A DNA stretch of 57,540 nt from NCBI RefSeq assembly GCF_003253995.1, contig NZ_QKZL01000022.1, positions 1 to 57,540 on the forward strand. The letters run 5' to 3'. Below, piece after piece: positions 1 through 57,540 of this stretch. Source of the stretch: Palleronia aestuarii. Its GTDB lineage: Bacteria; Pseudomonadota; Alphaproteobacteria; Rhodobacterales; Rhodobacteraceae. Under the pieces are notes generated by a model. It had not been told where the DNA came from and searched no databases. It was given only the letters and a program-made list of their open reading frames with translations. Position numbers and translations under genes: made by a program. Position 1 is the stretch's first letter; each line of letters begins with the position of its first letter.

Positions 1-207
1 CGTCGATGGTGTGACCCCGGTGTCGGTCATGTGGAGCTGATAGGCGCGAAGATCCTCCGGCGTCGCCGTGTCGGGTGATCGCCCAAGAAAGGCCGCGAAA
101 TCCTTGATCGCGCGGATATGGGACTTCTGCGCCTTGTCGCCCATCCCGCGGATGCGCATGTCTTCGATCATCCGCTGGCGCAGCGGGGTTGCTCTCTCCT
201 CCTTCAT
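1..207 (-). CDS. Tyrosine-type site-specific integrase, N-terminus only (runs off the window)
   Basis: Reading leftward from ATG at 207, the first 69 residues are visible (MKEERATPLRQRMIED...). The repeated basic helices, DKAQKSHIRAIKDFAAFLG and the TPEDLRAYQLHM stretch match the SAM-like core-binding N-terminus of phage-integrase-type recombinases, of the sort found beside IS91-like elements. The start is fixed by a strong Shine-Dalgarno, AGGAGG, six bases upstream. The catalytic R-H-R-Y domain lies outside the window, so activity cannot be judged. It marks this edge as mobile DNA. Confidence 0.75.
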   Translation of the reverse strand, partial: MKEERATPLRQRMIEDMRIRGMGDKAQKSHIRAIKDFAAFLGRSPDTATPEDLRAYQLHMTDTGVTPST

Positions 208-438
208 GGGAACCTCCTGTCTGATGATTGAGAAGGCCCCAATCGTCAGCCAGGTCGTGCAGATCACGAAATGCGCGCCGCTATGGGCGGCTCACTCCAT
301 CAGCCAAATGCGCCAATGCCGCGGAGCGGCTTCGTCCTTGGGCCGAAACCAGTCCCGCCAGCTGGCATTGCCAGACGACACGCGTGGATACCCGGCGAAA
401 GACATCCTCGATCCAGCGTTGCCGGATGCGGGCCGGAA

Positions 439-647
439 CTACAGCGCAGCGTCGAACGGAGGCCGGCCGCCCTTCTAGCGCGGCGGTCGACCGAGCGCCT
501 TTTGCAGCACAGGCTGAAACATCCCGAAGTCCACCGTCGACGTTAACGTCTCCAGCGGATCGTCCCCCGTCGTCGCGACGGTAGGCTCTGGGCCGAAATC
601 TCCGCCAGCCGGTCCGCGATCGACCAGAACCCCAGCTGACCAGTCAT
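439..647 (-). pseudogene. Decayed IS5-type transposase N-terminus
   Basis: From ATG at 647, preceded by GGAGGTAACGCG, the sequence reads MTGQLGFWSIADRLAEIS. This is the opening I associate with IS5-group transposases. The frame then shifts around position 570. The next frame reads DPLETLTSTVDFGMFQPVLQ, followed by KALGRPPR, a TAG at 475-477, KGGRPPFDAAL and another TAG at 439-441. Two stops and a frameshift in a recognisable transposase show an inactive fragment. The assignment rests on memory of the family opening and the KGGRPP(Y/F)D block. Confidence 0.65.
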
Positions 648-964
648 CGCGTTACCTCCACCTTGTCAGAACAACCGATTACGATTCAGCGCTCAGGGCG
701 AGATTTTCGGAGGTGTTCAGTTTCACCCCCAGGCACGTGATCCTGCGATCTGTGCCGGCGAGAAGCAGATCAACCAGGGAGATCGCGCCCACCACCTCCA
801 CCGCCGTTTCCGGCGCCCGGGCGGAGTCTGGGGGTGACTGGCCTTCACCGTTCCGCAAGTGAATTGGCCAGGGTCCGACCTGGCAGCGCATCCTCTCTCC
901 GAAACTGGCAATCCAAGGGAGGTACGAAAAGCCTCCCCCGTCCATTTCAGGTTTCGCTGCCGGA
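648..964. other. Intergenic region, no gene recognised
   Basis: About 315 bases between the transposase remnant and the chemoreceptor. A minus-strand reading frame of 88 codons exists, but I see no ribosome-binding site or family match for it. It is probably relic DNA. Confidence 0.3.
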
Positions 965-2755
965 TTACCCAGCGTAGCGCTGGAAGTCCGCGTCGGAGAC
1001 CTCTTCGGAGGTAAGATCGAGATTAAGTACGCCCGGCATTTGCGCGCGGGGAGAGTGCTCCGCCTGGGGACTGGCGACGGCGGCGACCTTGGGGGCCTTC
1101 TCAGGACGGGGCGCGGCAGACTTGGAGGCCCCGGCGTCTACCTCAAAGTAGGAGATGACGCCGGTCAGTTGTTCGGACTGGGCGGCAAGCTCCTGACTGG
1201 TAGCGGCGGCCTCTTCGGCGGCGGAGGCGTTCTGCAGGATCACCTGATTCAGTTCGCGGATCGCCTGGTTGATCTGCTCGGCGCCCACGTTCTGCTCCCG
1301 CGTGGAGGCCGAGATCTCGGCCACGAGATCGGCGGTGCGTTGAATGTTCGGGACCAGCGCGTCGAGCATGCGCCCGGCCTCGCCCGAGACTTCCACCGTC
1401 TCTTTCGAGAGCTGGCTGATCTCGGCCGCCGCCTGCTGGCTGCGCTCGGCAAGCTTGCGTACCTCGGAGGCCACCACCGCGAAACCCTTGCCGTGAGTCC
1501 CGGCGCGGGCCGCTTCCACCGCCGCGTTGAGTGCCAGCAGGTCGGTCTGGCGGGCGATCTCTTGGATGATGGTGATGCGTTCGGCAATGGTCTTCATGGC
1601 GTGCAGCGCATTGCCCACCGTCTCGCCAGAGCGACGCGCGTCGTCGGCCGACTGGCCCGCGATCTTCTCGGTCTGGGCCGCGTTGTCGGCGTTCTGGCGG
1701 ATGTTGGCGGTCATCTCCTCGATCGAGGCGGAGGCCTCCTCCACTGCGGAGGCCTGCTGGGTCGAGCCTGCCGAGAGCTGCTCGGCCGTCGCGGACATGT
1801 TCGAGGCCCCGTCGGAGACATGGGTGGCGCTGACGGCCGAGTTCGAGATCACCTCGCGCAGCTTCAGCACCATGTCGCGGAGCGCGATCCCCAAACGGTC
1901 CTCCTCGGAACGCGGCGTCACGTCTACCTTCAGGTCGCCTTTCGAGATCGCTTCGGCTGACCGGCTCATGCCCTTCAGGTCACCCACCATCTTGTCCATG
2001 GCATTGAGCAGATTGCCGATCTCGTCGCGGCTCCTGGTCGAGGCGTCCACATCGAGATTGCCGCGGGCAACTTCCGTGACCACCCGTTCGGCGCGGCGGA
2101 CATTGCGCGAGATCGCCGTTGCCAGGAAGGCCGCGACGGCCAGGCCGATGGCCAGGGCGATGGCGGTCAGGGCGATCATCGTGCGGGTGATGCTGGTTTC
2201 CGTCATCTCGGCGTGGTGCCGCTCCTTGGCCATCTCCTCGGCCAGCAGATCCAGCTCGTGGGAGATGTCCACGAGGACCGTGGCGAAAGCGGCCTCGGCG
2301 GTGCGATAGATCTCGTGGACCTCCTCGGCACCATCCGGCCCGGCGAGCGCTACGGGACGCAGCTGCGCTTCCAGGACGGTATAGGCCTCCCAATCGTCCC
2401 GCAGTTCCTCGAGGACCGCGACCTCCGCCTCGGAGGCCTGGGCCTCCAGCTCGACGAGGAGCGCGTCCACCTCCGTCGCGCCCCGATCGAAAGTCGCGAT
2501 CGCCGCGTCGATCTCGGCAGGATTCCCCCCGACGAGGGCGTCGTCGATATAGGCCAGGACCGCGCGGTCCATCTCCATCATGGTGGCCCGGACCTCCTGC
2601 ATCACGGCGCGCTTCCGGGCGGTCGTATCCACCAGGAGCTCGACGTCGTGTCCGATGGTGCGGATCCCGTGCAGCCCGGTCAGGGCGGTGATTCCGGTCA
2701 GGGCGATCATCACCGCGAAGCCGGCGATGATCTTCGTCTTGATCGTCAGACGCAT
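965..2755 (-). CDS. Methyl-accepting chemotaxis protein
   Basis: Transmembrane chemoreceptor that senses a periplasmic signal and controls CheA. At about 596 residues, the layout is: a first membrane helix at ~5-25 ([19 protein letters not shown]), a periplasmic four-helix-bundle ligand domain to ~185, a second helix ([18 protein letters not shown]), a HAMP linker, then a long coiled-coil signalling domain. The domain contains the hairpin tip [21 protein letters not shown] and Glu/Gln-rich methylation helices. The start is placed at 2755 because the upstream extension is Arg/Pro rich and lacks a membrane segment. No chemotaxis operon is adjacent, so it is an orphan receptor. The ligand is unknown. 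Confidence 0.93.
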
Positions 2756-3777
2756 TGTTTCGCCTCGCCTCCAAGCCATGGGGAATGAACGGAGCACCGA
2801 CCGACGTGACAGGGGTGGAGGACGTTGGCAGCGCACCTCCCAGGCGGTTATCCAGATGTCGAGTGTCAGCCGAGGAAATGCCGGTTCCGGCTCAGGGTCG
2901 GGGCCAATCAGCGAACCACCCGAGTTTCCCGGCCTTTTGCCGGGCGACAGAGTTTCCGTAGCTGCCGCGTTATCTTGCGGAATTACGGGTTAAATCGGCA
3001 GTTTGAATTAAAGACATCTGAATCTGCTCCGGGTGCGACGGTCTGTCCTTGCCAAATTCCGCGAGAAACCCGCGCGACCTGTCCAAATGGATAGGGTCGG
3101 GAGATCGTCCGGAAAATATCTCAGAAACAATGCAAGCAGGAGTAGAAGTTTGTTCTAGAGCGGACGCTCATCCGACCAGGACGTTCTCGAAGCGACCGAA
3201 GGGGATCGTCTAAAAGGATCAAAAGGTCAGCAAAGCCGCGATCCGTTCGAGATGCTGATCGCAACCGATGCCAAAGACGCGCGGCGCCGGTTCGGAGCCC
3301 TTGCCGGGCAATTGGTGCAGCCGCCGCTCGGATCGTTCCACCTGGTCGTCGGGGGAGTCGATCGATTTCGGTTTCGCTCCCCGTCGGCCCCGATCCGATC
3401 TTTCCGATGCAGAGATCCCGGCTACAGCCGACATTGGAGCGCTATGCAGCGAAAGTCCGCTCGGACCCGCTCAGCCGACCTTGCGTCCTCGCGTCCTCGC
3501 CAACGTTCGCAAGCGCAGCGAATGGCAGGTGTGGTGAAGCTGCGGCGCGGCGTAGGAATGGTGACTGGAAGTCCGCTCTGGGCCGTGAGCGTTGGCGGGA
3601 TCTCCTCGGCGGCCATCTCGGAGCGCCGCGCTGCCGCAAGGCGGCTTCGAGCTCGTTCCACCGAATGATTTACGGTCTTTCGACGTCGGCTTCAGCGATC
3701 CCGCGCTTGACGGAACTCGATTACAACGGCCTGAGGGTGGTACAACAACACTGAAGCGAATGGTCGGGGATGCAGGC
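2756..3777. other. Long intergenic region with one dispersed repeat copy
   Basis: About 1 kb without a convincing gene. Several overlapping frames are open, but all are Arg/Pro/Ser-rich and none has a good ribosome-binding site. It holds the most diverged copy of the ~75-bp repeat (3514-3585). The part near 3000-3160 is less GC-rich than its surroundings. Confidence 0.4.
3514..3585 (+). repeat. Dispersed intergenic repeat, copy 1 (diverged)
   Basis: Starts with the GCGAATGGC block and ends with the CTGGGCCG block shared with copies at 4393, 6216 and 7457. The middle is considerably changed. The homologous flank continues to about 3645 (GCCGCGCTGCCGCA, also at about 4514). Confidence 0.5.
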
Positions 3778-4275
3778 ATGAGTAGAGTTGCGGACGGTAC
3801 ATACATCGTAACGGCCTCCGAGATCGCCAGCATGGAAGGGCTCGCGAAGACGCACTTCCTGAACCCGAACGCCCGCCGGGTGAACAAAAGCCTAGGGGAT
3901 TTAACCGGCCTGACCGGCTTGGGTTTTCATGTCATAGAGGTGGAGCCGGGCCACGAGACAACCGAGCACCACGTCCATCATCATGAAGACGAATGCGTTT
4001 ACGTACTGGATGGAGAAGCGACGGCGGTGATCGGCGAGGAAGAGCATCCGATCGGTCCGGGGGACTTCATCGGCTACCGCAAGGGCGGGTACGCGCATTC
4101 AATCCGCAACACGGGCGACCAAACTTTGCGCTGCATCGTCGTTGGCGAGCGTTTAGCGCACGATGTTGGTGACTACCCACTGCGGGGAAAACGCCTCTAC
4201 CGTAACCGTGGTCTGGCTTGGAACGTCGTCGACCACGATGCGATCAGCGAACCGAAGGCGGGCGCGAAAAAGTAG
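3778..4275 (+). CDS. Cupin-domain protein, function unknown
   Basis: A 165-residue single-domain cupin. Conserved metal-binding motif 1 is seen as HHVHHHEDECVYVLDGE (His, His, Glu) and motif 2 as PGDFIGYRKGGYAHSIRNTG (final His). These suggest a metal-binding beta-barrel of the uncharacterised COG3837-like kind. The C-terminus (YRNRGLAWNVVDHD) resembles relatives of this group. The start at 3778 (MSRVADGTYIVTA) is chosen because upstream codons run into the intergenic repeat; ATG 3760 is an alternative, and neither has a strong ribosome-binding site. Substrate unknown. It stands alone between repeats. Confidence 0.75.
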   Translation: MSRVADGTYIVTASEIASMEGLAKTHFLNPNARRVNKSLGDLTGLTGLGFHVIEVEPGHETTEHHVHHHEDECVYVLDGEATAVIGEEEHPIGPGDFIGYRKGGYAHSIRNTGDQTLRCIVVGERLAHDVGDYPLRGKRLYRNRGLAWNVVDHDAISEPKAGAKK

Positions 4276-4686
4276 AGATCGTCTGCGCCGAGCGGCCGAC
4301 AGGCCTACCCGACGAGAACGGACGTTCGCATCAATCGCGGCGAGTAATCATTCCGTCCCGCAGAGAGTGAGTTCGGGGATGCCTCGATCTCGCGACCGCG
4401 GCGAATGGCCGGTTCGGTGGGCCGCGCCGCGGCATCCAGAGAAGACGTGAACGGCAGCTGTGGGCCGTGAGCATGGGCGAAACCTCATAGGTCGCCATCA
4501 CGTACCGCCGCGCTGCCGCAGGTCCGCTTGGAGCGCTGTTTGCGCTTTCGACAGGCTGCCGCGAAAGGTCACTAACACCCTTGAAGCAAGTCAGTATAGC
4601 TGCGAGGCATGGCATTACGCTTTAATAAAATTAAAAAACTTCCCGATTATTATAGAAGAATTACAAAAATGTAGTATGGGGGATAC
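4276..4686. other. Intergenic, repeat copy 2 then AT-rich promoter region
   Basis: Contains repeat copy 2 (4393-4467), with related sequence to about 4535. An abrupt fall in GC follows after about 4600 (TTTAATAAAATTAAAAAAC). The AT-rich stretch directly precedes the low-GC gene at 4687 and probably carries its promoter. Confidence 0.45.
4393..4467 (+). repeat. Dispersed intergenic repeat, copy 2
   Basis: A 75-bp core beginning CGACCGCGGCGAATGGCCGG and ending TGTGGGCCG. It aligns without gaps to copies 3 (6216-6290) and 4 (7457-7531). Confidence 0.75.
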
Positions 4687-6099
4687 ATGATTCAGCGTAA
4701 ATCATTTTTTTTCTATCGACTGAAAGCTTCAGCAGTTATTTTTTTGCTGTTTGCCGCTCCCGTCTATGCTTTTGCACCGACGCTAGAAGGAGTCGACGAA
4801 TCCTTTGTCCTGAAAATGATGGAGCGGCTAGCTTCAATGGATTGGGTAGACGCTTCGCGTAAAGATGGAGTTGTCTATGCTCTCCCATCTACACGCTACA
4901 GCTACGTAAAGATTGGAGTCTCAAATGAGCGTAATCTTGAAAGTCGGAATCAGCAAACACTGCACAATAACCCCTATGCTAATCTCAGCAAACAGGGGAG
5001 GGTGAAGCATAGATGCGGTGAAAGATTGAGATGTTGGATCCTTGAACAGACAGTCCAGCACCATTTACAACTTGAGGGCAATTGGCTTGCTCCTTCCTTA
5101 GAAACAGAATTCAGTTCGAGGGAGATATACGATATCTCTCCGCATAACGCGCGGATACTTATTATTGCTTACGATAGGGCACTAAAACCCTTCGATAGGT
5201 TTATTTCAAAAGCAGCGAAGGTGATGGAAAAAAGTAAGGTCCGCGCTCCCGCTCTGGCGGCACAACTTGCCAAAAAGAGTGCCGCAAGGTCTGCAGTCTT
5301 GGCACGGCTCGTGAAGTTCGGCAAAATATCGTCTCGACGCGCTGGTTGGGTCGGTGGGATGCTGCTGATTTATGACTTATACGATTACTCGTTCCCCGCC
5401 GAGCAAGATGATTCCGAGCTGAAGCAAATTGCACGGTCTAGAAAGCTTATCCAAGAGGCTGAAGACGAAATTGCCGCGCAAAAGCTCTATACTTGGCTTG
5501 ATGAAATCGGTTCGGAGCTATCTGCGGATTTGTGGGAATGCACATGGGTTGATGACGAGAGGGTCGATGTGCTCGGCAAGGAAATTGGCCGGAGCAGATT
5601 CGAAATTCTGCGCAAGTTTCCGACCTCAGAGTTTGGCTCAATAAGCTGTTCAGAACCGCTTGATCAGCAATGGGATGCCGCGTGGAACGCTAGGTCTATC
5701 GTTTGGTTCAGCGACTTGGATTCAGATCACCCTGATTTGTTTGAAGCATTAACGACTGATCAAACTTACCAGGTGCCCGCAGAACCGAGAGTGTCTGCCG
5801 AAATAGTGCCATCCGTTAGTGACGAAGACTTCCGCAGATATTGTGGATGGGTTTTCAGATTCGGAGCCGAAAGAGTAGTGAATTCTTTAGCGTGGAGGTA
5901 CCGATTTTTTGCCTTGAAGTTGCACGGGTGGCGGCTCGGAATGGGAGCTCTTCAAGATATGCGGGAGGTCAAGGAACTGTTCACAAATTACTACGGCGAG
6001 GCGAAGCGGCTAAACGCTCGTATGGAGTGGCTAGATAACTTCAGTTCACGAATGGTTCGAGCATGTCGACAAGAAGGCGAAGCACGAGGACTGCTATGA
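4687..6099 (+). CDS. Orphan exported protein of unknown function, low-GC gene
   Basis: I do not recognise this 470-residue protein. It begins with a typical Sec signal peptide (KASAVIFLLFAAPVYAFA, cleavage about residue 29). It has one short hydrophobic stretch near 222-233 (WVGGMLLIYDLYDY) in an otherwise soluble, Arg/Trp-rich chain with scattered cysteines. The start ATG follows a GGGGGAT element. Base and codon use (many AT-ending codons) differ sharply from all neighbours, and the gene is bracketed by repeat copies 2 and 3. Both facts suggest recent transfer. Whether it stays in the periplasm or is secreted cannot be told. Confidence 0.7.
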   Translation: MIQRKSFFFYRLKASAVIFLLFAAPVYAFAPTLEGVDESFVLKMMERLASMDWVDASRKDGVVYALPSTRYSYVKIGVSNERNLESRNQQTLHNNPYANLSKQGRVKHRCGERLRCWILEQTVQHHLQLEGNWLAPSLETEFSSREIYDISPHNARILIIAYDRALKPFDRFISKAAKVMEKSKVRAPALAAQLAKKSAARSAVLARLVKFGKISSRRAGWVGGMLLIYDLYDYSFPAEQDDSELKQIARSRKLIQEAEDEIAAQKLYTWLDEIGSELSADLWECTWVDDERVDVLGKEIGRSRFEILRKFPTSEFGSISCSEPLDQQWDAAWNARSIVWFSDLDSDHPDLFEALTTDQTYQVPAEPRVSAEIVPSVSDEDFRRYCGWVFRFGAERVVNSLAWRYRFFALKLHGWRLGMGALQDMREVKELFTNYYGEAKRLNARMEWLDNFSSRMVRACRQEGEARGLL

Positions 6100-6497
6100 A
6101 TACAGCTGTCTCTTAAAACGAGTCCAACCGAGATGAGGCTTAGTGGCAGTTGGTCGCTCAGGGCCGAACGACTGGATTGTCCGCATAGTGTGAGTTCGGC
6201 TGCCGCGATGCTTTGCGACCGCGGCGAATGGCCGGTTCGGCGGGCTGCGCCGCGGCATCGAAAGCGAAGGCGAACGGCAGGTTTGGGCCGCATGCGCTAG
6301 GTGCGATGATGTCCCGAGATGTGGTGTAGCTCACCGCGGGCCTCGCGCTTTCAAGCGGGCCGAGCTGGTCAGTTGCGCTGCGCTGCAGGCAGGCAGAGGT
6401 GGTCGCGAGATTTCGGACCAGTTGCCTCTCGACCCTGCGTCCTAAACGCTGCGTGCTTCGCCCGCTATTGGATGTGGCGGGCGAAGCGCGGTGCCAA
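6100..6497. other. Intergenic, repeat copy 3
   Basis: Holds the 75-bp repeat copy 3 at 6216-6290. No open frame here has a plausible start signal. It separates the low-GC orphan gene from the esterase, which reads toward it. Confidence 0.4.
6216..6290 (+). repeat. Dispersed intergenic repeat, copy 3
   Basis: A 75-bp core (CGACCGCGGCGAATGGCCGG to GTTTGGGCCG), nearly identical to copy 2 over its first 44 bases and the same length. It is followed by a diverged tail. Confidence 0.75.
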
Positions 6498-7259
6498 TCA
6501 ATCAAGTATGGATTTCACCTTCTCCGCGACGCCTCGCCCGATATTCCCGTGGGCTTCGGCCGAGAAATGCACACCATCTATCCCATCGGTTTCGGCTAGG
6601 GTCCCGACATCGAGAAATTCCGCCCCAGCGGCCGCGGCGATGGCCTCGTAATATTGCGGAAGCGCCTGCGTTTTCTCCACGCCCCCGGCGAACCGCTCAG
6701 CGCGACCCTCGGGGAACAGATCCCCGAGCGGGGGCGGTGCCAGTACCAGGATCTCGGGTGTGTGATAGTCCGTGCCGACGCCGCTGCCGGTTTGCTGCAC
6801 GATGTCAACGAGCGCTCCCATCCCAAGGCCGATCCGAAATGGAGACCGGTCGAACTGGACCTTCACGTCATTGGTGCCAAGCATGATCACCACGAGATCG
6901 AGCGGCAGGTGCGATGCGATGATTGGCGACAACGCTTCGGACCCGTCCAACCCTGCACCAGAGATGTGCGGCAAGCTGGGATCGGCAACGTCGGTGGTTC
7001 GCGCGCTCAAGCCTTCTTCGATGATCTCGAAATCATCCCCTAGTTCTGCCTGCATCACGCCCGGCCAGCGAATATCGGCGGGATAGCGTTCGGTCGGGCC
7101 GCTCTCGACGGGAATGTAACCCCAGGTATTGGAATCGCCGTAGATCAGGACGCGTTTGGCCTCTTCTGCTTGTTCTTGATCCTGTGCGTGGACTACCCCC
7201 GCCGAAACAAGCGCAAACGTGGCGATGGCACCTAGAAGTCTACGACGCGTAGTGGACAT
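6498..7259 (-). CDS. SGNH/GDSL-family esterase, exported
   Basis: Hydrolase of the SGNH superfamily (253 residues), probably periplasmic. Residues 1-25 form a signal peptide with an arginine-rich start (TTRRRLLGAIATFALVSAG). The nucleophile block is IYGDSNTWGY, block III is the GTNDV motif, and the catalytic Asp-His pair is in DGIDGVHFS near the end. This is the TesA/arylesterase-like arrangement. The start at 7259 is supported by GGGGAGG 5-11 bases upstream; the longer frame would read through repeat copy 4. Natural substrate unknown. Confidence 0.87.
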   Translation of the reverse strand: MSTTRRRLLGAIATFALVSAGVVHAQDQEQAEEAKRVLIYGDSNTWGYIPVESGPTERYPADIRWPGVMQAELGDDFEIIEEGLSARTTDVADPSLPHISGAGLDGSEALSPIIASHLPLDLVVIMLGTNDVKVQFDRSPFRIGLGMGALVDIVQQTGSGVGTDYHTPEILVLAPPPLGDLFPEGRAERFAGGVEKTQALPQYYEAIAAAAGAEFLDVGTLAETDGIDGVHFSAEAHGNIGRGVAEKVKSILD

Positions 7260-7404
7260 GGTTTTCCTCCCCATTGAGAAACCGAGGTTAGCAGGGTCGC
7301 GGTCCCAGTCCAAATCGTCGATCGGTGGAGGCTGGTCCTGTTCGCCACCTCGGAGTGGTACGATTGACGCTCTGATCCATGAAGTGGCGCACCAAACTGC
7401 GTGA

Positions 7405-7734
7405 TTAGTCAATCGTTTCCTGGGCGGCACCCGAGTGAGGTCGCCATCGCTCTTTGCGGCTGCGGCGAACGGCCAGTTCGGCGGGCCGCGCTGCGGCATC
7501 AAAGCCGGCGTTAAACGGCGGCTCAGGGCCGAGACCAGCCATGAAATCGAACCCGCCGGTTCCGGCGGACGTCGAGGCGCCGGTCGTCGATATTGTCCAG
7601 AGGCCCGGGACCTTCGTCATGGGAGTGAATTCGAACCCGGAGAGACGCGAAGCAAATTCGGGGCCTGCCCGGAATGCCCCGACCCACAGAACCGCACCGC
7701 CGCCGAAGATAAGAAGTTGCCGTCGTGTTGCCAT
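7405..7734 (-). pseudogene. Truncated Tat-signal exported protein running into repeat DNA
   Basis: Starts at ATG 7734 after AAGGAACGAC and reads MATRRQLLIFGGGAVLWVGA. This is a Tat-like leader, followed by a short Phe/Leu/Pro segment (EFTPMTKVPGLWTISTTGAS...FDFMAGL). After about residue 65 the frame is simply translated repeat copy 4 and downstream junk (DAAARPAELAVRRSRKERW). Only the first ~60-65 residues therefore look like a real protein. The leader is intact, so a short exported peptide could still be made. The original function is not recognised. It is divergent from the dsbD operon. Confidence 0.45.
7457..7531 (+). repeat. Dispersed intergenic repeat, copy 4
   Basis: A 75-bp core (CGGCTGCGGCGAACGGCCAG to TCAGGGCCG), aligned without gaps to copies 2 and 3. 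It overlaps and apparently ended the coding part of the Tat-signal gene. Confidence 0.7.
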
Positions 7735-7822
7735 GTCGTTCCTTGTCATCGTTCCAGGCCATTAGTGGCGCGACAGGCTTATCAACACCTTATGGGCGTC
7801 ACTCGGGAAACTGCCCCCTCAT

Positions 7823-7839
7823 CTTAAGTTTGGCATAAG
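7823..7839 (+). promoter_or_regulatory. Candidate PmrA/QseB-type box upstream of dsbD
   Basis: CTTAAG-TTTGG-CATAAG: two hexamers in direct repeat with 11-bp phasing, 23 bases before the dsbD start. It is the weakest of four similar sites in the window (others 13374, 30143, 32215). It fits the YTTAAK-N5-YTTAAK pattern known for PmrA/QseB response regulators. Confidence 0.5.
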
Positions 7840-7862
7840 GTGGCGCCGGCATCGCCGGGGCC

Positions 7863-9635
7863 ATGATACGCTCACACGCACTCCCCGCCCTGGTCGCACT
7901 TCTACTGTCCCTCGCGTCGGGTGTGGCCACCGCGCAGTCCGGCACGCCCTTGCACCCCTCAGAGGCTTTCCGGATCTCCGCGGAAAAGACCGACGACGGG
8001 ACAGTGCTGCACTTCGACATCGAAGAGGGGTACTACCTCTACCGCGAGTATCTTGCCGCGGAAGAACCCGGCGGAGAGATTCCACTCGAGACGATGCCCG
8101 GAACGGTCAAGGAGGACCCGACTTTCGGGCGAATGGAAGTCTACTACGACGAGGCGTCGGCACGACTGCCAGCGTCGGGCGGACCGGTAACGGTAACCTG
8201 GCAAGGCTGTCAGGATGGCGGGATTTGCTATCCTCCGCAGACGGCGTCGCTGAACGAGATCCCCGCTTCAGCGGGCGGTGCCGGAACCGCAGGTGATGCC
8301 TTTGTCGAAGGTGCCGGTGGGCCCACCGCCGTTCAGGAGCCATCGGGCATCCAGCTCGCAGAGGAAGCCGGCCTGGCGGGTCTTGATGGCGGCGCCGGCC
8401 TCGTCGTTCTGACGTTCTTCGGTCTGGGCCTCCTCTTGTCGGTCACGCCCTGTGTGTTTCCCATGTTCCCCATCGTGGCCGGCATGGTCACGGGACAGGG
8501 CAAGGATCTGACCATGGGGCGCGGCATTGCGCTGACCGGGGCCTACGTGATTGCGATGGCGGCGGCGTTCGGCCTTTTGGGCGTCGCGGCGGCGTGGTCC
8601 GGGCAGAACTTGCAGATGGTGCTGCAATCTCCCTGGGCGGTCGGCAGCATCGCGGCGCTCTTCGTCGTCTTCTCGCTCGCCATGTTCGGAGCCTTCGACA
8701 TTGCGCTGCCCGGGGCGCTGACCAGCCGGGTGCAGCGGCTCGGCAGTCGCGGCGGATCGCTTAGCGGAGCGGCGGGACTGGGCTTTACCTCGGCGTTGAT
8801 CATCGGGCCTTGCGTCACCGCGCCGTTGGCCGGCGCGCTCCTCTACATCGCGCGGACGGGCGACGTGTTGCTTGGCGCCGGCGCACTCTTCGCGCTTGGG
8901 CTGGGGCAGGGCATGCCGCTCCTGGCGATCGGAGCCTTCGGGTCGCAGATCCTGCCGCGTGCGGGCGTATGGATGGAGCGCGCCAAGCAGGCGTTCGGCG
9001 TGGTCTTTCTCGGCCTTGCGATCTGGATGATCGGGCGGATCGTTCCCGGGCCGGCGGTCCTGGCGCTCTGGTCCGTGCTCCTGATCGGAACAGGGGTGTT
9101 CCTCGGCGGGCTCGATTGCCCGGCACCGGGCGCCGGCCCGGTTCGGCGCGGGGCGACAAGTCTTGGCGTGCTGGCGCTGCTGGCCGGGGCGCTGCAGGGG
9201 ATCGGCGCGGCGTCCGGAGCGAGCGATCCGCTGCGTCCGCTCGCGGCCTTTGCCGGAGAGGCAGCAGCCGACGATCCCAAGGCGGTGTTTGCCCGGGTTA
9301 CCGACAGGCCGGGGCTGAAGGCGGCGCTTGCCTCCGCAAGCGGTCCCAGCATGGTCTACGTCACCGCCGAGTGGTGTACGTCCTGCCGGGTGATCGAACG
9401 CCATGCCTTGGCCAATCGAGATGTACAGGCGGCCCTGGCGAGCCTTGGAGCGGTCGAGGTGGACGTCTCCAAGTTCACTGAAGAGTCGCAGGCGCTCCTC
9501 GACGAGTTGGGATCGGTGGGACCGCCCACGATGGTGTTCCTCGATGGATCACGGCGCGAGGTGCCGGATACCCGCCTTGTGGGCGAGGTCGGTGCATCCG
9601 AGGTAATGACTTCCCTTGCTGAGATGACCCGATGA
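7863..9635 (+). CDS. dsbD: Thiol:disulfide interchange protein DsbD
   Basis: Carries electrons from cytoplasmic thioredoxin across the inner membrane to periplasmic thiol proteins. All three classical modules are present in 590 residues. There is a signal peptide (1-24) and an N-terminal periplasmic domain with its Cys pair C116/C122 (GCQDGGICYPP). An eight-helix membrane domain follows with C197 (VTPCVFPMFP) and C317 (IGPCVTAP). The C-terminal thioredoxin domain has C505-C508 (EWCTSC). It is first gene of an operon and overlaps the next gene as ATGA. A candidate response-regulator box lies just upstream. The TlpA-like, transpeptidase and DsbA-like products downstream are plausible clients. 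Confidence 0.93.
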   Translation: MIRSHALPALVALLLSLASGVATAQSGTPLHPSEAFRISAEKTDDGTVLHFDIEEGYYLYREYLAAEEPGGEIPLETMPGTVKEDPTFGRMEVYYDEASARLPASGGPVTVTWQGCQDGGICYPPQTASLNEIPASAGGAGTAGDAFVEGAGGPTAVQEPSGIQLAEEAGLAGLDGGAGLVVLTFFGLGLLLSVTPCVFPMFPIVAGMVTGQGKDLTMGRGIALTGAYVIAMAAAFGLLGVAAAWSGQNLQMVLQSPWAVGSIAALFVVFSLAMFGAFDIALPGALTSRVQRLGSRGGSLSGAAGLGFTSALIIGPCVTAPLAGALLYIARTGDVLLGAGALFALGLGQGMPLLAIGAFGSQILPRAGVWMERAKQAFGVVFLGLAIWMIGRIVPGPAVLALWSVLLIGTGVFLGGLDCPAPGAGPVRRGATSLGVLALLAGALQGIGAASGASDPLRPLAAFAGEAAADDPKAVFARVTDRPGLKAALASASGPSMVYVTAEWCTSCRVIERHALANRDVQAALASLGAVEVDVSKFTEESQALLDELGSVGPPTMVFLDGSRREVPDTRLVGEVGASEVMTSLAEMTR

Positions 9636-10450
9636 ACGCCGTGCAGATCGGCCCGCTCCTGTTCGATGGCGCCCGCTTCACCGCGATCATAGCGGCCCTG
9701 GCCTTCGCGGTTACAGCCGGGATCGTCTCCTGGTGGTACGCGCGCCGAGGAATGGAGACCCGTGTCCCGGTGTTCGCCCTGATCGTTGTGTGGATCGTGG
9801 CGGCGCGAGTAGGGTTCGTGGCGATAAATTGGGAGACCTTCGCCGCGCATCCGCTCGAGGCCTTCGCCCTGTGGCAGGGAGGCTTCTCGGCCCGTGCCGG
9901 AACGATCGGCTTCGCGGTCGTGGCACTGGCCGCCATCCTTTCGCGGCCCGGGACCGTCGCGCCGATCCTCATAGGAGCGGGTGTGGCGGTCCTGGCCGCG
10001 AATGCGACCGAGTTCGCCCTCCGGGACGGGTCCGCCGCGACCCTGCCCGGGACCGCCTTCTCCGCCTACGAGGGGGCGCCGGTGACCCTGTCGGATCGGA
10101 ACGGTACGCCGCTTGTCGTGAATCTCTGGGCCACGTGGTGCCCGCCCTGCCGGCGGGAGATGCCGATGATGTTAGAGGTCGCGGGCCAGGCTGAGGGCAT
10201 CGACGTGGTTTTCGCCAACCAGGGCGAGACCCCGCCGCAGATCGCAAGTTTCCTCGACGAGACGGGCTTGGACGGCGACGGCATCGTGTTCGATCCAGAC
10301 GGCCAGCTTCTGGGCGGGCTTGGGGCCATGGGTCTGCCAACGACGCTCTTTTTCGACGCCCAGGGGAGCCTTGTCTCCGCCCATACTGGAGAGATTTCCC
10401 GTGCGGCCTTCACCTCGGCCATCGAGGACCTTGGGGGTAAGGTTCGATGA
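9632..10450 (+). CDS. TlpA-like thioredoxin fused to a membrane domain
   Basis: 272 residues. About five hydrophobic segments fill residues 15-130 (IIAALAFAVTAGIVSWWYA ... PILIGAGVAVLAANATEFA), similar in pattern to the membrane part of prolipoprotein diacylglyceryl transferase-like fusions. A periplasmic thioredoxin fold follows with active site WCPPC (C170, C173) and the cis-Pro loop GLPTTLFF. It likely receives electrons from DsbD and reduces periplasmic thiols; its client could be the transpeptidase encoded next. Coupled by ATGA overlap to dsbD and to the following gene. Catalysis by the membrane part is not expected, since no Lgt signature was seen. Confidence 0.85.
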   Translation: MNAVQIGPLLFDGARFTAIIAALAFAVTAGIVSWWYARRGMETRVPVFALIVVWIVAARVGFVAINWETFAAHPLEAFALWQGGFSARAGTIGFAVVALAAILSRPGTVAPILIGAGVAVLAANATEFALRDGSAATLPGTAFSAYEGAPVTLSDRNGTPLVVNLWATWCPPCRREMPMMLEVAGQAEGIDVVFANQGETPPQIASFLDETGLDGDGIVFDPDGQLLGGLGAMGLPTTLFFDAQGSLVSAHTGEISRAAFTSAIEDLGGKVR

Positions 10451-11172
10451 CAAGGGTTTCTCTGGCATTCGCGTTTCTTCTCGCCCTCGGGGCCTGTGCG
10501 GCGCCGCCCCCGGTGGACACGACCCGGATCGCACCACCCCCTCCTCAATTCGATCCCGAACTTTCCCGCATGTACGGTGCAGTCGCGGACCGCGAGGTCG
10601 CCGTGCCGGCGGTGCCGCCTCGATACCTTTCGCAACGCAACAAGCGCCAGCGCGTCGATTACTGGTCGGACGAACCGCCCGGTACCATCGTCGTCGATCC
10701 CTACGAGCGGTTTCTCTACCTCGTGCAGGAGAACGACACCGCGCTGCGCTACGGCATCGCCGTGGGCGAGGCGGGACGCCAATTCTCCGGCGAAGCGACG
10801 ATCCCCTACCAACGGGACTGGCCCTCCTGGACACCGACGAGGAACATGATCGAGCGCGAACCGGAGGTTTACGGGCCATTCGCCGGCGGGCAGGACGGTA
10901 GTCTCGAGAACCCTCTCGGAGCCCGTGCCCTCTACCTGCATCGCGGCGGGGAGGACACGCTTTACCGCATCCACGGCACATCGCAGCCCTGGTCCATCGG
11001 GCAGGCCGCGTCGTCGGGCTGCATCCGCCTCTACAATCAGGACATCATCGATCTGGCCGACCGGGTACGGAGCGGAACTAAGGTCGTGGTGCTCACCCAA
11101 GCGCAATCGGGGCAGGGCACCCGCCTGCCCGGAAGTCTTCCCACACCCTCTCTCGGAACGGAGCTTTACTGA
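10447..11172 (+). CDS. L,D-transpeptidase (YkuD domain) lipoprotein
   Basis: Forms 3-3 cross-links in peptidoglycan or attaches proteins to it, in the periplasm. 241 residues. The leader FLLALGAC is a lipobox with lipidated Cys about residue 18. The YkuD domain spans ~75-225, with the catalytic block HGT...SSGCIRLYN, nucleophile C192. Such single-Cys enzymes need a reduced nucleophile, which fits the operon with DsbD and TlpA. It overlaps the previous gene (ATGA) and shares a TGATG junction with the next. Confidence 0.9.
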   Translation: MTRVSLAFAFLLALGACAAPPPVDTTRIAPPPPQFDPELSRMYGAVADREVAVPAVPPRYLSQRNKRQRVDYWSDEPPGTIVVDPYERFLYLVQENDTALRYGIAVGEAGRQFSGEATIPYQRDWPSWTPTRNMIEREPEVYGPFAGGQDGSLENPLGARALYLHRGGEDTLYRIHGTSQPWSIGQAASSGCIRLYNQDIIDLADRVRSGTKVVVLTQAQSGQGTRLPGSLPTPSLGTELY

Positions 11173-11777
11173 TGCATCTGAGCAGACGCAGTCTCATCGG
11201 CGCGGCTGGGGCAGCCCTCGCCCTGCCATCGATCGTCCGTGCGCAAGACCGTCAACTGACGGTCGAGGAAGTCCTCTACGATACCGACGCGCCGGTCCTG
11301 GCCAATCCCGAGGGCGATGTCACGGTGGTGGAGTTCTTCGACTATCAATGTCCCTACTGCAAGCGGGCGCATCCGATGCTGATGGACGTCACAGCCCGTG
11401 ACCCCGGTGTCCGTCTCGTTCTGAAGGATTGGCCGCTCTTCGGTGCGCCATCGGTGCGCGCCAGCCAACTCGCCCTCGGCGCGGTGGAGCTCGGAGCATA
11501 CGGGGCCGTGAACGAGGCCTTGATGGCGACCGAGGGACGCCTCAGCATCGAGACCGTCGAGGAGACGGTGGGATCGGAAGTGGCGGCCGAGGCAGCGATG
11601 ACGTCCTACCGCGATGCTCGAACGAAGTGGGACGGCCTCATGAGCCGCAACCAGATGCAGGCTGCCGCCTTCGGCTTCCAGGGAACGCCTTCCTTCGTCA
11701 TAGGAACCACGCTCTTTGGCGGGATGATCGATCGCGACACGCTGGACGCCGCTATCCGCGAAGCACGAAAGGCCTGA
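11172..11777 (+). CDS. DsbA-family thiol:disulfide oxidoreductase
   Basis: 201-residue periplasmic oxidoreductase. It has a Tat-like or Sec leader (SRRSLIGAAGAALALPSIVRA), a DsbA fold with active site CPYC (C60, C63) in FFDYQCPYCKRAH, and a cis-Pro loop GTPSFVIG near residue 177. This is the 27-kDa outer-membrane protein/Com1 type often annotated as DsbA-like. Its start codon overlaps the stop of the transpeptidase. With DsbD as electron source it could act as an isomerase or reductase rather than an oxidase; that is inference. Confidence 0.9.
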   Translation: MHLSRRSLIGAAGAALALPSIVRAQDRQLTVEEVLYDTDAPVLANPEGDVTVVEFFDYQCPYCKRAHPMLMDVTARDPGVRLVLKDWPLFGAPSVRASQLALGAVELGAYGAVNEALMATEGRLSIETVEETVGSEVAAEAAMTSYRDARTKWDGLMSRNQMQAAAFGFQGTPSFVIGTTLFGGMIDRDTLDAAIREARKA

Positions 11778-11780
11778 TCC

Positions 11781-13361
11781 ATGGTACGAACATCGAAGTA
11801 CCGGCTGATACGGAACCTGACCGTTTTTGGAATGCTCGCCGCCGGTTCCACCGCCGTGATGGCTGAGGAGCGCAGTCTCACAATCCTGCATACGAACGAC
11901 ATCCATGGCCGATATGCGGCTTTCGAGGTTGCACCCGGAAACGCCACTTCGCAGACGGGCGATCCGGGCCGGGATCCGGAGGAGTTCGATCGCTCCGGTG
12001 AGATTGGCGGCTTTTCCCGACTGGCGACCAAGGTACGGCAGGTTCGGGAACGGCATGATGCGGAGAATGTCCTCCTCGTCGATGCCGGCGATACGTTCAG
12101 TGACGACCTTGTCGGCAACGAGACCGAAGGTGAAGCAATCATTACCCTCATGAATGCCGTGGGGTATAATTTCATGGCGCTCGGGAACCACGATTTCGAC
12201 TACGGCCTGGAACGAACGCGCGAACTCGAGACATTCGCCACCTTCCCGATGCGTGCCGCCAACATACTTGAGGACGACCAACCGGTCTTCGGAAAGCCCT
12301 GGCAGGTGTTCGAGCGGGCAGGGATGCGGATTGCGGTCGTCGGCATCGGCTATCACAATACCGATCAGACCAGCGGCGCCAGTAACATACGCGGATTGTT
12401 CTTCACCGACGGGATTGCGGCGGTCGAAGACCTCCTGCCGGAAATGCAGGAGGCATCCGACATCGTGGTCGCCATTTCCCATCAGGGCACGAAGGCGGAT
12501 CGCTTGCTTGCCTCGCGCGTGGACGGGATCGACGTGATTGTCGGCGGTCATTCGCACGACAGGTTGCAGCCCCCTGAGAAGATCGAGGGCACCTGGATCG
12601 TTCAGGCTCTCGCCGATGCGGCGATGCTGGGTGAGCTGACGCTCGTGGTCGACGAAGCGAACCGCCTGCGTCGTGTCGAGGGGGCCGTCCATCTACTCTG
12701 GGCGGACGAAATCGAGCCCGACCCTGAGATCGCCTCCCTCGTTACCGATCTTGCCGAGCCATTTGCGGACGCGCGCGATACGATCCTTACGGAGAGCGTC
12801 GATCGTATCGGGCGGCAATACCGCAGCGCCAGTCCGTTCGACACGCTCGTCGGCGACATCCTGCGCGACCATACCGGGGCGGACATCGCGATGATGCCGG
12901 GCGTCGGTTACGGGCTTTCGTTTGGTCCCGGGCCGGTGACGCGCGGAGCACTTTATACCCTGCTGCCGCATCCCGCCAAGCTGGTGACCTTCGAGATGAG
13001 AGGGGAAGATATCGTGGCTGTACTGGAGCAGAGCGCCACGAACCAGAGTCCGGTCGACCCGCAGGACACGGTCGGCGGGCTGGTCCAGACATCCAATCTT
13101 GGATGGACCGTCGATCTGACGCGACCCGTCAGCGCGCGCATCTCCGATGTGACGATCGAGGGCCGGCCGATCCAGATGGATGAATGGTACCGCGTCGCGA
13201 CCAATTCGGGGATGGCCAACGGTCTGCACCGGTACGACTTTTCGGACATACGCGAGAAGACGGTCCACGAAGTGTCTGTCACCAGTGTCGTGGAGGACGA
13301 GCTCGCGCGGCGTGAGAGCATCACGGCCCCACCGACGGACCATGTCAAACTGATCCGATGA
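11781..13361 (+). CDS. 5'-nucleotidase/metallophosphatase, exported
   Basis: Two-domain calcineurin-type phosphohydrolase (526 residues) with signal peptide (LTVFGMLAAGSTAVMAEE). Metal-ligand motifs appear in order: HTNDIHGRY, DAGDTFSD, GNHDFDYG, SHQG, GGHSHD. A C-terminal 5'-nucleotidase substrate domain follows (SPFDTLVGDILRDHTGAD ... TNSGMANG). It releases phosphate from nucleotides or related substrates in the periplasm. It is in the same superfamily as SoxB, but the Sox-type context and motifs belong to the separate soxB at 38-40 kb. Last gene of the dsbD operon, three bases after the previous stop. Confidence 0.9.
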   Translation: MVRTSKYRLIRNLTVFGMLAAGSTAVMAEERSLTILHTNDIHGRYAAFEVAPGNATSQTGDPGRDPEEFDRSGEIGGFSRLATKVRQVRERHDAENVLLVDAGDTFSDDLVGNETEGEAIITLMNAVGYNFMALGNHDFDYGLERTRELETFATFPMRAANILEDDQPVFGKPWQVFERAGMRIAVVGIGYHNTDQTSGASNIRGLFFTDGIAAVEDLLPEMQEASDIVVAISHQGTKADRLLASRVDGIDVIVGGHSHDRLQPPEKIEGTWIVQALADAAMLGELTLVVDEANRLRRVEGAVHLLWADEIEPDPEIASLVTDLAEPFADARDTILTESVDRIGRQYRSASPFDTLVGDILRDHTGADIAMMPGVGYGLSFGPGPVTRGALYTLLPHPAKLVTFEMRGEDIVAVLEQSATNQSPVDPQDTVGGLVQTSNLGWTVDLTRPVSARISDVTIEGRPIQMDEWYRVATNSGMANGLHRYDFSDIREKTVHEVSVTSVVEDELARRESITAPPTDHVKLIR

Positions 13362-13373
13362 GGCTCAACGGCC

Positions 13374-13390
13374 CTTAAGGCTCGCTTAAG
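13374..13390 (+). promoter_or_regulatory. Candidate PmrA/QseB-type box upstream of a transpeptidase pair
   Basis: CTTAAG-GCTCG-CTTAAG, a perfect direct repeat with 11-bp phasing 43 bases before the start at 13434. It matches the ccoN-upstream site (read toward ccoN) at 16 of 17 positions. Confidence 0.65.
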
Positions 13391-13433
13391 CCGGGGGGTC
13401 GAGACGGCTCGGAGCACCAGAGCGGAGAGCAGA

Positions 13434-13976
13434 ATGACAGTTTACCTTTCGCGGCGGCGCTTCCTCGCGACGACGTTGGTCGGCCTCGCGACACCCGCCA
13501 TCGCACGTGCGTCCGCGACCCGCCGCAACGCGTCGAGCTTCCGCATGCAGGATTGGCGGGAGCATTTCGACGATCTGGGCGTGGGCACGATCATCGCCGA
13601 CACGCGATCCCGTGCCGTGCATTTCTGGAACGGCGACGGGAGCGACTATCGCGTCTACCCCACGTCGGTGCCGACATCGGACGAACTGACCAAGCGCGGC
13701 TATACCGAGATCGTGCGCAAGAAGGTCGGTCCGGACTGGACGCCCACGCCGTCGCAAAAGGAGCGGTTCGGCTGGGAATACATGCCGCCGGGGCCCGACA
13801 ACCCGCTCGGGACGCACGCGATGTATCTCTCGTGGCCCGCCTACCTGATCCACGGAACGCATGATACGCGCAAGATCGGCCGGCGATCTTCGGACGGCTG
13901 CATCGGTCTCTACAATGCCCAGATCGAGGAGCTTTATGCCCTTTGCCCGGTCGGGACACAGGTCCGGGTGATCTGA
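13434..13976 (+). CDS. L,D-transpeptidase (YkuD domain), Tat-exported
   Basis: 180 residues. The leader LSRRRFLATTLVGLATPAIARA is twin-arginine type. The YkuD domain has GTHAMYL, HGTHDTRKIG and the catalytic SSDGCIGLYN with nucleophile C156. The residue normally Arg after Cys-Ile is Gly here, so substrate handling may differ from the lipoprotein paralogue. It follows its own candidate response-regulator box and is two bases from the next transpeptidase gene. A folded Tat substrate with an active-site Cys would leave the cytoplasm already reduced. Confidence 0.88.
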   Translation: MTVYLSRRRFLATTLVGLATPAIARASATRRNASSFRMQDWREHFDDLGVGTIIADTRSRAVHFWNGDGSDYRVYPTSVPTSDELTKRGYTEIVRKKVGPDWTPTPSQKERFGWEYMPPGPDNPLGTHAMYLSWPAYLIHGTHDTRKIGRRSSDGCIGLYNAQIEELYALCPVGTQVRVI

Positions 13977-13977
13977 G

Positions 13978-14565
13978 ATGACTATTGCCCGCCGTCGATT
14001 CCTTACTGGCGTGGCCGCGCTTGCCTCGGCACCTCTGGCCCTTCCCGCGCAGACCTTCGCACCGGTCATGGAGCCGCAGGTCGTCGCGTTGCGCCATCCG
14101 CTGCCGCCCGGTGAGGTCCATGTCTTCCCCGATCACTTCCGGCTCTACTGGACGCTGCCGGAGGGGCGGGCCTGGGTCTATCCGATCCGCGTCGGACGCG
14201 ACGATCTCTACGAGGCGGGAGAATTCTATGTGGGCGCCAAGAAGGAATGGCCGTCTTGGATGCCGACGCCGGGTATGATCGAGCGCGAGCCGGAGATTTA
14301 CTCTCAATATGCGGAGGACGGGATGGAGGGCGGCCCTGGCAATCCCCTGGGGGCCCGCGCCCTCTACCTCTTCCAGGAGGGGCGCGGCGACACCTTCCTG
14401 CGCATTCACGGAACGAACGATCCGAACAGCATTGGTCGGGCGGTTTCGAACGGCTGCGCGGGTCTGACGAATGCCCACATCGTAAAACTCTACGACCAGG
14501 TCCCCCTTAACACCCGCGTGATCCTCTATCCCAAGATGGGATCCTCCGCCTTCACGGCAGGATGA
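13978..14565 (+). CDS. L,D-transpeptidase (YkuD domain), third paralogue
   Basis: 195 residues with leader ARRRFLTGVAALASAPLALP, probably Tat-dependent. The YkuD domain shows WPSWMPTPGMIEREPEIY and GNPLGARALYLF, also seen in the 10447 gene, and catalytic block HGTNDPNSIG ... SNGCAGLTN with C160. It is a closer paralogue of the lipoprotein enzyme than of its direct neighbour, but again lacks the usual Arg after the nucleophile segment. Co-transcribed with 13434. Confidence 0.88.
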   Translation: MTIARRRFLTGVAALASAPLALPAQTFAPVMEPQVVALRHPLPPGEVHVFPDHFRLYWTLPEGRAWVYPIRVGRDDLYEAGEFYVGAKKEWPSWMPTPGMIEREPEIYSQYAEDGMEGGPGNPLGARALYLFQEGRGDTFLRIHGTNDPNSIGRAVSNGCAGLTNAHIVKLYDQVPLNTRVILYPKMGSSAFTAG

Positions 14566-14614
14566 GCAGGCAACCCCGGAACTCCGCCGCGCGGCATGTC
14601 GCGAGTGCCGGCGG

Positions 14615-15416
14615 ATGGATGCGTCGAGCATGAATGATCTTGGAGCAATCCAGTACGGTCTTGGTGCAGTCTTGGGCATCCTGATCGGTGTAAAGCTCGG
14701 GCTCTTCGGTGGCGGCGGATCGATCCTTGCCGTTCCTCTGCTGATTTATCTCGTGGGCGTCCCGTCCGCGCATATGGCGATAGGAACGAGTGTGTTGGCC
14801 GTCGCCGCGAATGCCCTCGCAAGCCTTGCGAACCACGCCCGGCACAGTTCGATTCGCTGGGCCGCCGCATTCGCCTTCTCGGCTGCCGGCATTCTCGGAG
14901 CCTGGGGTGGATCCAGCCTTGGAAAAAGCTTTCGATGGCGATCGCCTTCTATTCTTCTTCGCGCTTCTCATGATGGGCGTAGCCATCGCGATGTTTCTGA
15001 AGCGCGATACGTCGGGTGGAGCCGCGGCGAAACGGAAGGCCGGCCGTTGGGCAATCGCCGTCGCGGGCGGTGTGACGGGCCTTCTGTCCGGCTTTTTCGG
15101 GATCGGCGGCGGTTTCCTGATCGTGCCCGCGCTCATGTGGACAACGGGAATGCCGATACTCGATGCGGTGGGGACGTCGCTCTTTGCGGTCGCATCCTTT
15201 GGCCTGACCACGGCGTCCAACTACGCATTCTCGGGCTTCGTCGACTGGCCGCTGACCGCGGCGCTCGTCGCCGGCGGAGCCGCTGGGAGCGTTTTGGGAG
15301 AACGAGGAGCCCGCTACCTGTCGACGAAGGATGGTCGGCTCGACATCGGGTTCTCCGCTCGGGTCTTCGTCGTTGCCATCTACATGGCCATCGAAAGCCA
15401 GTATGCCGTCTCGTAG
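14615..15416 (+). pseudogene. TauE/SafE-family anion exporter with a frameshift
   Basis: The first frame (to about 14925) gives the N-terminal half of a TauE/SafE transporter (LGAVLGILIGVKLGLFGGGGSIL, AIGTSVLAVAANALASLANH). The second half continues one frame over (DRLLFFFALLMMGVAIAMFL, GLLSGFFGIGGGFLIVPAL, GTSLFAVASFGLTTASN). The two join if one A is removed from the five-A run at 14923-14927 (LGK then AFDGD). Together they make a normal ~265-residue, 8-helix protein that would export sulfite or organosulfonates. It could be a true mutation, a sequencing error in a homopolymer, or slippage. The start could be 14615 or 14630. Confidence 0.75.
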
Positions 15417-15456
15417 CAGGAATGAGGAGCGATTGCATTTCTGCGCCGGACACCTG

Positions 15457-16377
15457 CTATGCTGGCCAGTGGGCCTCTGCGAAGAGGCCATCTCGCGCCT
15501 CCCGGAGGCAACCTCCGATACGGTCGAACGTCTCGGCACGGGCCGAGCTCTTCCGCCAGGCCAGCACGATCTCGCGTGGTCTCGCCCCGCGGAGTGCCGT
15601 TAGCGAAAGATGCTGACCCGTGACTGCACCGGCGGCGATGGCCAGGTCGGGCAGCAGCGTGATGCCGAGACCCTCCTCCACCATGGCCGCAAGCGTGGGC
15701 AGGCTCGTGGCGGCGAAGCTCTCGTCCTCGCCCAGAAGCGCCTCGGGGAAGGCCGAAAGGGCGTGACGTTGAAGGCAGTGGCCCCGGTCGAGGAGAAGCA
15801 GGCGGCGTCCGCTCAGATCCTCGCCGTCCACGATACCGGCATTGGCAAGCGGGTGATCTACGCGCGTGGCGAGATGGTAGCTGTCTTCGAACAGGGCCCG
15901 GGTTTCCACACGGGCCGGGACAGGGTGCGGCAGCGCCATCAGTACAAGGTCGAGGCGTCCGGCCAGAAGTGCCTCGATAAGGCTGTCGGTCAGTTCCTCC
16001 CGCAGCGAGACCTTCAATCCCGGCAGGTGCTCGCGAATGAGCGGCAGGGCGCGCGGCAGGACGAACGGCCCGACCGTGGGGATCACCCCCATCCTGAGAA
16101 GCGCGCCGCCCGTCCCGGCCTCCCGCGCCGCGTGATCCTCGAGATCGGCCACGGAAGCGAGCACATCCCGAGCCCGGGCGGCGAGGTCGTTCCCGAGCGG
16201 TGTCATCGATACGCTCTGCCGTGTCCGCTCCGCCACCTGGATACCAAGCCCTTCCTCCAACTCCCGGATGCCGGCCGAGAACGTGGATTGCGTGACGTGA
16301 CAGCGTCCTGCCGCCTGCGAGAAGCTGCACGTCTCGTCGAGGGCGACGAGGAAGCTAAGCTGGCGGAGCGTGGTCAT
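15457..16377 (-). CDS. LysR-family regulator, OxyR-like
   Basis: 306 residues. An N-terminal winged helix-turn-helix (MTTLRQLSFLVALDETCSFSQAAG) is followed by a LysR effector domain. The segment LLLLDRGHCLQRHAL places C201 where OxyR carries its peroxide-reactive cysteine (GHCLRDQ). The position of the resolving cysteine nine residues later is F210. It may thus sense peroxide, persulfide or another thiol-reactive signal through a single Cys; this is inference. It is divergent from the SQR gene with a 110-bp shared promoter region, so sqr is a likely target. Confidence 0.85.
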   Translation of the reverse strand: MTTLRQLSFLVALDETCSFSQAAGRCHVTQSTFSAGIRELEEGLGIQVAERTRQSVSMTPLGNDLAARARDVLASVADLEDHAAREAGTGGALLRMGVIPTVGPFVLPRALPLIREHLPGLKVSLREELTDSLIEALLAGRLDLVLMALPHPVPARVETRALFEDSYHLATRVDHPLANAGIVDGEDLSGRRLLLLDRGHCLQRHALSAFPEALLGEDESFAATSLPTLAAMVEEGLGITLLPDLAIAAGAVTGQHLSLTALRGARPREIVLAWRKSSARAETFDRIGGCLREARDGLFAEAHWPA

Positions 16378-16487
16378 CCGTTATCGATACAGTCGATCAC
16401 AACGCGCTGTAAATTCAATTTCACCGCAGGAAGTGGTTATCCTAATAATTGCGGATATTGCCGTCAGGGTCCGAGGAGGAGAAGACC

Positions 16488-18182
16488 ATGGACGTGAAGA
16501 AACTCACCGACAGGCTTTCGGTCGGGCCGCAGATCACTCCGGCCGACGTGGCTGACCTGAAGTCCAGGGGCTTTCGATCGATCGTCGTGAACCGGCCCGA
16601 TGGTGAGGGCGGCGATCAGCCTGCCTTCTCCGAGATCGAGGTGGCCGCACGGGAGCAGGGACTGGAGGCGCGGCACATCCCGGTCGAGACCGGCAAGGTC
16701 TCGGACGCCGACGTAAAGGCTTTCGCCACGGCGCTCGAAGAGTTGCCAGGGCCGATCTATGCCCATTGCCGGTCGGGAATGCGATCCGCCACGCTCTGGG
16801 CCCTGAGCCAGGCGGGTCATCGTCCGATGGCCGACATCCTCGCGCGCGGTAAGACGGCGGGCTTCGATCTGAACGGTGTCGCGCGGCGGATTGCCAATGG
16901 CGGCCGCGTGCCGACCGATACGGGCGACGCGAAGTACGACGTCGTCATCGTCGGCGGCGGGGCCGCCGGGATCGCCGTGGCCGCCTCGCTGAAGTCGCGC
17001 CGCTCGGGGCTCTCCATCGCCATCGTCGAACCGGCGGAGGTGCATTACTACCAGCCGGGCTGGACCATGGTCGGCGCCGGCATCTTCACCGCCGACGAGA
17101 CGGCGAAGACCATGGGCGCTTTGATCCCGAAGGGCATCACTTGGATCAAGGGCGCGGTCGCGGCCTTTGAACCGGAGAAGAACGCCGTGGTGCTCGAGGG
17201 ATGCCGGGTCGTGACTTACGACCGGCTCGTGGTTTGCCCGGGGCTGAAGCTCGACTGGAACGCAGTCGAAGGCTTGAGCGAGACACTGGGCCGGAACGGC
17301 GTAACCTCGAACTACCGCTACGACCTCGCGCCCTATACCTGGGAGCTTGTGCAGGAAATGCGGGGCGGGACAGCGGTCTTCACGCAGCCGCCGATGCCGA
17401 TCAAGTGCGCCGGTGCGCCACAAAAGGCAATGTATCTCTCGGCCGATCACTGGAACAGCAAAGGGCGGCTCAAGGACATCGACATTCACTTCGCCAATGC
17501 CGGCGGCGTGCTCTTCGGCGTCAAGGATTACGTGCCCGCGCTGATGGAATACGTGAAGAAGTACGACGCCACGCTCGATTTCTTCCATAATCTCGTCGCC
17601 GTGGACGGGTCGGCGCGCAAGGCGACCTTCAAGGTGACGAAGGAAGGCGAGGAGCCGACCATGCGGGAGATGGCGTTCGACATGCTCCATGTCTGCCCGC
17701 CGCAGACCGCACCCGACTTCATCCGAGTCTCGCCGCTGGCCGATGACGCCGCCGGTTGGGTGGACGTGGACCAGCACACCCTTCGCCACAAGAGTTTCGA
17801 CAACGTCTGGTCGCTCGGCGACGTGATGAATGCCCCCAACGCCAAGACGGCTGCCGCGGCCCGGAAGCAGGCACCGACCGTGGCCGAGAACATCGTGGCG
17901 GATATCAAGGGCGGATCGGCCGTCGCTGCCTATGACGGGTATGGCTCCTGCCCACTGACGGTGGAGCGCGGCAAGATCGTGCTGGCCGAGTTCGGCTACG
18001 GCGGCGCGCTGCTCCCGACCTTCCCCAAATGGATCCTCGACGGGAAAAAGCCTACGCGGCTTGCGTGGATGCTCAAGGCGCAGATGCTGCCGCCGATCTA
18101 CTGGCAGGGCATGCTGAAGGGGCGTGAATGGATGGCCGCCCCGGGCCTCGCGCCGCAGGACGCACCAACCGAACGGGCGTGA
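16488..18182 (+). CDS. sqr: Phosphatase-like (DUF442) domain fused to sulfide:quinone oxidoreductase
   Basis: 564 residues. Residues ~1-115 form a DUF442/tyrosine-phosphatase-like domain with P-loop HCRSGMRS (C94). The rest is an FAD-dependent sulfide:quinone oxidoreductase with VVIVGGGAAG at ~152-161. Redox cysteines are C307 (PIKCAGAPQK) and C488 (GSCPLTV), the pattern of the mitochondrial-like type II SQR. It would oxidise sulfide to persulfide and reduce quinone at the membrane. The start at 16488 follows GAGGAGGAGAAGACC. Genes for a SulP permease and persulfide dioxygenase follow, forming a sulfide detoxification operon. Fusions like this are known in proteobacteria. Confidence 0.9.
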   Translation: MDVKKLTDRLSVGPQITPADVADLKSRGFRSIVVNRPDGEGGDQPAFSEIEVAAREQGLEARHIPVETGKVSDADVKAFATALEELPGPIYAHCRSGMRSATLWALSQAGHRPMADILARGKTAGFDLNGVARRIANGGRVPTDTGDAKYDVVIVGGGAAGIAVAASLKSRRSGLSIAIVEPAEVHYYQPGWTMVGAGIFTADETAKTMGALIPKGITWIKGAVAAFEPEKNAVVLEGCRVVTYDRLVVCPGLKLDWNAVEGLSETLGRNGVTSNYRYDLAPYTWELVQEMRGGTAVFTQPPMPIKCAGAPQKAMYLSADHWNSKGRLKDIDIHFANAGGVLFGVKDYVPALMEYVKKYDATLDFFHNLVAVDGSARKATFKVTKEGEEPTMREMAFDMLHVCPPQTAPDFIRVSPLADDAAGWVDVDQHTLRHKSFDNVWSLGDVMNAPNAKTAAAARKQAPTVAENIVADIKGGSAVAAYDGYGSCPLTVERGKIVLAEFGYGGALLPTFPKWILDGKKPTRLAWMLKAQMLPPIYWQGMLKGREWMAAPGLAPQDAPTERA

Positions 18183-18233
18183 CCTCTACGCCGGCGGCAT
18201 GGCCGCCGGTCCTCCCGAACCACCGAGTACCCC

Positions 18234-19970
18234 ATGATCCGCACGCTGCGCAGATACCTCCCCATCCTGGACTGGGGCCGCCACTACGATGGCGCCGCGT
18301 TCGGCAGTGATGCGCTGGCGGCCCTGATCGTGACGATCATGCTGATCCCGCAATCACTGGCCTACGCCCTGCTTGCCGGGCTGCCGGCCGAGGCGGGGAT
18401 CTACGCCTCGATCCTGCCCATCGTGCTCTACGCGATTTTTGGGACGTCGCGATCTCTGGCCGTCGGGCCCGTCGCCGTCGTCTCGCTCCTCACTGCGACG
18501 GCTGTCGGGCAGGTCGCCGAACAAGGGGCGGCCGGTTATGCGACTGCCGCGCTGACGCTCGCGGGGCTGTCGGGCATGTTCCTCATTCTTCTCGGCGTGT
18601 TCCGGTTGGGGATACTTGCGAACTTTCTCAGCCATCCGGTGATCGCCGGGTTCATCACCGCCTCGGGCATTCTGATCGCTACCTCGCAGCTGCGCCATAT
18701 CCTCGGTATCGAGGCCGGGGGGCACACGCTGATCGAGATGGTCGCGTCGATCGGCGCCAATCTGGGTCAAATCCATCTCGCCACCCTGGCGATCGGGGTT
18801 CCGGCCACGGCGTTCCTGTTCTGGGTGCGGCGGGGCATGAAACCGGCGCTGCTGAAGCTGGGCGTTTCGGCGACGTTGGCCGATGTCATGACGAAGGCCG
18901 GCCCGGTGCTGGCGGTCGTGGTGACCACCTTGGCGGTCTGGGTGCTGTCGCTTGATCGGGTGGGCGTTGCCGTCATCGGAGACGTACCGCAAGGCTTGCC
19001 GCCCTTCACTCTTCCGGGTCTCTCACCGGATCTGGTCCGCCAACTCTTGGTCCCGGCGATCCTGATCTCGATCATCGGCTTCGTGGAATCTGTCTCTGTC
19101 GCACAAACGCTGGCCGCAAAGCGACGTGAACGGATCGATCCCGACCAGGAGCTGATCGGGCTCGGGGCGGCCAATCTCGGCGCCGCGTTCACCGGCGGCT
19201 ATCCGGTGACGGGGGGCTTCTCGCGTTCCGTCGTCAACGACGATGCCGGAGCGGCGACACCCGCGGCCGGGGCCTACACTGCCGTGGGCCTGGCCTTTGC
19301 GGCGGCGTTCCTGACACCCCTGATCTACTACCTGCCGAACGCCACTTTGGCGGCAACGATCATCGTGGCCGTTCTCGGCCTCGTGGACCTCTCGATCCTG
19401 CGTCGGACCTGGGCTTACTCAAGGGGCGATTTCGCCGCTGTAGCGATCACCATCCTTCTGACGCTCGGGGCGGGCGTCGAGATCGGTGTGGCGACCGGCG
19501 TGGTCGTGTCGCTGCTGCTGCATCTCGTAAAGACCTCGAAGCCCCACGTAGCGGAAGTTGGTCTCGTTCCCGGCACCCATCATTTCCGCAACGTCGACCG
19601 TCATGCGGTCGAAACCGACCCGGGCCTGCTGACGCTCCGGATCGACGAGAGCCTCTATTTCGTCAATGCGCGGTTCCTCGAGACGCTTGTACAGGATCGC
19701 GTCACCGAAGGCTGCGCCCTGCGTCACGTGGTCCTGATGTGCCCGGCGGTGAACGATATCGACTTCTCGGCCCTTGAAAGCCTTGAGGCGGTAAACCTTC
19801 GGCTGACCAAGCTCGGCATCGGTTTTCATCTCAGCGAGGTGAAGGGGCCCGTCATGGATCGCCTGAATACCACGCATTTCCTCGACGCGCTGAACGGCCG
19901 CGTCTTCCTTAGCCAGTACGACGCCTGGACCGCGCTTGCCGGGACGTCGTCGAGATCCGCAGCAGAATGA
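18234..19970 (+). CDS. SulP-family anion permease with STAS domain
   Basis: 578 residues. The SulP membrane domain runs ~20-430 (about 12 helices) with the signature SLAYALLAGLPAEAGIYAS and the GGYPVTGGFSRSVVN segment. A cytoplasmic STAS domain follows at ~445-560 (VDRHAVETDPGLLTLRIDES ... CPAVNDIDFSALESL). Family members move sulfate, bicarbonate or similar anions. Between SQR and persulfide dioxygenase it probably moves sulfate or sulfite produced by sulfide oxidation, though direction is not evident. The C-terminal stop overlaps the neighbouring gene region closely. Confidence 0.9.
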   Translation: MIRTLRRYLPILDWGRHYDGAAFGSDALAALIVTIMLIPQSLAYALLAGLPAEAGIYASILPIVLYAIFGTSRSLAVGPVAVVSLLTATAVGQVAEQGAAGYATAALTLAGLSGMFLILLGVFRLGILANFLSHPVIAGFITASGILIATSQLRHILGIEAGGHTLIEMVASIGANLGQIHLATLAIGVPATAFLFWVRRGMKPALLKLGVSATLADVMTKAGPVLAVVVTTLAVWVLSLDRVGVAVIGDVPQGLPPFTLPGLSPDLVRQLLVPAILISIIGFVESVSVAQTLAAKRRERIDPDQELIGLGAANLGAAFTGGYPVTGGFSRSVVNDDAGAATPAAGAYTAVGLAFAAAFLTPLIYYLPNATLAATIIVAVLGLVDLSILRRTWAYSRGDFAAVAITILLTLGAGVEIGVATGVVVSLLLHLVKTSKPHVAEVGLVPGTHHFRNVDRHAVETDPGLLTLRIDESLYFVNARFLETLVQDRVTEGCALRHVVLMCPAVNDIDFSALESLEAVNLRLTKLGIGFHLSEVKGPVMDRLNTTHFLDALNGRVFLSQYDAWTALAGTSSRSAAE

Positions 19971-19981
19971 AAGAGGCGAAG

Positions 19982-20881
19982 ATGGACATCCTGTCGAAGG
20001 TCAGCCCCTCCACCGGGCCCGGCTCCCCCCGCGTGGTAGGGTTCTACGAGCCGGTCTCGGGGTCGTGCCAGTACATCGCGATCTGCGAGGCGACCCGCAA
20101 GGCTGCGCTGATCGACGTGGTGCTGAACTTCGACGCGGCCGCCGCGCGGACCTCTACCGAACACGCGGAATGGGCGCTCGCCTATCTGGAACGGGAGGGG
20201 CTCGAGCTCGACTGGATTCTCGACACACATCCTCATGCCGATCACCTGATGGCGTCGGCCTGGCTGAAGGAGCGCACGGGCGGGCCCACGGCCATCGGCG
20301 AGAAGGTGCGCGACATCGCCGGGCTCTGGAGAGACCTCTACCACATGCCGGACGCCTTCGATCCCGACGTGGATTTCGACCGACTTTTCGCCGACGGTGA
20401 CACGTTCCGGGTAGGGGAGTGCGAGGTAAAGGTCATGCTGTCGCCCGGCCACACCTTGGGCTCGATTACCTACGTGATCGGCGATGCGATCTTCGCCCAC
20501 GATACGTTCATGCAACCCGACGCCGGAACGTCGCGCTGCGATTTCCCGGGTGGCTCGGCGCGGGACCTCTATGCTTCATTGACGGCCATCCTCGATCATC
20601 CGGACGGGCACCGGATCTTCATCGGCCACGATTACGGCACGGACAGCCGCGATGAGCCCGCCTGGGAGAGTACCGTGGCCGAGCAGAAGGCGTCGAACAA
20701 GCATATGGGCGGCGGCACTTCGGAGGACGAATATGTCGAGATTCGCGAGACGCGCGACGCGACGCTCGGCCTGCCGACCCAGATGCTCCACGCTCTTCAG
20801 GTCAATCTACGCGGCGGTCGCCTGCCGGAACCCGAGGCCGACGGGCACAGCTATTTCAAGATCCCGGCGAACAGGTTCTGA
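19982..20881 (+). CDS. Persulfide dioxygenase-like metallo-beta-lactamase-fold protein
   Basis: 299 residues. Metal-binding motif is THPHADH at ~80, then the CEVKVMLSPGHTLGS His, DAIFAHDTFMQPDAGTSRCDF, and IFIGHDYG. This is the ETHE1/BLH-type set with a single iron site. It would oxidise glutathione persulfide to sulfite and GSH, after SQR. The start at 19982 is preferred over 19967 because AAAGAGGCGAAG lies right before it. It ends four bases before the methyltransferase gene. Confidence 0.88.
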   Translation: MDILSKVSPSTGPGSPRVVGFYEPVSGSCQYIAICEATRKAALIDVVLNFDAAAARTSTEHAEWALAYLEREGLELDWILDTHPHADHLMASAWLKERTGGPTAIGEKVRDIAGLWRDLYHMPDAFDPDVDFDRLFADGDTFRVGECEVKVMLSPGHTLGSITYVIGDAIFAHDTFMQPDAGTSRCDFPGGSARDLYASLTAILDHPDGHRIFIGHDYGTDSRDEPAWESTVAEQKASNKHMGGGTSEDEYVEIRETRDATLGLPTQMLHALQVNLRGGRLPEPEADGHSYFKIPANRF

Positions 20882-20885
20882 GGCG

Positions 20886-21485
20886 ATGGATTGGGACGCA
20901 CGATATGCCGAGAACGCTTTCCTGTTCGGCACCGAGCCGGCGGCGTTCCTTACCCGCCACGCGAACCAGGTTGCCCCGGGGGACCGGGTACTCTGCGTCG
21001 CCGACGGGGAGGGGCGCAACTCCGTCTGGCTCTCCGAGCGGGGCGCCAACGTCACGGCTTGGGACGCCTCTCCGGTGGCGGTAGAGAAGGCGAGAGGTCT
21101 TGCCCAGGCGCGCGGGGTCGACGTGGCTTTCTCCGTCGATGACGCGGATACGTACGATTGGTCCGAGCGATCCTTCGATGCCGTCGTCGCAATCTTCGTC
21201 CAGTTCGCAGGGCCGGAACTCAGACGTCGCATGTTCGCCGGCATGAAGCGCGCAGTCCGGCCCGGTGGAACGCTCCTGCTGCACGGCTACACGCGGGAGC
21301 AGATCGACCTCGGCACGGGCGGACCGTCGCAGGTGGAGAACCTCTATACCGAGGAAATGCTACGGGAGGCGTTCGGCGATTGGGAGCTCTCTTTCCTTTC
21401 AGCTTATGAGGCCGTGATCGAGGAAGGTTCGGCGCATGCCGGACGGTCCGCACTGATCGATCTCGTCGCCCGTCGGCTGGCATAG
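20886..21485 (+). CDS. Class I SAM-dependent methyltransferase (TehB/thiol-type)
   Basis: 199 residues. SAM-binding motif I appears as DRVLCVADGEGRNSVWL, motif II as VTAWDASPVAVEKA, and post-I DAVVAIFVQF. It resembles TehB and small thiopurine/thiol S-methyltransferases, which detoxify tellurite or thiols. Its place at the end of the sqr-sulP-dioxygenase operon suggests methylation of sulfide or another reactive chalcogen, but the substrate is inferred only. ATG 20886 follows GAGGCG closely. Confidence 0.82.
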   Translation: MDWDARYAENAFLFGTEPAAFLTRHANQVAPGDRVLCVADGEGRNSVWLSERGANVTAWDASPVAVEKARGLAQARGVDVAFSVDDADTYDWSERSFDAVVAIFVQFAGPELRRRMFAGMKRAVRPGGTLLLHGYTREQIDLGTGGPSQVENLYTEEMLREAFGDWELSFLSAYEAVIEEGSAHAGRSALIDLVARRLA

Positions 21486-21717
21486 CCGAGCGGCGTCGAC
21501 TGGATCACGATGCGACATCCGTTCTCTCGGTCAAGCAGCGATCGTTCCTCAAATCGTAGGTGCAGACGGCATTAACGAGCGCGATTTTCTCCGTGTTCGG
21601 GCCGGAGAATATGAGCTTGATCGACCCGGTACCGGACTCGGACGCCCCAGACGGCTGGATCACCCGCACCTGCTCCCTCGGAGTGGCGCACGACCCGCTG
21701 TTGCCGTTTGGCGTGGC

Positions 21718-22164
21718 TCATTGGAGTGCTCTTTTCGGTGCGAAGATGTCGAGCGATTTCGCCCGTGCGCCGAGCCAGAGGCCGACAAGCATCGCGGGCA
21801 GGAAAATCAGCGTGCCGGGCGCGAGCAGCGGCAGCGCCGTCCAGGCGGGGCCGGGGCAGAAGCCGCCGATGCCCCAGCCCGTGCCGAAGAGCGCCGCACC
21901 GGCGATCAACGGCCGGTCGATCCGGGTACTGGTAGGGACGTCGAACGCGGTTTCCAGCGCCGGTGCCGCCCGCCGCCAGACGAGGCGGTAGCCGAGAAAG
22001 GCGGTCGCGGTGGCGCCGGCCATGACGAAGGCGAGGCTCGGGTCCCACGTCCCCGCGAGATCGAGGAAGTTCAGGACCTTCGCCGGGTTCGCCATGCCCG
22101 AGATCACGAGGCCCAGGCCGAAGACGAGACCGCTGAGAAAACCGAGGGCGGGACGCATCTTCAT
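21718..22164 (-). CDS. YeeE/YedE-family transporter subunit (DUF6691-like half)
   Basis: 148 residues, about four membrane helices. Conserved motifs are FGLGLVISGMANPAKVLNFLDL and FGTGWGIGGFCPGPAW, which contains the Cys typical of thiosulfate/persulfide-transporting YeeE proteins. It is the second half of a split transporter with the gene upstream (overlap ATGA at 22161-22164). Likely imports or moves a sulfane-sulfur compound, in the style of PmpA/PmpB. Confidence 0.88.
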   Translation of the reverse strand: MKMRPALGFLSGLVFGLGLVISGMANPAKVLNFLDLAGTWDPSLAFVMAGATATAFLGYRLVWRRAAPALETAFDVPTSTRIDRPLIAGAALFGTGWGIGGFCPGPAWTALPLLAPGTLIFLPAMLVGLWLGARAKSLDIFAPKRALQ

Positions 22165-22619
22165 GCTCCTCCAAGAATGTGGCGCAGTACGAAGACCGTG
22201 GCGAAACCGGCGGCCATGAAGGTCGTCACCGCCGCCAGCGACCGGCGCGACAGGCGCGCCAGCCCGCAGACGCCGTGCCCCGACGTGCAGCCGGAGCCGA
22301 GCGCCGTGCCCAGGCCCACTAGAAGGCCGGCAGTTGCCATGCCGGGAAGGTTCGAGGGAACGGAGTGCGCGACCGTTCCGCTAGCCAGCAGGATCGCGAA
22401 AGGCGCGGCCATCAGGCCGAGCAGGAAGGTCAGACGCCAATCCCTGTCCCGCGGCGAGCCGGGCGTCGGCAGGACGGCGCCCAGAAATCCCTGCGTGATC
22501 CCGGATATCCCGGCGATCCGGCCGAACAGGCCCATCACCATCACCGCGCTCAGGCCGATCAGGCCCCCGCCGGCGAGCGATGACCACGGCGTGAACGTCG
22601 TCTGCAACTCCATCTCCAT
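22161..22619 (-). CDS. YeeE/YedE-family transporter subunit
   Basis: 152 residues, about four helices. The motif GLGTALGSGCTSGHGVCGLARLS holds the substrate-relay cysteines of YeeE transporters; the N-terminal half has GLFGRIAGISGITQG. Start at 22619 (MEMELQT) follows GGGGGCATGTC. With the next gene it makes one complete YeeE-like unit. It is divergent from an SqrR/BigR-like repressor and so is probably induced by persulfide. Confidence 0.88.
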   Translation of the reverse strand: MEMELQTTFTPWSSLAGGGLIGLSAVMVMGLFGRIAGISGITQGFLGAVLPTPGSPRDRDWRLTFLLGLMAAPFAILLASGTVAHSVPSNLPGMATAGLLVGLGTALGSGCTSGHGVCGLARLSRRSLAAVTTFMAAGFATVFVLRHILGGA

Positions 22620-22696
22620 GACATGCCCCCGTTCTATCGCCCGCGCTTGCACCAGCCGGGATTGCCGGCTACATATGAGTAACAACTAAATAAGTC

Positions 22697-22715
22697 AATT
22701 CTAATATAATGAATT
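22697..22715. promoter_or_regulatory. Candidate ArsR (SqrR/BigR-type) operator
   Basis: A perfect inverted repeat AATTC-TAATATAAT-GAATT in the AT-rich space between the yeeE pair and the arsR gene. Such ATTC...GAAT palindromes are the known operator type for SqrR, though the spacer there is 8 rather than 9. It lies about 80 bases from one start and 12 from the other, so it could repress both. Confidence 0.5.
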
Positions 22716-22726
22716 TGGATGCAGAC

Positions 22727-23026
22727 ATGTCCGTAATTGCTCTCCAAGGGCGGGCCGATTACGTCGCTGCTCGCTTGGCGCTCGTCTCTAACGCGAAGCG
22801 GCTTCTGATCCTGTGCGAACTGGTGAAGGGCGAGCGATCGGTGGGCGCGCTTCAGGCTGCCGTGGGGCTGAGCCAATCGGCCCTGAGCCAGCATCTTGCT
22901 AAGCTGCGCGAGGCCGGCATGGTGGAAACCCGGCGGGAGAGCCAAACGATCTACTACCGCATCAGCGACCCGGACCTCGAAGTCCTGATGGCGGCGCTCT
23001 ACCACTCATTCTGTAGGGACCTCTGA
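22727..23026 (+). CDS. ArsR-family repressor, SqrR/BigR-like persulfide sensor
   Basis: 99-residue winged-helix repressor. C30 (LLILCELVKGERSV) and C96 (HSFCRDL) occupy the positions of the two cysteines that form a sulfur bridge in SqrR/BigR. The recognition helix region is SQSALSQHLAKLREAGMV. No metal-binding CXC motif is present. The upstream ATG at 22709 overlaps the operator palindrome and has no ribosome-binding site, so 22727 is preferred. It likely controls the divergent yeeE pair and perhaps the sqr operon. Confidence 0.85.
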   Translation: MSVIALQGRADYVAARLALVSNAKRLLILCELVKGERSVGALQAAVGLSQSALSQHLAKLREAGMVETRRESQTIYYRISDPDLEVLMAALYHSFCRDL

Positions 23027-23146
23027 GGCCCTCCCTGCCCGATGCCCCTGATGGCCGAAATGTTCGCTTTTCCGGCACGGTCTGCAAACTTCAGGCCCGA
23101 ACTGTTCTTCGCAAGATGTCCAATGTGCAAGAAATCCGTGTTCCAA

Positions 23147-25360
23147 CTACGAAGCGGCGTTCGGGGAAGGCGCGGCCCATACCGGGCGGTCTGCGCTGAT
23201 CCGTCCCGATGCCCACCGGGCGGTATATCTGAGCCGCATCGCATTGATCACGACGCAGAGGGAGCTTGCGGCCATCGCGAGGGCCGCTGCGAGGGGAGGG
23301 ACCGCACCGGCCACGGCGAAGGCGAGAGCGCCTACGTTGTACGCGCAGGCAAAGACAAGGTTCTGTCGTAGGAGGCGGGCGGTTCGGCGGGACAGAGCAT
23401 CGAGCTCGAGAAGTGGCCTTAGGCCCCTCCGGGAAAAGACCACGTCCGCGACGGCAACGCTGGCCGAGGATGCGTCGCTCACGGCGATACCGACATCCGC
23501 GGCGGCAATGGCGCCGGCATCGTTGAGCCCGTCGCCGGCGAAAGCCACTGGCCCGGGGAGGTCGCGCAGAAGGGCGACCTTCGCTTCCGGTGTGAGGCCG
23601 GCATGGAGTGTTTCGGGGGCGAGCCCGAGATCCCGGCCTAATGCTACGACCCGCGCCGCTGTGTCGCCGGATGCCACGAGGACCCGGTAGCCATGCGCCT
23701 GCAGCGATGCCACCAGGGCCGGAGCCTCGGGCCTCATGGCGTCCACGATGTCGATATCTCCGGCATGACGGCCCTCGATCGCGACATGGATGCCGGTCGC
23801 GTCCTCGGGCACCGACACGCCGTGCCTGGAAAGGAAGGCCCTGTTGCCCACGCACACGCGCATCCCGTCCACCTGCGCGGCGACGCCATCCTCGGACCTT
23901 TCACTGTCCCGCGTCTCCAGGCACGTCTCCCTCGCAGCCCGGATCGCGTCGGCGATCGGATGGCGGACATCCCCTTCAGCAGCGGCCGCGATGTCGAGCA
24001 AATGCTGCGGATCCATCGACGTGGCGACCGAGCGGATCCCGGGTCGACCCTCGGTCAGCGTTCCCGTCTTGTCGAGGACGATGGTGCGTACGGCGGCGAA
24101 ACGCTCCGCGGCTTGCGGGCGGCGCAGAAAGATACCCGCGCGCGCCGCGACCGACGCGGCGCGAAGATGGGTGAGCGGAGCCGCCAGCGCCAGGGCGCAA
24201 GGACAGGCGACGATAAGGACGGAAAGGGCACGGATGGCACTCTCGGACCCCGGAAGGTCGAACGCGAACCCTGCGAGAAGCGTCGCGCCCGCCAGGCCGA
24301 TCGCCAAGGGCGCGACCAGGCGGGCCGTACGCGTCGCCAGGGCATCCATTTCCGATCGGCCATGCAGCATCTCGGCGATCGCCTCGCCCATCCGGTCCAC
24401 GTGTCGCGCGCCGACCCCGGCGATCACCCTGGCCGAGACGGAACGGTCGAGATTGATGAACCCCGCCTCAATCGCGGCCCCTGACCCGAGCGGGCGCGGC
24501 GCGCTTTCGCCGGTCAGGCTGGCGGTGTCGAACCGGCTTTGCCCTTGCGTGATCTCGGCATCGAGCGGCACGCGCTCACCGGGGGCGATCCGAATGATCG
24601 CACCCGGTCTCACGTCGCTCGCCATGACCTCGCGCACCCGGTCGTGCGTCTCGAGGGCAGCCCTCTCCGGCAGCGCATCCTCGACCGCGGCGATGGCCGC
24701 GCCGGAACGGCGCAAGGTGGCGATCTCGATCAGCCGAGCGACGAGAAGCAGGATGACGAGCATGACGGCCGTGTCGAACCAGACTTCGTTCCTCCCGAGA
24801 CCCAGGGAGGCGACCGATCCGATCGTAGCCGCGAGTGCGCCCAGGGCCACGAGCGTATCCATTCCCGGAGCGCCCGCGCGCAACGTCCGCCAGCCGCTGA
24901 AAATCAACGGCGCTCCGGCGCCGAACATTACCGGCAGCGCCGCCAGGCCTGCGCCGGTGGCAAGCATCCGTTCGGGCAGGCCGCTGCCGCCGAGATAGAT
25001 GAGGATCGACAGCGTCATCGTCCACATGCCGAACACGACGGCGATGGCCAGCCGGATGGCGAACCGGCGCTGCTCGGCTGCAATACGCGCATCGCGGTCA
25101 TCGTGCCCGCGGCGCGGCCCAAGCGTATAGCCGAGCCGTGTGACGCGGCGGGCGATCTCGCGCAGATCCGTGCCCTCCGACCACAGGATCGCAGCCGAGG
25201 CGCTGGCGAAACTAACCTCGGCCCGAGCGACGCCCGGCGTGGTGGCGATCATACGTTCCACCGCCCCCGCGCAGCTCGGGCACCAGAGCCCGTCGATGGC
25301 GAAGATGGCCCGGTCCGTCTCAGCATAATCGGCCGGATCGAACGCGGGGGCAGCACTCAT
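23147..25360 (-). CDS. ccoI: Copper-transporting P-type ATPase for cbb3 oxidase assembly
   Basis: 737 residues, P1B-type ATPase of the CcoI/FixI kind that loads copper for the oxidase. An N-terminal HMA domain has CPSC (C27, C30). Membrane helices carry the ion motif CPC (C386, C388) in IVACPCALALAAP. The phosphorylation site is DKTGTLTEG near D429, with HP (DVRHPIADA) and GDGLNDAGA hinge motifs. It is the last gene of the cco operon, coupled to the TsdA-like gene by an ATGA overlap at 25357-25360. The start follows from that overlap. Confidence 0.92.
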   Translation of the reverse strand: MSAAPAFDPADYAETDRAIFAIDGLWCPSCAGAVERMIATTPGVARAEVSFASASAAILWSEGTDLREIARRVTRLGYTLGPRRGHDDRDARIAAEQRRFAIRLAIAVVFGMWTMTLSILIYLGGSGLPERMLATGAGLAALPVMFGAGAPLIFSGWRTLRAGAPGMDTLVALGALAATIGSVASLGLGRNEVWFDTAVMLVILLLVARLIEIATLRRSGAAIAAVEDALPERAALETHDRVREVMASDVRPGAIIRIAPGERVPLDAEITQGQSRFDTASLTGESAPRPLGSGAAIEAGFINLDRSVSARVIAGVGARHVDRMGEAIAEMLHGRSEMDALATRTARLVAPLAIGLAGATLLAGFAFDLPGSESAIRALSVLIVACPCALALAAPLTHLRAASVAARAGIFLRRPQAAERFAAVRTIVLDKTGTLTEGRPGIRSVATSMDPQHLLDIAAAAEGDVRHPIADAIRAARETCLETRDSERSEDGVAAQVDGMRVCVGNRAFLSRHGVSVPEDATGIHVAIEGRHAGDIDIVDAMRPEAPALVASLQAHGYRVLVASGDTAARVVALGRDLGLAPETLHAGLTPEAKVALLRDLPGPVAFAGDGLNDAGAIAAADVGIAVSDASSASVAVADVVFSRRGLRPLLELDALSRRTARLLRQNLVFACAYNVGALAFAVAGAVPPLAAALAMAASSLCVVINAMRLRYTARWASGRISADRPVWAAPSPNAAS

Positions 25361-26502
25361 TTCGGTGCGGCGGGATCGGGGACGACGGTCCCTGTCGCGG
25401 AAGGCGTGTCGGCCGGGTCGCCCGAGACGCCGGCACCGAGAACGGTGCCGTCGACTTCGGCCCCGTAGAAGCCGGGATCGTCGGAATGGAACCGCTCCTG
25501 CGCCTCCGCCACCGTCAATCCGCCCTGCGACTGGCGCGGGTCGGCGGGGCGCTCCTGACTGTTGATCCAGGCAGCCACGTCCCATGCCTCTTGTGGCGAC
25601 AGCGAATAGGGCAAGCCGAGCGGCATGTTGGCGTAGATGAACCCGGCCGCCGTGTTCACGCGGTGCATCCCGGCCCCCCAATTGTAGGCGTCCGACCCCC
25701 AGAGCGGCGGAAAGACGTAGCGGCCGTTTATGTCCTGCCGGCCCTGGCCGGTCTCGCCGTGGCAGACCGAACACCGCGCGGCGAAGACCTCCCGCCCGCG
25801 CTCGCGATCGTAGCCGGCTTCCGGCATGTCGGGCGTCGGGTATCCGCGCCCTGGAAGTTCGACATTCAGGGGCGCACCGGTCGCGAGCCAGTAGAAGTAA
25901 CTCTCGAGATCCTTATAGATCTGATGCCCCTTGGGCGGCGCGGCGCCGGATGGGGAGGCCTGGGCGTTCATGGAGTAGGTGAAGCATCCGTTCACCCGAT
26001 CCTCCATCGTGTTGATCATCTTGTTCTTGCCGCGCCAGGCGGGATATTCGCCCGCCGCGGCCCACATCGGCGCGGCATTTGCAAGACGACCGGCATCGAG
26101 GTGGCAATTGGCGCAGGCCAGGGAATTGCCGACATACTCGGTGGCGTTCGCCGCCGGATTGAGGAAAATTTCGCGTCCCCGCCGCACCGACTGGCCGAAC
26201 TCGTCATCCGGGATCGATGACGGATCGGGCGGCTGGAAATATCCCTCCGCTCCGATCGGCACCGCGGGGGCATGCGGCGCGTTCTCCTCCGCGCCAAGAT
26301 TGGCAACCTCGTCGTCGAAAGTTGCCCGCGCTTCTCGGCCGGCGCGGGTGGCCGCCTCGCCCGCGCTTTCGGTTTCGGCGGTTCCGGCGATCCGCGCGAG
26401 CGTGTTGTTGCGGTAGAGCCCGCCGCCCACGACAACCAGGGCCGCGACAGCGAGGACGATAAGGATTGCCCTGGAGACAGTCGTGCGGTGCCTGTCACTC
26501 AT
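25357..26502 (-). CDS. Dihaem c-type cytochrome, TsdA-like (thiosulfate dehydrogenase family)
   Basis: 381 residues with one N-terminal membrane anchor (AILIVLAVAALVVVGGG). Haem sites are CANCH at 130-134 and CSVCH at 244-248. C173 in EDRVNGCFTYSMN lies 39 residues after the first haem His, matching the TsdA layout where a Cys is the distal ligand of the catalytic haem. TsdA joins two thiosulfates to tetrathionate. Membrane anchoring and position inside the oxidase operon suggest direct electron delivery to the oxidase. It could instead be a plain electron carrier; activity is inferred. Confidence 0.75.
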   Translation of the reverse strand: MSDRHRTTVSRAILIVLAVAALVVVGGGLYRNNTLARIAGTAETESAGEAATRAGREARATFDDEVANLGAEENAPHAPAVPIGAEGYFQPPDPSSIPDDEFGQSVRRGREIFLNPAANATEYVGNSLACANCHLDAGRLANAAPMWAAAGEYPAWRGKNKMINTMEDRVNGCFTYSMNAQASPSGAAPPKGHQIYKDLESYFYWLATGAPLNVELPGRGYPTPDMPEAGYDRERGREVFAARCSVCHGETGQGRQDINGRYVFPPLWGSDAYNWGAGMHRVNTAAGFIYANMPLGLPYSLSPQEAWDVAAWINSQERPADPRQSQGGLTVAEAQERFHSDDPGFYGAEVDGTVLGAGVSGDPADTPSATGTVVPDPAAPK

Positions 26503-27220
26503 CTTGCGGCTCCCGGGTCAGCGATACGCGATCGCGCGGTTGAGGTGGGGGAAGTTCGGCCAGGTAATCCGACACGGACTTTATATCGCTGGCCGAAAGT
26601 CCCTTTGCGACGGAATGCATGAGGCCGAGCGGCGAGTTGGCCCGGTCGCCGGACTTCCAGGCGGAGAGCTGGCGGTCGATATAGGCGGCGTGCTGTCCCG
26701 CGATCGGCGGGAAGGCCTGCTCGACACCCCAGCCGGACGGGCCATGGCAGGAGAAGCAGGAAGGGACGTCGACCGTCCAATCCCCTTCAAGCGCCAGCGT
26801 CCGTCCGCGCGCGAGATCACCGCCCAGTGTGGCCCCGGCCGTCGGCTGCCGAATCTGCGCCGCGTAATAGGCACCGAGCGCCGCCATCTGCGTCGCGTCG
26901 AGCCGGTTCGCCACATACTGCATGTTGTCGTTGAGGCGCGCGCCCGCGGCATAGTCATGGAGTTGCTTGACGATATAGCCCGCCGGCAGACCGGCGAGGG
27001 CCGGGATCGGCCCCGCGCCTTGGCCGTTCTCTCCGTGGCAGGACGCACAGGCCCAGGCGCCGTCAGTACCCTCACCCTCAACAAGCGGGATCGCGATCAA
27101 CGGGTCCGCCTCCGCTGCGGCATCCGCGTAGGTCTCTGCGGCGCTCCAGTCCGGCGGTTCATCCTGCGCCAGGGACGCCAGCGGGACGAAAGCCACGCAG
27201 ATTGCGGCGCGCAGGATCAT
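26495..27220 (-). CDS. Cytochrome c4-like dihaem cytochrome
   Basis: 241 residues with signal peptide (ILRAAICVAFVPLASLA). Two similar c-type domains carry CASCH (GENGQGAGPIPALAG) and CFSCH (GPSGWGVEQAFPPIAGQ), each followed by distal-Met regions (NDNMQYVANR, GLMHSVAKGL). The duplicated fold is typical of cytochrome c4. It would pass electrons within the periplasm to the cbb3-like oxidase. Start overlaps the ccoP stop as ATGA; its end overlaps the TsdA-like start by 8 bases. Confidence 0.88.
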   Translation of the reverse strand: MILRAAICVAFVPLASLAQDEPPDWSAAETYADAAAEADPLIAIPLVEGEGTDGAWACASCHGENGQGAGPIPALAGLPAGYIVKQLHDYAAGARLNDNMQYVANRLDATQMAALGAYYAAQIRQPTAGATLGGDLARGRTLALEGDWTVDVPSCFSCHGPSGWGVEQAFPPIAGQHAAYIDRQLSAWKSGDRANSPLGLMHSVAKGLSASDIKSVSDYLAELPPPQPRDRVSLTREPQDE

Positions 27221-27855
27221 CGGTCGGCCTCCGGTGCGGGGGCGTTTGTGGGTATGGCGAAGAGTTCTTCGAGCTCCGAACCGCCATCGAGCGGCAAGGT
27301 CGCGGCGTCGCCAAGTCCGGCACGGCGGGCCGCGACCTGATCGGGAGAGATCTCGTCGGCGCTGTTCGACCATGACGCCCGAATGTAGGTCAGGATCCTG
27401 GCGATCTGCCCGTCATCGAGCGTCGGACCGAAGGTGGGCATGCGGCCGGTATAGATCTCTCCCTTCACCTCGATCGGGCCAGCGATGCCGCGCAGCAGGA
27501 TGGTGATGGGAACATCGGCGTCGGCCGTGACGTAGCGCGATCCGTCGAGGGGCGGGATCGCGGCGCGGATGCCGGACCCGTTCGCCTGATGGCAGGTGGC
27601 GCAGTAATCGCCGAAAAGCGTAGCGCCGTCCGCCGACTCCATGATCGTCTGGTCGGAGCCCGGATCGGCCACGTTCTTTGCGGTCCCCGTTTCGGAGGCC
27701 TGCGCATCGAGCCAGAGCGTGACCGCGCCCCAGACGACGAGCGCGAGGACGACGGCGATCAGCGGCCAGGGGATCGGATTGTCGCGCTCGTGCAACTCGA
27801 ACGCCGGGTCCCGGTCTTGCGCCGAGGCGCTGAAATCGTCGGGTAGCCTGCTCAT
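27217..27855 (-). CDS. ccoP: Cytochrome c subunit, CcoP-like but monohaem
   Basis: 212 residues. Cytoplasmic N-terminus, one membrane helix (WPLIAVVLALVVWGAVTLWL, ~33-52), then a single class I cytochrome c domain with CATCH (FGDYCATCHQANGSG) and GRMPTFGPTL for the distal Met. Ordinary CcoP has ~290 residues and two haems; here one cytochrome domain is absent. The dihaem cytochrome c4 encoded next may replace it. Start by ATGA overlap with ccoO, with GGAGACGTCGGG upstream. Confidence 0.8.
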   Translation of the reverse strand: MSRLPDDFSASAQDRDPAFELHERDNPIPWPLIAVVLALVVWGAVTLWLDAQASETGTAKNVADPGSDQTIMESADGATLFGDYCATCHQANGSGIRAAIPPLDGSRYVTADADVPITILLRGIAGPIEVKGEIYTGRMPTFGPTLDDGQIARILTYIRASWSNSADEISPDQVAARRAGLGDAATLPLDGGSELEELFAIPTNAPAPEADR

Positions 27856-28475
27856 CCCGACGTCTCCTCGCCCTCGACGAAGCCGTTGTCGCGGAGCGTT
27901 GGCTCGTCGGCCGGATAGGTTCGGTCGAGCGAGAGCAGGTAGTCCACGAGATCGAGGGCAGATTGTCTCGCCACGACGACCTCCCCGTCCGGTCGCATGC
28001 CCTCGGGCACCTGAACTTCGACATCGCCGTCTTCCACCTCGGGCTTGGTCTCGAAGAGGAAGGGGAAGCCCGGCATGATCGAGGTCGGCGAGATCGCGCG
28101 CGGCTGGTAAAGATGCGTCAGGTGCCAGGCACGACTCGGCATGCGGGCGCCGATGTTCAGAAGATCGGGGCCAGTCCGCATTGTGCCGAGCAGATGCGGC
28201 GCGTCGTAGACGTAATCGGCCGCGGTCGAGGCGCGCCCCCAGCCACGCTGCACGTCGGGCCCCTGGGCCGGGCTGCGCGGCTGCTGCGAGTGGCAATAGA
28301 CGCAGCCCAGATCGACGTAATGCGCGCGGCCCCGGAGCTCGGCCTCCGTGTAGGGGGCCAGACCCTCGGGCGCCGCGATCGTTCTGATCTCGGCCGCCGG
28401 GACGATCACGAGGAACACGGTGGCGAAGGCCAGGATGCCGGCGGAGAGGAGGATGAGGGGAACGAAGCGGTTCAC
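27852..28475 (-). CDS. ccoO: Cytochrome c subunit II, CcoO-like
   Basis: 207 residues, one N-terminal membrane helix, one haem at GCVYCHSQQPRSP, and the distal ligand region SIMPGFPFLF. This is the CcoO arrangement (canonical GCYYCHSQ...SIMPGYPWL). The start is GTG at 28475 (VNRFVPLILLS), preceded by GAGGGACCTGCC, ten bases after the ccoN stop. An ATG start would force an Arg/Pro-rich extension that overlaps ccoN. Confidence 0.87.
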   Translation of the reverse strand: MNRFVPLILLSAGILAFATVFLVIVPAAEIRTIAAPEGLAPYTEAELRGRAHYVDLGCVYCHSQQPRSPAQGPDVQRGWGRASTAADYVYDAPHLLGTMRTGPDLLNIGARMPSRAWHLTHLYQPRAISPTSIMPGFPFLFETKPEVEDGDVEVQVPEGMRPDGEVVVARQSALDLVDYLLSLDRTYPADEPTLRDNGFVEGEETSG

Positions 28476-28485
28476 GGCAGGTCCC

Positions 28486-30078
28486 TCACTCGGCCGGGGC
28501 GAGCGTGTCGGCGGCCGGTGCCCGTGCAGCGCCATATCCGATGAGGATGGCCCCGAGATTCACGGCGAAGAGGACGTGACCGAGTGTCATCAATGCCCCG
28601 CCCACGGATCGTCCCTGCAGGTAAGGGATGGTCAGCTCCATGCTCTCCATCCAGTCGCGCGAGGCGTCGAGCATCGCGAGGCCCTGGAGCCAGCCGCCGA
28701 TGGTCAGGGAGAGGAAGTAGATCGCGAAGCCGATCGCCACGAGCCAGAAGTGCCAGACCATGAGGGAGGGCAGGGGCCATACCCGCTCGACCAAGCGGGG
28801 GATCACGTAATAGAGCCCGCCGAACATCACGAGGCTGACGAAGCCGTAGGCGCCGAGATGCGCGTGGGCCACGGTGTAATGGGTGAAGTGGGTGACGGTG
28901 TTCACGCTGCGCACCGCCTCGAGCGAGCCCTGAAACGACGCGGCCGTGTAGAGCAGGGCCCCAAGCGCCACGAAACGCAGCGGGATGCTGGCGCGCACGA
29001 CGTCGAGATTGCCGAGGCTCAGCGTGTGCTGATTGATCGCCACGGCGATGACGGGGACGAACATCATAACCGATTGCACGACGGAGAGCGTCACGACCCA
29101 GGTCGGGACGGGACCGCCGATGAGATGGTGCATGCCAACCTGGCTGTAGAAGAGTGCGAGTGCCCAGAAGCCGAGGAGCGAAAGGCGGTAGGAATAAATC
29201 GGTTTTCCGATGATGCGGGGAATGAAGTAATAGGCCGCGCCGACACCGAGCGGGGTTAGCCAGAGCCCGAGCACGTTGTGCGCGAACCACCAGTTGACGG
29301 TTGCCTGCTGCGCGCCGACGTGGAGACCGGGTATGTTGGCGACGAGAAACAGGGTCGGGAACCAGATCAATGCGCCAATATAGTACCACCCAGTGACGTA
29401 GATGTGGTGCACCTGCCGATGGCGCGCCGTCACGAGGAGCGGGATCGCGAGACAGGCACCGCCGGCGGCGAGCAGAATGTCGATCTGCCATGGGATCTCC
29501 AGCCATTCCAGACCGTCGGTCCAGCCGATATCGATCGCCACAGCCCCGAGCGCGACGCCGATCGTCCAGAGAGCCGCGCCGAGCGCGGCCAGTCCTGCCA
29601 GCCGCAGATGCGTGCCGAGGATCGTCGGCACGAGCCACAGCGCCATGCCGATGCCGACGAGGCTGAGCCAGCCGTAGGCGACGAGGTTGAGATGGACGGC
29701 GCGCATCCGACCGAAGGTGAGTGGCGCGGCGCCGTCGAGCCAGTCGGGCAGGTGAAGCTTCATCGAGGCGACGAGGCCGAAGGCGGAACCCGCCAGCATG
29801 TAGAGCGTTCCGGCCGAAAAGATTGCCAGGAGGAGCATTCGTGCGAACGGCGAAACGATCGGTTCGCCGGTTAGGTCGGAGGCCTGCGAGGCCTTTTCGG
29901 GCGACACGCTCGGATCGTCGATCCCGGTTCCCCGCGCATCCTCAGCGGCGAAGATTGTCCGGGCGTCGTTTTCGTCGAAGCTCATCTGGTTGCGTGCGAT
30001 TGCCCAGATCAGAACCGCCAGCGCCGCCAAGGAGACCAGAAAACTGACGAGAACGAGCGTGCCGATCGTGAACCCCAT
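28486..30078 (-). CDS. ccoN: cbb3-type oxidase catalytic subunit CcoN with a CcoS-like N-terminal domain
   Basis: 530 residues. Residues 1-50 (a helix, then IWAIARNQMSFDENDARTIFAAED) resemble the small assembly protein CcoS, apparently fused to the catalytic subunit. The remainder is a 12-helix haem-copper oxidase subunit I: RAVHLNLVAYGW (low-spin haem), AHNVLGLWLTPLGVGAAYYFIP (CuB His plus the cbb3-type Tyr), VGMHHLIGGPVPTW (CuB His pair) and THYTVAHAHLGAYG (haem His residues). It reduces oxygen to water. No separate ccoS or ccoQ was found. A candidate response-regulator box is 65 bases upstream. Confidence 0.9.
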   Translation of the reverse strand: MGFTIGTLVLVSFLVSLAALAVLIWAIARNQMSFDENDARTIFAAEDARGTGIDDPSVSPEKASQASDLTGEPIVSPFARMLLLAIFSAGTLYMLAGSAFGLVASMKLHLPDWLDGAAPLTFGRMRAVHLNLVAYGWLSLVGIGMALWLVPTILGTHLRLAGLAALGAALWTIGVALGAVAIDIGWTDGLEWLEIPWQIDILLAAGGACLAIPLLVTARHRQVHHIYVTGWYYIGALIWFPTLFLVANIPGLHVGAQQATVNWWFAHNVLGLWLTPLGVGAAYYFIPRIIGKPIYSYRLSLLGFWALALFYSQVGMHHLIGGPVPTWVVTLSVVQSVMMFVPVIAVAINQHTLSLGNLDVVRASIPLRFVALGALLYTAASFQGSLEAVRSVNTVTHFTHYTVAHAHLGAYGFVSLVMFGGLYYVIPRLVERVWPLPSLMVWHFWLVAIGFAIYFLSLTIGGWLQGLAMLDASRDWMESMELTIPYLQGRSVGGALMTLGHVLFAVNLGAILIGYGAARAPAADTLAPAE

Positions 30079-30142
30079 GACCCCTCCGGATACGGCCGAC
30101 CCGAGAAGCTTCTGGCCGACCGTCTGGAGACGACATCCGAAG

Positions 30143-30159
30143 CTTAAGCGAACCTTAAG
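30143..30159 (-). promoter_or_regulatory. Candidate PmrA/QseB-type box upstream of ccoN
   Basis: Read toward ccoN: CTTAAG-GTTCG-CTTAAG, a perfect hexamer repeat with 11-bp phasing. It sits directly after the histidine-kinase stop codon and 65 bases before the ccoN start. It differs by a single base from the site at 13374. Confidence 0.65.
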
Positions 30160-30160
30160 C

Positions 30161-31510
30161 TCACGCGGGTGACGGCATTTCCCGGGGAATGGTCAGACGT
30201 ACCATCTGGCCTCTCTCCGAGACCGTGAAGTCAATCGTCCCTGCCATTCGCTCCGTCGCGGCCGCCACGATCGACAATCCCAGCCCGCTTCCGGTACTGC
30301 CGGGTCTTCGCCCCCGGACAAAACGGTCGGTAACATGGGATCGGATGTCGTCGGGAATACCGGCTCCCTCGTCCTCCACCGTGATCCGGCATGTCCGAGG
30401 ATCACAGTCCGAGCGGATGGTCACTTCCGTGTCGACAGGACTGGCGAGAATGGCGTTCTCGACGACGTTGCGCACAGCGGCGTGGAAAAGAAACCTCGGC
30501 AGGCAAACGTCGTCGGTACTGTTCATCGAAAGCGACAGGGCGACGCCGCACTGATCTGCCAGGTGGCTCAATTCCGCTGTCACATCTTTCAGGATGCTGC
30601 TGACCGCGAAGGTCTGTTGCGGCAGATCTTCGCCTTCCACGGCCGCGAGTTCCAGAAGTTGCCTGACGAGTCGATCGGTCCGGGAGATGGAGGTCTCAAT
30701 CTCGCGCAACGCCGCGACGCGGGTCGCATCGTCCGGGGCAATCTGTGCGATCTGCGCTTGCGTCTTAAGACCCGCGAGCGGCGTCTTCAATTCGTGCGCG
30801 GCGAAGGCGGTGAAGTCGCGCTCCGTCTCCCGGGCGCGGGCCACCCGCTCGAAGAGCGCATTCAGGGCATTGCGGACGGGGCGGATCTCGGAGGGGACGG
30901 GACCCGTAGGAAGCGGGCTAAAATCAGTCGGCTGCCTGGCGCGAAGAACCTGAGCCAACCGATCGAGAGGGCGCAGGCCACTGGCGACTCCAATCAGGAT
31001 GATGACCGCCAAAATAGGGAGAACGACCGCCGCCGGCAGAACGAACCCCTCGATGACGTCCCGGACCAGCCTGTCCCGGACGGCGACGCTGTCGCCGACC
31101 ATCACGCGGGCCCCGATGCGCTCGTTGACGATCGAATAGACCCGCCACCGCTCTCCGTTGATCGTGGAATAGGAGTATCCCTGGTCGACCGCATCCGTCA
31201 GCCGGCCGGGCGGAGCCCCGCCTGATTGGCCGATCAATGTCCCGGAAAGAGACCAGATTTGGCATGAAAGCTGGTGGGAATATGCGCTTCCGCCCGGCAG
31301 GGCCTCGGCAAACGCGCCACTTGCATTTGTGACCTCGATGCGCCCGTCGGAGAGGAGCGAGGAGACCATGCGCGCAGATTCCGCGAGGCGGGCATCGAGT
31401 ACCTGCTCGACCTTGCCCCGGGTTGAGTTCTCGATCCAGATTACGGCGGACAGCCAGACGACACCGGTGGCGAGAACGAGGGCGAGGATCAGGCGCAGCC
31501 GGATCGACAT
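30161..31510 (-). CDS. Sensor histidine kinase, QseC/PmrB-like
   Basis: 449 residues. Two membrane helices (LILALVLATGVVWLSAVIWI; FVLPAAVVLPILAVIILIGVA) flank a ~130-residue periplasmic domain, followed by a HAMP linker. The H-box is DFTAFAAHELKTPLAGLKTQAQ (the QseC-type AAHEL(K/R)(S/T)PL), and the ATP-binding boxes are NVVENAI, DEGAGIP and GSGLGLSI. It autophosphorylates and passes phosphate to the regulator encoded upstream, whose stop codon overlaps its start. The signal is not evident; the neighbours suggest redox, metal or envelope stress. Confidence 0.92.
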   Translation of the reverse strand: MSIRLRLILALVLATGVVWLSAVIWIENSTRGKVEQVLDARLAESARMVSSLLSDGRIEVTNASGAFAEALPGGSAYSHQLSCQIWSLSGTLIGQSGGAPPGRLTDAVDQGYSYSTINGERWRVYSIVNERIGARVMVGDSVAVRDRLVRDVIEGFVLPAAVVLPILAVIILIGVASGLRPLDRLAQVLRARQPTDFSPLPTGPVPSEIRPVRNALNALFERVARARETERDFTAFAAHELKTPLAGLKTQAQIAQIAPDDATRVAALREIETSISRTDRLVRQLLELAAVEGEDLPQQTFAVSSILKDVTAELSHLADQCGVALSLSMNSTDDVCLPRFLFHAAVRNVVENAILASPVDTEVTIRSDCDPRTCRITVEDEGAGIPDDIRSHVTDRFVRGRRPGSTGSGLGLSIVAAATERMAGTIDFTVSERGQMVRLTIPREMPSPA

Positions 31511-32178
31511 CAGGAGCCGTTTTCCAAAGCAAGTCGATAGCCGACACCGCGCACGGTCTCGATGAACCGCGCGCCGAGCTTGCCGCGCAATTTATGGATG
31601 TGGACCTCTACCGCGTTACTCTCGATCTCCTCGTTCCACCCGTAAAGCCGCTCCTCCAACTCCGCCTTCGAACGTATCGTACCCGGACGTTCCAGGAGAT
31701 ATTGCAGCAGAGCGAACTCGCGAACGGAGAATTTGATTGCTTTCCCTTGGTGCTCGCCAGACATCGTGTCCGGAAAGGCGACGAGCCCATTCCACTCGAT
31801 GGACGATCGCGCGCGTCCCTCGCCCCTTCGGAGCAGCGCCCTGAGGCGCGCCGACAACTCCGCAAGGTCGAACGGTTTCCCCATGTAGTCGTCCGCTCCG
31901 GTATCAAGGCCGGCAATCCGATCCGCCACTTGATCGCGGGCCGTCAGCAGGAGAACCGGGCAGGTGTCGCCGTTTCGCCGGATGCCATGGAGGAGATCCA
32001 GGCCCGACCCGTCCGGTAAGCCAATGTCGAGTACGATCGCCAGGAAGCCTCCCGCTTCGATCGCGATGCGGGCGTCCGAAAGGGAGGCAACGGCCTCGGG
32101 AGAAAAACCGCCGATCTTCAGACCGACCACGAGCCCGTTCATCAAGACGGGATCGTCTTCGACGATGAGAACGCGCAT
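31510..32178 (-). CDS. OmpR-family response regulator, QseB/PmrA-like
   Basis: 222 residues. The receiver domain has acidic pocket VEDD, phospho-acceptor Asp in IVLDIGLPDGSGLDLL (about residue 51), and Thr/Lys of LLTARDQ and GKPFDLAEL. The C-terminal winged helix (FSVREFALLQYLLERPG ... SNAVEVHIHKLRGKLG) is of the QseB/PmrA/TctD subgroup. That subgroup binds CTTAA-type direct repeats, and exactly such repeats precede this gene and three other operons in the window. First gene of the pair and probably autoregulated. Confidence 0.92.
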   Translation of the reverse strand: MRVLIVEDDPVLMNGLVVGLKIGGFSPEAVASLSDARIAIEAGGFLAIVLDIGLPDGSGLDLLHGIRRNGDTCPVLLLTARDQVADRIAGLDTGADDYMGKPFDLAELSARLRALLRRGEGRARSSIEWNGLVAFPDTMSGEHQGKAIKFSVREFALLQYLLERPGTIRSKAELEERLYGWNEEIESNAVEVHIHKLRGKLGARFIETVRGVGYRLALENGS

Positions 32179-32214
32179 GGCGGTACCTCCAGCTCGAAGC
32201 GATGCCTCCCTATA

Positions 32215-32231
32215 CTTAAGCGAAGCTTACA
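32215..32231 (-). promoter_or_regulatory. Candidate PmrA/QseB-type box upstream of the response regulator
   Basis: Read toward the gene: TGTAAG-CTTCG-CTTAAG, 36 bases before the start. The second hexamer is perfect and the first is 4 of 6. Placement suggests autoregulation. Confidence 0.55.
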
Positions 32232-32534
32232 AGGTATTCGGCAAAGGTTTCGACGTATCGATTGATGGATCTTGTCGACGATGGTTCCAACGCTTGACGG
32301 ACAGCCTGCGACGCACGGTTCCGGTGAACCTCAATCCTCCGAAGCAGCTACTCGTGCTCCTCAACGTCATTCCGCGACAAAAAATTTTTTCCGAACACAG
32401 AGGCTGACGCATACCACCAATTCAAATTCGTGCCGGCGGTTTTTACGAGCTTCGGCAAATATATCCGCCCAAGGGTGCCCCTTACCTGTATGCTCCCTAG
32501 AGAATTTTGATCGTATGTTGGGGAAGGGTCTTGC
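32232..32534. other. Intergenic, no gene recognised
   Basis: About 300 bases between the two-component operon and a divergent metallo-hydrolase gene. It includes an AT-rich patch around 32380-32395 (ACAAAAAATTTTTTCC) that may belong to a promoter. No coding or RNA feature was recognised. Confidence 0.35.
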
Positions 32535-33446
32535 ATGGTAACGCGACGCGGCTTTGTTGGCCAAACGGCTTTTCTCGGGTTCACCCTCCTGAACGGGGGA
32601 CGGCTTTGGTCGGCGACCGAGACGGATCTAGGTGATGCGATGATCACCACGCTGAGCGACGGCCATCTGTCTCTGCCAGAGAGCTTTCTGTTCGGCGATC
32701 TGGATCGCGACGCCGTCGAGCGGGTCCTGGGCGAGACGGGGGCATCGGCGAGGGCCCTGGAGCCACCGTGCAACCTCACGCTCTTCCGCGCCAACGGTGC
32801 CGTCGTCCTCTTCGACGCCGGTTCCGGCCCCTCGTTCATGCCATCGGCCGGAAAACTGCCTGCGGCGCTCAATGCTGCAGGTGTTTCGGCAGAAGACGTG
32901 ACCCACGTCGTTTTCACCCATGCCCATCCGGACCATCTCTGGGGGGTGCTCGATGATTTCGACGAACCTGTCTTTGCGAACGCCCAACACCTGATGGGAG
33001 GCGACGAATTGGCCTATTGGTCATCCCCCGACACGCTCGAGACCATATCTCCGGAACGACAAAGTTTTGCGGCCGGGGCGGCTCGTCGGATCGAGATCCT
33101 GGGTGATCGGTTGGCAACCTTCGATGATGCCGAACGGATCATTCCCGGCATTACCTCTGTCATGACACCGGGACACACGCCCGGACATATGTCCTTCGAG
33201 ATTGCAGGTGATACCGGTCGGGTTTTCCTCATCGGCGATGCCATCGGCAACGACCATGTCGCCTTCGCCCACCCCGAATGGCATGCTCCCGCCGATCAGG
33301 ATCCGGAGACGGGAGCGCGCACGAGATTGGCCCTTTTCGAACGGCTGACGGAGGACGACGTACAAGCCGTGGGGTTCCATCTGCCAAGCGGGGGATTGGG
33401 CCGGATCGTCCGATCGGGAGACAGGTTCGACTGGGACGCCGGCTAA
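32535..33446 (+). CDS. Metallo-beta-lactamase-fold hydrolase, exported
   Basis: 303 residues with a Tat-type leader (VTRRGFVGQTAFLGFTLLNG). Zinc motif THAHPDH near 130, TPGHTPGHMSFEI, and the bridging Asp in FLIGDAI. Such exported proteins occur at the edge of sox clusters (SoxH and relatives), with uncertain role. It is convergent with hemA, one base apart at their ends. Function beyond hydrolase fold is not assigned. Confidence 0.83.
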   Translation: MVTRRGFVGQTAFLGFTLLNGGRLWSATETDLGDAMITTLSDGHLSLPESFLFGDLDRDAVERVLGETGASARALEPPCNLTLFRANGAVVLFDAGSGPSFMPSAGKLPAALNAAGVSAEDVTHVVFTHAHPDHLWGVLDDFDEPVFANAQHLMGGDELAYWSSPDTLETISPERQSFAAGAARRIEILGDRLATFDDAERIIPGITSVMTPGHTPGHMSFEIAGDTGRVFLIGDAIGNDHVAFAHPEWHAPADQDPETGARTRLALFERLTEDDVQAVGFHLPSGGLGRIVRSGDRFDWDAG

Positions 33447-33447
33447 G

Positions 33448-34671
33448 CTACTCCGCCGCGATCGATCGTCGTTCGAGCGAGCACCGGGACCACAATTCGC
33501 TCAACGCGGCGACGAGGTGATCGAGATCGTCCTCGGAATGAACCGGGGAAGGCGTGATCCTAAGCCGCTCGGTCCCCTTTGGCACAGTCGGATGATTGAT
33601 CGGTTGAATATAGATTCCGAACTCGTCGAGCAGAAGATCAGCGACGTAGCGACATTTGACCGGGTGCCCGACCAATACCGGGACGATATGGCTGTCATTC
33701 TGCATATGGGGCAGACCAACGACATCTAGTCGCCGACGCAATTCCTCGACCCGTGTCTGCTGTTGCCGCCGCTCGACATCGGAAGATTTCAAGTGGCGAA
33801 CGGCCGCCAGTGCTCCAGCCGCAATGGCTGGAGGCAGCGCCGTGGTAAAGATGAACCCGGAAGCGAAACTTCTGACGAAGTCGACCGCAGCAGCCGATGC
33901 CGCGATATATCCCCCCATGATGCCATAGGCCTTGCCGAGAGTTCCTTCGATCACGTCGATCCGATGGGCAAGGCCCCGGGCTTCCGCCACACCTCCACCC
34001 CTTGGACCGTAGAGCCCGACAGCATGCACTTCATCGAGATACGTCAGAGCGCCAAAATGTTCGGCAAGCTCGCAAATCTCGGCGATGGGAGAAATATCCC
34101 CATCCATGGAATAGACGCTCTCGAACGCGACGATCTTCGGGCGATCTCGAGGGATGATCGCAAGTTGCCGTTCGAGATCGTCTAGGTCGTTATGAGCCCA
34201 GATCCTCTTTTCGACGCGGGAATGCCGGATACCCTCGATCATGCTGGCATGATTCTTCGCGTCGGATAGCACCACGCATCCGGGCAGCTTGCCCGCGAGC
34301 GTCCCAAGAGCGGCCCAGTTCGCGACATAGCCGGATGTAAAGAGCAGCGCTGCCTCCTTGCCATGGAGATCGGCCAACTCATGCTCGAGCTCGGCATGAA
34401 AGACGGTATTTCCGGAAATATTGCGGGTGCCGCCCGCTCCGGCCCCAGCTCGGTCGAGGGCGGCATGCATCGCGGCGAGGACGTCTGGATGCTGACCCAT
34501 TCCCAGATAATCGTTCGAGCACCAGACAGTGACGTCTGCCAGTTTCGATCCAACGAGACGCTTTGCACGAGGGAAGGCGCCGCGTCGGCGTTCCAGCTCG
34601 GCGAAGACGCGATAATTGCCCTCGACCTTCAGGTCATCGATCGCCCGGGCGAACAGACCGTCATAGTTCAT
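33448..34671 (-). CDS. hemA: 5-aminolevulinate synthase
   Basis: 407 residues. PLP enzyme that joins glycine and succinyl-CoA to make 5-aminolevulinate, the first step of haem synthesis in alpha-proteobacteria. Diagnostic segments: [47 protein letters not shown], and the lysine loop [17 protein letters not shown]. It starts four bases inside the end of the DUF302-like gene (ATGA-type overlap). This copy downstream of sox genes may be a second one dedicated to cytochrome supply; that needs the rest of the genome. Confidence 0.93.
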
Positions 34672-35099
34672 TGCCCGGAGGCTTCTCGTGCGATCTCATC
34701 AAGCAGGGCTTCCACTTCGTCCATGGGGCCATCCGGGTAGGTTCGGTAGCCCACCATGACCTTTCCATCCCGCTCAGCGACGAAAACGCTATAGGGACAG
34801 TAGGCGATGTTCATTGGATCGGCTTCCATCACATTGCGCGATACGACCGCCGAACAAAACAGGTAGGCATCGGCTGCTTCGAAAAGCTTGGTATCAGAGC
34901 CCACGTCGTCGCCCGTTCGATTGAGCATGTCGCCGACATGGCTGACAAAGTCGACAACAAGTCCGCGATTGACGATCGCCGTGTCCACACCAAACGCAGC
35001 ATCCTCCATGCTGCCGTCATACTCGTAGGTAATGACTTCTTGGGCCGAAACCTTGCTTCCAAGACCTATCGCTAGAGCCAGTATAAGGGCATATCGCAT
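34668..35099 (-). CDS. DUF302-like exported protein
   Basis: 143 residues with signal peptide ([18 protein letters not shown]). Conserved features: an N-terminal [34 protein letters not shown] and [11 protein letters not shown] (two cysteines), then VGYRTYPDG. This resembles DUF302 proteins often found near sulfur-oxidation genes. ATG 35099 lies after GGGAGGTGGAT; a GTG two codons earlier is possible. Translationally coupled to hemA. Role unknown; haem or sulfur binding would be guesswork. Confidence 0.75.
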
Positions 35100-35181
35100 A
35101 TCCACCTCCCATGGATTTTGCTCAGGTCAGTCGTCACCCGAATTTCAAATGAGGCCGCCGTTTAGGACGCCGGCCTGCGGA

Positions 35182-36534
35182 TCAATCCCCGTGGCTCGCC
35201 AGGAACGCGATGATGGCCTCACGATCCTCCACCTTGGGCAGGCCGCGGAAGGACATCTTGTTGCCGGGAAGATAGCCACGCGGATCCTCGAGGAAGGCGG
35301 CGAGCGTTTCCTCGTTCCAGATGCGACCTTCGCTATTCGCCTCCTGAAGCGCAGACGAATACTTGAATCCTTCCGCGTCGCCCATCGTCCGACCCACGAC
35401 GCCGTTTAATTGCGGGCCGACCTTGTTGCTCGCGCCCTCGCCTACGGCGTGGCAGGCTTGGCATTTGCGAAAGACCCCTTCGCCGGCTTCGACGAGCTCG
35501 GGATCGAGCGCCGCGACCTCGTCCGGCGCAGCTTCAGTGTCAGAAGTGGCCGCCACGCCTTCTTCGGAAACCGTCTCGGCATCCGCCTCCGCGACCTCGA
35601 GCGATGTCGCGTTGCCTTCTGCCGCCATGTCGGTGTCGCTGACGGCTTCGGCTGGAGCGCTCGCCGCCTCGTCCACGGCTTTCTCGTCGGTGCCCGGGGT
35701 CACGTCGAGCACGGCCGCATGCATCGTGATCTCGACAGCGTCTTTGCACGCTTCCATGCACGGCTCGGTCCGCCACTGTTCGAGCTCGGTCTCGGCCCGG
35801 TCATCCATGAAGAAGCCGTCGGTATTCGGCATCTCGACGTCCGCGAACGTCTCCTTGGACAGGACGAAGTCATCCTCCACAATGTTATTGAGATAAAGGA
35901 TGTAGGCCGTCAGCGCGTAGACTTGGTCGGGCTCCAGCGATTGCGCGTTCCCGAATGGCATGGCGCGATGAATGTAATCGTAGACGGTCGAGAGGTAGGG
36001 CCAGTAGCTGCCGACGGTCTTGACCGGGTCCTTACGGGCAAGCGTGTCCCAGCCGCCTGCGATCACGGGCCAGCGGCCGACGGCCTCACCAAAATCGCCG
36101 TGGCACATCGCGCAGTTTTCGACCCAGACTTCCTCGCCGGTCCAGACATCACCGGAGCCTTCAGGCAGGCCCTGCCCATCGGGACGGATATCGATGTCCC
36201 AAGCCGCGATCTCGTCGAGCAGCGCTTCGCGACCAAGGCCGAAGCCGCCGTCACGGGACAGGATGGTGCCTTCTATATCGTCCGCGGGAGCATTCGTGCC
36301 GGATGCCTCCTGGGCATTCGCGGGCGTCGCAAGGCCTGCATAAGAGGGTGCCTCAGGTGCGACCTCTTCGGGTTTTGCTCCATTCACCGCCACGGGAATT
36401 CCCGGTTCCGGCCGGACATCATTCGACGGTCGATGAACCATGTGATCGGCCGTCACGACGGAGAGCGCCAGCAAAGCCGCCGTGCCTGTAAGAGCTGGAA
36501 CCAGGATCTTTACGGTTTCAAGAGATTTCGACAT
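35182..36534 (-). CDS. soxD: SoxD, dihaem cytochrome subunit of sulfane dehydrogenase
   Basis: 450 residues. N-terminal membrane anchor or signal (VPALTGTAALLALSVVT), a SorB-like first cytochrome domain with CAMCH (WVENCAMCHGDFGEAVGRWPV), a long acidic Ala/Glu-rich linker (~285-345), and a second cytochrome c domain with CQACH (KCQACHAVGEGA ... GNKMSFRG). With SoxC it oxidises the sulfane sulfur held on SoxY, passing six electrons. Overlaps the soxC stop by 17 bases. Confidence 0.93.
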   Translation of the reverse strand: MSKSLETVKILVPALTGTAALLALSVVTADHMVHRPSNDVRPEPGIPVAVNGAKPEEVAPEAPSYAGLATPANAQEASGTNAPADDIEGTILSRDGGFGLGREALLDEIAAWDIDIRPDGQGLPEGSGDVWTGEEVWVENCAMCHGDFGEAVGRWPVIAGGWDTLARKDPVKTVGSYWPYLSTVYDYIHRAMPFGNAQSLEPDQVYALTAYILYLNNIVEDDFVLSKETFADVEMPNTDGFFMDDRAETELEQWRTEPCMEACKDAVEITMHAAVLDVTPGTDEKAVDEAASAPAEAVSDTDMAAEGNATSLEVAEADAETVSEEGVAATSDTEAAPDEVAALDPELVEAGEGVFRKCQACHAVGEGASNKVGPQLNGVVGRTMGDAEGFKYSSALQEANSEGRIWNEETLAAFLEDPRGYLPGNKMSFRGLPKVEDREAIIAFLASHGD

Positions 36535-37768
36535 TCTCGGCCTCCCCGTTCTCGTTCACGGACCAGGTCTGGATGCCGTTGTTGTGGTAGATCGAGTTCT
36601 CGCCGCGCACCTTGCGAAGCATGTCTTTCGTCGGTTGCACGTAGCCCGTGGAATCCATCGCGCGCGATTGCAGAAGGAGCGGCGAGCCATCCCAGTCCAT
36701 CTCATAGTAGAAGCGGTGCATCGACTTGTTGAAGCTCGGCCCCGACATCCGTGCCGCGTTCCAGGTCATCCCGCCATCGGTCGTCACATCGACCCGCGGG
36801 ATCGTTCCGCGTCCTGACCAGGCGATGCCGGTTATGACGAGGGGGCCCTTTCCATGGGTGATCGGCGCCTGCGGCGAGGGATTGGTGATGACCGACTTGG
36901 CATCCATCTCCCAGGTGAACTTTCGCGCTTTTCCGTTGTCGAGGAGATCAGTGTATTTCGACGTTTCCTCTCGGTGCTCCCATGGCTGATCTCCAACTTC
37001 GAGGCGGCGCAGCCATTTTACCCACATGTTGCCTTCCCAGCCGGGGACGACCAGTCGGACAGGATACCCCTGCTCAGGGCGCAGAGCCTCGCCGTTCATC
37101 TTGAAGGCGACGAGGCAATCGTCGAGAGCTTTCTCCATGGGAATCGAACGGGTCATGGCGGCGGCGTCCGCGCCTTCGGCCAACAGCCACTTGCCGTCAG
37201 TTCTAACTCCGGCTTCCTCGAGAAGGAGACGTAGCGGCACGCCGGTATACTGGACGTTGTGAATCATTCCGTGCGTGAACTGACAGCCGTTCAGCTGCGC
37301 ACCGGCCCATTCCATGCCGGAATTGGCGGCGCACTCGAGAAAGTGCACCCGGTTAACGCGTGGAAAGCGCATCAAGTCGGCCATGGTGAACACGAGCGGC
37401 GTTTCGACAAGGCCGTTGATCATCACCCGATGCTCAGCTGGATCGACCTCAGCAATGCCCGAATGGTGACGCTCAAAGCAGAGGCCATTCGGCGTAATGA
37501 TCCCATCGAGCTCATGTAGGGGCGTGAAGTTGACCGAACTGACCGGGTCTGCCGTTAACCATTCGACGTTCCGGCGGACCACGTGGGCCTCATACTCCGA
37601 CGGATGGCCGTAGGGACGAGCATCGACGCCCTCACCAAGCTGCTGCATCCATGGCTGGAGATTGGTAATGGCGGGATCGGCATCTTGGGCGATCACACGC
37701 CCCCCGGCCAGCCCGGCGCCGACGGCAAGGCCGACCTTCAGTACTCCCCGGCGTGTAGTTCTCGTCAT
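36518..37768 (-). CDS. soxC: SoxC, molybdenum subunit of sulfane dehydrogenase
   Basis: 416 residues, sulfite-oxidase family. A twin-arginine leader (TRRGVLKVGLAVGAGLAGG) fits cofactor loading before export. The moco-binding Cys lies in VHFLECAANSG; other blocks are WLLAEGADA and PVRLVVPGWEGNMWVKWL, with a C-terminal dimerisation domain. It is the (SoxCD)2 catalytic part and its presence indicates complete thiosulfate oxidation without sulfur globules. Start 37768 follows GGAGGATGACACG. Confidence 0.95.
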   Translation of the reverse strand: MTRTTRRGVLKVGLAVGAGLAGGRVIAQDADPAITNLQPWMQQLGEGVDARPYGHPSEYEAHVVRRNVEWLTADPVSSVNFTPLHELDGIITPNGLCFERHHSGIAEVDPAEHRVMINGLVETPLVFTMADLMRFPRVNRVHFLECAANSGMEWAGAQLNGCQFTHGMIHNVQYTGVPLRLLLEEAGVRTDGKWLLAEGADAAAMTRSIPMEKALDDCLVAFKMNGEALRPEQGYPVRLVVPGWEGNMWVKWLRRLEVGDQPWEHREETSKYTDLLDNGKARKFTWEMDAKSVITNPSPQAPITHGKGPLVITGIAWSGRGTIPRVDVTTDGGMTWNAARMSGPSFNKSMHRFYYEMDWDGSPLLLQSRAMDSTGYVQPTKDMLRKVRGENSIYHNNGIQTWSVNENGEAENVEIS

Positions 37769-37790
37769 CGTGTCATCCTCCATCCGGGGC

Positions 37791-38222
37791 TCAAGGCCGC
37801 ACGTAGGCGTAGCCGTCTTCCTGCAACTCGATCAGCCGTACGACGCCCGAGGGCACCATCGAGGCCTCTTGCATGAGCGCGATCTCGTGCCCGGCCTTTT
37901 TTTCCATGCCGTCAAGCGTGTTCTGGCAGGCCGAAAACTTGAGATTGGACAGTTCCATCGACATCGTCTCGATCCGATCGGCGACCGGGCTGTCCGCCTC
38001 CACCAGCATGTGCAGTCCGGGCCCGTAGGCGACGACCTCGACCACCACTTCATCACCCTGCTCGGCGTAGTACTCGGCCACGTTCGCGACGTTGTTCAGT
38101 GCCATATTCATCACCTGAGTGTCGTTCTCGTCGACATGGACGGCGACGCGGTGCGTTTCGCCCTCAGCGAGCGCGGCAGAGGCTGCAAACCACAGGACGG
38201 CGGCTAAGCCTAGTCTTGGCAT
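37791..38222 (-). CDS. DsrE-like exported protein between soxB and soxC
   Basis: 143 residues with signal peptide (LGLAAVLWFAASAALAEG). The sequence HRVAVHVDENDTQVMNMALNNVANVAEYY, VVAYGPGLHMLV and FSACQNTL matches the DsrE/DsrF-like fold, including a conserved Cys (C in NLKFSACQNTLDGM). Family members bind or transfer sulfur. Its start comes one base before the soxB stop region, after GGAGAATTAGG, so it is co-expressed with soxB and soxCD. In the Paracoccus order nothing lies here. A periplasmic sulfur carrier for Sox is a reasonable inference only. Confidence 0.78.
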   Translation of the reverse strand: MPRLGLAAVLWFAASAALAEGETHRVAVHVDENDTQVMNMALNNVANVAEYYAEQGDEVVVEVVAYGPGLHMLVEADSPVADRIETMSMELSNLKFSACQNTLDGMEKKAGHEIALMQEASMVPSGVVRLIELQEDGYAYVRP

Positions 38223-38223
38223 C

Positions 38224-39921
38224 CTAATTCTCCGACTTGAGAGCAACGGTCGTGTTCTCGGCTACCGAGACGGTGCCACGGTCGCGGATATGGGCTTCGA
38301 CCACGTTCCAGATCGGCGGACCTTCGGTGCCTTCGTTGACACTGGCCCAGCCGGCGATGACGTAGTTGCGCGAGGGATCGATAGCCTCCCCCGAGGCCAG
38401 AAGGACCATGTCACTGATCCGGTCGCCCTGTTTTTGCATGATGTCGATCCGGTAGCCCAAGCCCCCCACGCGAACCATGTCGCCGCCTTGTTGATAGTAC
38501 GGATCGGGATTGAAGAGGTTGTCGGCCACGTCCTCGAGCACGATCTTCAGCATCTCGCCCGACATCTCGTTGCGGTACGCAGCGGGATAGGACATTGCCG
38601 TAGCGTTGAAGATGTCCTCTCGCGTGATCGGATCGCCCGGCAGCAAGGACGCGCCCCAACGGAAGCCAGGGCTGAGCGCGATCTCGGCATCCCGCTGCTC
38701 CAGCAGCGCATCACAAATCAGATCGTCCCAGGTACCGTTAAAATTGCCGCGGCGGTAGAGCAGGCTGTCGGTTTTTCCGATTTCTTCGGTAAGCTCTTCC
38801 TTAAAAGGCGCGCGAGTCTCCTCCACCAGCGCCGTCATCTCGGGGTCGGGCGCGATCACGTCCGAGAAAATCGGGATCAACCGGTGCTCGAGACCTTGCA
38901 TCCGGCCATCACGGACGTCGAGATCGACGCGCGAGACGAACTTTCCGTGCGACCCACTTGCAATCAGGAAGGTCTCGCCGATCTGCACCGGTTCGGGTAA
39001 GGCATCATGGGTGTGACCGGTCAGGATCACGTCGATGCCCGGCACATCGGCAGCCATTTTGCGATCGACGTCGAAGCCATTGTGACTGAGAACGACAACC
39101 ACTTCGGCGCCACCGTCACGAGCCTCCTGCACGACGCTGGCCATCCGTTCCTGACGGACGCCGAAGCTCAGATCGGGAAACATCCAAGACGGATTGGCGA
39201 TCGGCAGGTAGGGAAAGGCCTGTCCGATCACGGCAATCTTAGTCCCGCCACGCTCGAAGCTGGTCATCGCCTCATAGGCTGGCTCGTCCCACATCGCGTC
39301 GAAGATGTTGGCGCCGAGGAACGGCATCTGCAGTTCGGACTCGATGATCTCGGTCACCCGCTCGATCCCAAGGGTGAACTCCCAATGTGAGGTCATCGCT
39401 TCGGCACCGAGCGCATTGAAGAGGTGCACCATGTCCGCCCCCTGGGTCCGATGCGCAGGCAAGGACCCCTGCCAAGTATCGCCGCCATCAAGGAGGATTG
39501 CCTCGGGGGATTGCGCACGGATCGCCTTGACCACGGTTGCGATCCGGTCGAGCCCGCCCATTCGACCATACTCGCGGGCGAGTGCCGTGAAATCCTCGTA
39601 TGTCAGTGCGTAATCGAGCGCCGATCCATCATCGATCCCGTAGAGCTGGCGGAACGCTTTCCCGGTCAGATGAGGGGGTTGTCCTTCAGCTTGACCGACG
39701 CCGAGATTGATCGACGGTTCGCGGAACCAGATCGGCTGGGTCTGGGCATGGATGTCTGTGATATGGATCAGCGTGACGTTGCCCGATCCGCTCTCGCCGA
39801 TCAGTCCCTCCTGGGTGAGCGATTGCTGCGCCGCAAGGCGCGACCAGTTTCCGAAGCCAGACGTTCCCCAAAGGGCCGAGGCGGCCAGTCCGGCTTGAAG
39901 GAAATGTCGACGCGGAATCAT
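38224..39921 (-). CDS. soxB: SoxB, thiosulfohydrolase
   Basis: 565 residues. Hydrolyses the sulfonate from SoxY-bound sulfur in the periplasm. Tat-type leader (PRRHFLQAGLAASALWG). Dimanganese metallophosphatase motifs in order: THITDIHAQ-type ITDIHAQTQPIWFREP, DGGDTWQGS, TSHWEFTLG (the SoxB form of GNHD), LSHNGFDVD, TGHTHDALP. C-terminal 5'-nucleotidase-like domain. Preceded by its own candidate operator, with a terminator between it and soxA, so it probably has its own promoter and leads soxB-dsrE-soxC-soxD. Confidence 0.95.
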   Translation of the reverse strand: MIPRRHFLQAGLAASALWGTSGFGNWSRLAAQQSLTQEGLIGESGSGNVTLIHITDIHAQTQPIWFREPSINLGVGQAEGQPPHLTGKAFRQLYGIDDGSALDYALTYEDFTALAREYGRMGGLDRIATVVKAIRAQSPEAILLDGGDTWQGSLPAHRTQGADMVHLFNALGAEAMTSHWEFTLGIERVTEIIESELQMPFLGANIFDAMWDEPAYEAMTSFERGGTKIAVIGQAFPYLPIANPSWMFPDLSFGVRQERMASVVQEARDGGAEVVVVLSHNGFDVDRKMAADVPGIDVILTGHTHDALPEPVQIGETFLIASGSHGKFVSRVDLDVRDGRMQGLEHRLIPIFSDVIAPDPEMTALVEETRAPFKEELTEEIGKTDSLLYRRGNFNGTWDDLICDALLEQRDAEIALSPGFRWGASLLPGDPITREDIFNATAMSYPAAYRNEMSGEMLKIVLEDVADNLFNPDPYYQQGGDMVRVGGLGYRIDIMQKQGDRISDMVLLASGEAIDPSRNYVIAGWASVNEGTEGPPIWNVVEAHIRDRGTVSVAENTTVALKSEN

Positions 39922-39938
39922 GGCAACTCCAGTATTTG

Positions 39939-39956
39939 CATTCTTATTTCGGAATG
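39939..39956. promoter_or_regulatory. Candidate SoxR/SqrR-type operator upstream of soxB
   Basis: CATTC-TTATTTCG-GAATG: perfect inverted 5-mers with an 8-base spacer, 18 bases before the soxB start. It fits the ATTC-N8-GAAT operator pattern I recall for persulfide-sensing ArsR repressors of this type, one of which (soxR) is encoded at 44158. Confidence 0.6.
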
Positions 39957-39971
39957 TGTCCGAATAGAAAA

Positions 39972-40000
39972 CGCCCCGTCAGGGCAATCCCGACGGGGCG
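39972..40000 (-). terminator. Intrinsic terminator after soxA
   Basis: A nine-pair stem CGCCCCGTC / GACGGGGCG with an 11-base loop. On the minus strand it is followed by TTTTCTATT. It begins 7 bases after the soxA stop and lies 51 bases before the soxB start. It should end or attenuate soxVWXYZA transcripts. Confidence 0.75.
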
Positions 40001-40006
40001 ATTGGG

Positions 40007-40855
40007 TTAGTTTCTGACCGAAGGGCCTTCTACGGACAAGCCGTTGCCGCGTGATGCGACATAGAGTTCAAGCGCGATGAATTCGGGGCTTCCCGGCTCG
40101 AAGGTTTCTGCCCGGGTGTCCCGAATACACCCTTTGAAGCGGTCGTGGACGGAGTTCAGCTGAGCGTTCTTGAGACGATAGGCTGGAAATCCGTTGATCT
40201 GCCCCTGGCTCAGGTGATCTGCGCGGAGCATGTTGCCGTAATTGTCTTCGTGACAGTTCGCGCAGGCGAGTTCCAACTGTCCGTAACGGGTGTAGTAGAT
40301 GTCTTTGCCCTGCTCCCATGTGGATTGCGCGGGACCATCGATGGCAACGTTGACCGGCATTCCGCGAGAAACCGAGGCGAGCAACGCCATCATGTTGGTC
40401 ATGTCGTTCGACGTGTACTCCCAGGCGTCAGTGCTCATCCGCTCGGTCAGGCATTCGTTGACCTGCATCTCGAGCGTCTGAACTTCACCGTGCTCCTCGT
40501 CCCATTTCGGGTAGACGGCCCGAGCACCGGCGAGATCCTCGGGCGTATCGTGGCAGGACGAGCAGGCCTGATCGTCCGGCCCCATAGCAGTATCGAACTG
40601 CGCGCGGGCATCATCGACGAAGATCATGCCCGGATTCTCGAAGTCGTCTTCCTCGAGAGACTGGGTTTCCGGAGATCGGAACTCCCAGCCCGAGATCACC
40701 TCCGGCAGCGCGCCTTCGACCGATGCAGGCGCCTCGGCACGCGTGGTAATCGGGATCTCGCCGTTGATGACGAGTTCAGGCTCCTCCTGCGCGAATGCGG
40801 CTCCACCCAGCGCTGCCAGTATCAAGCCGCTCGACGTGAGGGTCATCTTCATCAT
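40007..40855 (-). CDS. soxA: SoxA, cytochrome subunit of SoxAX
   Basis: 282 residues, signal peptide (TLTSSGLILAALGGAAFAQ). A first CXXCH (QACSSCHDTPEDL) and second CXXCH (LACANCHEDNYGNML) indicate the dihaem type of SoxA. The active-site Cys segment is the C-terminal FKGCIRDTRAE region. With SoxX it attaches thiosulfate to the SoxY cysteine. ATG 40855 follows GGGGGAGGAGACTG. Followed by a terminator hairpin. Confidence 0.94.
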   Translation of the reverse strand: MMKMTLTSSGLILAALGGAAFAQEEPELVINGEIPITTRAEAPASVEGALPEVISGWEFRSPETQSLEEDDFENPGMIFVDDARAQFDTAMGPDDQACSSCHDTPEDLAGARAVYPKWDEEHGEVQTLEMQVNECLTERMSTDAWEYTSNDMTNMMALLASVSRGMPVNVAIDGPAQSTWEQGKDIYYTRYGQLELACANCHEDNYGNMLRADHLSQGQINGFPAYRLKNAQLNSVHDRFKGCIRDTRAETFEPGSPEFIALELYVASRGNGLSVEGPSVRN

Positions 40856-40884
40856 CAGTCTCCTCCCCCTGAAGGATAACGGTA

Positions 40885-41214
40885 TTATCCGACCGTGACG
40901 TCTTTGGACTCGGTGTATTCCGACCCATCGTCGTCGAACCACGTGAACTCAAAGGTGCCGCTTTCGGGGACCTTCGCAACAAACTCGAAATATGGGTTCG
41001 TCGAGATCGCGGGCTCCATCGTAACATCGATCACGGTCTCCCCGTTAAAGGTCGTGACGAAGCGATGAATTATCGACCGGGGGATGATATTTCCCTCCTT
41101 GTCCTTGCGCTGACCCGACTCCATCGGGTGCGAAATCAGGGTCTTGATCGTGATTTCCTCGCCGGCGCTGGCCTTCGAAGGTACGCGGACGCGGGGTGTG
41201 ACGTTCTCTGCCAT
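40885..41214 (-). CDS. soxZ: SoxZ, sulfur-carrier complex subunit
   Basis: 109 residues, immunoglobulin-like fold, no signal peptide; it is exported with SoxY. Typical sequence: RVRVPSKASAGEEITIKTLISHPMESGQRKD, IIHRFVTTFNGETV, SGTFEFTWFDDDG. Forms the SoxYZ heterodimer that carries sulfur intermediates. Lies between soxY and soxA with short spacers. Confidence 0.95.
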   Translation of the reverse strand: MAENVTPRVRVPSKASAGEEITIKTLISHPMESGQRKDKEGNIIPRSIIHRFVTTFNGETVIDVTMEPAISTNPYFEFVAKVPESGTFEFTWFDDDGSEYTESKDVTVG

Positions 41215-41235
41215 TCTCTCTCTCCTTGTCCGAAC

Positions 41236-41652
41236 TCAACCGCCGCAGCCGCCGATGGTGACTTTCACTTCCTGGCTGGCGCGCTGGAAGGTGCCGTCCG
41301 CCATCTTGGCAACTGCTACTACGTCCTGCGTACCGGCGAGGCGAATACGGGTCGAAGCCATCTGGGACGCCGCAAGCGGCCCGAAGGCGAATGTGCCGAC
41401 ATCGGGGTTGGGGTTGCCGGACGCCAGTACGATGATCGATTCGGCGCCCGGCGCATCGACCTCGATCGGAACGGTATTGCCGTTCTCGGCAATTTCGGGC
41501 GCCGTCAGCGTCAGTCCCGTTGCCTCGGCCACATCGGCACCGCCGGTGAACTCAGCGATCGCGTCATCAGTGGCCGTGGCCCAGGCGATGCGAGGTCCAA
41601 ACACCAACGCGGCCGTACCGAGAGCCATCGTTTGTCTACGGGATAGATACAT
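41236..41652 (-). CDS. soxY: SoxY, sulfur carrier protein
   Basis: 138 residues. Twin-arginine leader (LSRRQTMALGTAALVFG) and the invariant C-terminal swinging arm GGCGG, whose Cys holds the sulfur substrate. Export with SoxZ by Tat is the known route. Twelve bases downstream of soxX. Confidence 0.95.
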   Translation of the reverse strand: MYLSRRQTMALGTAALVFGPRIAWATATDDAIAEFTGGADVAEATGLTLTAPEIAENGNTVPIEVDAPGAESIIVLASGNPNPDVGTFAFGPLAASQMASTRIRLAGTQDVVAVAKMADGTFQRASQEVKVTIGGCGG

Positions 41653-41663
41653 CGTGTTCCTCC

Positions 41664-42149
41664 TCAGGATTCCTTGAGGGTCATTAAATAGGCTACTACG
41701 TCCTCGATCTGCTGAGCCGATAATAGCGGATCGAGCGGCCCTTCGGCCGCCGCTCCAGTAAAGGCGTCACCTGGACGGATATACCCATCGCTCTTGTAGA
41801 ACGCGGGCATGATCGTTCCGGGGAAAGTCTGCTTAGCATTCGCGACGATGCCCCGCAGATCCGCTTCGGTCCAGCGGTCCGCTACGCCGTCGAGCGCCGG
41901 ACCGACCTCACCTTGGAAGGGTACGTCCGCAAGATCGGAAACCTGATGGCACGTCACGCAGTTTCCGAGACTTCTGTCGGCAAGAATCTTTGCGCCCTCG
42001 GCTGGATCACCGGGTTCGCCCGTCAAGGACGCATCGACCGCCCCGTATTCATCGTAAGTCACATCGCTGGGGGCTGGAGCGTCTGCCGCGTGCGCCGTCG
42101 TAGATAAAGACAGGGCAACGCCGGCCAAAAGCCGTGTCAGGTGCGTCAT
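41664..42149 (-). CDS. soxX: SoxX, monohaem cytochrome subunit of SoxAX
   Basis: 161 residues with signal peptide (LAGVALSLSTTAHAADA). One haem at GNCVTCHQVSD; distal Met in GTIMPAFYKSDGYIRPGD. It receives electrons when SoxA forms the thiosulfate-SoxY bond. A possible operator lies about 75 bases upstream. Confidence 0.94.
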   Translation of the reverse strand: MTHLTRLLAGVALSLSTTAHAADAPAPSDVTYDEYGAVDASLTGEPGDPAEGAKILADRSLGNCVTCHQVSDLADVPFQGEVGPALDGVADRWTEADLRGIVANAKQTFPGTIMPAFYKSDGYIRPGDAFTGAAAEGPLDPLLSAQQIEDVVAYLMTLKES

Positions 42150-42220
42150 AATTCCTCCCTTAGGTGCCGGGCACCATTGCTGTCATCCTACGCACAGCAG
42201 ACGCGGGCAATCAATGACAG

Positions 42221-42236
42221 ATTTTAGATTCCGAAT
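42221..42236. promoter_or_regulatory. Possible weak SoxR operator upstream of soxX
   Basis: ATTT-TAGATTCC-GAAT: right half perfect, left half 3 of 4 to the ATTC-N8-GAAT pattern found before soxB. The segment ATTCCGAATGCG also resembles the right part of the soxB site. It is near the soxW stop codon. Confidence 0.3.
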
Positions 42237-42247
42237 GCGTTATGCGT

Positions 42248-42829
42248 TCATTTCCCACCATCTTGTGCCTCGATCATGCGCGCGTGGTACTTCTGGAATG
42301 GTTCGTCGCCGTCATATCCTTCGTCTAGGATCCAGGTCAGAAGGTTCTCCGTGGTCCAGCGCCCGAAAGCGCCGGGCATCGTCACCACGGCTGCTTCCGA
42401 GGCTGCCGCGTCGTTGGGCACATCATCGGCATGCTCGGGAAAGAACATGAGTGTCGGCGTGAACATTGCGCCCCATTTCCGGACCGCGTCTTTCTCGGAC
42501 AGGGTCTCGCCGTCGAAGTCGGTCACCTCAACGTCGCCGAACATGTTCAATTGTACCACGAAGAAGTCTTCGGCCAGCATCGCGTCGATCTCGGGCACGA
42601 CGAAAACTTCCTCATGCATCTTGGTACAGTAGATGCAGCCGCGCTGCTCGATCATGACGAGAAGCCGTTTGCCCTCGGTGTCGGCCTCGGAAAGATCTTC
42701 GCGCAGATCCTTGAACGTGTCCTGCATCCACGGTGCCTTGTGCAGGCCGTCGTCGCCGATCACCGGATCGCGCGGCGCGCCCAGGGCGGGCAGTGCGAAG
42801 ATGCAGAGAATTGCGACAACGCGAAGCAT
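42248..42829 (-). CDS. soxW: SoxW, periplasmic thioredoxin
   Basis: 193 residues with signal peptide (RVVAILCIFALPALG). Thioredoxin-like fold with CIYC in LLVMIEQRGCIYCTKMHEEVF, cis-Pro at MFTPTLMFF. It takes electrons from the SoxV membrane protein, encoded directly upstream, to reduce Sox partners. ATG 42829 lies after AGGAGACTGCC. Confidence 0.9.
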   Translation of the reverse strand: MLRVVAILCIFALPALGAPRDPVIGDDGLHKAPWMQDTFKDLREDLSEADTEGKRLLVMIEQRGCIYCTKMHEEVFVVPEIDAMLAEDFFVVQLNMFGDVEVTDFDGETLSEKDAVRKWGAMFTPTLMFFPEHADDVPNDAAASEAAVVTMPGAFGRWTTENLLTWILDEGYDGDEPFQKYHARMIEAQDGGK

Positions 42830-42840
42830 GGCAGTCTCCT

Positions 42841-43581
42841 TTAGCCGTAGCGACTGAAGATGGGAAATGTCTCGATCATCCACTGCGCGATGGCGTTGAC
42901 CGAGTTCGTGGCGATGAGCAGGGCAAAAACGATGAGAAGCGTACCCATTACCTTCTCTATGATGCCCAGATGGCGGCGGAAGCGGCTCATGGCACGCGTG
43001 AAGGGTTGCACGAACGCTGCCGCGAGCACGAACGGCAACGTCATGCCAATCCCGTAGCCTAAGAGCAGGAGAGCGCCGCGACCTGCGCTTTCCGCACCTG
43101 CGGCCGTGAAAAGGATCGCGGCGAGCACGGGTCCAACACAGGGGGTCCAACCGAAGGCGAAGGCTAGACCGACGACGTAGGCACCGGCGAGCGACAGGTT
43201 CGACATGTCGCCCGGTTCGGCCCGGAACTGTCGGTAGAGCAAGGGGATGCGCACAATGCCAAGGAAGTGCAGCCCCATAATTCCAATGATTGCCGCCGCC
43301 ACGTAGCGCAGAATGTCGAACCAGGATCGAAGCGCCTGACCGACCATTGAGGCAGATGCGCCGAGAGCGACGAAGACGGTAATGATCCCCGCGGCGAAGA
43401 AAAGCGCGCCTAGCACAGCTCGCGACCGCAAGGCGGCTGGAACCCTGCCGTCCGCTCCAACGGCCTGCAGCGATCCTCCGGCAAGATAGCCGAGGTAAAA
43501 CGGAACCATCGGCAGAATGCAGGGCGAGAGGAAGGACAGTAGTCCTGCCAGCATCGCGCCGCCAAGCGTCACGTCAAACAT
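42841..43581 (-). CDS. soxV: SoxV, CcdA-family electron transporter
   Basis: 246 residues, six membrane helices. Conserved cysteines in SFLSPCILPMVPFYLGY and FAFGWTPCVGPVLAAI, the CcdA/DsbD-core pattern. It moves electrons from cytoplasmic thioredoxin to SoxW and SoxS outside. First gene of the minus-strand sox operon, divergent from soxS. The start has GGAGGAATGG upstream. Confidence 0.93.
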   Translation of the reverse strand: MFDVTLGGAMLAGLLSFLSPCILPMVPFYLGYLAGGSLQAVGADGRVPAALRSRAVLGALFFAAGIITVFVALGASASMVGQALRSWFDILRYVAAAIIGIMGLHFLGIVRIPLLYRQFRAEPGDMSNLSLAGAYVVGLAFAFGWTPCVGPVLAAILFTAAGAESAGRGALLLLGYGIGMTLPFVLAAAFVQPFTRAMSRFRRHLGIIEKVMGTLLIVFALLIATNSVNAIAQWMIETFPIFSRYG

Positions 43582-43646
43582 CCATTCCTCCCTTTGATAG
43601 ATAGAACATTTGGAATATGTACTTCGTCAAGTTCTTTGGCGGAGGA

Positions 43647-44003
43647 ATGGCTTTGCGACCTTTCATATTGGTTCTTGCGACTGTTCTGCTGGCGGGTCCT
43701 CTCAACGCCCAAACTGCGCTCGTGATGGTCGAGCAGGATGGATGCGCCTGGTGCGCTAAATGGAATGCCGAGGTCGCACCGGGGTACGCGGAGAGTGTTG
43801 AGGGCAAGGTTGCGCCGCTCCGCAGGATCGATTTGCATCAGCCCGTTCCGGCAGAGTTGATGCTCGACAGCCCCCCGCGGGTGACGCCGACTTTCATCCT
43901 TGTCGAGAACGGCAACGAGGTAGGCCGGATTGAAGGGTATCCTGGGGAGAACTTCTTCTGGCCAATGCTGGACGCGCTCATGGATCGCAGGGAGAACCGC
44001 TAG
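43647..44003 (+). CDS. soxS: SoxS, periplasmic thioredoxin-like protein
   Basis: 118 residues with signal peptide (LRPFILVLATVLLAGPLNA). Active site CAWC in VEQDGCAWCAKWNAEV and cis-Pro at VTPTFILVENG. In Paracoccus SoxS keeps SoxY in its active reduced form. ATG 43647 is preferred over 43617 because GGCGGAGGA precedes it. Divergent from soxV, upstream of soxR. Confidence 0.9.
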   Translation: MALRPFILVLATVLLAGPLNAQTALVMVEQDGCAWCAKWNAEVAPGYAESVEGKVAPLRRIDLHQPVPAELMLDSPPRVTPTFILVENGNEVGRIEGYPGENFFWPMLDALMDRRENR

Positions 44004-44157
44004 CACCCAAGTGTGACGCGGGCCATGTTTGCCATGAGCGCATGGAACGATTAACGGTATCCCGTCCCGCTTGACGCAGCCTGCATGGAAATTCGGAGTT
44101 TTGATCTTGCCGCTGCCGGTCTTTCGCCAAGATACGACGGACGAGGAGTTCGATCGC

Positions 44158-44436
44158 ATGGCGCAGAATGCGCGCGATGCAGCCGATTTTCTCAAGGTAC
44201 TCAGCCATGAGAGCCGCCTGATGATTTTGTGCTATCTCGCGACCGGCGAAAAATCGGTGACGCAGCTCGAAGCCCTCTTGTCGGCACGCCAAGCGGCGGT
44301 CTCGCAGCAGCTGATGCGTTTGCGGCAGGAGAACCTCGTCACGACCCGCCGCGACGGGAAGGCAATCTACTATTCGTTGACCGATGACCGCACGCAGAAG
44401 ATTATGGACGTCGTCTACGACCTGTTCTGCACCTGA
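44158..44436 (+). CDS. soxR: SoxR, ArsR-family repressor of the sox genes
   Basis: 92 residues from ATG 44158 (GAGGAG nine bases upstream); a TTG-started extension to 44071 is possible but unlike the family. The winged helix ARQAAVSQQLMRLRQENLV is near identical in style to known sox repressors. C25 (LMILCYLATGEKSV) and C91 (DLFCT) form the persulfide-sensing pair seen in SoxR/SqrR. It likely binds the operators before soxB and possibly between soxS and soxV. Confidence 0.9.
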   Translation: MAQNARDAADFLKVLSHESRLMILCYLATGEKSVTQLEALLSARQAAVSQQLMRLRQENLVTTRRDGKAIYYSLTDDRTQKIMDVVYDLFCT

Positions 44437-44457
44437 GAGGTCGGGGCGGGAGGATAC

Positions 44458-45516
44458 ATGATTGCTCTAATCGGCGAGCCGGGGTTTGCCGCGTTGATCG
44501 GACTGATCAGCGGGATCGTCCTAGGACTCGCGGCACGTCTCGGTCGGTTCTGCACATTGGGCGCGATCGAAGATCAGCTCTACGGTAATGACTGCACACG
44601 GCTGCGCATGTGGGGCGTCGCCATCGGAAGCGCGATGGTGTTAAGTTTCGTCGCAATGGCGCTGGGTCTGGTGGACCCAACCGAAAGTTTTTATCTTTCC
44701 GAAACGTGGAGCCTTGCTGCAGCGATCCTGGGCGGTCTCGCCTTCGGCTACGGCATGGCGTTGGCCGGAAATTGTGGATACGGCGCGCTTGCCCGTGCCG
44801 GGGGCGGCGATCTGCGGTCACTCGTCATCGTCTTGGTGATGGGGCTCGCGGCTTACGCCACGTTGTCGGGGCCCCTCGCTGGTTTGCGCACTTCGCTGTT
44901 TCCACGAATGGAGGCTACGGCACCCCAGGGTATTGCGCATGTACTGGGGCCGTTAATCGGTATGCCGATATGGCTCGTCGGGTGTGTGATTGGCGTCGTG
45001 ATCATAGCGGCATCGATCGTCGGACCTGTACACGGCGTAATTCGTCTTGGTGGGCTAATATGGGGAACGATCGTTGGGCTGGCCATTGCCTTCGCTTGGA
45101 TCGCAACATCGTGGCTCAACCAAACCGGGTTCGACGAATTACCCGTTGTATCGCACACGTTTTCCGCCCCGATCGGGGAGTTCCTCCTCTATGTTATGAC
45201 ATCCTCCGGCGCGCATTTGTCGTTCGGCATTGGATCCGTGGCCGGCGTTGTAGCCGGCGCGTTTCTTGGATCCTTCGAACGGGGGCAATTCCGATGGGAA
45301 GCCTGCGATGATCCGCGAGAACTGCGGCGGCAGATAATGGGGGCTGTCTTGATGGGATGGGGTGCCGTGACGGCCTCCGGATGTTCGATCGGGCAGGGCC
45401 TCTCGGCTTTCTCATTCCTTGCGTTCAGCGCTCCGGTGACACTGATTGCAATCTGGATCGGCGCGGCCCTTGGCCTTCGGAAGCTAATGACGGGATATCT
45501 ACTTCCGACGCTATGA
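44458..45516 (+). CDS. soxT: SoxT, YeeE/YedE-family transporter
   Basis: 352 residues, about 9-10 membrane helices. Sulfur-relay cysteines sit in LGRFCTLGAIEDQLYGNDC, ALAGNCGYGALARAGGG and WGAVTASGCSIGQGLSAFS. Full-length YeeE-type, unlike the split pair at 21.7-22.6 kb. Genes of this kind next to soxR are called soxT and are thought to move a sulfur signal or thiosulfate into the cell. It lies 21 bases after soxR. Confidence 0.9.
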   Translation: MIALIGEPGFAALIGLISGIVLGLAARLGRFCTLGAIEDQLYGNDCTRLRMWGVAIGSAMVLSFVAMALGLVDPTESFYLSETWSLAAAILGGLAFGYGMALAGNCGYGALARAGGGDLRSLVIVLVMGLAAYATLSGPLAGLRTSLFPRMEATAPQGIAHVLGPLIGMPIWLVGCVIGVVIIAASIVGPVHGVIRLGGLIWGTIVGLAIAFAWIATSWLNQTGFDELPVVSHTFSAPIGEFLLYVMTSSGAHLSFGIGSVAGVVAGAFLGSFERGQFRWEACDDPRELRRQIMGAVLMGWGAVTASGCSIGQGLSAFSFLAFSAPVTLIAIWIGAALGLRKLMTGYLLPTL

Positions 45517-45746
45517 TAATCAGCACGAGAAAACGCTAGGCGCTCGTGGCTGGAATCGGTTTTAATGGTGTACCGCTTCCTACCTTGGATCGACGCTGAC
45601 CCAAGTTCGCACCACATATGCTGTGGGGGGCGGTCGAACGGTTGCATCGTTATCGCCTAAACCACGAAGAAAGTCTGACGGTCTGCAAAGGGGACGACTG
45701 ACTCAGGATAATCGGAATACGAGCGCCGATCCTGATCGAGGGGTTT

Positions 45747-46205
45747 CTAAGAGACATAAACGCTTCTGGCTGGATAGAGGAGCAGATCGAAGTCCGTTCG
45801 ACCGCCTTTCTGCATCTCGCGTATCGCCTCGTCCGACAGCGGAGCGAGCCACCCCGTGTGACACCGTTTCTCGACATTTGCTCCCGTCAGCATGCAAGTC
45901 CGTCCCGTCACCTCCGTCAGGGCCGCCGTTATGTCGTTCAACTCTATGCCTGGAGCACAAACATAGAGGCGCGCCCCTCCAAATTTTTCCTTGAAGTCGA
46001 GGATACTCGCTTCCGTGCCCCGGTTCCTGGCAAGCCGATCGGCGATCGCGTCCGCTGCCGCTCGTGTCGCGCGCACCCATCCGCGGGGTGGAACGATCTG
46101 GCATGCTCCTGTGGCCCCCGCGGTTGTAAGAGTGGCATGGATGCCTTCAATTTCATGCCAGAATTCGTCTACTGATGCAGGCGTGCCTGGTGGTACATTT
46201 AGCAT
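45747..46205 (-). CDS. Conserved-looking hypothetical protein
   Basis: 152 residues, not recognised. It is a soluble protein without signal peptide; a patch DFKEKFGGARLYVCAPGIELND, then GRTCMLTGANVEKRCHTGWLAPLSDEAI, has three spaced cysteines that could bind metal. Start 46205 follows AAAGGGACTTCAC; an in-frame ATG at 46277 would add 24 residues with CPAKG and is possible. Divergent from the phosphatase gene. Confidence 0.6.
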   Translation of the reverse strand: MLNVPPGTPASVDEFWHEIEGIHATLTTAGATGACQIVPPRGWVRATRAAADAIADRLARNRGTEASILDFKEKFGGARLYVCAPGIELNDITAALTEVTGRTCMLTGANVEKRCHTGWLAPLSDEAIREMQKGGRTDFDLLLYPARSVYVS

Positions 46206-46421
46206 GTGAAGTCCCTTTGCTGGACATATCGGCTGCCCTCGCCACTCCCATCGCTTGCCAGCTAGCGATCCAAGCATAGCACGCAGCCGCAGGCGGAGGG
46301 GAGGAAAGGGCGGATATCCGATCGATCCGTGCCGAAACGCTGATAGCCACTGCAGGCGTTCGACCTGTCCTCCTTCATCGAGTACGGTGACGTGGATATA
46401 ACCTTCTCGATCGCCGCGATG

Positions 46422-47294
46422 CATGTCAGCTTGCCTCCCCGGGTCATGCCGGGAAGCGTTCCGGACGGAACCGAAGTGTTCGCCGTCGGAGATATCCACG
46501 GCCGGGCGGATCTCCTGTCCGCTTGCCTTGATGAGATCGCTGAAACAGAGCGTGAACCAGGAACAGAGCGGGTCATCGTCCTTCTCGGGGATCTGATTGA
46601 TCGCGGTCCCGACAGTCTCAGGGCTATCCGGCTCGCGCTTGATACCGATGCCCTGACCCGAGCCGATCGCTTCGTCCTGCTTCCCGGCAATCACGAGCTG
46701 ATGTTGCTCGACGTTCTTGACGGTGTCGATCCCGCACTCTGGATCGGCAATGGCGGGGCGACCTTGATGGACGAAATCGAGGGCGAATGGCGCAGGAGGC
46801 CATGGAGCGATAGCCTCCGTTTGTTGAACGACAGACTGCCGGACGGGTTCGCGGACATGGTTCGCGCCGCGCCGTCCAACACCCGGATCGGAGACTTTGT
46901 GTTTGTCCATGCCGGTCTCGATCCGGAGGTTGATGATGCTGTACATCTCGACCGTCGCCGCCCGGTCGACGACCGGCACTGGGCGTGGATCCGTCACGAG
47001 TTCCTGACATGGCAGGGTGGTTGGGACGTGGAATCCGAGACAGGTGCCCGAGCGGTTGGACGGACCATCGTTGTGCATGGGCATACACCGGCCTTGCGGG
47101 GGCGGCTAACGGGCAATCCGGGCGAACTGGCGCCGCTTGACGGTGTCGATACGCATTGTGCCGTTTGTCTCGATGCCGGGGCGGCTTATCGCCCCCAGGT
47201 CGGGTGGGCCCGGTTCTGGCGAGATGGCGAGACGACCCTGATGCAGATCCACGCCACGTACGACGCACAGCTGGACGCGGGCTGGCTTCCCTGA
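46422..47294 (+). CDS. PPP-family serine/threonine phosphatase-like metallophosphoesterase
   Basis: About 290 residues. PPP motifs in order: AVGDIHGRADLL, VLLGDLIDRGPDS, LLPGNHELM, FVHAGLDPE, VVHGHTP. Related to bacterial PrpA/ApaH-like enzymes, so protein-phosphate or Ap4A hydrolysis is possible. The start is uncertain: GTG 46392, ATG 46422 or ATG 46446 all read into the first motif. Stands alone. Confidence 0.83.
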   Translation, partial: HVSLPPRVMPGSVPDGTEVFAVGDIHGRADLLSACLDEIAETEREPGTERVIVLLGDLIDRGPDSLRAIRLALDTDALTRADRFVLLPGNHELMLLDVLDGVDPALWIGNGGATLMDEIEGEWRRRPWSDSLRLLNDRLPDGFADMVRAAPSNTRIGDFVFVHAGLDPEVDDAVHLDRRRPVDDRHWAWIRHEFLTWQGGWDVESETGARAVGRTIVVHGHTPALRGRLTGNPGELAPLDGVDTHCAVCLDAGAAYRPQVGWARFWRDGETTLMQIHATYDAQLDAGWLP

Positions 47295-47881
47295 AGGCAG
47301 CCCTCGCCAGAACGGAGCTTTTTGTCCGGCGGTCGGATTGGCAGCCTGCAGCGCGTCAATCCACTATTGATCCATGAGCGAATATGGATGACCCGTCATG
47401 ACATCGCCGTAACTAGTAGCAGGTGACCGCCGTTCGGTGCGTCATCACCACCGCAGCATCGCGCTGCATGAACACGCCAACGGCCTCACCCCCGCCGCTG
47501 TGCGCACGGTGAAACGCTGGAGCGTCCTAGGCTCCCCATAGAACCGAATGACATGCCTCGCGGTCCCGTAGCCGGCGTGAATGCGGTCCTTCCTGATGCG
47601 GGCAAGGGTGGCCTGCAAGCAACTTCAATCCGAACCTTTTGCGAAAACAGGAACCCCTCTCTCTTTTTAGAGCGAGCTCTCCATAGATTTTCCGCATTCG
47701 CATAAACCTGTTAGTCAAATCCGGATATATTTTTCGCATAATATTAAAGTGCACTATGCAATTTAATATTCAACGTTTCACCTTCGGGAATTTAGTGTAT
47801 TCATCGTCGCGATGGGGATTATCCTGATAAACAGAGACGCGATTCGTTTACCCGGGTCGGGTCAAGAAGAAGGGATTCCAG
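47295..47881. other. Intergenic, possible relic DNA and AT-rich promoter
   Basis: About 590 bases. A short plus-frame segment around 47438-47540 (IALHEHANGLTPAAVRTVKRW then a stop) looks like the tail of a decayed gene that I cannot name. From about 47640 the DNA turns AT-rich with two imperfect copies of an ATGCGRAAAAT element (minus strand, at about 47690 and 47738). This part probably holds the promoter of the gene at 47882. Confidence 0.35.
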
Positions 47882-48454
47882 ATGTCTGCGGATCGGATTG
47901 ATTATATCCTGACCTTGATCGAGGAGGCGATCGAACGGGAACAAAACGGGATGCGAGACCGGTCTCGGGCAGAGGGAGAAATTGCTGAGTTGATCCGCAA
48001 CGAAGACAACGATGCGCGGGACCTCGACAATTTGACCCATGCGCTGGAACGACGACGCGCGTCCACCGACTTTGATGTGCCGCATGTCGTCGACTATCTG
48101 CAAGGTAGCCTCGACAAGGTGATCCTCCGCGGAGACAGCGAACGAAAATGGTGGCTGAGCGAGCGTGATCGGATGACCTACCGGATCATCATAGTTGCAT
48201 TCGGAGCGACCGCGTTTTTCGGGATCTTGTCACCCTACATGTCGTCGGACGGAATCGTCGGACTTTTCGCTTGCGCCTTGAGCGGGCTCTGCCTGCTGGG
48301 GATGGCCATTTATCCGTTCCGTGCGTTTCCCGCACGGGCGCGCGCTCAGCAGCATTCGGATGCGCTTGGCGCGTTTATCACGTCCGCCCGGACCCTCAAG
48401 CTTCGCCTCGCCAGTATTACCTCGATCAAGGGTGATAAAACCGCGGCAGGTTGA
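47882..48454 (+). CDS. Hypothetical membrane protein
   Basis: 190 residues, not recognised. The first ~95 residues are charged and helical (EEAIEREQNGMRDRSRAEGEIAELIRNE), likely coiled coil in the cytoplasm. Two membrane helices follow (IIIVAFGATAFFGILSPYM; GIVGLFACALSGLCLLGMAIY), then a basic tail. ATG 47882 comes after GAAGAAGGGATTCCAG. No operon partner. Confidence 0.65.
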   Translation: MSADRIDYILTLIEEAIEREQNGMRDRSRAEGEIAELIRNEDNDARDLDNLTHALERRRASTDFDVPHVVDYLQGSLDKVILRGDSERKWWLSERDRMTYRIIIVAFGATAFFGILSPYMSSDGIVGLFACALSGLCLLGMAIYPFRAFPARARAQQHSDALGAFITSARTLKLRLASITSIKGDKTAAG

Positions 48455-48816
48455 ACGGAACGCGCTAGAGTGGACCAGAACTTTCAATAATTAGGTTTGG
48501 TCCATGAAACAGAACAGGAACGATTTATCCGCAATATCGCAAAGTTTCTTGCTGGTTGATCAGATGTCCTATAAGAACTCCTTTAGATCTAGAGGATCGC
48601 CTCTTCAACGTCGCCGCTGCGATAAGCGACCGAGATAACGCCAGTGTGACATGAACAGCGTGGCTATAAACTCCGGGCTACATAGCGTTCAGATTTCAGG
48701 GATAGAATGCACCTTCGCTGTTGTGATAGAATTATAAAGAGAATCGCGCAAACTGGTGGGGCCGTAATAGACGAATGACAAGGCCTATTTAATTCCTGCG
48801 ATTTATGCCGAGTTCT
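48455..48816. other. AT-rich intergenic boundary, possible IS-end remnant
   Basis: Starts with TGGACCA (48471-48477) and TGGTCCA (48498-48504) followed by ATGAAACAGAACAGG. This looks like the left end and first codons of an IS3-type element, then diverges at once. GC content falls here and stays lower through the Tn7-like genes, so this may be close to an edge of transferred DNA. No complete gene. Confidence 0.35.
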
Positions 48817-50598
48817 CTATTTATCACTGGTCAGCTTGCAGACCTTCGCTAAACCGTCATCCAGCTGCTGATCCAGTTCGCGTCTAGCTAAAAGATTGTT
48901 TCGTAGCGTATCAAACTCCGCAAGTATTGCGGTGCGAGCTGCAGCCATCTCCTCTCCACTTCTTGTGTCGGTCAACGTTCCAATTTTATAAAGGCCTTCA
49001 GGCAAGGCGAGTCTTTCGATCTCTTCTAATGGAATCGTGGGGCTGCGAGGATTGGTTGCGATGTCTCTCCAGTGATTTCGAAGTAAAGGGGTGAGAAGAT
49101 ACATGAATAGGAGGCGAGGGTCACATGAAGGACGACCTGCTTCAGCAGCTGTCCGGCGCTTGGCTCGGATAATTACCAGGGACTGAGAAGCCCACCAGTC
49201 GTGACGTTCCTCGCTTGCCGCCCTCATCGGGATATGTCCCACCCGTCCAACCGGACCCTTCAGCGCTAGCACGATGTCATTCACCCGTAGCTTTTGCTCT
49301 TCGAGCCTGACAAAGATGCCTTCGCGCACGGATATCTTCCGGGAAGTCCCCAAGATCTCGCCGTAATCGGAGATGTCGCTTGGGGTGACCTCTGTCACTC
49401 TCTCTTCGCCCCATTGTTCGCCGCGGGTCGTCTTGGGTCTGATCACGTCGAAGACGTCGCTGAGCCGAACTCGCTCCGGCTCCCTCCCCCTTGAAATTAT
49501 CTTTGCAATCGAACCTCCGCGAAGAGGGCCTGTCGAAAGAAACCTGACAGGTGCCAAGGATCCATTCGCCGCGCGCACTTCATCATAGGATACTTGCTGA
49601 ACCGCTCCGCGCCGCTCGCGTATGGTCGGTGTCCATTCAGGCCAAGTAGAAAGCAAATCTGACCTTCTCACAACAAAGGATGCATTGGGATGATCATCCG
49701 TATCTAGGTCGAGAATGAACCGACTATCAGGTTGGCGGTTTGCCGGTGCTAAAGGCAGTTCGGTGATATGCTTGATTCGTCTGGCCTCTACCAATTCTGA
49801 CCGAACAGTGTGATTTGACCTTCTGCGACCGGCCAGCACATTTTCCGACACCACAATGCGAGCGGAAGCGGACTGTTGACTTAGATACCTCAGCATGACG
49901 CTTTCGACGTCAAGGCGCCCACGGGCGAGCGATTGAGGGACGCGCATCGCAAGGACGCTTGCCTTCAAATGATCCATGTCTTGCAGCTGCTGTTTGTTCG
50001 GAGGGAACGAGATTTCGATATCAGGGTCGTCTGTAGATGGTTCATCTTCTTCGAACGGGACACTCCGTTCCCAAGGAGGTCCAGTGTCGACATAGACTCT
50101 GAGGTCCAGGAAACGAGTTGCAAACGCCATTAGCCGGACATCTTCGCCAATACCCGCATATCTTACCGGATAATCAGGTGTCCGGTGTGGTGGGAGGTTG
50201 AGTGCAGCAAGGTCACGGGCATGTAAGAGGCACGGGTGAATGGCCGGTTCGAAGGAAAACCGTGTGACCTTATCCAAAGAGATCGGACTGACGAACTTCT
50301 TGGCAACGTTTCGATCCGGCCACGATGACGTGACGCCATCGTCGCTGGCGAGGGAGATGAGGTCGCAAGCATATTCAAACTGATTATCCCAGCTCTGCCC
50401 GTCGAGAAATACGGCGCCGTCGGTCAACACCCCCGGTGTCTTGCTTGCGAATTTTTCAACACCGAGCCGAATATCCGTGTTCTCCACGAAGATGCGCGAC
50501 AGCTGATCACATCGACGGAGAAGGCCGATCCGGAAGAGCCCGGCGAGCCCGGCAAAAGTAAGCAGCCCGGCTTCGCGGAGGATACCTTCCAAATTCAT
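48817..50598 (-). CDS. N-6 methyltransferase-like protein with degenerate catalytic motifs and C-terminal target-recognition-like domain
   Basis: 593 residues. Overall order resembles type I/IIG N-6 adenine methyltransferases: a block at ~114-124 (RFSFEPAIHPCLL) sits where DPACGSGGFL is expected, YAGIGEDVRLMAFATRFLDL (~147-166) matches the region after motif I, and DIEISFPPN (~193-201) replaces the catalytic NPP(Y/F). IVVSENVLAGRRRSNHTVRSEL and HITELPLAP follow as in true enzymes. Residues ~375-575 look like a specificity-subunit DNA-recognition domain (VRLSDVFDVIRP ... LRVNDIVLALKGPVGRVGHIP). SAM and catalytic motifs seem lost though the frame is intact. Divergent from tnsA. It may be DNA-binding only; cargo or targeting role is open. 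Confidence 0.6.
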   Translation of the reverse strand: MNLEGILREAGLLTFAGLAGLFRIGLLRRCDQLSRIFVENTDIRLGVEKFASKTPGVLTDGAVFLDGQSWDNQFEYACDLISLASDDGVTSSWPDRNVAKKFVSPISLDKVTRFSFEPAIHPCLLHARDLAALNLPPHRTPDYPVRYAGIGEDVRLMAFATRFLDLRVYVDTGPPWERSVPFEEDEPSTDDPDIEISFPPNKQQLQDMDHLKASVLAMRVPQSLARGRLDVESVMLRYLSQQSASARIVVSENVLAGRRRSNHTVRSELVEARRIKHITELPLAPANRQPDSRFILDLDTDDHPNASFVVRRSDLLSTWPEWTPTIRERRGAVQQVSYDEVRAANGSLAPVRFLSTGPLRGGSIAKIISRGREPERVRLSDVFDVIRPKTTRGEQWGEERVTEVTPSDISDYGEILGTSRKISVREGIFVRLEEQKLRVNDIVLALKGPVGRVGHIPMRAASEERHDWWASQSLVIIRAKRRTAAEAGRPSCDPRLLFMYLLTPLLRNHWRDIATNPRSPTIPLEEIERLALPEGLYKIGTLTDTRSGEEMAAARTAILAEFDTLRNNLLARRELDQQLDDGLAKVCKLTSDK

Positions 50599-51256
50599 GT
50601 TATCCCCCAGCTCGCTTTTCGGGAGATCATCTTAGACTATGCCGAAGACTAAAAGCCCAGAGTTCACAGTGGACTGTCCAACATCGTCTATCAGGTGCTG
50701 ATAGAGGTATTTTCAAGTTGTACAACTCACTGGCGAGCCATGCCCGATCTCATTACGTTGGTGAGAGACGAGGAGGGGTGCCGATGGCCGGATCGTGCAG
50801 CGGGGGACGAAAATCGTGATCGATCCACGGGACAGCATGATGATCCAAACGTCGGGAAAGCAGTTACGAGCAACAATTTTCGCACTTAAAATCAGTGACT
50901 TGACTCAAATCTTCTCATGGGGAATGTCATCAGCCATTCTAGAATCACCACCCGACGCCTCGATGGTGCGGAAGGGAAACAGGAGACATAGCGACGGCGC
51001 ATGTTCAGGGCACTCAAAAAGGTTCCGTCTCGGACCTATCTCTTGAGTTCGCATCCTGAAGCCAACTGATCCGCTGGCGTACGCCAAGCCCTCGGGAAGC
51101 CAGGGGTAATCACCCGGCGTTGCAGCATTCTGCGGCGGCCGTCCTTTGGTGTCCTGATCGAGCATTCACAATTCCGGCTTGGTCACCGGAGATTCCCAAA
51201 ATGCTGAACACAAATGCGCGCCGTGTGCCGTCGGTCGCGAACAGGAGAGGCATGTC
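50599..51256. other. Intergenic between the methyltransferase-like gene and tnsA
   Basis: About 660 bases, lower GC, without a credible gene in any frame. It must carry the promoters of both divergent genes. GACTCAAATC at 50902-50911 resembles one arm of the repeats at 55321-55515 and could be a transposase-binding site, but one short match is weak. Confidence 0.35.
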
Positions 51257-52021
51257 ATGTCTACCACGACTTCGAGCGACGCGACCCATCTTTTCGTTGA
51301 TCCTCCGCACGTGGCCGCTGGAACGTTGACTTTCCCGCCGCTTGCAGACCCTGACGAGCCGCACCGCATTGTTCGATCACACTTGTTGAAGATCGATCTC
51401 GGCAAGTCGAGCAGTTCATGCAAGGCTGCCCTCATTACTCGGCTGCATCGAACGACTGCAATGCAGGAATTCTGGTGTGCATCGTTCGAGGAGTCGCAGG
51501 TCTATCTAAATCTTGCTGCCCACCCCGACGTGGTAAATTTCAGGGAGCAGTCAACAAGGGTGGAATTTCTCAAGGCAGATGGCTCTGCATCGCACACCGT
51601 CGTCGATGCACATGCGCTTCTCCGCAATGGTTCCGAAGTCCTGTTCTCGGTAAAATATGAGGGGAAAGCAAAGCGCGCTTCGTATCTCGAGGAAGTCGAA
51701 AGCATCGCCCGACAGTGTTCGCGCAACATCGCAGATCGTTTCGTTGTGGTCTCCCGATACAGCTTTCATTCCGTGTTTCGGGAATGCGCCCTAAAGATTC
51801 ACATCGCACGCAGGGGCTGGGATCCGGAAGCCGATCAGATCGTTCTCGGGGCAGCGCATGACTTGGGTGCAAGCTTTTCTCTGCAGGAACTCCTCGATCG
51901 CTCGGGCTTGGGAGGACGCGGTTACAGGGCGGCTGTTCGCCTTATCGGTGACGGAGATATTGGTAAGCACCCTCTCGATCCCATTGCGTACGACACGCGG
52001 CTTCGGGGAGTCAAAGCATGA
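51257..52021 (+). CDS. tnsA: TnsA-like transposon endonuclease
   Basis: 254 residues. Restriction-enzyme-like fold that would cut the 5' ends of the transposon to allow cut-and-paste movement. Candidate catalytic residues E78 (WCASFEES), D117 (HTVVDAHA) and K133 (LFSVKYEGKAK) have the order and spacing of Tn7 TnsA (E63, D114, K132). A C-terminal wHTH-like part follows. ATG 51257 has GGAGAGG upstream; the TTG 78 bases before is less likely. Overlaps tnsB by ATGA. Confidence 0.82.
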   Translation: MSTTTSSDATHLFVDPPHVAAGTLTFPPLADPDEPHRIVRSHLLKIDLGKSSSSCKAALITRLHRTTAMQEFWCASFEESQVYLNLAAHPDVVNFREQSTRVEFLKADGSASHTVVDAHALLRNGSEVLFSVKYEGKAKRASYLEEVESIARQCSRNIADRFVVVSRYSFHSVFRECALKIHIARRGWDPEADQIVLGAAHDLGASFSLQELLDRSGLGGRGYRAAVRLIGDGDIGKHPLDPIAYDTRLRGVKA

Positions 52022-54240
52022 CGTATTTCGACAAGATCACGAAATCGGACCTGGTCACGTTTGAAGGCCGGAGGGTCGATAAAATCACGCCGATCCAGGA
52101 CAAGATGAGCAAGGAGCTTACCCATTTTCGGTTCGCGGTCGTCGAGGACGACGGCAATGTCGAGCTCCGTAAGGTCCGTATCGAAGCCATCCCTCACCTT
52201 ATCGAGAACGAAACTGTTGTGATCGATCACGGCTACTTCAGCCGGCAGCGGCAGACGGATCGGGCGCTTTACGGAAGCCGAGAGTTGTGCGGCGCGAGCC
52301 GACAACAGCGGGAGAATGTGGACGAGATTATCTTCACTTGTTCTCTGATGCAGCGATTTCGGAATATGGGCATGAAACTGACACGCAGCGGTGTGGAAGA
52401 TTTCCGCCTTCTGATGGATGTCGAATACCAAGCTTACCAGTCACGTAAGAACTACGGCACGGAAAAGCCGAACTCAAAGCAGAGACTGAAACCACTGCCC
52501 TCAGCCGACACGCTGCTCGTACGGTTCCGAACGTACCGAAACTCACAGGGGGACCCCAACGCGTTCTTGGTTCCCCGTGCCGAACCATTCGATGCCGGCC
52601 TTCAGGCAAGCGCTGATTTCTGCTTCATCGTTGAGCGTCTTGGCGGCTATGCAAGTGCGACGCGTCCATCAAAAGCGTACGTGATAGAGGAGCTCAACAA
52701 AGATCTCGAGAAGCACAACGAATATCGGCTTGAGAACAATCTTGATCCGATCGAGATCCTTAGCCATCGAACTTACGAACGCTGGATCGATAATTACCTC
52801 GATCCGTATCTGGTATGCCTGCAGCGTGAAGGGCTCTCAGCCGCAAGGAAGAAGTTCGACTCCTTTGAGGATGGTCGAATTGCCACGGTTCCCGGGCAGA
52901 TCGTATCGGCTGATGCGTGGCAATTCCATGTGGTGACGCTCGACACGACCCGAGAGAAGTACAACCGGATGACGGAGGAAGAGCGTAAGAAGGTAAAGCG
53001 AGTCCGTCGCTGGGTTGTCGTGATCATTGATCTCGCGACCCGCTGTATCCTGGGGTTCTCGATCTGCCGTGCGCCCAACGAGCAGGCATCACTGGAAGCT
53101 TTGAGAATGGTTTTTATGGACAAGACTTATCTTTTCAGGGACGCCGGTATCGCAAAGTCGTTCTGGGATTATCGCTGCGCAATCATTGAAATGGTCAATG
53201 ATAGTGGCTCGGAATTCGGTAAGACCCCATTTGGAGGTGCGTTGTTTGCGCAGGGTGTCCGGACGGTTTCGGGAACCTTGATGAACACTGTAGCCGGCAT
53301 TGCAAATCTCCGGGGCCACATCGAGCGGTACTTCTGGACGCTGGACCTCAAACTGGCGCGTTTCCTGCCTGGCTATACCGCGAACAACCCCCAGCGTCGG
53401 AACGACCGTAAACCGGGGGAAGAAGCCTGTATCACTGATGATGAACTGCACATCATCTTCGTCAGCTTCGTGGCGGAATATCACAATACGCCGCATCGGG
53501 GTCTGCATTTCCGTACGCCGTCCGCGGTCTGGGAGGAACTGACCAGGGGTCACGATTTTGACATTACGCAGATGCCGTCGCCGAGCCAGCTCCGGGAGGC
53601 CTGTGGTTTTTATGGGCAAGCGACTGTAAGCGCGACCGGGATTAAAGTCGCGGGAGCCGAATACTCGAATGAGATCATCCGGCTTGAGCGCCGGGCGCGG
53701 GTCGTCGACCGCATTGCCGCTCCGGGCAGGAAGGTGGAAATCAAGATCGATCCCTTCGACATGGGTTCCATCTCCGTGTTGGCGAACGGAGAGATGGTTT
53801 CCGTCCCGTGCCGCGATCCAATGATGCGGGGGAAGACTTTGCGCGAATGGCAGTCGGAACGTCTGTTCCGCAAACGGCAAGCTGAGGCGGAAGCTTCGAT
53901 GCGGAAAGGCGCCCGGGACGAAGCCAGTGATCGGTGGCGGGACCTTGCGAAGTCGATCGCTCGAAGCGCCGATGTCGGAATCCATGGTTATACTCAAGCA
54001 GAAATCGATCGCATCTTCCGGGAGCGCGACTTCGGTAAGGGAGGTCACAAGGAGCCATACATTGATCCTGACGAGTACATCGATCCGGTCTACGGCGGCT
54101 TCGAAACCGAGCAAGATGTATTCGACGAGACCGGAGATGTCGAAGAGGAGTATGAGGGCGATGGACCAAACAGCATGGATCGGTTCCGCTCACGCTCGAG
54201 AGCACGGAAAACCAACCAAAATCGGAAACTCAAGAAATGA
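52018..54240 (+). CDS. tnsB: TnsB-like DDE transposase
   Basis: 740 residues. N-terminal DNA-binding helices, then a retroviral-integrase-type catalytic core: D299 (IVSADAWQFHV), D395 (MVNDSGSEFG) and E436 (LRGHIERYFWTL). A Mu-type C-terminal beta-barrel follows (KVAGAEYSNEIIRLERRARV ... VEIKIDPFDMGSI). The extended acidic tail near 690-725 (PDEYIDP, EEEYEGDGP) may contact TnsC. It cuts 3' ends and joins them to target DNA. All three catalytic acids are present and the frame is intact. Confidence 0.9.
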   Translation: MTYFDKITKSDLVTFEGRRVDKITPIQDKMSKELTHFRFAVVEDDGNVELRKVRIEAIPHLIENETVVIDHGYFSRQRQTDRALYGSRELCGASRQQRENVDEIIFTCSLMQRFRNMGMKLTRSGVEDFRLLMDVEYQAYQSRKNYGTEKPNSKQRLKPLPSADTLLVRFRTYRNSQGDPNAFLVPRAEPFDAGLQASADFCFIVERLGGYASATRPSKAYVIEELNKDLEKHNEYRLENNLDPIEILSHRTYERWIDNYLDPYLVCLQREGLSAARKKFDSFEDGRIATVPGQIVSADAWQFHVVTLDTTREKYNRMTEEERKKVKRVRRWVVVIIDLATRCILGFSICRAPNEQASLEALRMVFMDKTYLFRDAGIAKSFWDYRCAIIEMVNDSGSEFGKTPFGGALFAQGVRTVSGTLMNTVAGIANLRGHIERYFWTLDLKLARFLPGYTANNPQRRNDRKPGEEACITDDELHIIFVSFVAEYHNTPHRGLHFRTPSAVWEELTRGHDFDITQMPSPSQLREACGFYGQATVSATGIKVAGAEYSNEIIRLERRARVVDRIAAPGRKVEIKIDPFDMGSISVLANGEMVSVPCRDPMMRGKTLREWQSERLFRKRQAEAEASMRKGARDEASDRWRDLAKSIARSADVGIHGYTQAEIDRIFRERDFGKGGHKEPYIDPDEYIDPVYGGFETEQDVFDETGDVEEEYEGDGPNSMDRFRSRSRARKTNQNRKLKK

Positions 54241-55250
54241 CGATCTCCGACCAGGATTTGGCGGCCTTCCATCAGTACGGTAGGACTGCAGCTAAACTGG
54301 TTTCGCTCGAAAGGCGGTTTGTGAAGACCGATGCCTACCGAGAATTCCGGAAGCGGGTGATCAGTGTTCTCGAAGCGCGAGAAGCGCGCCTTAAGGCGGG
54401 TAAAATGGAGCAAAAGGGGGCAGCGTTGATCGGGCCTGCGGGATCGGGAAAATCCCGGATCGCGGAAGAGGTGATCGCGGAGTATCACGCTTTGGCAGAG
54501 GCAAGCGGTGGACGCGAATTCGGATTCCGGATCGTCAGCGTCATTGTTCCCGGCCGGGCAACCGTAAAGGAGACCTTGAAGGAAATTCTCCGCGCGCTCG
54601 GATACCCGGTGAAGACGTCTCGCGACGAGGATTACCTGACACAGCTTCTCGTTCATCAACTTAAAATGCAACGGATTGCGGGCATCCACCTCGATGAGGT
54701 TCAGGATAGCGGGCGATTCAAAACAAGCGACAGCATCGAGGCATTCTCAAAGCGTTTCCGGAACCTCACACAGGACAAGGAGTGGCCAATCTGCCTGATC
54801 ATGACGTCCACACTGGAGGGCAGGGCGATGATCAACCATGATCCTACTCTGACGAGACGCCTCCGTCCGATGGAGCTGAAACCGATGACCTATAAGACCG
54901 ACGGTCTCTTGCTACGCTCGTCGGTGGAGGACCTCCTGATCGATGCTAGTCTTGATCACGATGGGCTCCTTGAGCAGAACGAGTTCATCAAGATCCTGAT
55001 TCATGCGTCGGCAGCTAGGTTTGGCGTTGCCCTGGAGATCGCGATTGAGGCAATCGGAGAGTGCCTCGAAGACGGCAGCGATGTAATCGATATGGGGCAC
55101 TTTGCTGACGCCTATTCATTGCGAACCGATTCCGATGAAGAACTGAATCCGTTCGTAGTGGAAAACTGGAGCACGGTTGATACCGGTAAAGTTCTACAAA
55201 GATATGAGGAAGAATACCGACACCGGCGGCGGCGTTCAAAGCATTCGTGA
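54237..55250 (+). CDS. tnsC: TnsC/TniB-like AAA+ ATPase
   Basis: 337 residues. Walker A GPAGSGKS at 66-73, Walker B IAGIHLDEVQD ending about 157, and sensor region LIMTSTLEGRAMIN. It assembles on target DNA in ATP form and links target selector (TniQ type) to the transposase. ATGA overlap with tnsB. The C-terminus ends in a basic tail (HRRRRSKHS). A good terminator follows. Confidence 0.9.
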   Translation: MTISDQDLAAFHQYGRTAAKLVSLERRFVKTDAYREFRKRVISVLEAREARLKAGKMEQKGAALIGPAGSGKSRIAEEVIAEYHALAEASGGREFGFRIVSVIVPGRATVKETLKEILRALGYPVKTSRDEDYLTQLLVHQLKMQRIAGIHLDEVQDSGRFKTSDSIEAFSKRFRNLTQDKEWPICLIMTSTLEGRAMINHDPTLTRRLRPMELKPMTYKTDGLLLRSSVEDLLIDASLDHDGLLEQNEFIKILIHASAARFGVALEIAIEAIGECLEDGSDVIDMGHFADAYSLRTDSDEELNPFVVENWSTVDTGKVLQRYEEEYRHRRRRSKHS

Positions 55251-55272
55251 CTGCCCAAAAAATCTATTGGTC

Positions 55273-55294
55273 AAACCGCCCTTCGGGGCGGTTT
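55273..55294 (+). terminator. Intrinsic terminator after tnsC
   Basis: Nine-pair stem AAACCGCCC / GGGCGGTTT with a TTCG tetraloop and seven consecutive T at 55292-55298. It starts 22 bases past the tnsC stop. Confidence 0.9.
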
Positions 55295-55320
55295 TTTTAT
55301 GGACGGTTGTGAGCCTGAAA

Positions 55321-55515
55321 ACTTTGAGACGGATATTGCGTGTCGCAGTACGGATTTGAGACGTCGCAATACGGTTTTACGTCTGTCGGTTGAATGTATA
55401 AGGTATTGAAAACATTGATATCGATAAATAGCGAGAACGGAGTTTAGATGTCGGATATCACTGTGACGTCCGACAACGGTTCTCCGTTTTTACGACAAAA
55501 GACGGATTTGAGTGC
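55321..55515. repeat. Cluster of short repeats, candidate transposase-binding sites or element end
   Basis: On the minus strand, related ~19-bp units are seen: CAAATCCGTACTGCGACA, AAACCGTATTGCGACG, CAATATCCGTCTCAAAG (three in tandem, 55325-55380), and CAAATCCGTCTTTTGTCG with GTAAAAACGG (55486-55515). Arrays of this kind at an end are typical of Tn7-like elements, whose termini begin TGT. TGTCG at 55493-55497 (minus strand) is a candidate terminus, but the exact boundary is not settled. Confidence 0.5.
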
Positions 55516-55595
55516 GATGGACCTGACGCTAATCTCGCCGCGTTCGACCTTGCGGACCTGCGGTTCCCGGCGGGCATCTTACCGCCTACATTCCC

Positions 55596-57449
55596 TCAAG
55601 GTCGCAGGGATAGCGCCCGTTCGACATCTGCCCGGAGATAGACCGGACCGTAATCCTCGCCGGCGGGTCGGAAACGCTCGACACCGCGTTTCTCGATCAA
55701 GGAGTTCGCGGAGTTCCGGTGCAGACCGGTTTCGCGGATGATCGTGGAGATCGTCATGAACTTTGCATGGAATGCCGCAGCGTCTTCCTCCGTAATATAG
55801 ACATGTACGCGGTGCGTCCTCGGGTTCGGGAGCGGCGTGCCCGGTGTATGACCATCATCCACGAGCCTTTGGAAATCAGCCCGGTTCCGCAATCCGATCG
55901 ATCGGCCGAACTCGCCCGCGCTTGGAAACTCCGGTCTTTGTCGCCGAGACCGGTGGTCCTTCAGGACGTCGACGTCGTTCCTGCAAACGAAGATACCGGC
56001 ATACCCTGCAAGATCGGGTCGATGCCCGACCCGCAATCGCTTCTCCTCGATCGCCTCGACAATCCTTCGCAGATCGACGCCAGTCCGGATCCGCGCGCGG
56101 TTGATATGCTCCCAGTCTCGATCGGCCGGATCGATCCGGGTCGCACCGGCGCGTAGAAGGTCGAGGAGGCGCGCCCCGTCCGACAGCCGCCACGGGAACT
56201 TGACCGTCGAAATGTCGATGCGTGGCACGAGAAGGCCGGCGTCGACGAGGGCCCGGAACTGTGGCAGTGTTGCGCTGATGGCGCGGCGCATCTCCTTCGG
56301 CCCGACGAGCGTCGGGATCTCGGCCAGCAGATCGGCGTAGGCCGCGGCGTCGAACGTTTTCCGGGTATCGGGCCGGTCGTCATCCGGCGCGATCGCGCCA
56401 TGCCGGACGAGGAACTGCTCGAGGAACTGTGACCCCACGCCGATCTCGCGGGCGGCGGATCGCAGGGAATGAAGCCGCCGGACCTCGAGCCGTTCGCCGA
56501 GCACGTCATCGCCGGCTGCCATCGGCCAGGTCGCGAGGATCCTGTCGCGCATGAGGGCCCGGAACGGTGCGAAGTCCGGGTCGTCCCGCAGGTCGGTCGA
56601 CAGTCGATGGTATAGCGGTTTGAAGGTCTTGTTTGGCAGGTCATTGTAGTGATCGGTGTTCGCCGCGAGGTGAGCGAGCGCATTCGCGATAGCGGTTTCG
56701 CCACCACGCGCCACCTGGAAGCCGAGATCGTGGGCGATCCATTGCGCTTCCGTTTCCTCTGTATCCACGTGATCGCCCAGGCGTAGCAGCGCCTGGCCCA
56801 GCAGATGGCAGAAGGTCGTTCCCGCGTAGAGCGGATGGCCAGCGAGCCACGTCCCGTCGTCCCCCGTGGCCAGCCGCGCGTCGAGCCAGAGATCGTAGGC
56901 GGTCGGCGTCCGCCGTCGACGATCCAGGGCACCGGACCGGATGTCGCCTTCGATCTCGGCCAGGCGCGCGACCGTGTCGAAGCGCTCCGGCACAGGACCG
57001 CGCTGCCATAGCGGGATCAACGGATGATCGTGGGCGACACAGGTCATCGCATGGCGCAGCTGCCAATGACCACGCATCGCCATGGCCTCGACGGCCCGGC
57101 CGTCATGGGCGTCCGCGTCCTCCCGCAGGCAGATCGGACATCCTCGAACCTGCGGGTTCCGCAATGCGCGGGACACGAAGACCTCACTTCGGAAAGTCGT
57201 CCGTACGTCCCCGATAGCTGTCCCCGTCCACGAGACGAGGTCGGCCATCCGGTCGTCATCGAGACCGCCCAGTCGGGCGATGCTGTCCAGCACCGCGGGG
57301 TCGAGAAGCAGGACAGCCCTGAAGGTGAAACCCATGTCCTGCGCGAACTCCATCACTGAGGTGAAGTTCTTCGCGGCCATGCGTGACACGAAGGAGGGCA
57401 ACGTCTCGCGGGGAACCGGGACGGGGCGCAGGGGCAGGGCGGACATCAT
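55596..57449 (-). CDS. tniQ: TniQ/TnsD-like target-selection protein
   Basis: 617 residues. TniQ zinc finger: C104 and C107 (RGCPICLRED), then C137 and H140 (MTCVAHDH). The N-terminus LPLRPVPVPRETLPSFVSRMA is a typical TniQ opening. Length is nearer to TnsD, which binds a fixed chromosomal site, than to the short TniQ forms; a C-terminal helix-turn-helix-like region (TISTIIRETGLHRNSANSLIEKRG is the area) may read DNA. It is convergent with tnsABC, with the repeat cluster between, so it may be part of the same element or a neighbour. Starts at 57449 or 57446. Confidence 0.87.
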   Translation of the reverse strand: MMSALPLRPVPVPRETLPSFVSRMAAKNFTSVMEFAQDMGFTFRAVLLLDPAVLDSIARLGGLDDDRMADLVSWTGTAIGDVRTTFRSEVFVSRALRNPQVRGCPICLREDADAHDGRAVEAMAMRGHWQLRHAMTCVAHDHPLIPLWQRGPVPERFDTVARLAEIEGDIRSGALDRRRRTPTAYDLWLDARLATGDDGTWLAGHPLYAGTTFCHLLGQALLRLGDHVDTEETEAQWIAHDLGFQVARGGETAIANALAHLAANTDHYNDLPNKTFKPLYHRLSTDLRDDPDFAPFRALMRDRILATWPMAAGDDVLGERLEVRRLHSLRSAAREIGVGSQFLEQFLVRHGAIAPDDDRPDTRKTFDAAAYADLLAEIPTLVGPKEMRRAISATLPQFRALVDAGLLVPRIDISTVKFPWRLSDGARLLDLLRAGATRIDPADRDWEHINRARIRTGVDLRRIVEAIEEKRLRVGHRPDLAGYAGIFVCRNDVDVLKDHRSRRQRPEFPSAGEFGRSIGLRNRADFQRLVDDGHTPGTPLPNPRTHRVHVYITEEDAAAFHAKFMTISTIIRETGLHRNSANSLIEKRGVERFRPAGEDYGPVYLRADVERALSLRP

Positions 57450-57540
57450 GGACCCTGTCTACGAACGATGCCTCATCGCGCCAAGATTGTTCGGCGACGG
57501 GATACCGTTCGCCGGCTGTTCACGCGGCAACGTTTCCCGT

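Follow-up and report, generated by a model that had tools for sequence, protein, structure and literature searches.

A probable DsbRS-type two-component system with a predicted thiol-reduction, L,D-transpeptidase and oxidase-like regulon in Palleronia aestuarii

The described system that most resembles the locus analysed here is DsbRS of Pseudomonas aeruginosa, a two-component system reported to sense copper and tied to dsbDEG (Yu et al. 2022, Sci. Bull. 67:198, doi 10.1016/j.scib.2021.03.003, as summarised in PMC10141476). Copper is also linked to ScsBC, a copper-tolerance thiol system that pairs a DsbD-like with a DsbA/DsbC-like protein (PMC8900818). The corresponding protein of our locus scores as DsbD against the NCBIfam models. 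The sensor cysteine of DsbS is said to be Cys82, and the consensus of DsbR sites is reportedly TTA-N8-TTAA. In E. coli, DsbD and DsbG look after the cysteines of L,D-transpeptidases (LDTs) such as YbiS/LdtB; we know of no report that these reductases and LDTs form one regulon. The reduced thiol of YbiS is described in a review. Our locus likewise combines a periplasmic reductant with LDTs that have an essential thiol, but here both are encoded and boxed together.

We analysed a 57,540-nucleotide stretch of the P. aestuarii genome, hereafter the window, which is a sulfur-oxidation island and probably carries a DsbRS-type two-component system together with its regulon, working as proposed below (Table 1). 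The initial annotation had described four related sites upstream of dsbD, an LDT pair, a ccoN operon and a response regulator (RR) gene. All four are present, 23–64 bp before these genes, and the cluster is confirmed as an observation; the interpretation attached to it is partly supported. The predicted regulon does hold thiol reduction, three LDTs (one of them inside the dsbD operon) and an oxidase-like operon, and the enzyme that had been called a nucleotidase is instead SoxB-like, SoxB being its best NCBIfam match.

Table 1. Predicted regulator boxes and genes of the two-component system and its candidate regulon.
Feature	Position	Strand	Details
Regulator box, dsbD operon	7823..7839	+	CTTAAGTTTGGCATAAG, 1 mismatch, 23 bp before ATG 7863
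dsbD, protein-disulfide reductase, operon 1 first gene	7863..9635	+	NCBIfam DsbD 451 bits, cut-off 330; Pfam DsbD_N, DsbD_TM, thioredoxin
TlpA/DsbE-like thioredoxin, operon 1	9632..10450	+	WCPPC; below named TlpA/DsbE model cut-offs
L,D-transpeptidase 1, operon 1	10447..11172	+	Pfam YkuD 2.3e-21; catalytic SGCIRL Cys192; lipoprotein-like by eye
DsbA-like thiol oxidoreductase, operon 1	11172..11777	+	CPYC; Pfam DSBA, Thioredoxin_4; no NCBIfam match at 1e-10
SoxB-like metallophosphoesterase, operon 1	11781..13361	+	No Cys; SoxB 227 bits, cut-off 550
Regulator box, LDT pair	13374..13390	+	CTTAAGGCTCGCTTAAG, exact, 43 bp before 13434
L,D-transpeptidase 2, operon 2	13434..13976	+	Pfam YkuD; catalytic DGCIGL Cys156
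L,D-transpeptidase 3	13978..14565	+	Pfam YkuD; single Cys160
Heavy-metal P-type ATPase, copper-type candidate, operon 3 last gene	23147..25774	-	ATPase-IB_hvy 407 bits, cut-off 346
Three c-type cytochrome genes, operon 3	27217-28296, 26495-27373, 25357-26502	-	Last SoxA/TsdA-like
CcoN-like haem-copper oxidase subunit, operon 3 first gene	28486..30078	-	Pfam COX1; ccoN 247 bits
Regulator box, ccoN-like operon	30143..30159	-	Toward gene CTTAAGGTTCGCTTAAG, exact, 64 bp before 30078
DsbS-like histidine kinase	30161..31510	-	Pfam 2CSK_N, HisKA, HATPase; periplasmic Cys83, Met48 in 2CSK_N sensor
DsbR/PmrA-like response regulator	31510..32178	-	Response_reg + Trans_reg_C
Weak autoregulatory box, response regulator	32215..32231	-	Toward gene TGTAAGCTTCGCTTAAG, 2 mismatches, 36 bp before 32178

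Because CTTAAG is palindromic, a direct and an inverted repeat look alike at exact sites. Across relatives, sites oriented toward the dsbD, LDT and DsbA-like genes give a consensus near CTTAAGGCTGGCTTAAGGT, and it is this consensus, not the exact sites themselves, that favours the direct repeat with 11-bp phase proposed earlier. Within the window alone the excess of sites is modest (11 with at most three mismatches, where shuffled sequence averages 4.7 and yields 11 in 2 of 100 shuffles). Across the whole 4.54-Mb genome the exact motif occurs twice, both times in the window, which makes up 1.27% of the sequence and holds three of the four sites with at most one mismatch (binomial 8e-6) and 4 of the 16 with at most two (binomial 4e-5). 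A reversed-pattern control (91 matches at two mismatches) was set aside, as its base order differs. Outside the window, only C10:20195 comes within one mismatch. This site follows what looks by eye like carA, 49 bp ahead of a glycosyltransferase frame, and was rejected on examination as a conserved target.

The same pattern extends to relatives. Among 198 genomes of the family, an exact site is found in 9/9 with a strong kinase ortholog and in 1/189 others (Fisher 9e-15), where it sits between genes that by eye encode a LysR regulator and an acyl-CoA dehydrogenase. The motif exceeds chance frequency in its own genome and in the family and is conserved in relatives, so that neither of these two refuting conditions set by the initial annotation holds. 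That a short palindromic motif was matched by chance is hardly credible given these counts, the positions and the conservation, and we rejected it; what speaks for it is that, in a sample across the class, 25 of 287 genomes lacking the kinase have an exact site, this sample being too sparse for the kinase (2 of 289 genomes). The motif alone is not diagnostic of the system.

Individual targets follow the kinase as well. Within the genus, the kinase occurs in 3 of 14 genomes, each of which carries sites before the RR, dsbD and LDT2 genes. All six dsbD orthologs among the 198 family genomes fall within the nine kinase-bearing ones, each with a box that differs at one position at most and lies no more than 150 bp from the matched start, and the three ccoN-like orthologs (E<=1e-120; 3/198) are all in kinase-bearing genomes and all have an exact box. 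LDT2 has the box upstream in kinase-bearing relatives, and a site within two mismatches lies around 0/14 of the LDT2 orthologs in kinase-lacking genomes. An unlinked PmrA/QseB-like regulator might instead read the dsbD, LDT and ccoN boxes, leaving the window pair to control only itself. Other QseB-like RRs do have similar boxes, since 9/22 of those whose kinases lack the sensor cysteine discussed below carry one within two mismatches; however, the near absence of exact sites from kinase-lacking family genomes and the lack of sites around their LDT2 genes make such a regulator very unlikely. Not every kinase-bearing genome has the full arrangement: in three of the nine (G116, G166 and G080) the ~30 kb around the pair contain neither Dsb nor LDT genes, and G035, which has the kinase, has only a one-mismatch box. 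In G080 an exact box and an LDT gene lie 388 kb from the kinase, a case in trans. The rarity of the box within the family allows targets to be predicted genome by genome, including those far from the regulator.

Across several orders, a box within 150 bp upstream of the RR gene is exact at 50 of 64 named orthologous loci and within two mismatches at 61; the other three have none at that threshold. No site with at most one mismatch occurs in 40 arbitrary 20-kb control stretches, which are chromosomal and from one family and hence not fully matched to test loci from several orders and plasmids. The exact RR box is present in 9/9 of the plasmid loci first read out of 60 records; four further plasmid records were read as well. 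Of 80 loci, three had no kinase hit, and 54 of the 64 (at least 18 kb) were used for the context counts below. After 130 sites we listed 250 frames, of which 170 belong to named classes, 35 to eight clusters without a window relative and 45 are singletons, many probably not genes; these loci were picked mostly by RR and are not an unbiased sample.

What kind of two-component system is this? The pair had been assigned to the PmrAB/QseBC type, and the part of that assignment that stands is a PmrA/QseB-like regulator with a PmrA-type box. PmrAB (BasRS) shares with it a box whose two CTTAAG-like half-sites are separated by 5 bp, together with an EVHIHxLR recognition helix, and the 2CSK_N sensor domain and overall architecture are common to QseBC. 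The helix residues S187, N188, E191, V192, H193, H195 and R198 are present in 64/64 RR orthologs, and H193 and H195 correspond to PmrA's proposed base-specific residues; the window RR thus combines PmrA-type recognition residues (H193, H195, N188) with a tandem CTTAAG-type box, but these residues also occur in 16 more distant RRs and are not specific. The identity does not hold. PmrA, QseB and QseC are the best NCBIfam matches, yet all score far below their equivalog cut-offs (NF007928, 212.6 bits against 330; NF007663 and NF007664, 192.9 and 234.1 against 345 and 475). The predicted targets differ from those of both systems, and the sensor residue from that of PmrAB. Cys83 is invariant in 73/73 aligned kinase orthologs (one of 74 dropped for length) and absent from 17/17 aligned outgroup kinases (6 of 23 dropped for length); it is the only cysteine of the window kinase before residue 321 and falls on strand 81-87 of a structural model. 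That the pair is simply a PmrAB or QseBC ortholog governing lipid-A or quorum-type genes, with incidental neighbours, is therefore very unlikely, and was rejected on the scores, on Cys83 and on the Dsb neighbours of Cys83 kinases.

Those neighbours were counted in a phylum-wide sample of 42 kinases (41 of 57 kinase places, the rest being 15 with lower scores and that of the window, plus one Cupriavidus plasmid): Dsb genes adjoin 17/20 kinases with Cys83 and 0/22 without. At five loci dsbD-TlpA-dsbG is divergent from the RR gene with TTA-N8-TTAA in between. In the window the boxed dsbD-TlpA-LDT-DsbA operon is ~20 kb from the pair, and in many relatives it is directly divergent. Like DsbRS, the window system thus couples a kinase with a single periplasmic sensor cysteine and an RR to dsbD, TlpA/DsbE and DsbG/DsbA-type genes, and its sites fit the DsbR consensus TTA-N8-TTAA (dsbD on one strand, LDT and ccoN-like on both) except at the RR gene. 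The two mismatches of that RR box count against our reading, as does the weak branch of the Cys83 kinases: the tree places all 27 Cys kinases on one side, with a branch support of only 49/4 and a single origin in 45% of bootstrap trees.

With a Cys83 kinase and Dsb neighbours matching DsbRS, the core of this regulon is already known, contrary to the earlier view that no such regulon had been described. The differences lie around that core. DsbG itself is absent from the window operon and a DsbA-like protein takes its place, the box is extended to CTTAAG-N5-CTTAAG, and a SoxB-like gene and a ccoN-like/cytochrome/ATPase operon are added. The oxidase-like nature of that operon stands, but what had been called ccoN is a divergent relative, well below the cut-off of 583 bits for the cbb3 CcoN equivalog TIGR00780, and no CcoO partner matched among the scanned operon 3 proteins. 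The ATPase scores 358 bits against the copper subfamily model, below its cut-off of 397. LDT genes lie near 8/10 alphaproteobacterial Cys83 kinases in the phylum sample and 0/10 others. The DsbRS core seems to have been extended in Alphaproteobacteria by the LDT, ccoN-like and sulfur-enzyme targets; our searches of open papers turned up no account of such a system acting on LDT or ccoN genes, and Yu et al. may mention such targets.

From sequence we propose the following working. The kinase would use Cys83, and perhaps Met48, to sense copper(I) or some other thiol-reactive agent, and the phosphorylated regulator would bind the 11-bp-phased tandem box, activating the three operons and, weakly, its own gene. 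Operon 1 would carry electrons to the periplasm and re-reduce attacked cysteines; operon 2 would supply LDTs, whose catalytic cysteine is the presumed vulnerable part; and operon 3 would supply the CcoN-like oxidase subunit, cytochromes c and copper-type ATPase. As copper is reported to inhibit LDTs (PMC12729407), it would tie the parts of the regulon together. On balance we lean towards a broader reading, in which DsbRS of Alphaproteobacteria governs a peptidoglycan-protection regulon: a cysteine sensor would control both LDTs and the reductase chain guarding their catalytic cysteine against copper or sulfane-sulfur attack, to which this lineage would add a CcoO-less CcoN-like oxidase, cytochromes and a metal ATPase. 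Such a regulon would offer a reason for bacteria to tend LDT cysteines, with one signal making both enzyme and repair chain, and would make sense of a puzzling set of genes as a testable copper or thiol response across Alphaproteobacteria, often plasmid-borne.

The main rival to copper as the signal is reactive sulfur. The same regulon could respond to sulfane sulfur, persulfide or sulfite, or to periplasmic thiol oxidation, with Cys83 persulfidated or oxidised and the targets cleaning up and using reduced sulfur; we regard this as possible though clearly less likely. The sulfur-oxidation setting of the window is in keeping with it, as are the Blh/SQR/YeeE-type genes within ~10 kb in 15/54 loci against 0/40 controls, the BigR-Blh-YeeE-TauE genes next to the kinase and regulator on plasmids of Agrobacterium and Pseudorhizobium, and boxes before a SorA-like sulfite dehydrogenase gene in Methylobacterium, a DsrE gene and SoxB-like genes. 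Against it, the characterised homologue DsbRS is the reported copper sensor noted at the outset, 39/54 loci have no Blh/SQR/YeeE-type gene nearby, and the sox core and yeeE of the window have no box within two mismatches, so that the Sox core was rejected as a member of the box regulon. MsrP was likewise rejected as the Methylobacterium target, the protein being SorA-like at 472 bits, below the SorA cut-off of 600. SoxV- and SoxW-like genes of its own also set the Sox core apart. Counting against the main reading, the association with the system is stronger for sulfur genes, at the 15/54 against 0/40 given above, than for the metal ATPase, copA being found in 7/54 loci against 1/40 controls.

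The core of this regulon is of a known kind, with the architecture of DsbRS-dsbDEG, so the statement in the initial annotation that no such regulon is known does not stand for the core. As for the L,D-transpeptidase (LDT) and ccoN-like branches, in the open literature searched we found no description of either as a component of such a system. The assignment of the two-component pair to PmrAB/QseBC is not supported, with PmrA (213 bits), QseB (193) and QseC (234) all far under their cut-offs. DsbRS itself reportedly has a sensor Cys82, a TTA-N8-TTAA box and a wide distribution. In our kinase, the 2CSK_N sensor has a single periplasmic cysteine, Cys83, which is present with Met48 in 73 of 73 orthologs, and no cysteine occupies the Cys83 position in any of the 17 outgroup kinases shown. 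Structure prediction (26 sequences, mean pLDDT 85) assigns Cys83 to strand 81-87 and Met48 to helix 3-54. A phylum-wide survey of 369 genomes gave 57 kinase places, of which we read 41, and a Cupriavidus plasmid supplied the 42nd kinase; 20 of the 42 have Cys83, and a Dsb-type gene neighbours 17 of these versus 0 of the 22 others. Five loci have dsbD-TlpA-dsbG divergent from the regulator-kinase pair with a plus-strand TTA-N8-TTAA between them, as in Pseudomonas aeruginosa DsbRS-dsbDEG, which passages of PMC10141476 report to be copper-responsive; at a sixth such locus (L327) the motif is on the opposite strand. At least one plus-strand TTA-N8-TTAA occurs in 8 of 10 non-alphaproteobacterial Cys83 loci, Cupriavidus included, where 0.02-0.34 per locus are expected. 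The kinase tree puts 27 of 27 cysteine-bearing kinases on one side of a weak branch (49/4); support is firm for the alphaproteobacterial group (100/97) and for the other group (99/99).

All four boxes claimed for the window (CTTAAG-N5-CTTAAG, the predicted target of the regulator) were recovered, with their distances as described. The window is one entire contig of a 4.54-Mb, 77-contig genome, and a genome-wide scan found it enriched: it holds both exact boxes, three of four with at most one mismatch (binomial 8e-6) and four of 16 with at most two (binomial 4e-5). The sole site with at most one mismatch elsewhere lies upstream of a glycosyltransferase frame and downstream of a frame that is carA by eye.

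Conservation in relatives, which the initial annotation had left to be checked, is also seen. Of the 198 genomes of the family, the kinase has a match at E<=1e-40 in 18, and in nine of these the match is strong (E<1e-98; 46-54% identity, the window's own aside). The exact box occurs in ten, namely all nine with a strong kinase and G194 (Fisher 9e-15), where frames that are LysR and acyl-CoA dehydrogenase genes by eye flank the site. Orthologs of dsbD (E<=1e-100; 6 of 198 genomes) and of the ccoN-like gene (E<=1e-120; 3 of 198) are confined to these nine, and each has a box with at most one mismatch within 150 bp. LDT2, one of the window's LDT genes, served as a control, with homologs in 183 of 198 genomes: sites with at most two mismatches accompany 0 of 14 close orthologs in kinase-lacking genomes (3-4 kb read) and 0 of 4 second LDT2 copies from genomes with the kinase; the second copy in the window genome has a two-mismatch site about 1.3 kb off. 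An exact box precedes LDT2 388 kb away from the kinase in G080, and lies between two LDT genes in G116, where the kinase is on a different contig. Three of the 14 genomes of the genus carry the kinase, and in all three a site precedes the regulator, dsbD and LDT2; the 11 others have 0-2 sites with at most one mismatch in ten and eight in one (G010). Seven of these eight are copies of a single sequence, CTTAACGGTTCCTTAAG, which recurs at several positions and is probably a repeat or an insertion sequence with no relation to the regulator.

Eighty loci were fetched by their regulator, 64 with a kinase at 39% identity or more, 13 with a more distant kinase and three without a kinase match. Within 150 bp upstream of the regulator, the 64 have 50 exact boxes, 56 with at most one mismatch and 61 with at most two; the corresponding counts for the 13 are 1, 4 and 4. 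In 40 arbitrary 20-kb control stretches (800 kb) from kinase-negative family genomes, there were no exact or one-mismatch sites and six two-mismatch sites. Across 93 sequences, 130 sites with at most one mismatch have 250 downstream frames: regulator (61), dsbD (41), LDT (30), DsbA-like (17), kinase (7) and, more rarely, TlpA-like (5), ccoN-like (4), SorA-like (3) and SoxB-like (2), with 80 unassigned. Sixty plasmid records match the kinase at E<=1e-40, and the weakest of the matches listed (~34% identity, Paraburkholderia) may be paralogs; an exact box stands upstream of the regulator in 9 of 9 plasmid loci fetched. A DsbG gene on a Pseudorhizobium plasmid (336 bits, cut-off 124) has an exact box upstream, and its Agrobacterium plasmid counterpart a one-mismatch box. 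The Pseudomonas fluorescens plasmid pPHE24 (L298) carries, at 5108-8316, genes for TlpA and DsbG and for two relatives of the cytochromes c at 26495 and 25357 in the window, adjoining an ArsR-family/YeeE/TauE cluster. The 12.7 kb read has no kinase match, so genes for thiol repair and cytochromes also move as a group in the absence of the regulator-kinase pair.

Information in the box is ~0.2-0.3 bits per position in the flanks, 0.75-1.06 in the spacer and 1.8-2.0 in the hexamers, the last inflated because sites had been selected by them. Sites oriented toward dsbD, LDT and DsbA-like genes have a consensus resembling CTTAAGGCTGGCTTAAGGT. The recognition helix (S187, N188, E191, V192, H193, H195, R198) is kept in 64 of 64 regulator orthologs, and H193 and H195 align with residues of Klebsiella PmrA, a protein that binds two half-sites head to tail, proposed there as base-specificity determinants (in passages of PMC3973317). 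The helix is common to the 16 other regulators in the set and is therefore no marker of this clade. CTTAAG-type boxes (at most two mismatches) also lie upstream of 9 of 22 regulators whose kinases lack Cys83 (L318-L357), so regulators of the PmrA/QseB group may generally control themselves through such a box.

DsbG looks after the LDT YbiS, and copper inhibition of LDTs was reportedly described by Peters and colleagues in 2018. PMC12729407 also describes LDTs as inhibited by copper, and PMC9144841 lists YbiS as one of the few periplasmic proteins whose thiol is reduced. The catalytic cysteines of the three window LDTs lie in SGCIRL, DGCIGL and NGCAGL. Given such cysteines, the copper inhibition and the YbiS thiol, it would be coherent for a copper-sensing DsbRS to make LDTs together with a DsbD-fed reductase chain; the third operon brings a haem-copper oxidase subunit together with a metal ATPase. 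Of the Cys83 kinases, 8 of 10 from Alphaproteobacteria have an LDT nearby versus 0 of the 10 others, with the reservation that the LDT queries were alphaproteobacterial. Reactive sulfur is the main rival to copper as the signal, with Blh/SQR/YeeE-type genes near 15 of 54 loci versus 0 of 40 controls; copper-type ATPases are near 7 of 54 versus 1 of 40.

Features of the window and its predicted boxes
Feature	Coordinates	Strand	Remarks
Box	7823		dsbD
SoxB-like enzyme	11781-13361		in dsbD operon; far under SoxB cut-off; no cysteine at all
Box	13374		LDT2-LDT3
LDT2	13434-13976
TauE-like frame	14615-15616		match covers only ~first third of Pfam profile; overlaps LysR gene
LysR gene	15457-16377		on strand opposite to TauE-like frame
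Fusion protein	16449-18182		TIGR01244 sulfur-transferase domain and SQR-like flavoprotein; adjoins SulP and Blh-type dioxygenase
CcoN-like cluster	23147-30078		CcoN-like subunit without CcoO, three cytochromes c (one SoxA/TsdA-like), metal P-type ATPase
Box	30143		ccoN-like operon
Kinase	30161-31510	-
Response regulator	31510-32178	-
Box	32215		regulator
Sox cluster	35182-45516		soxB 811 bits (cut-off 550), soxC 636 (cut-off 420); SoxD-like, SoxA-type, SoxZ, SoxY, SoxX-like, thioredoxin, YeeE
Tn7/Tn5053-like element	52018-57449		TniQ, TniB, sub-threshold Mu-transposase match; contig end

The Sox sulfur-oxidation cluster, absent from the initial annotation, contains no box at up to two mismatches and has its own SoxV/W-like reductant genes, separate from the boxed dsbD. 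Genes similar to the SoxB-like enzyme lie downstream of boxes in two relatives (L091 and L109), and the TauE-like frame is possibly broken or mis-framed. The CcoN-like cluster, which also occurs in Paracoccus aminovorans (L076) and Pelagerythrobacter (L109), may be a type of terminal oxidase not described before. The transposon-like element is consistent with a mobile island.
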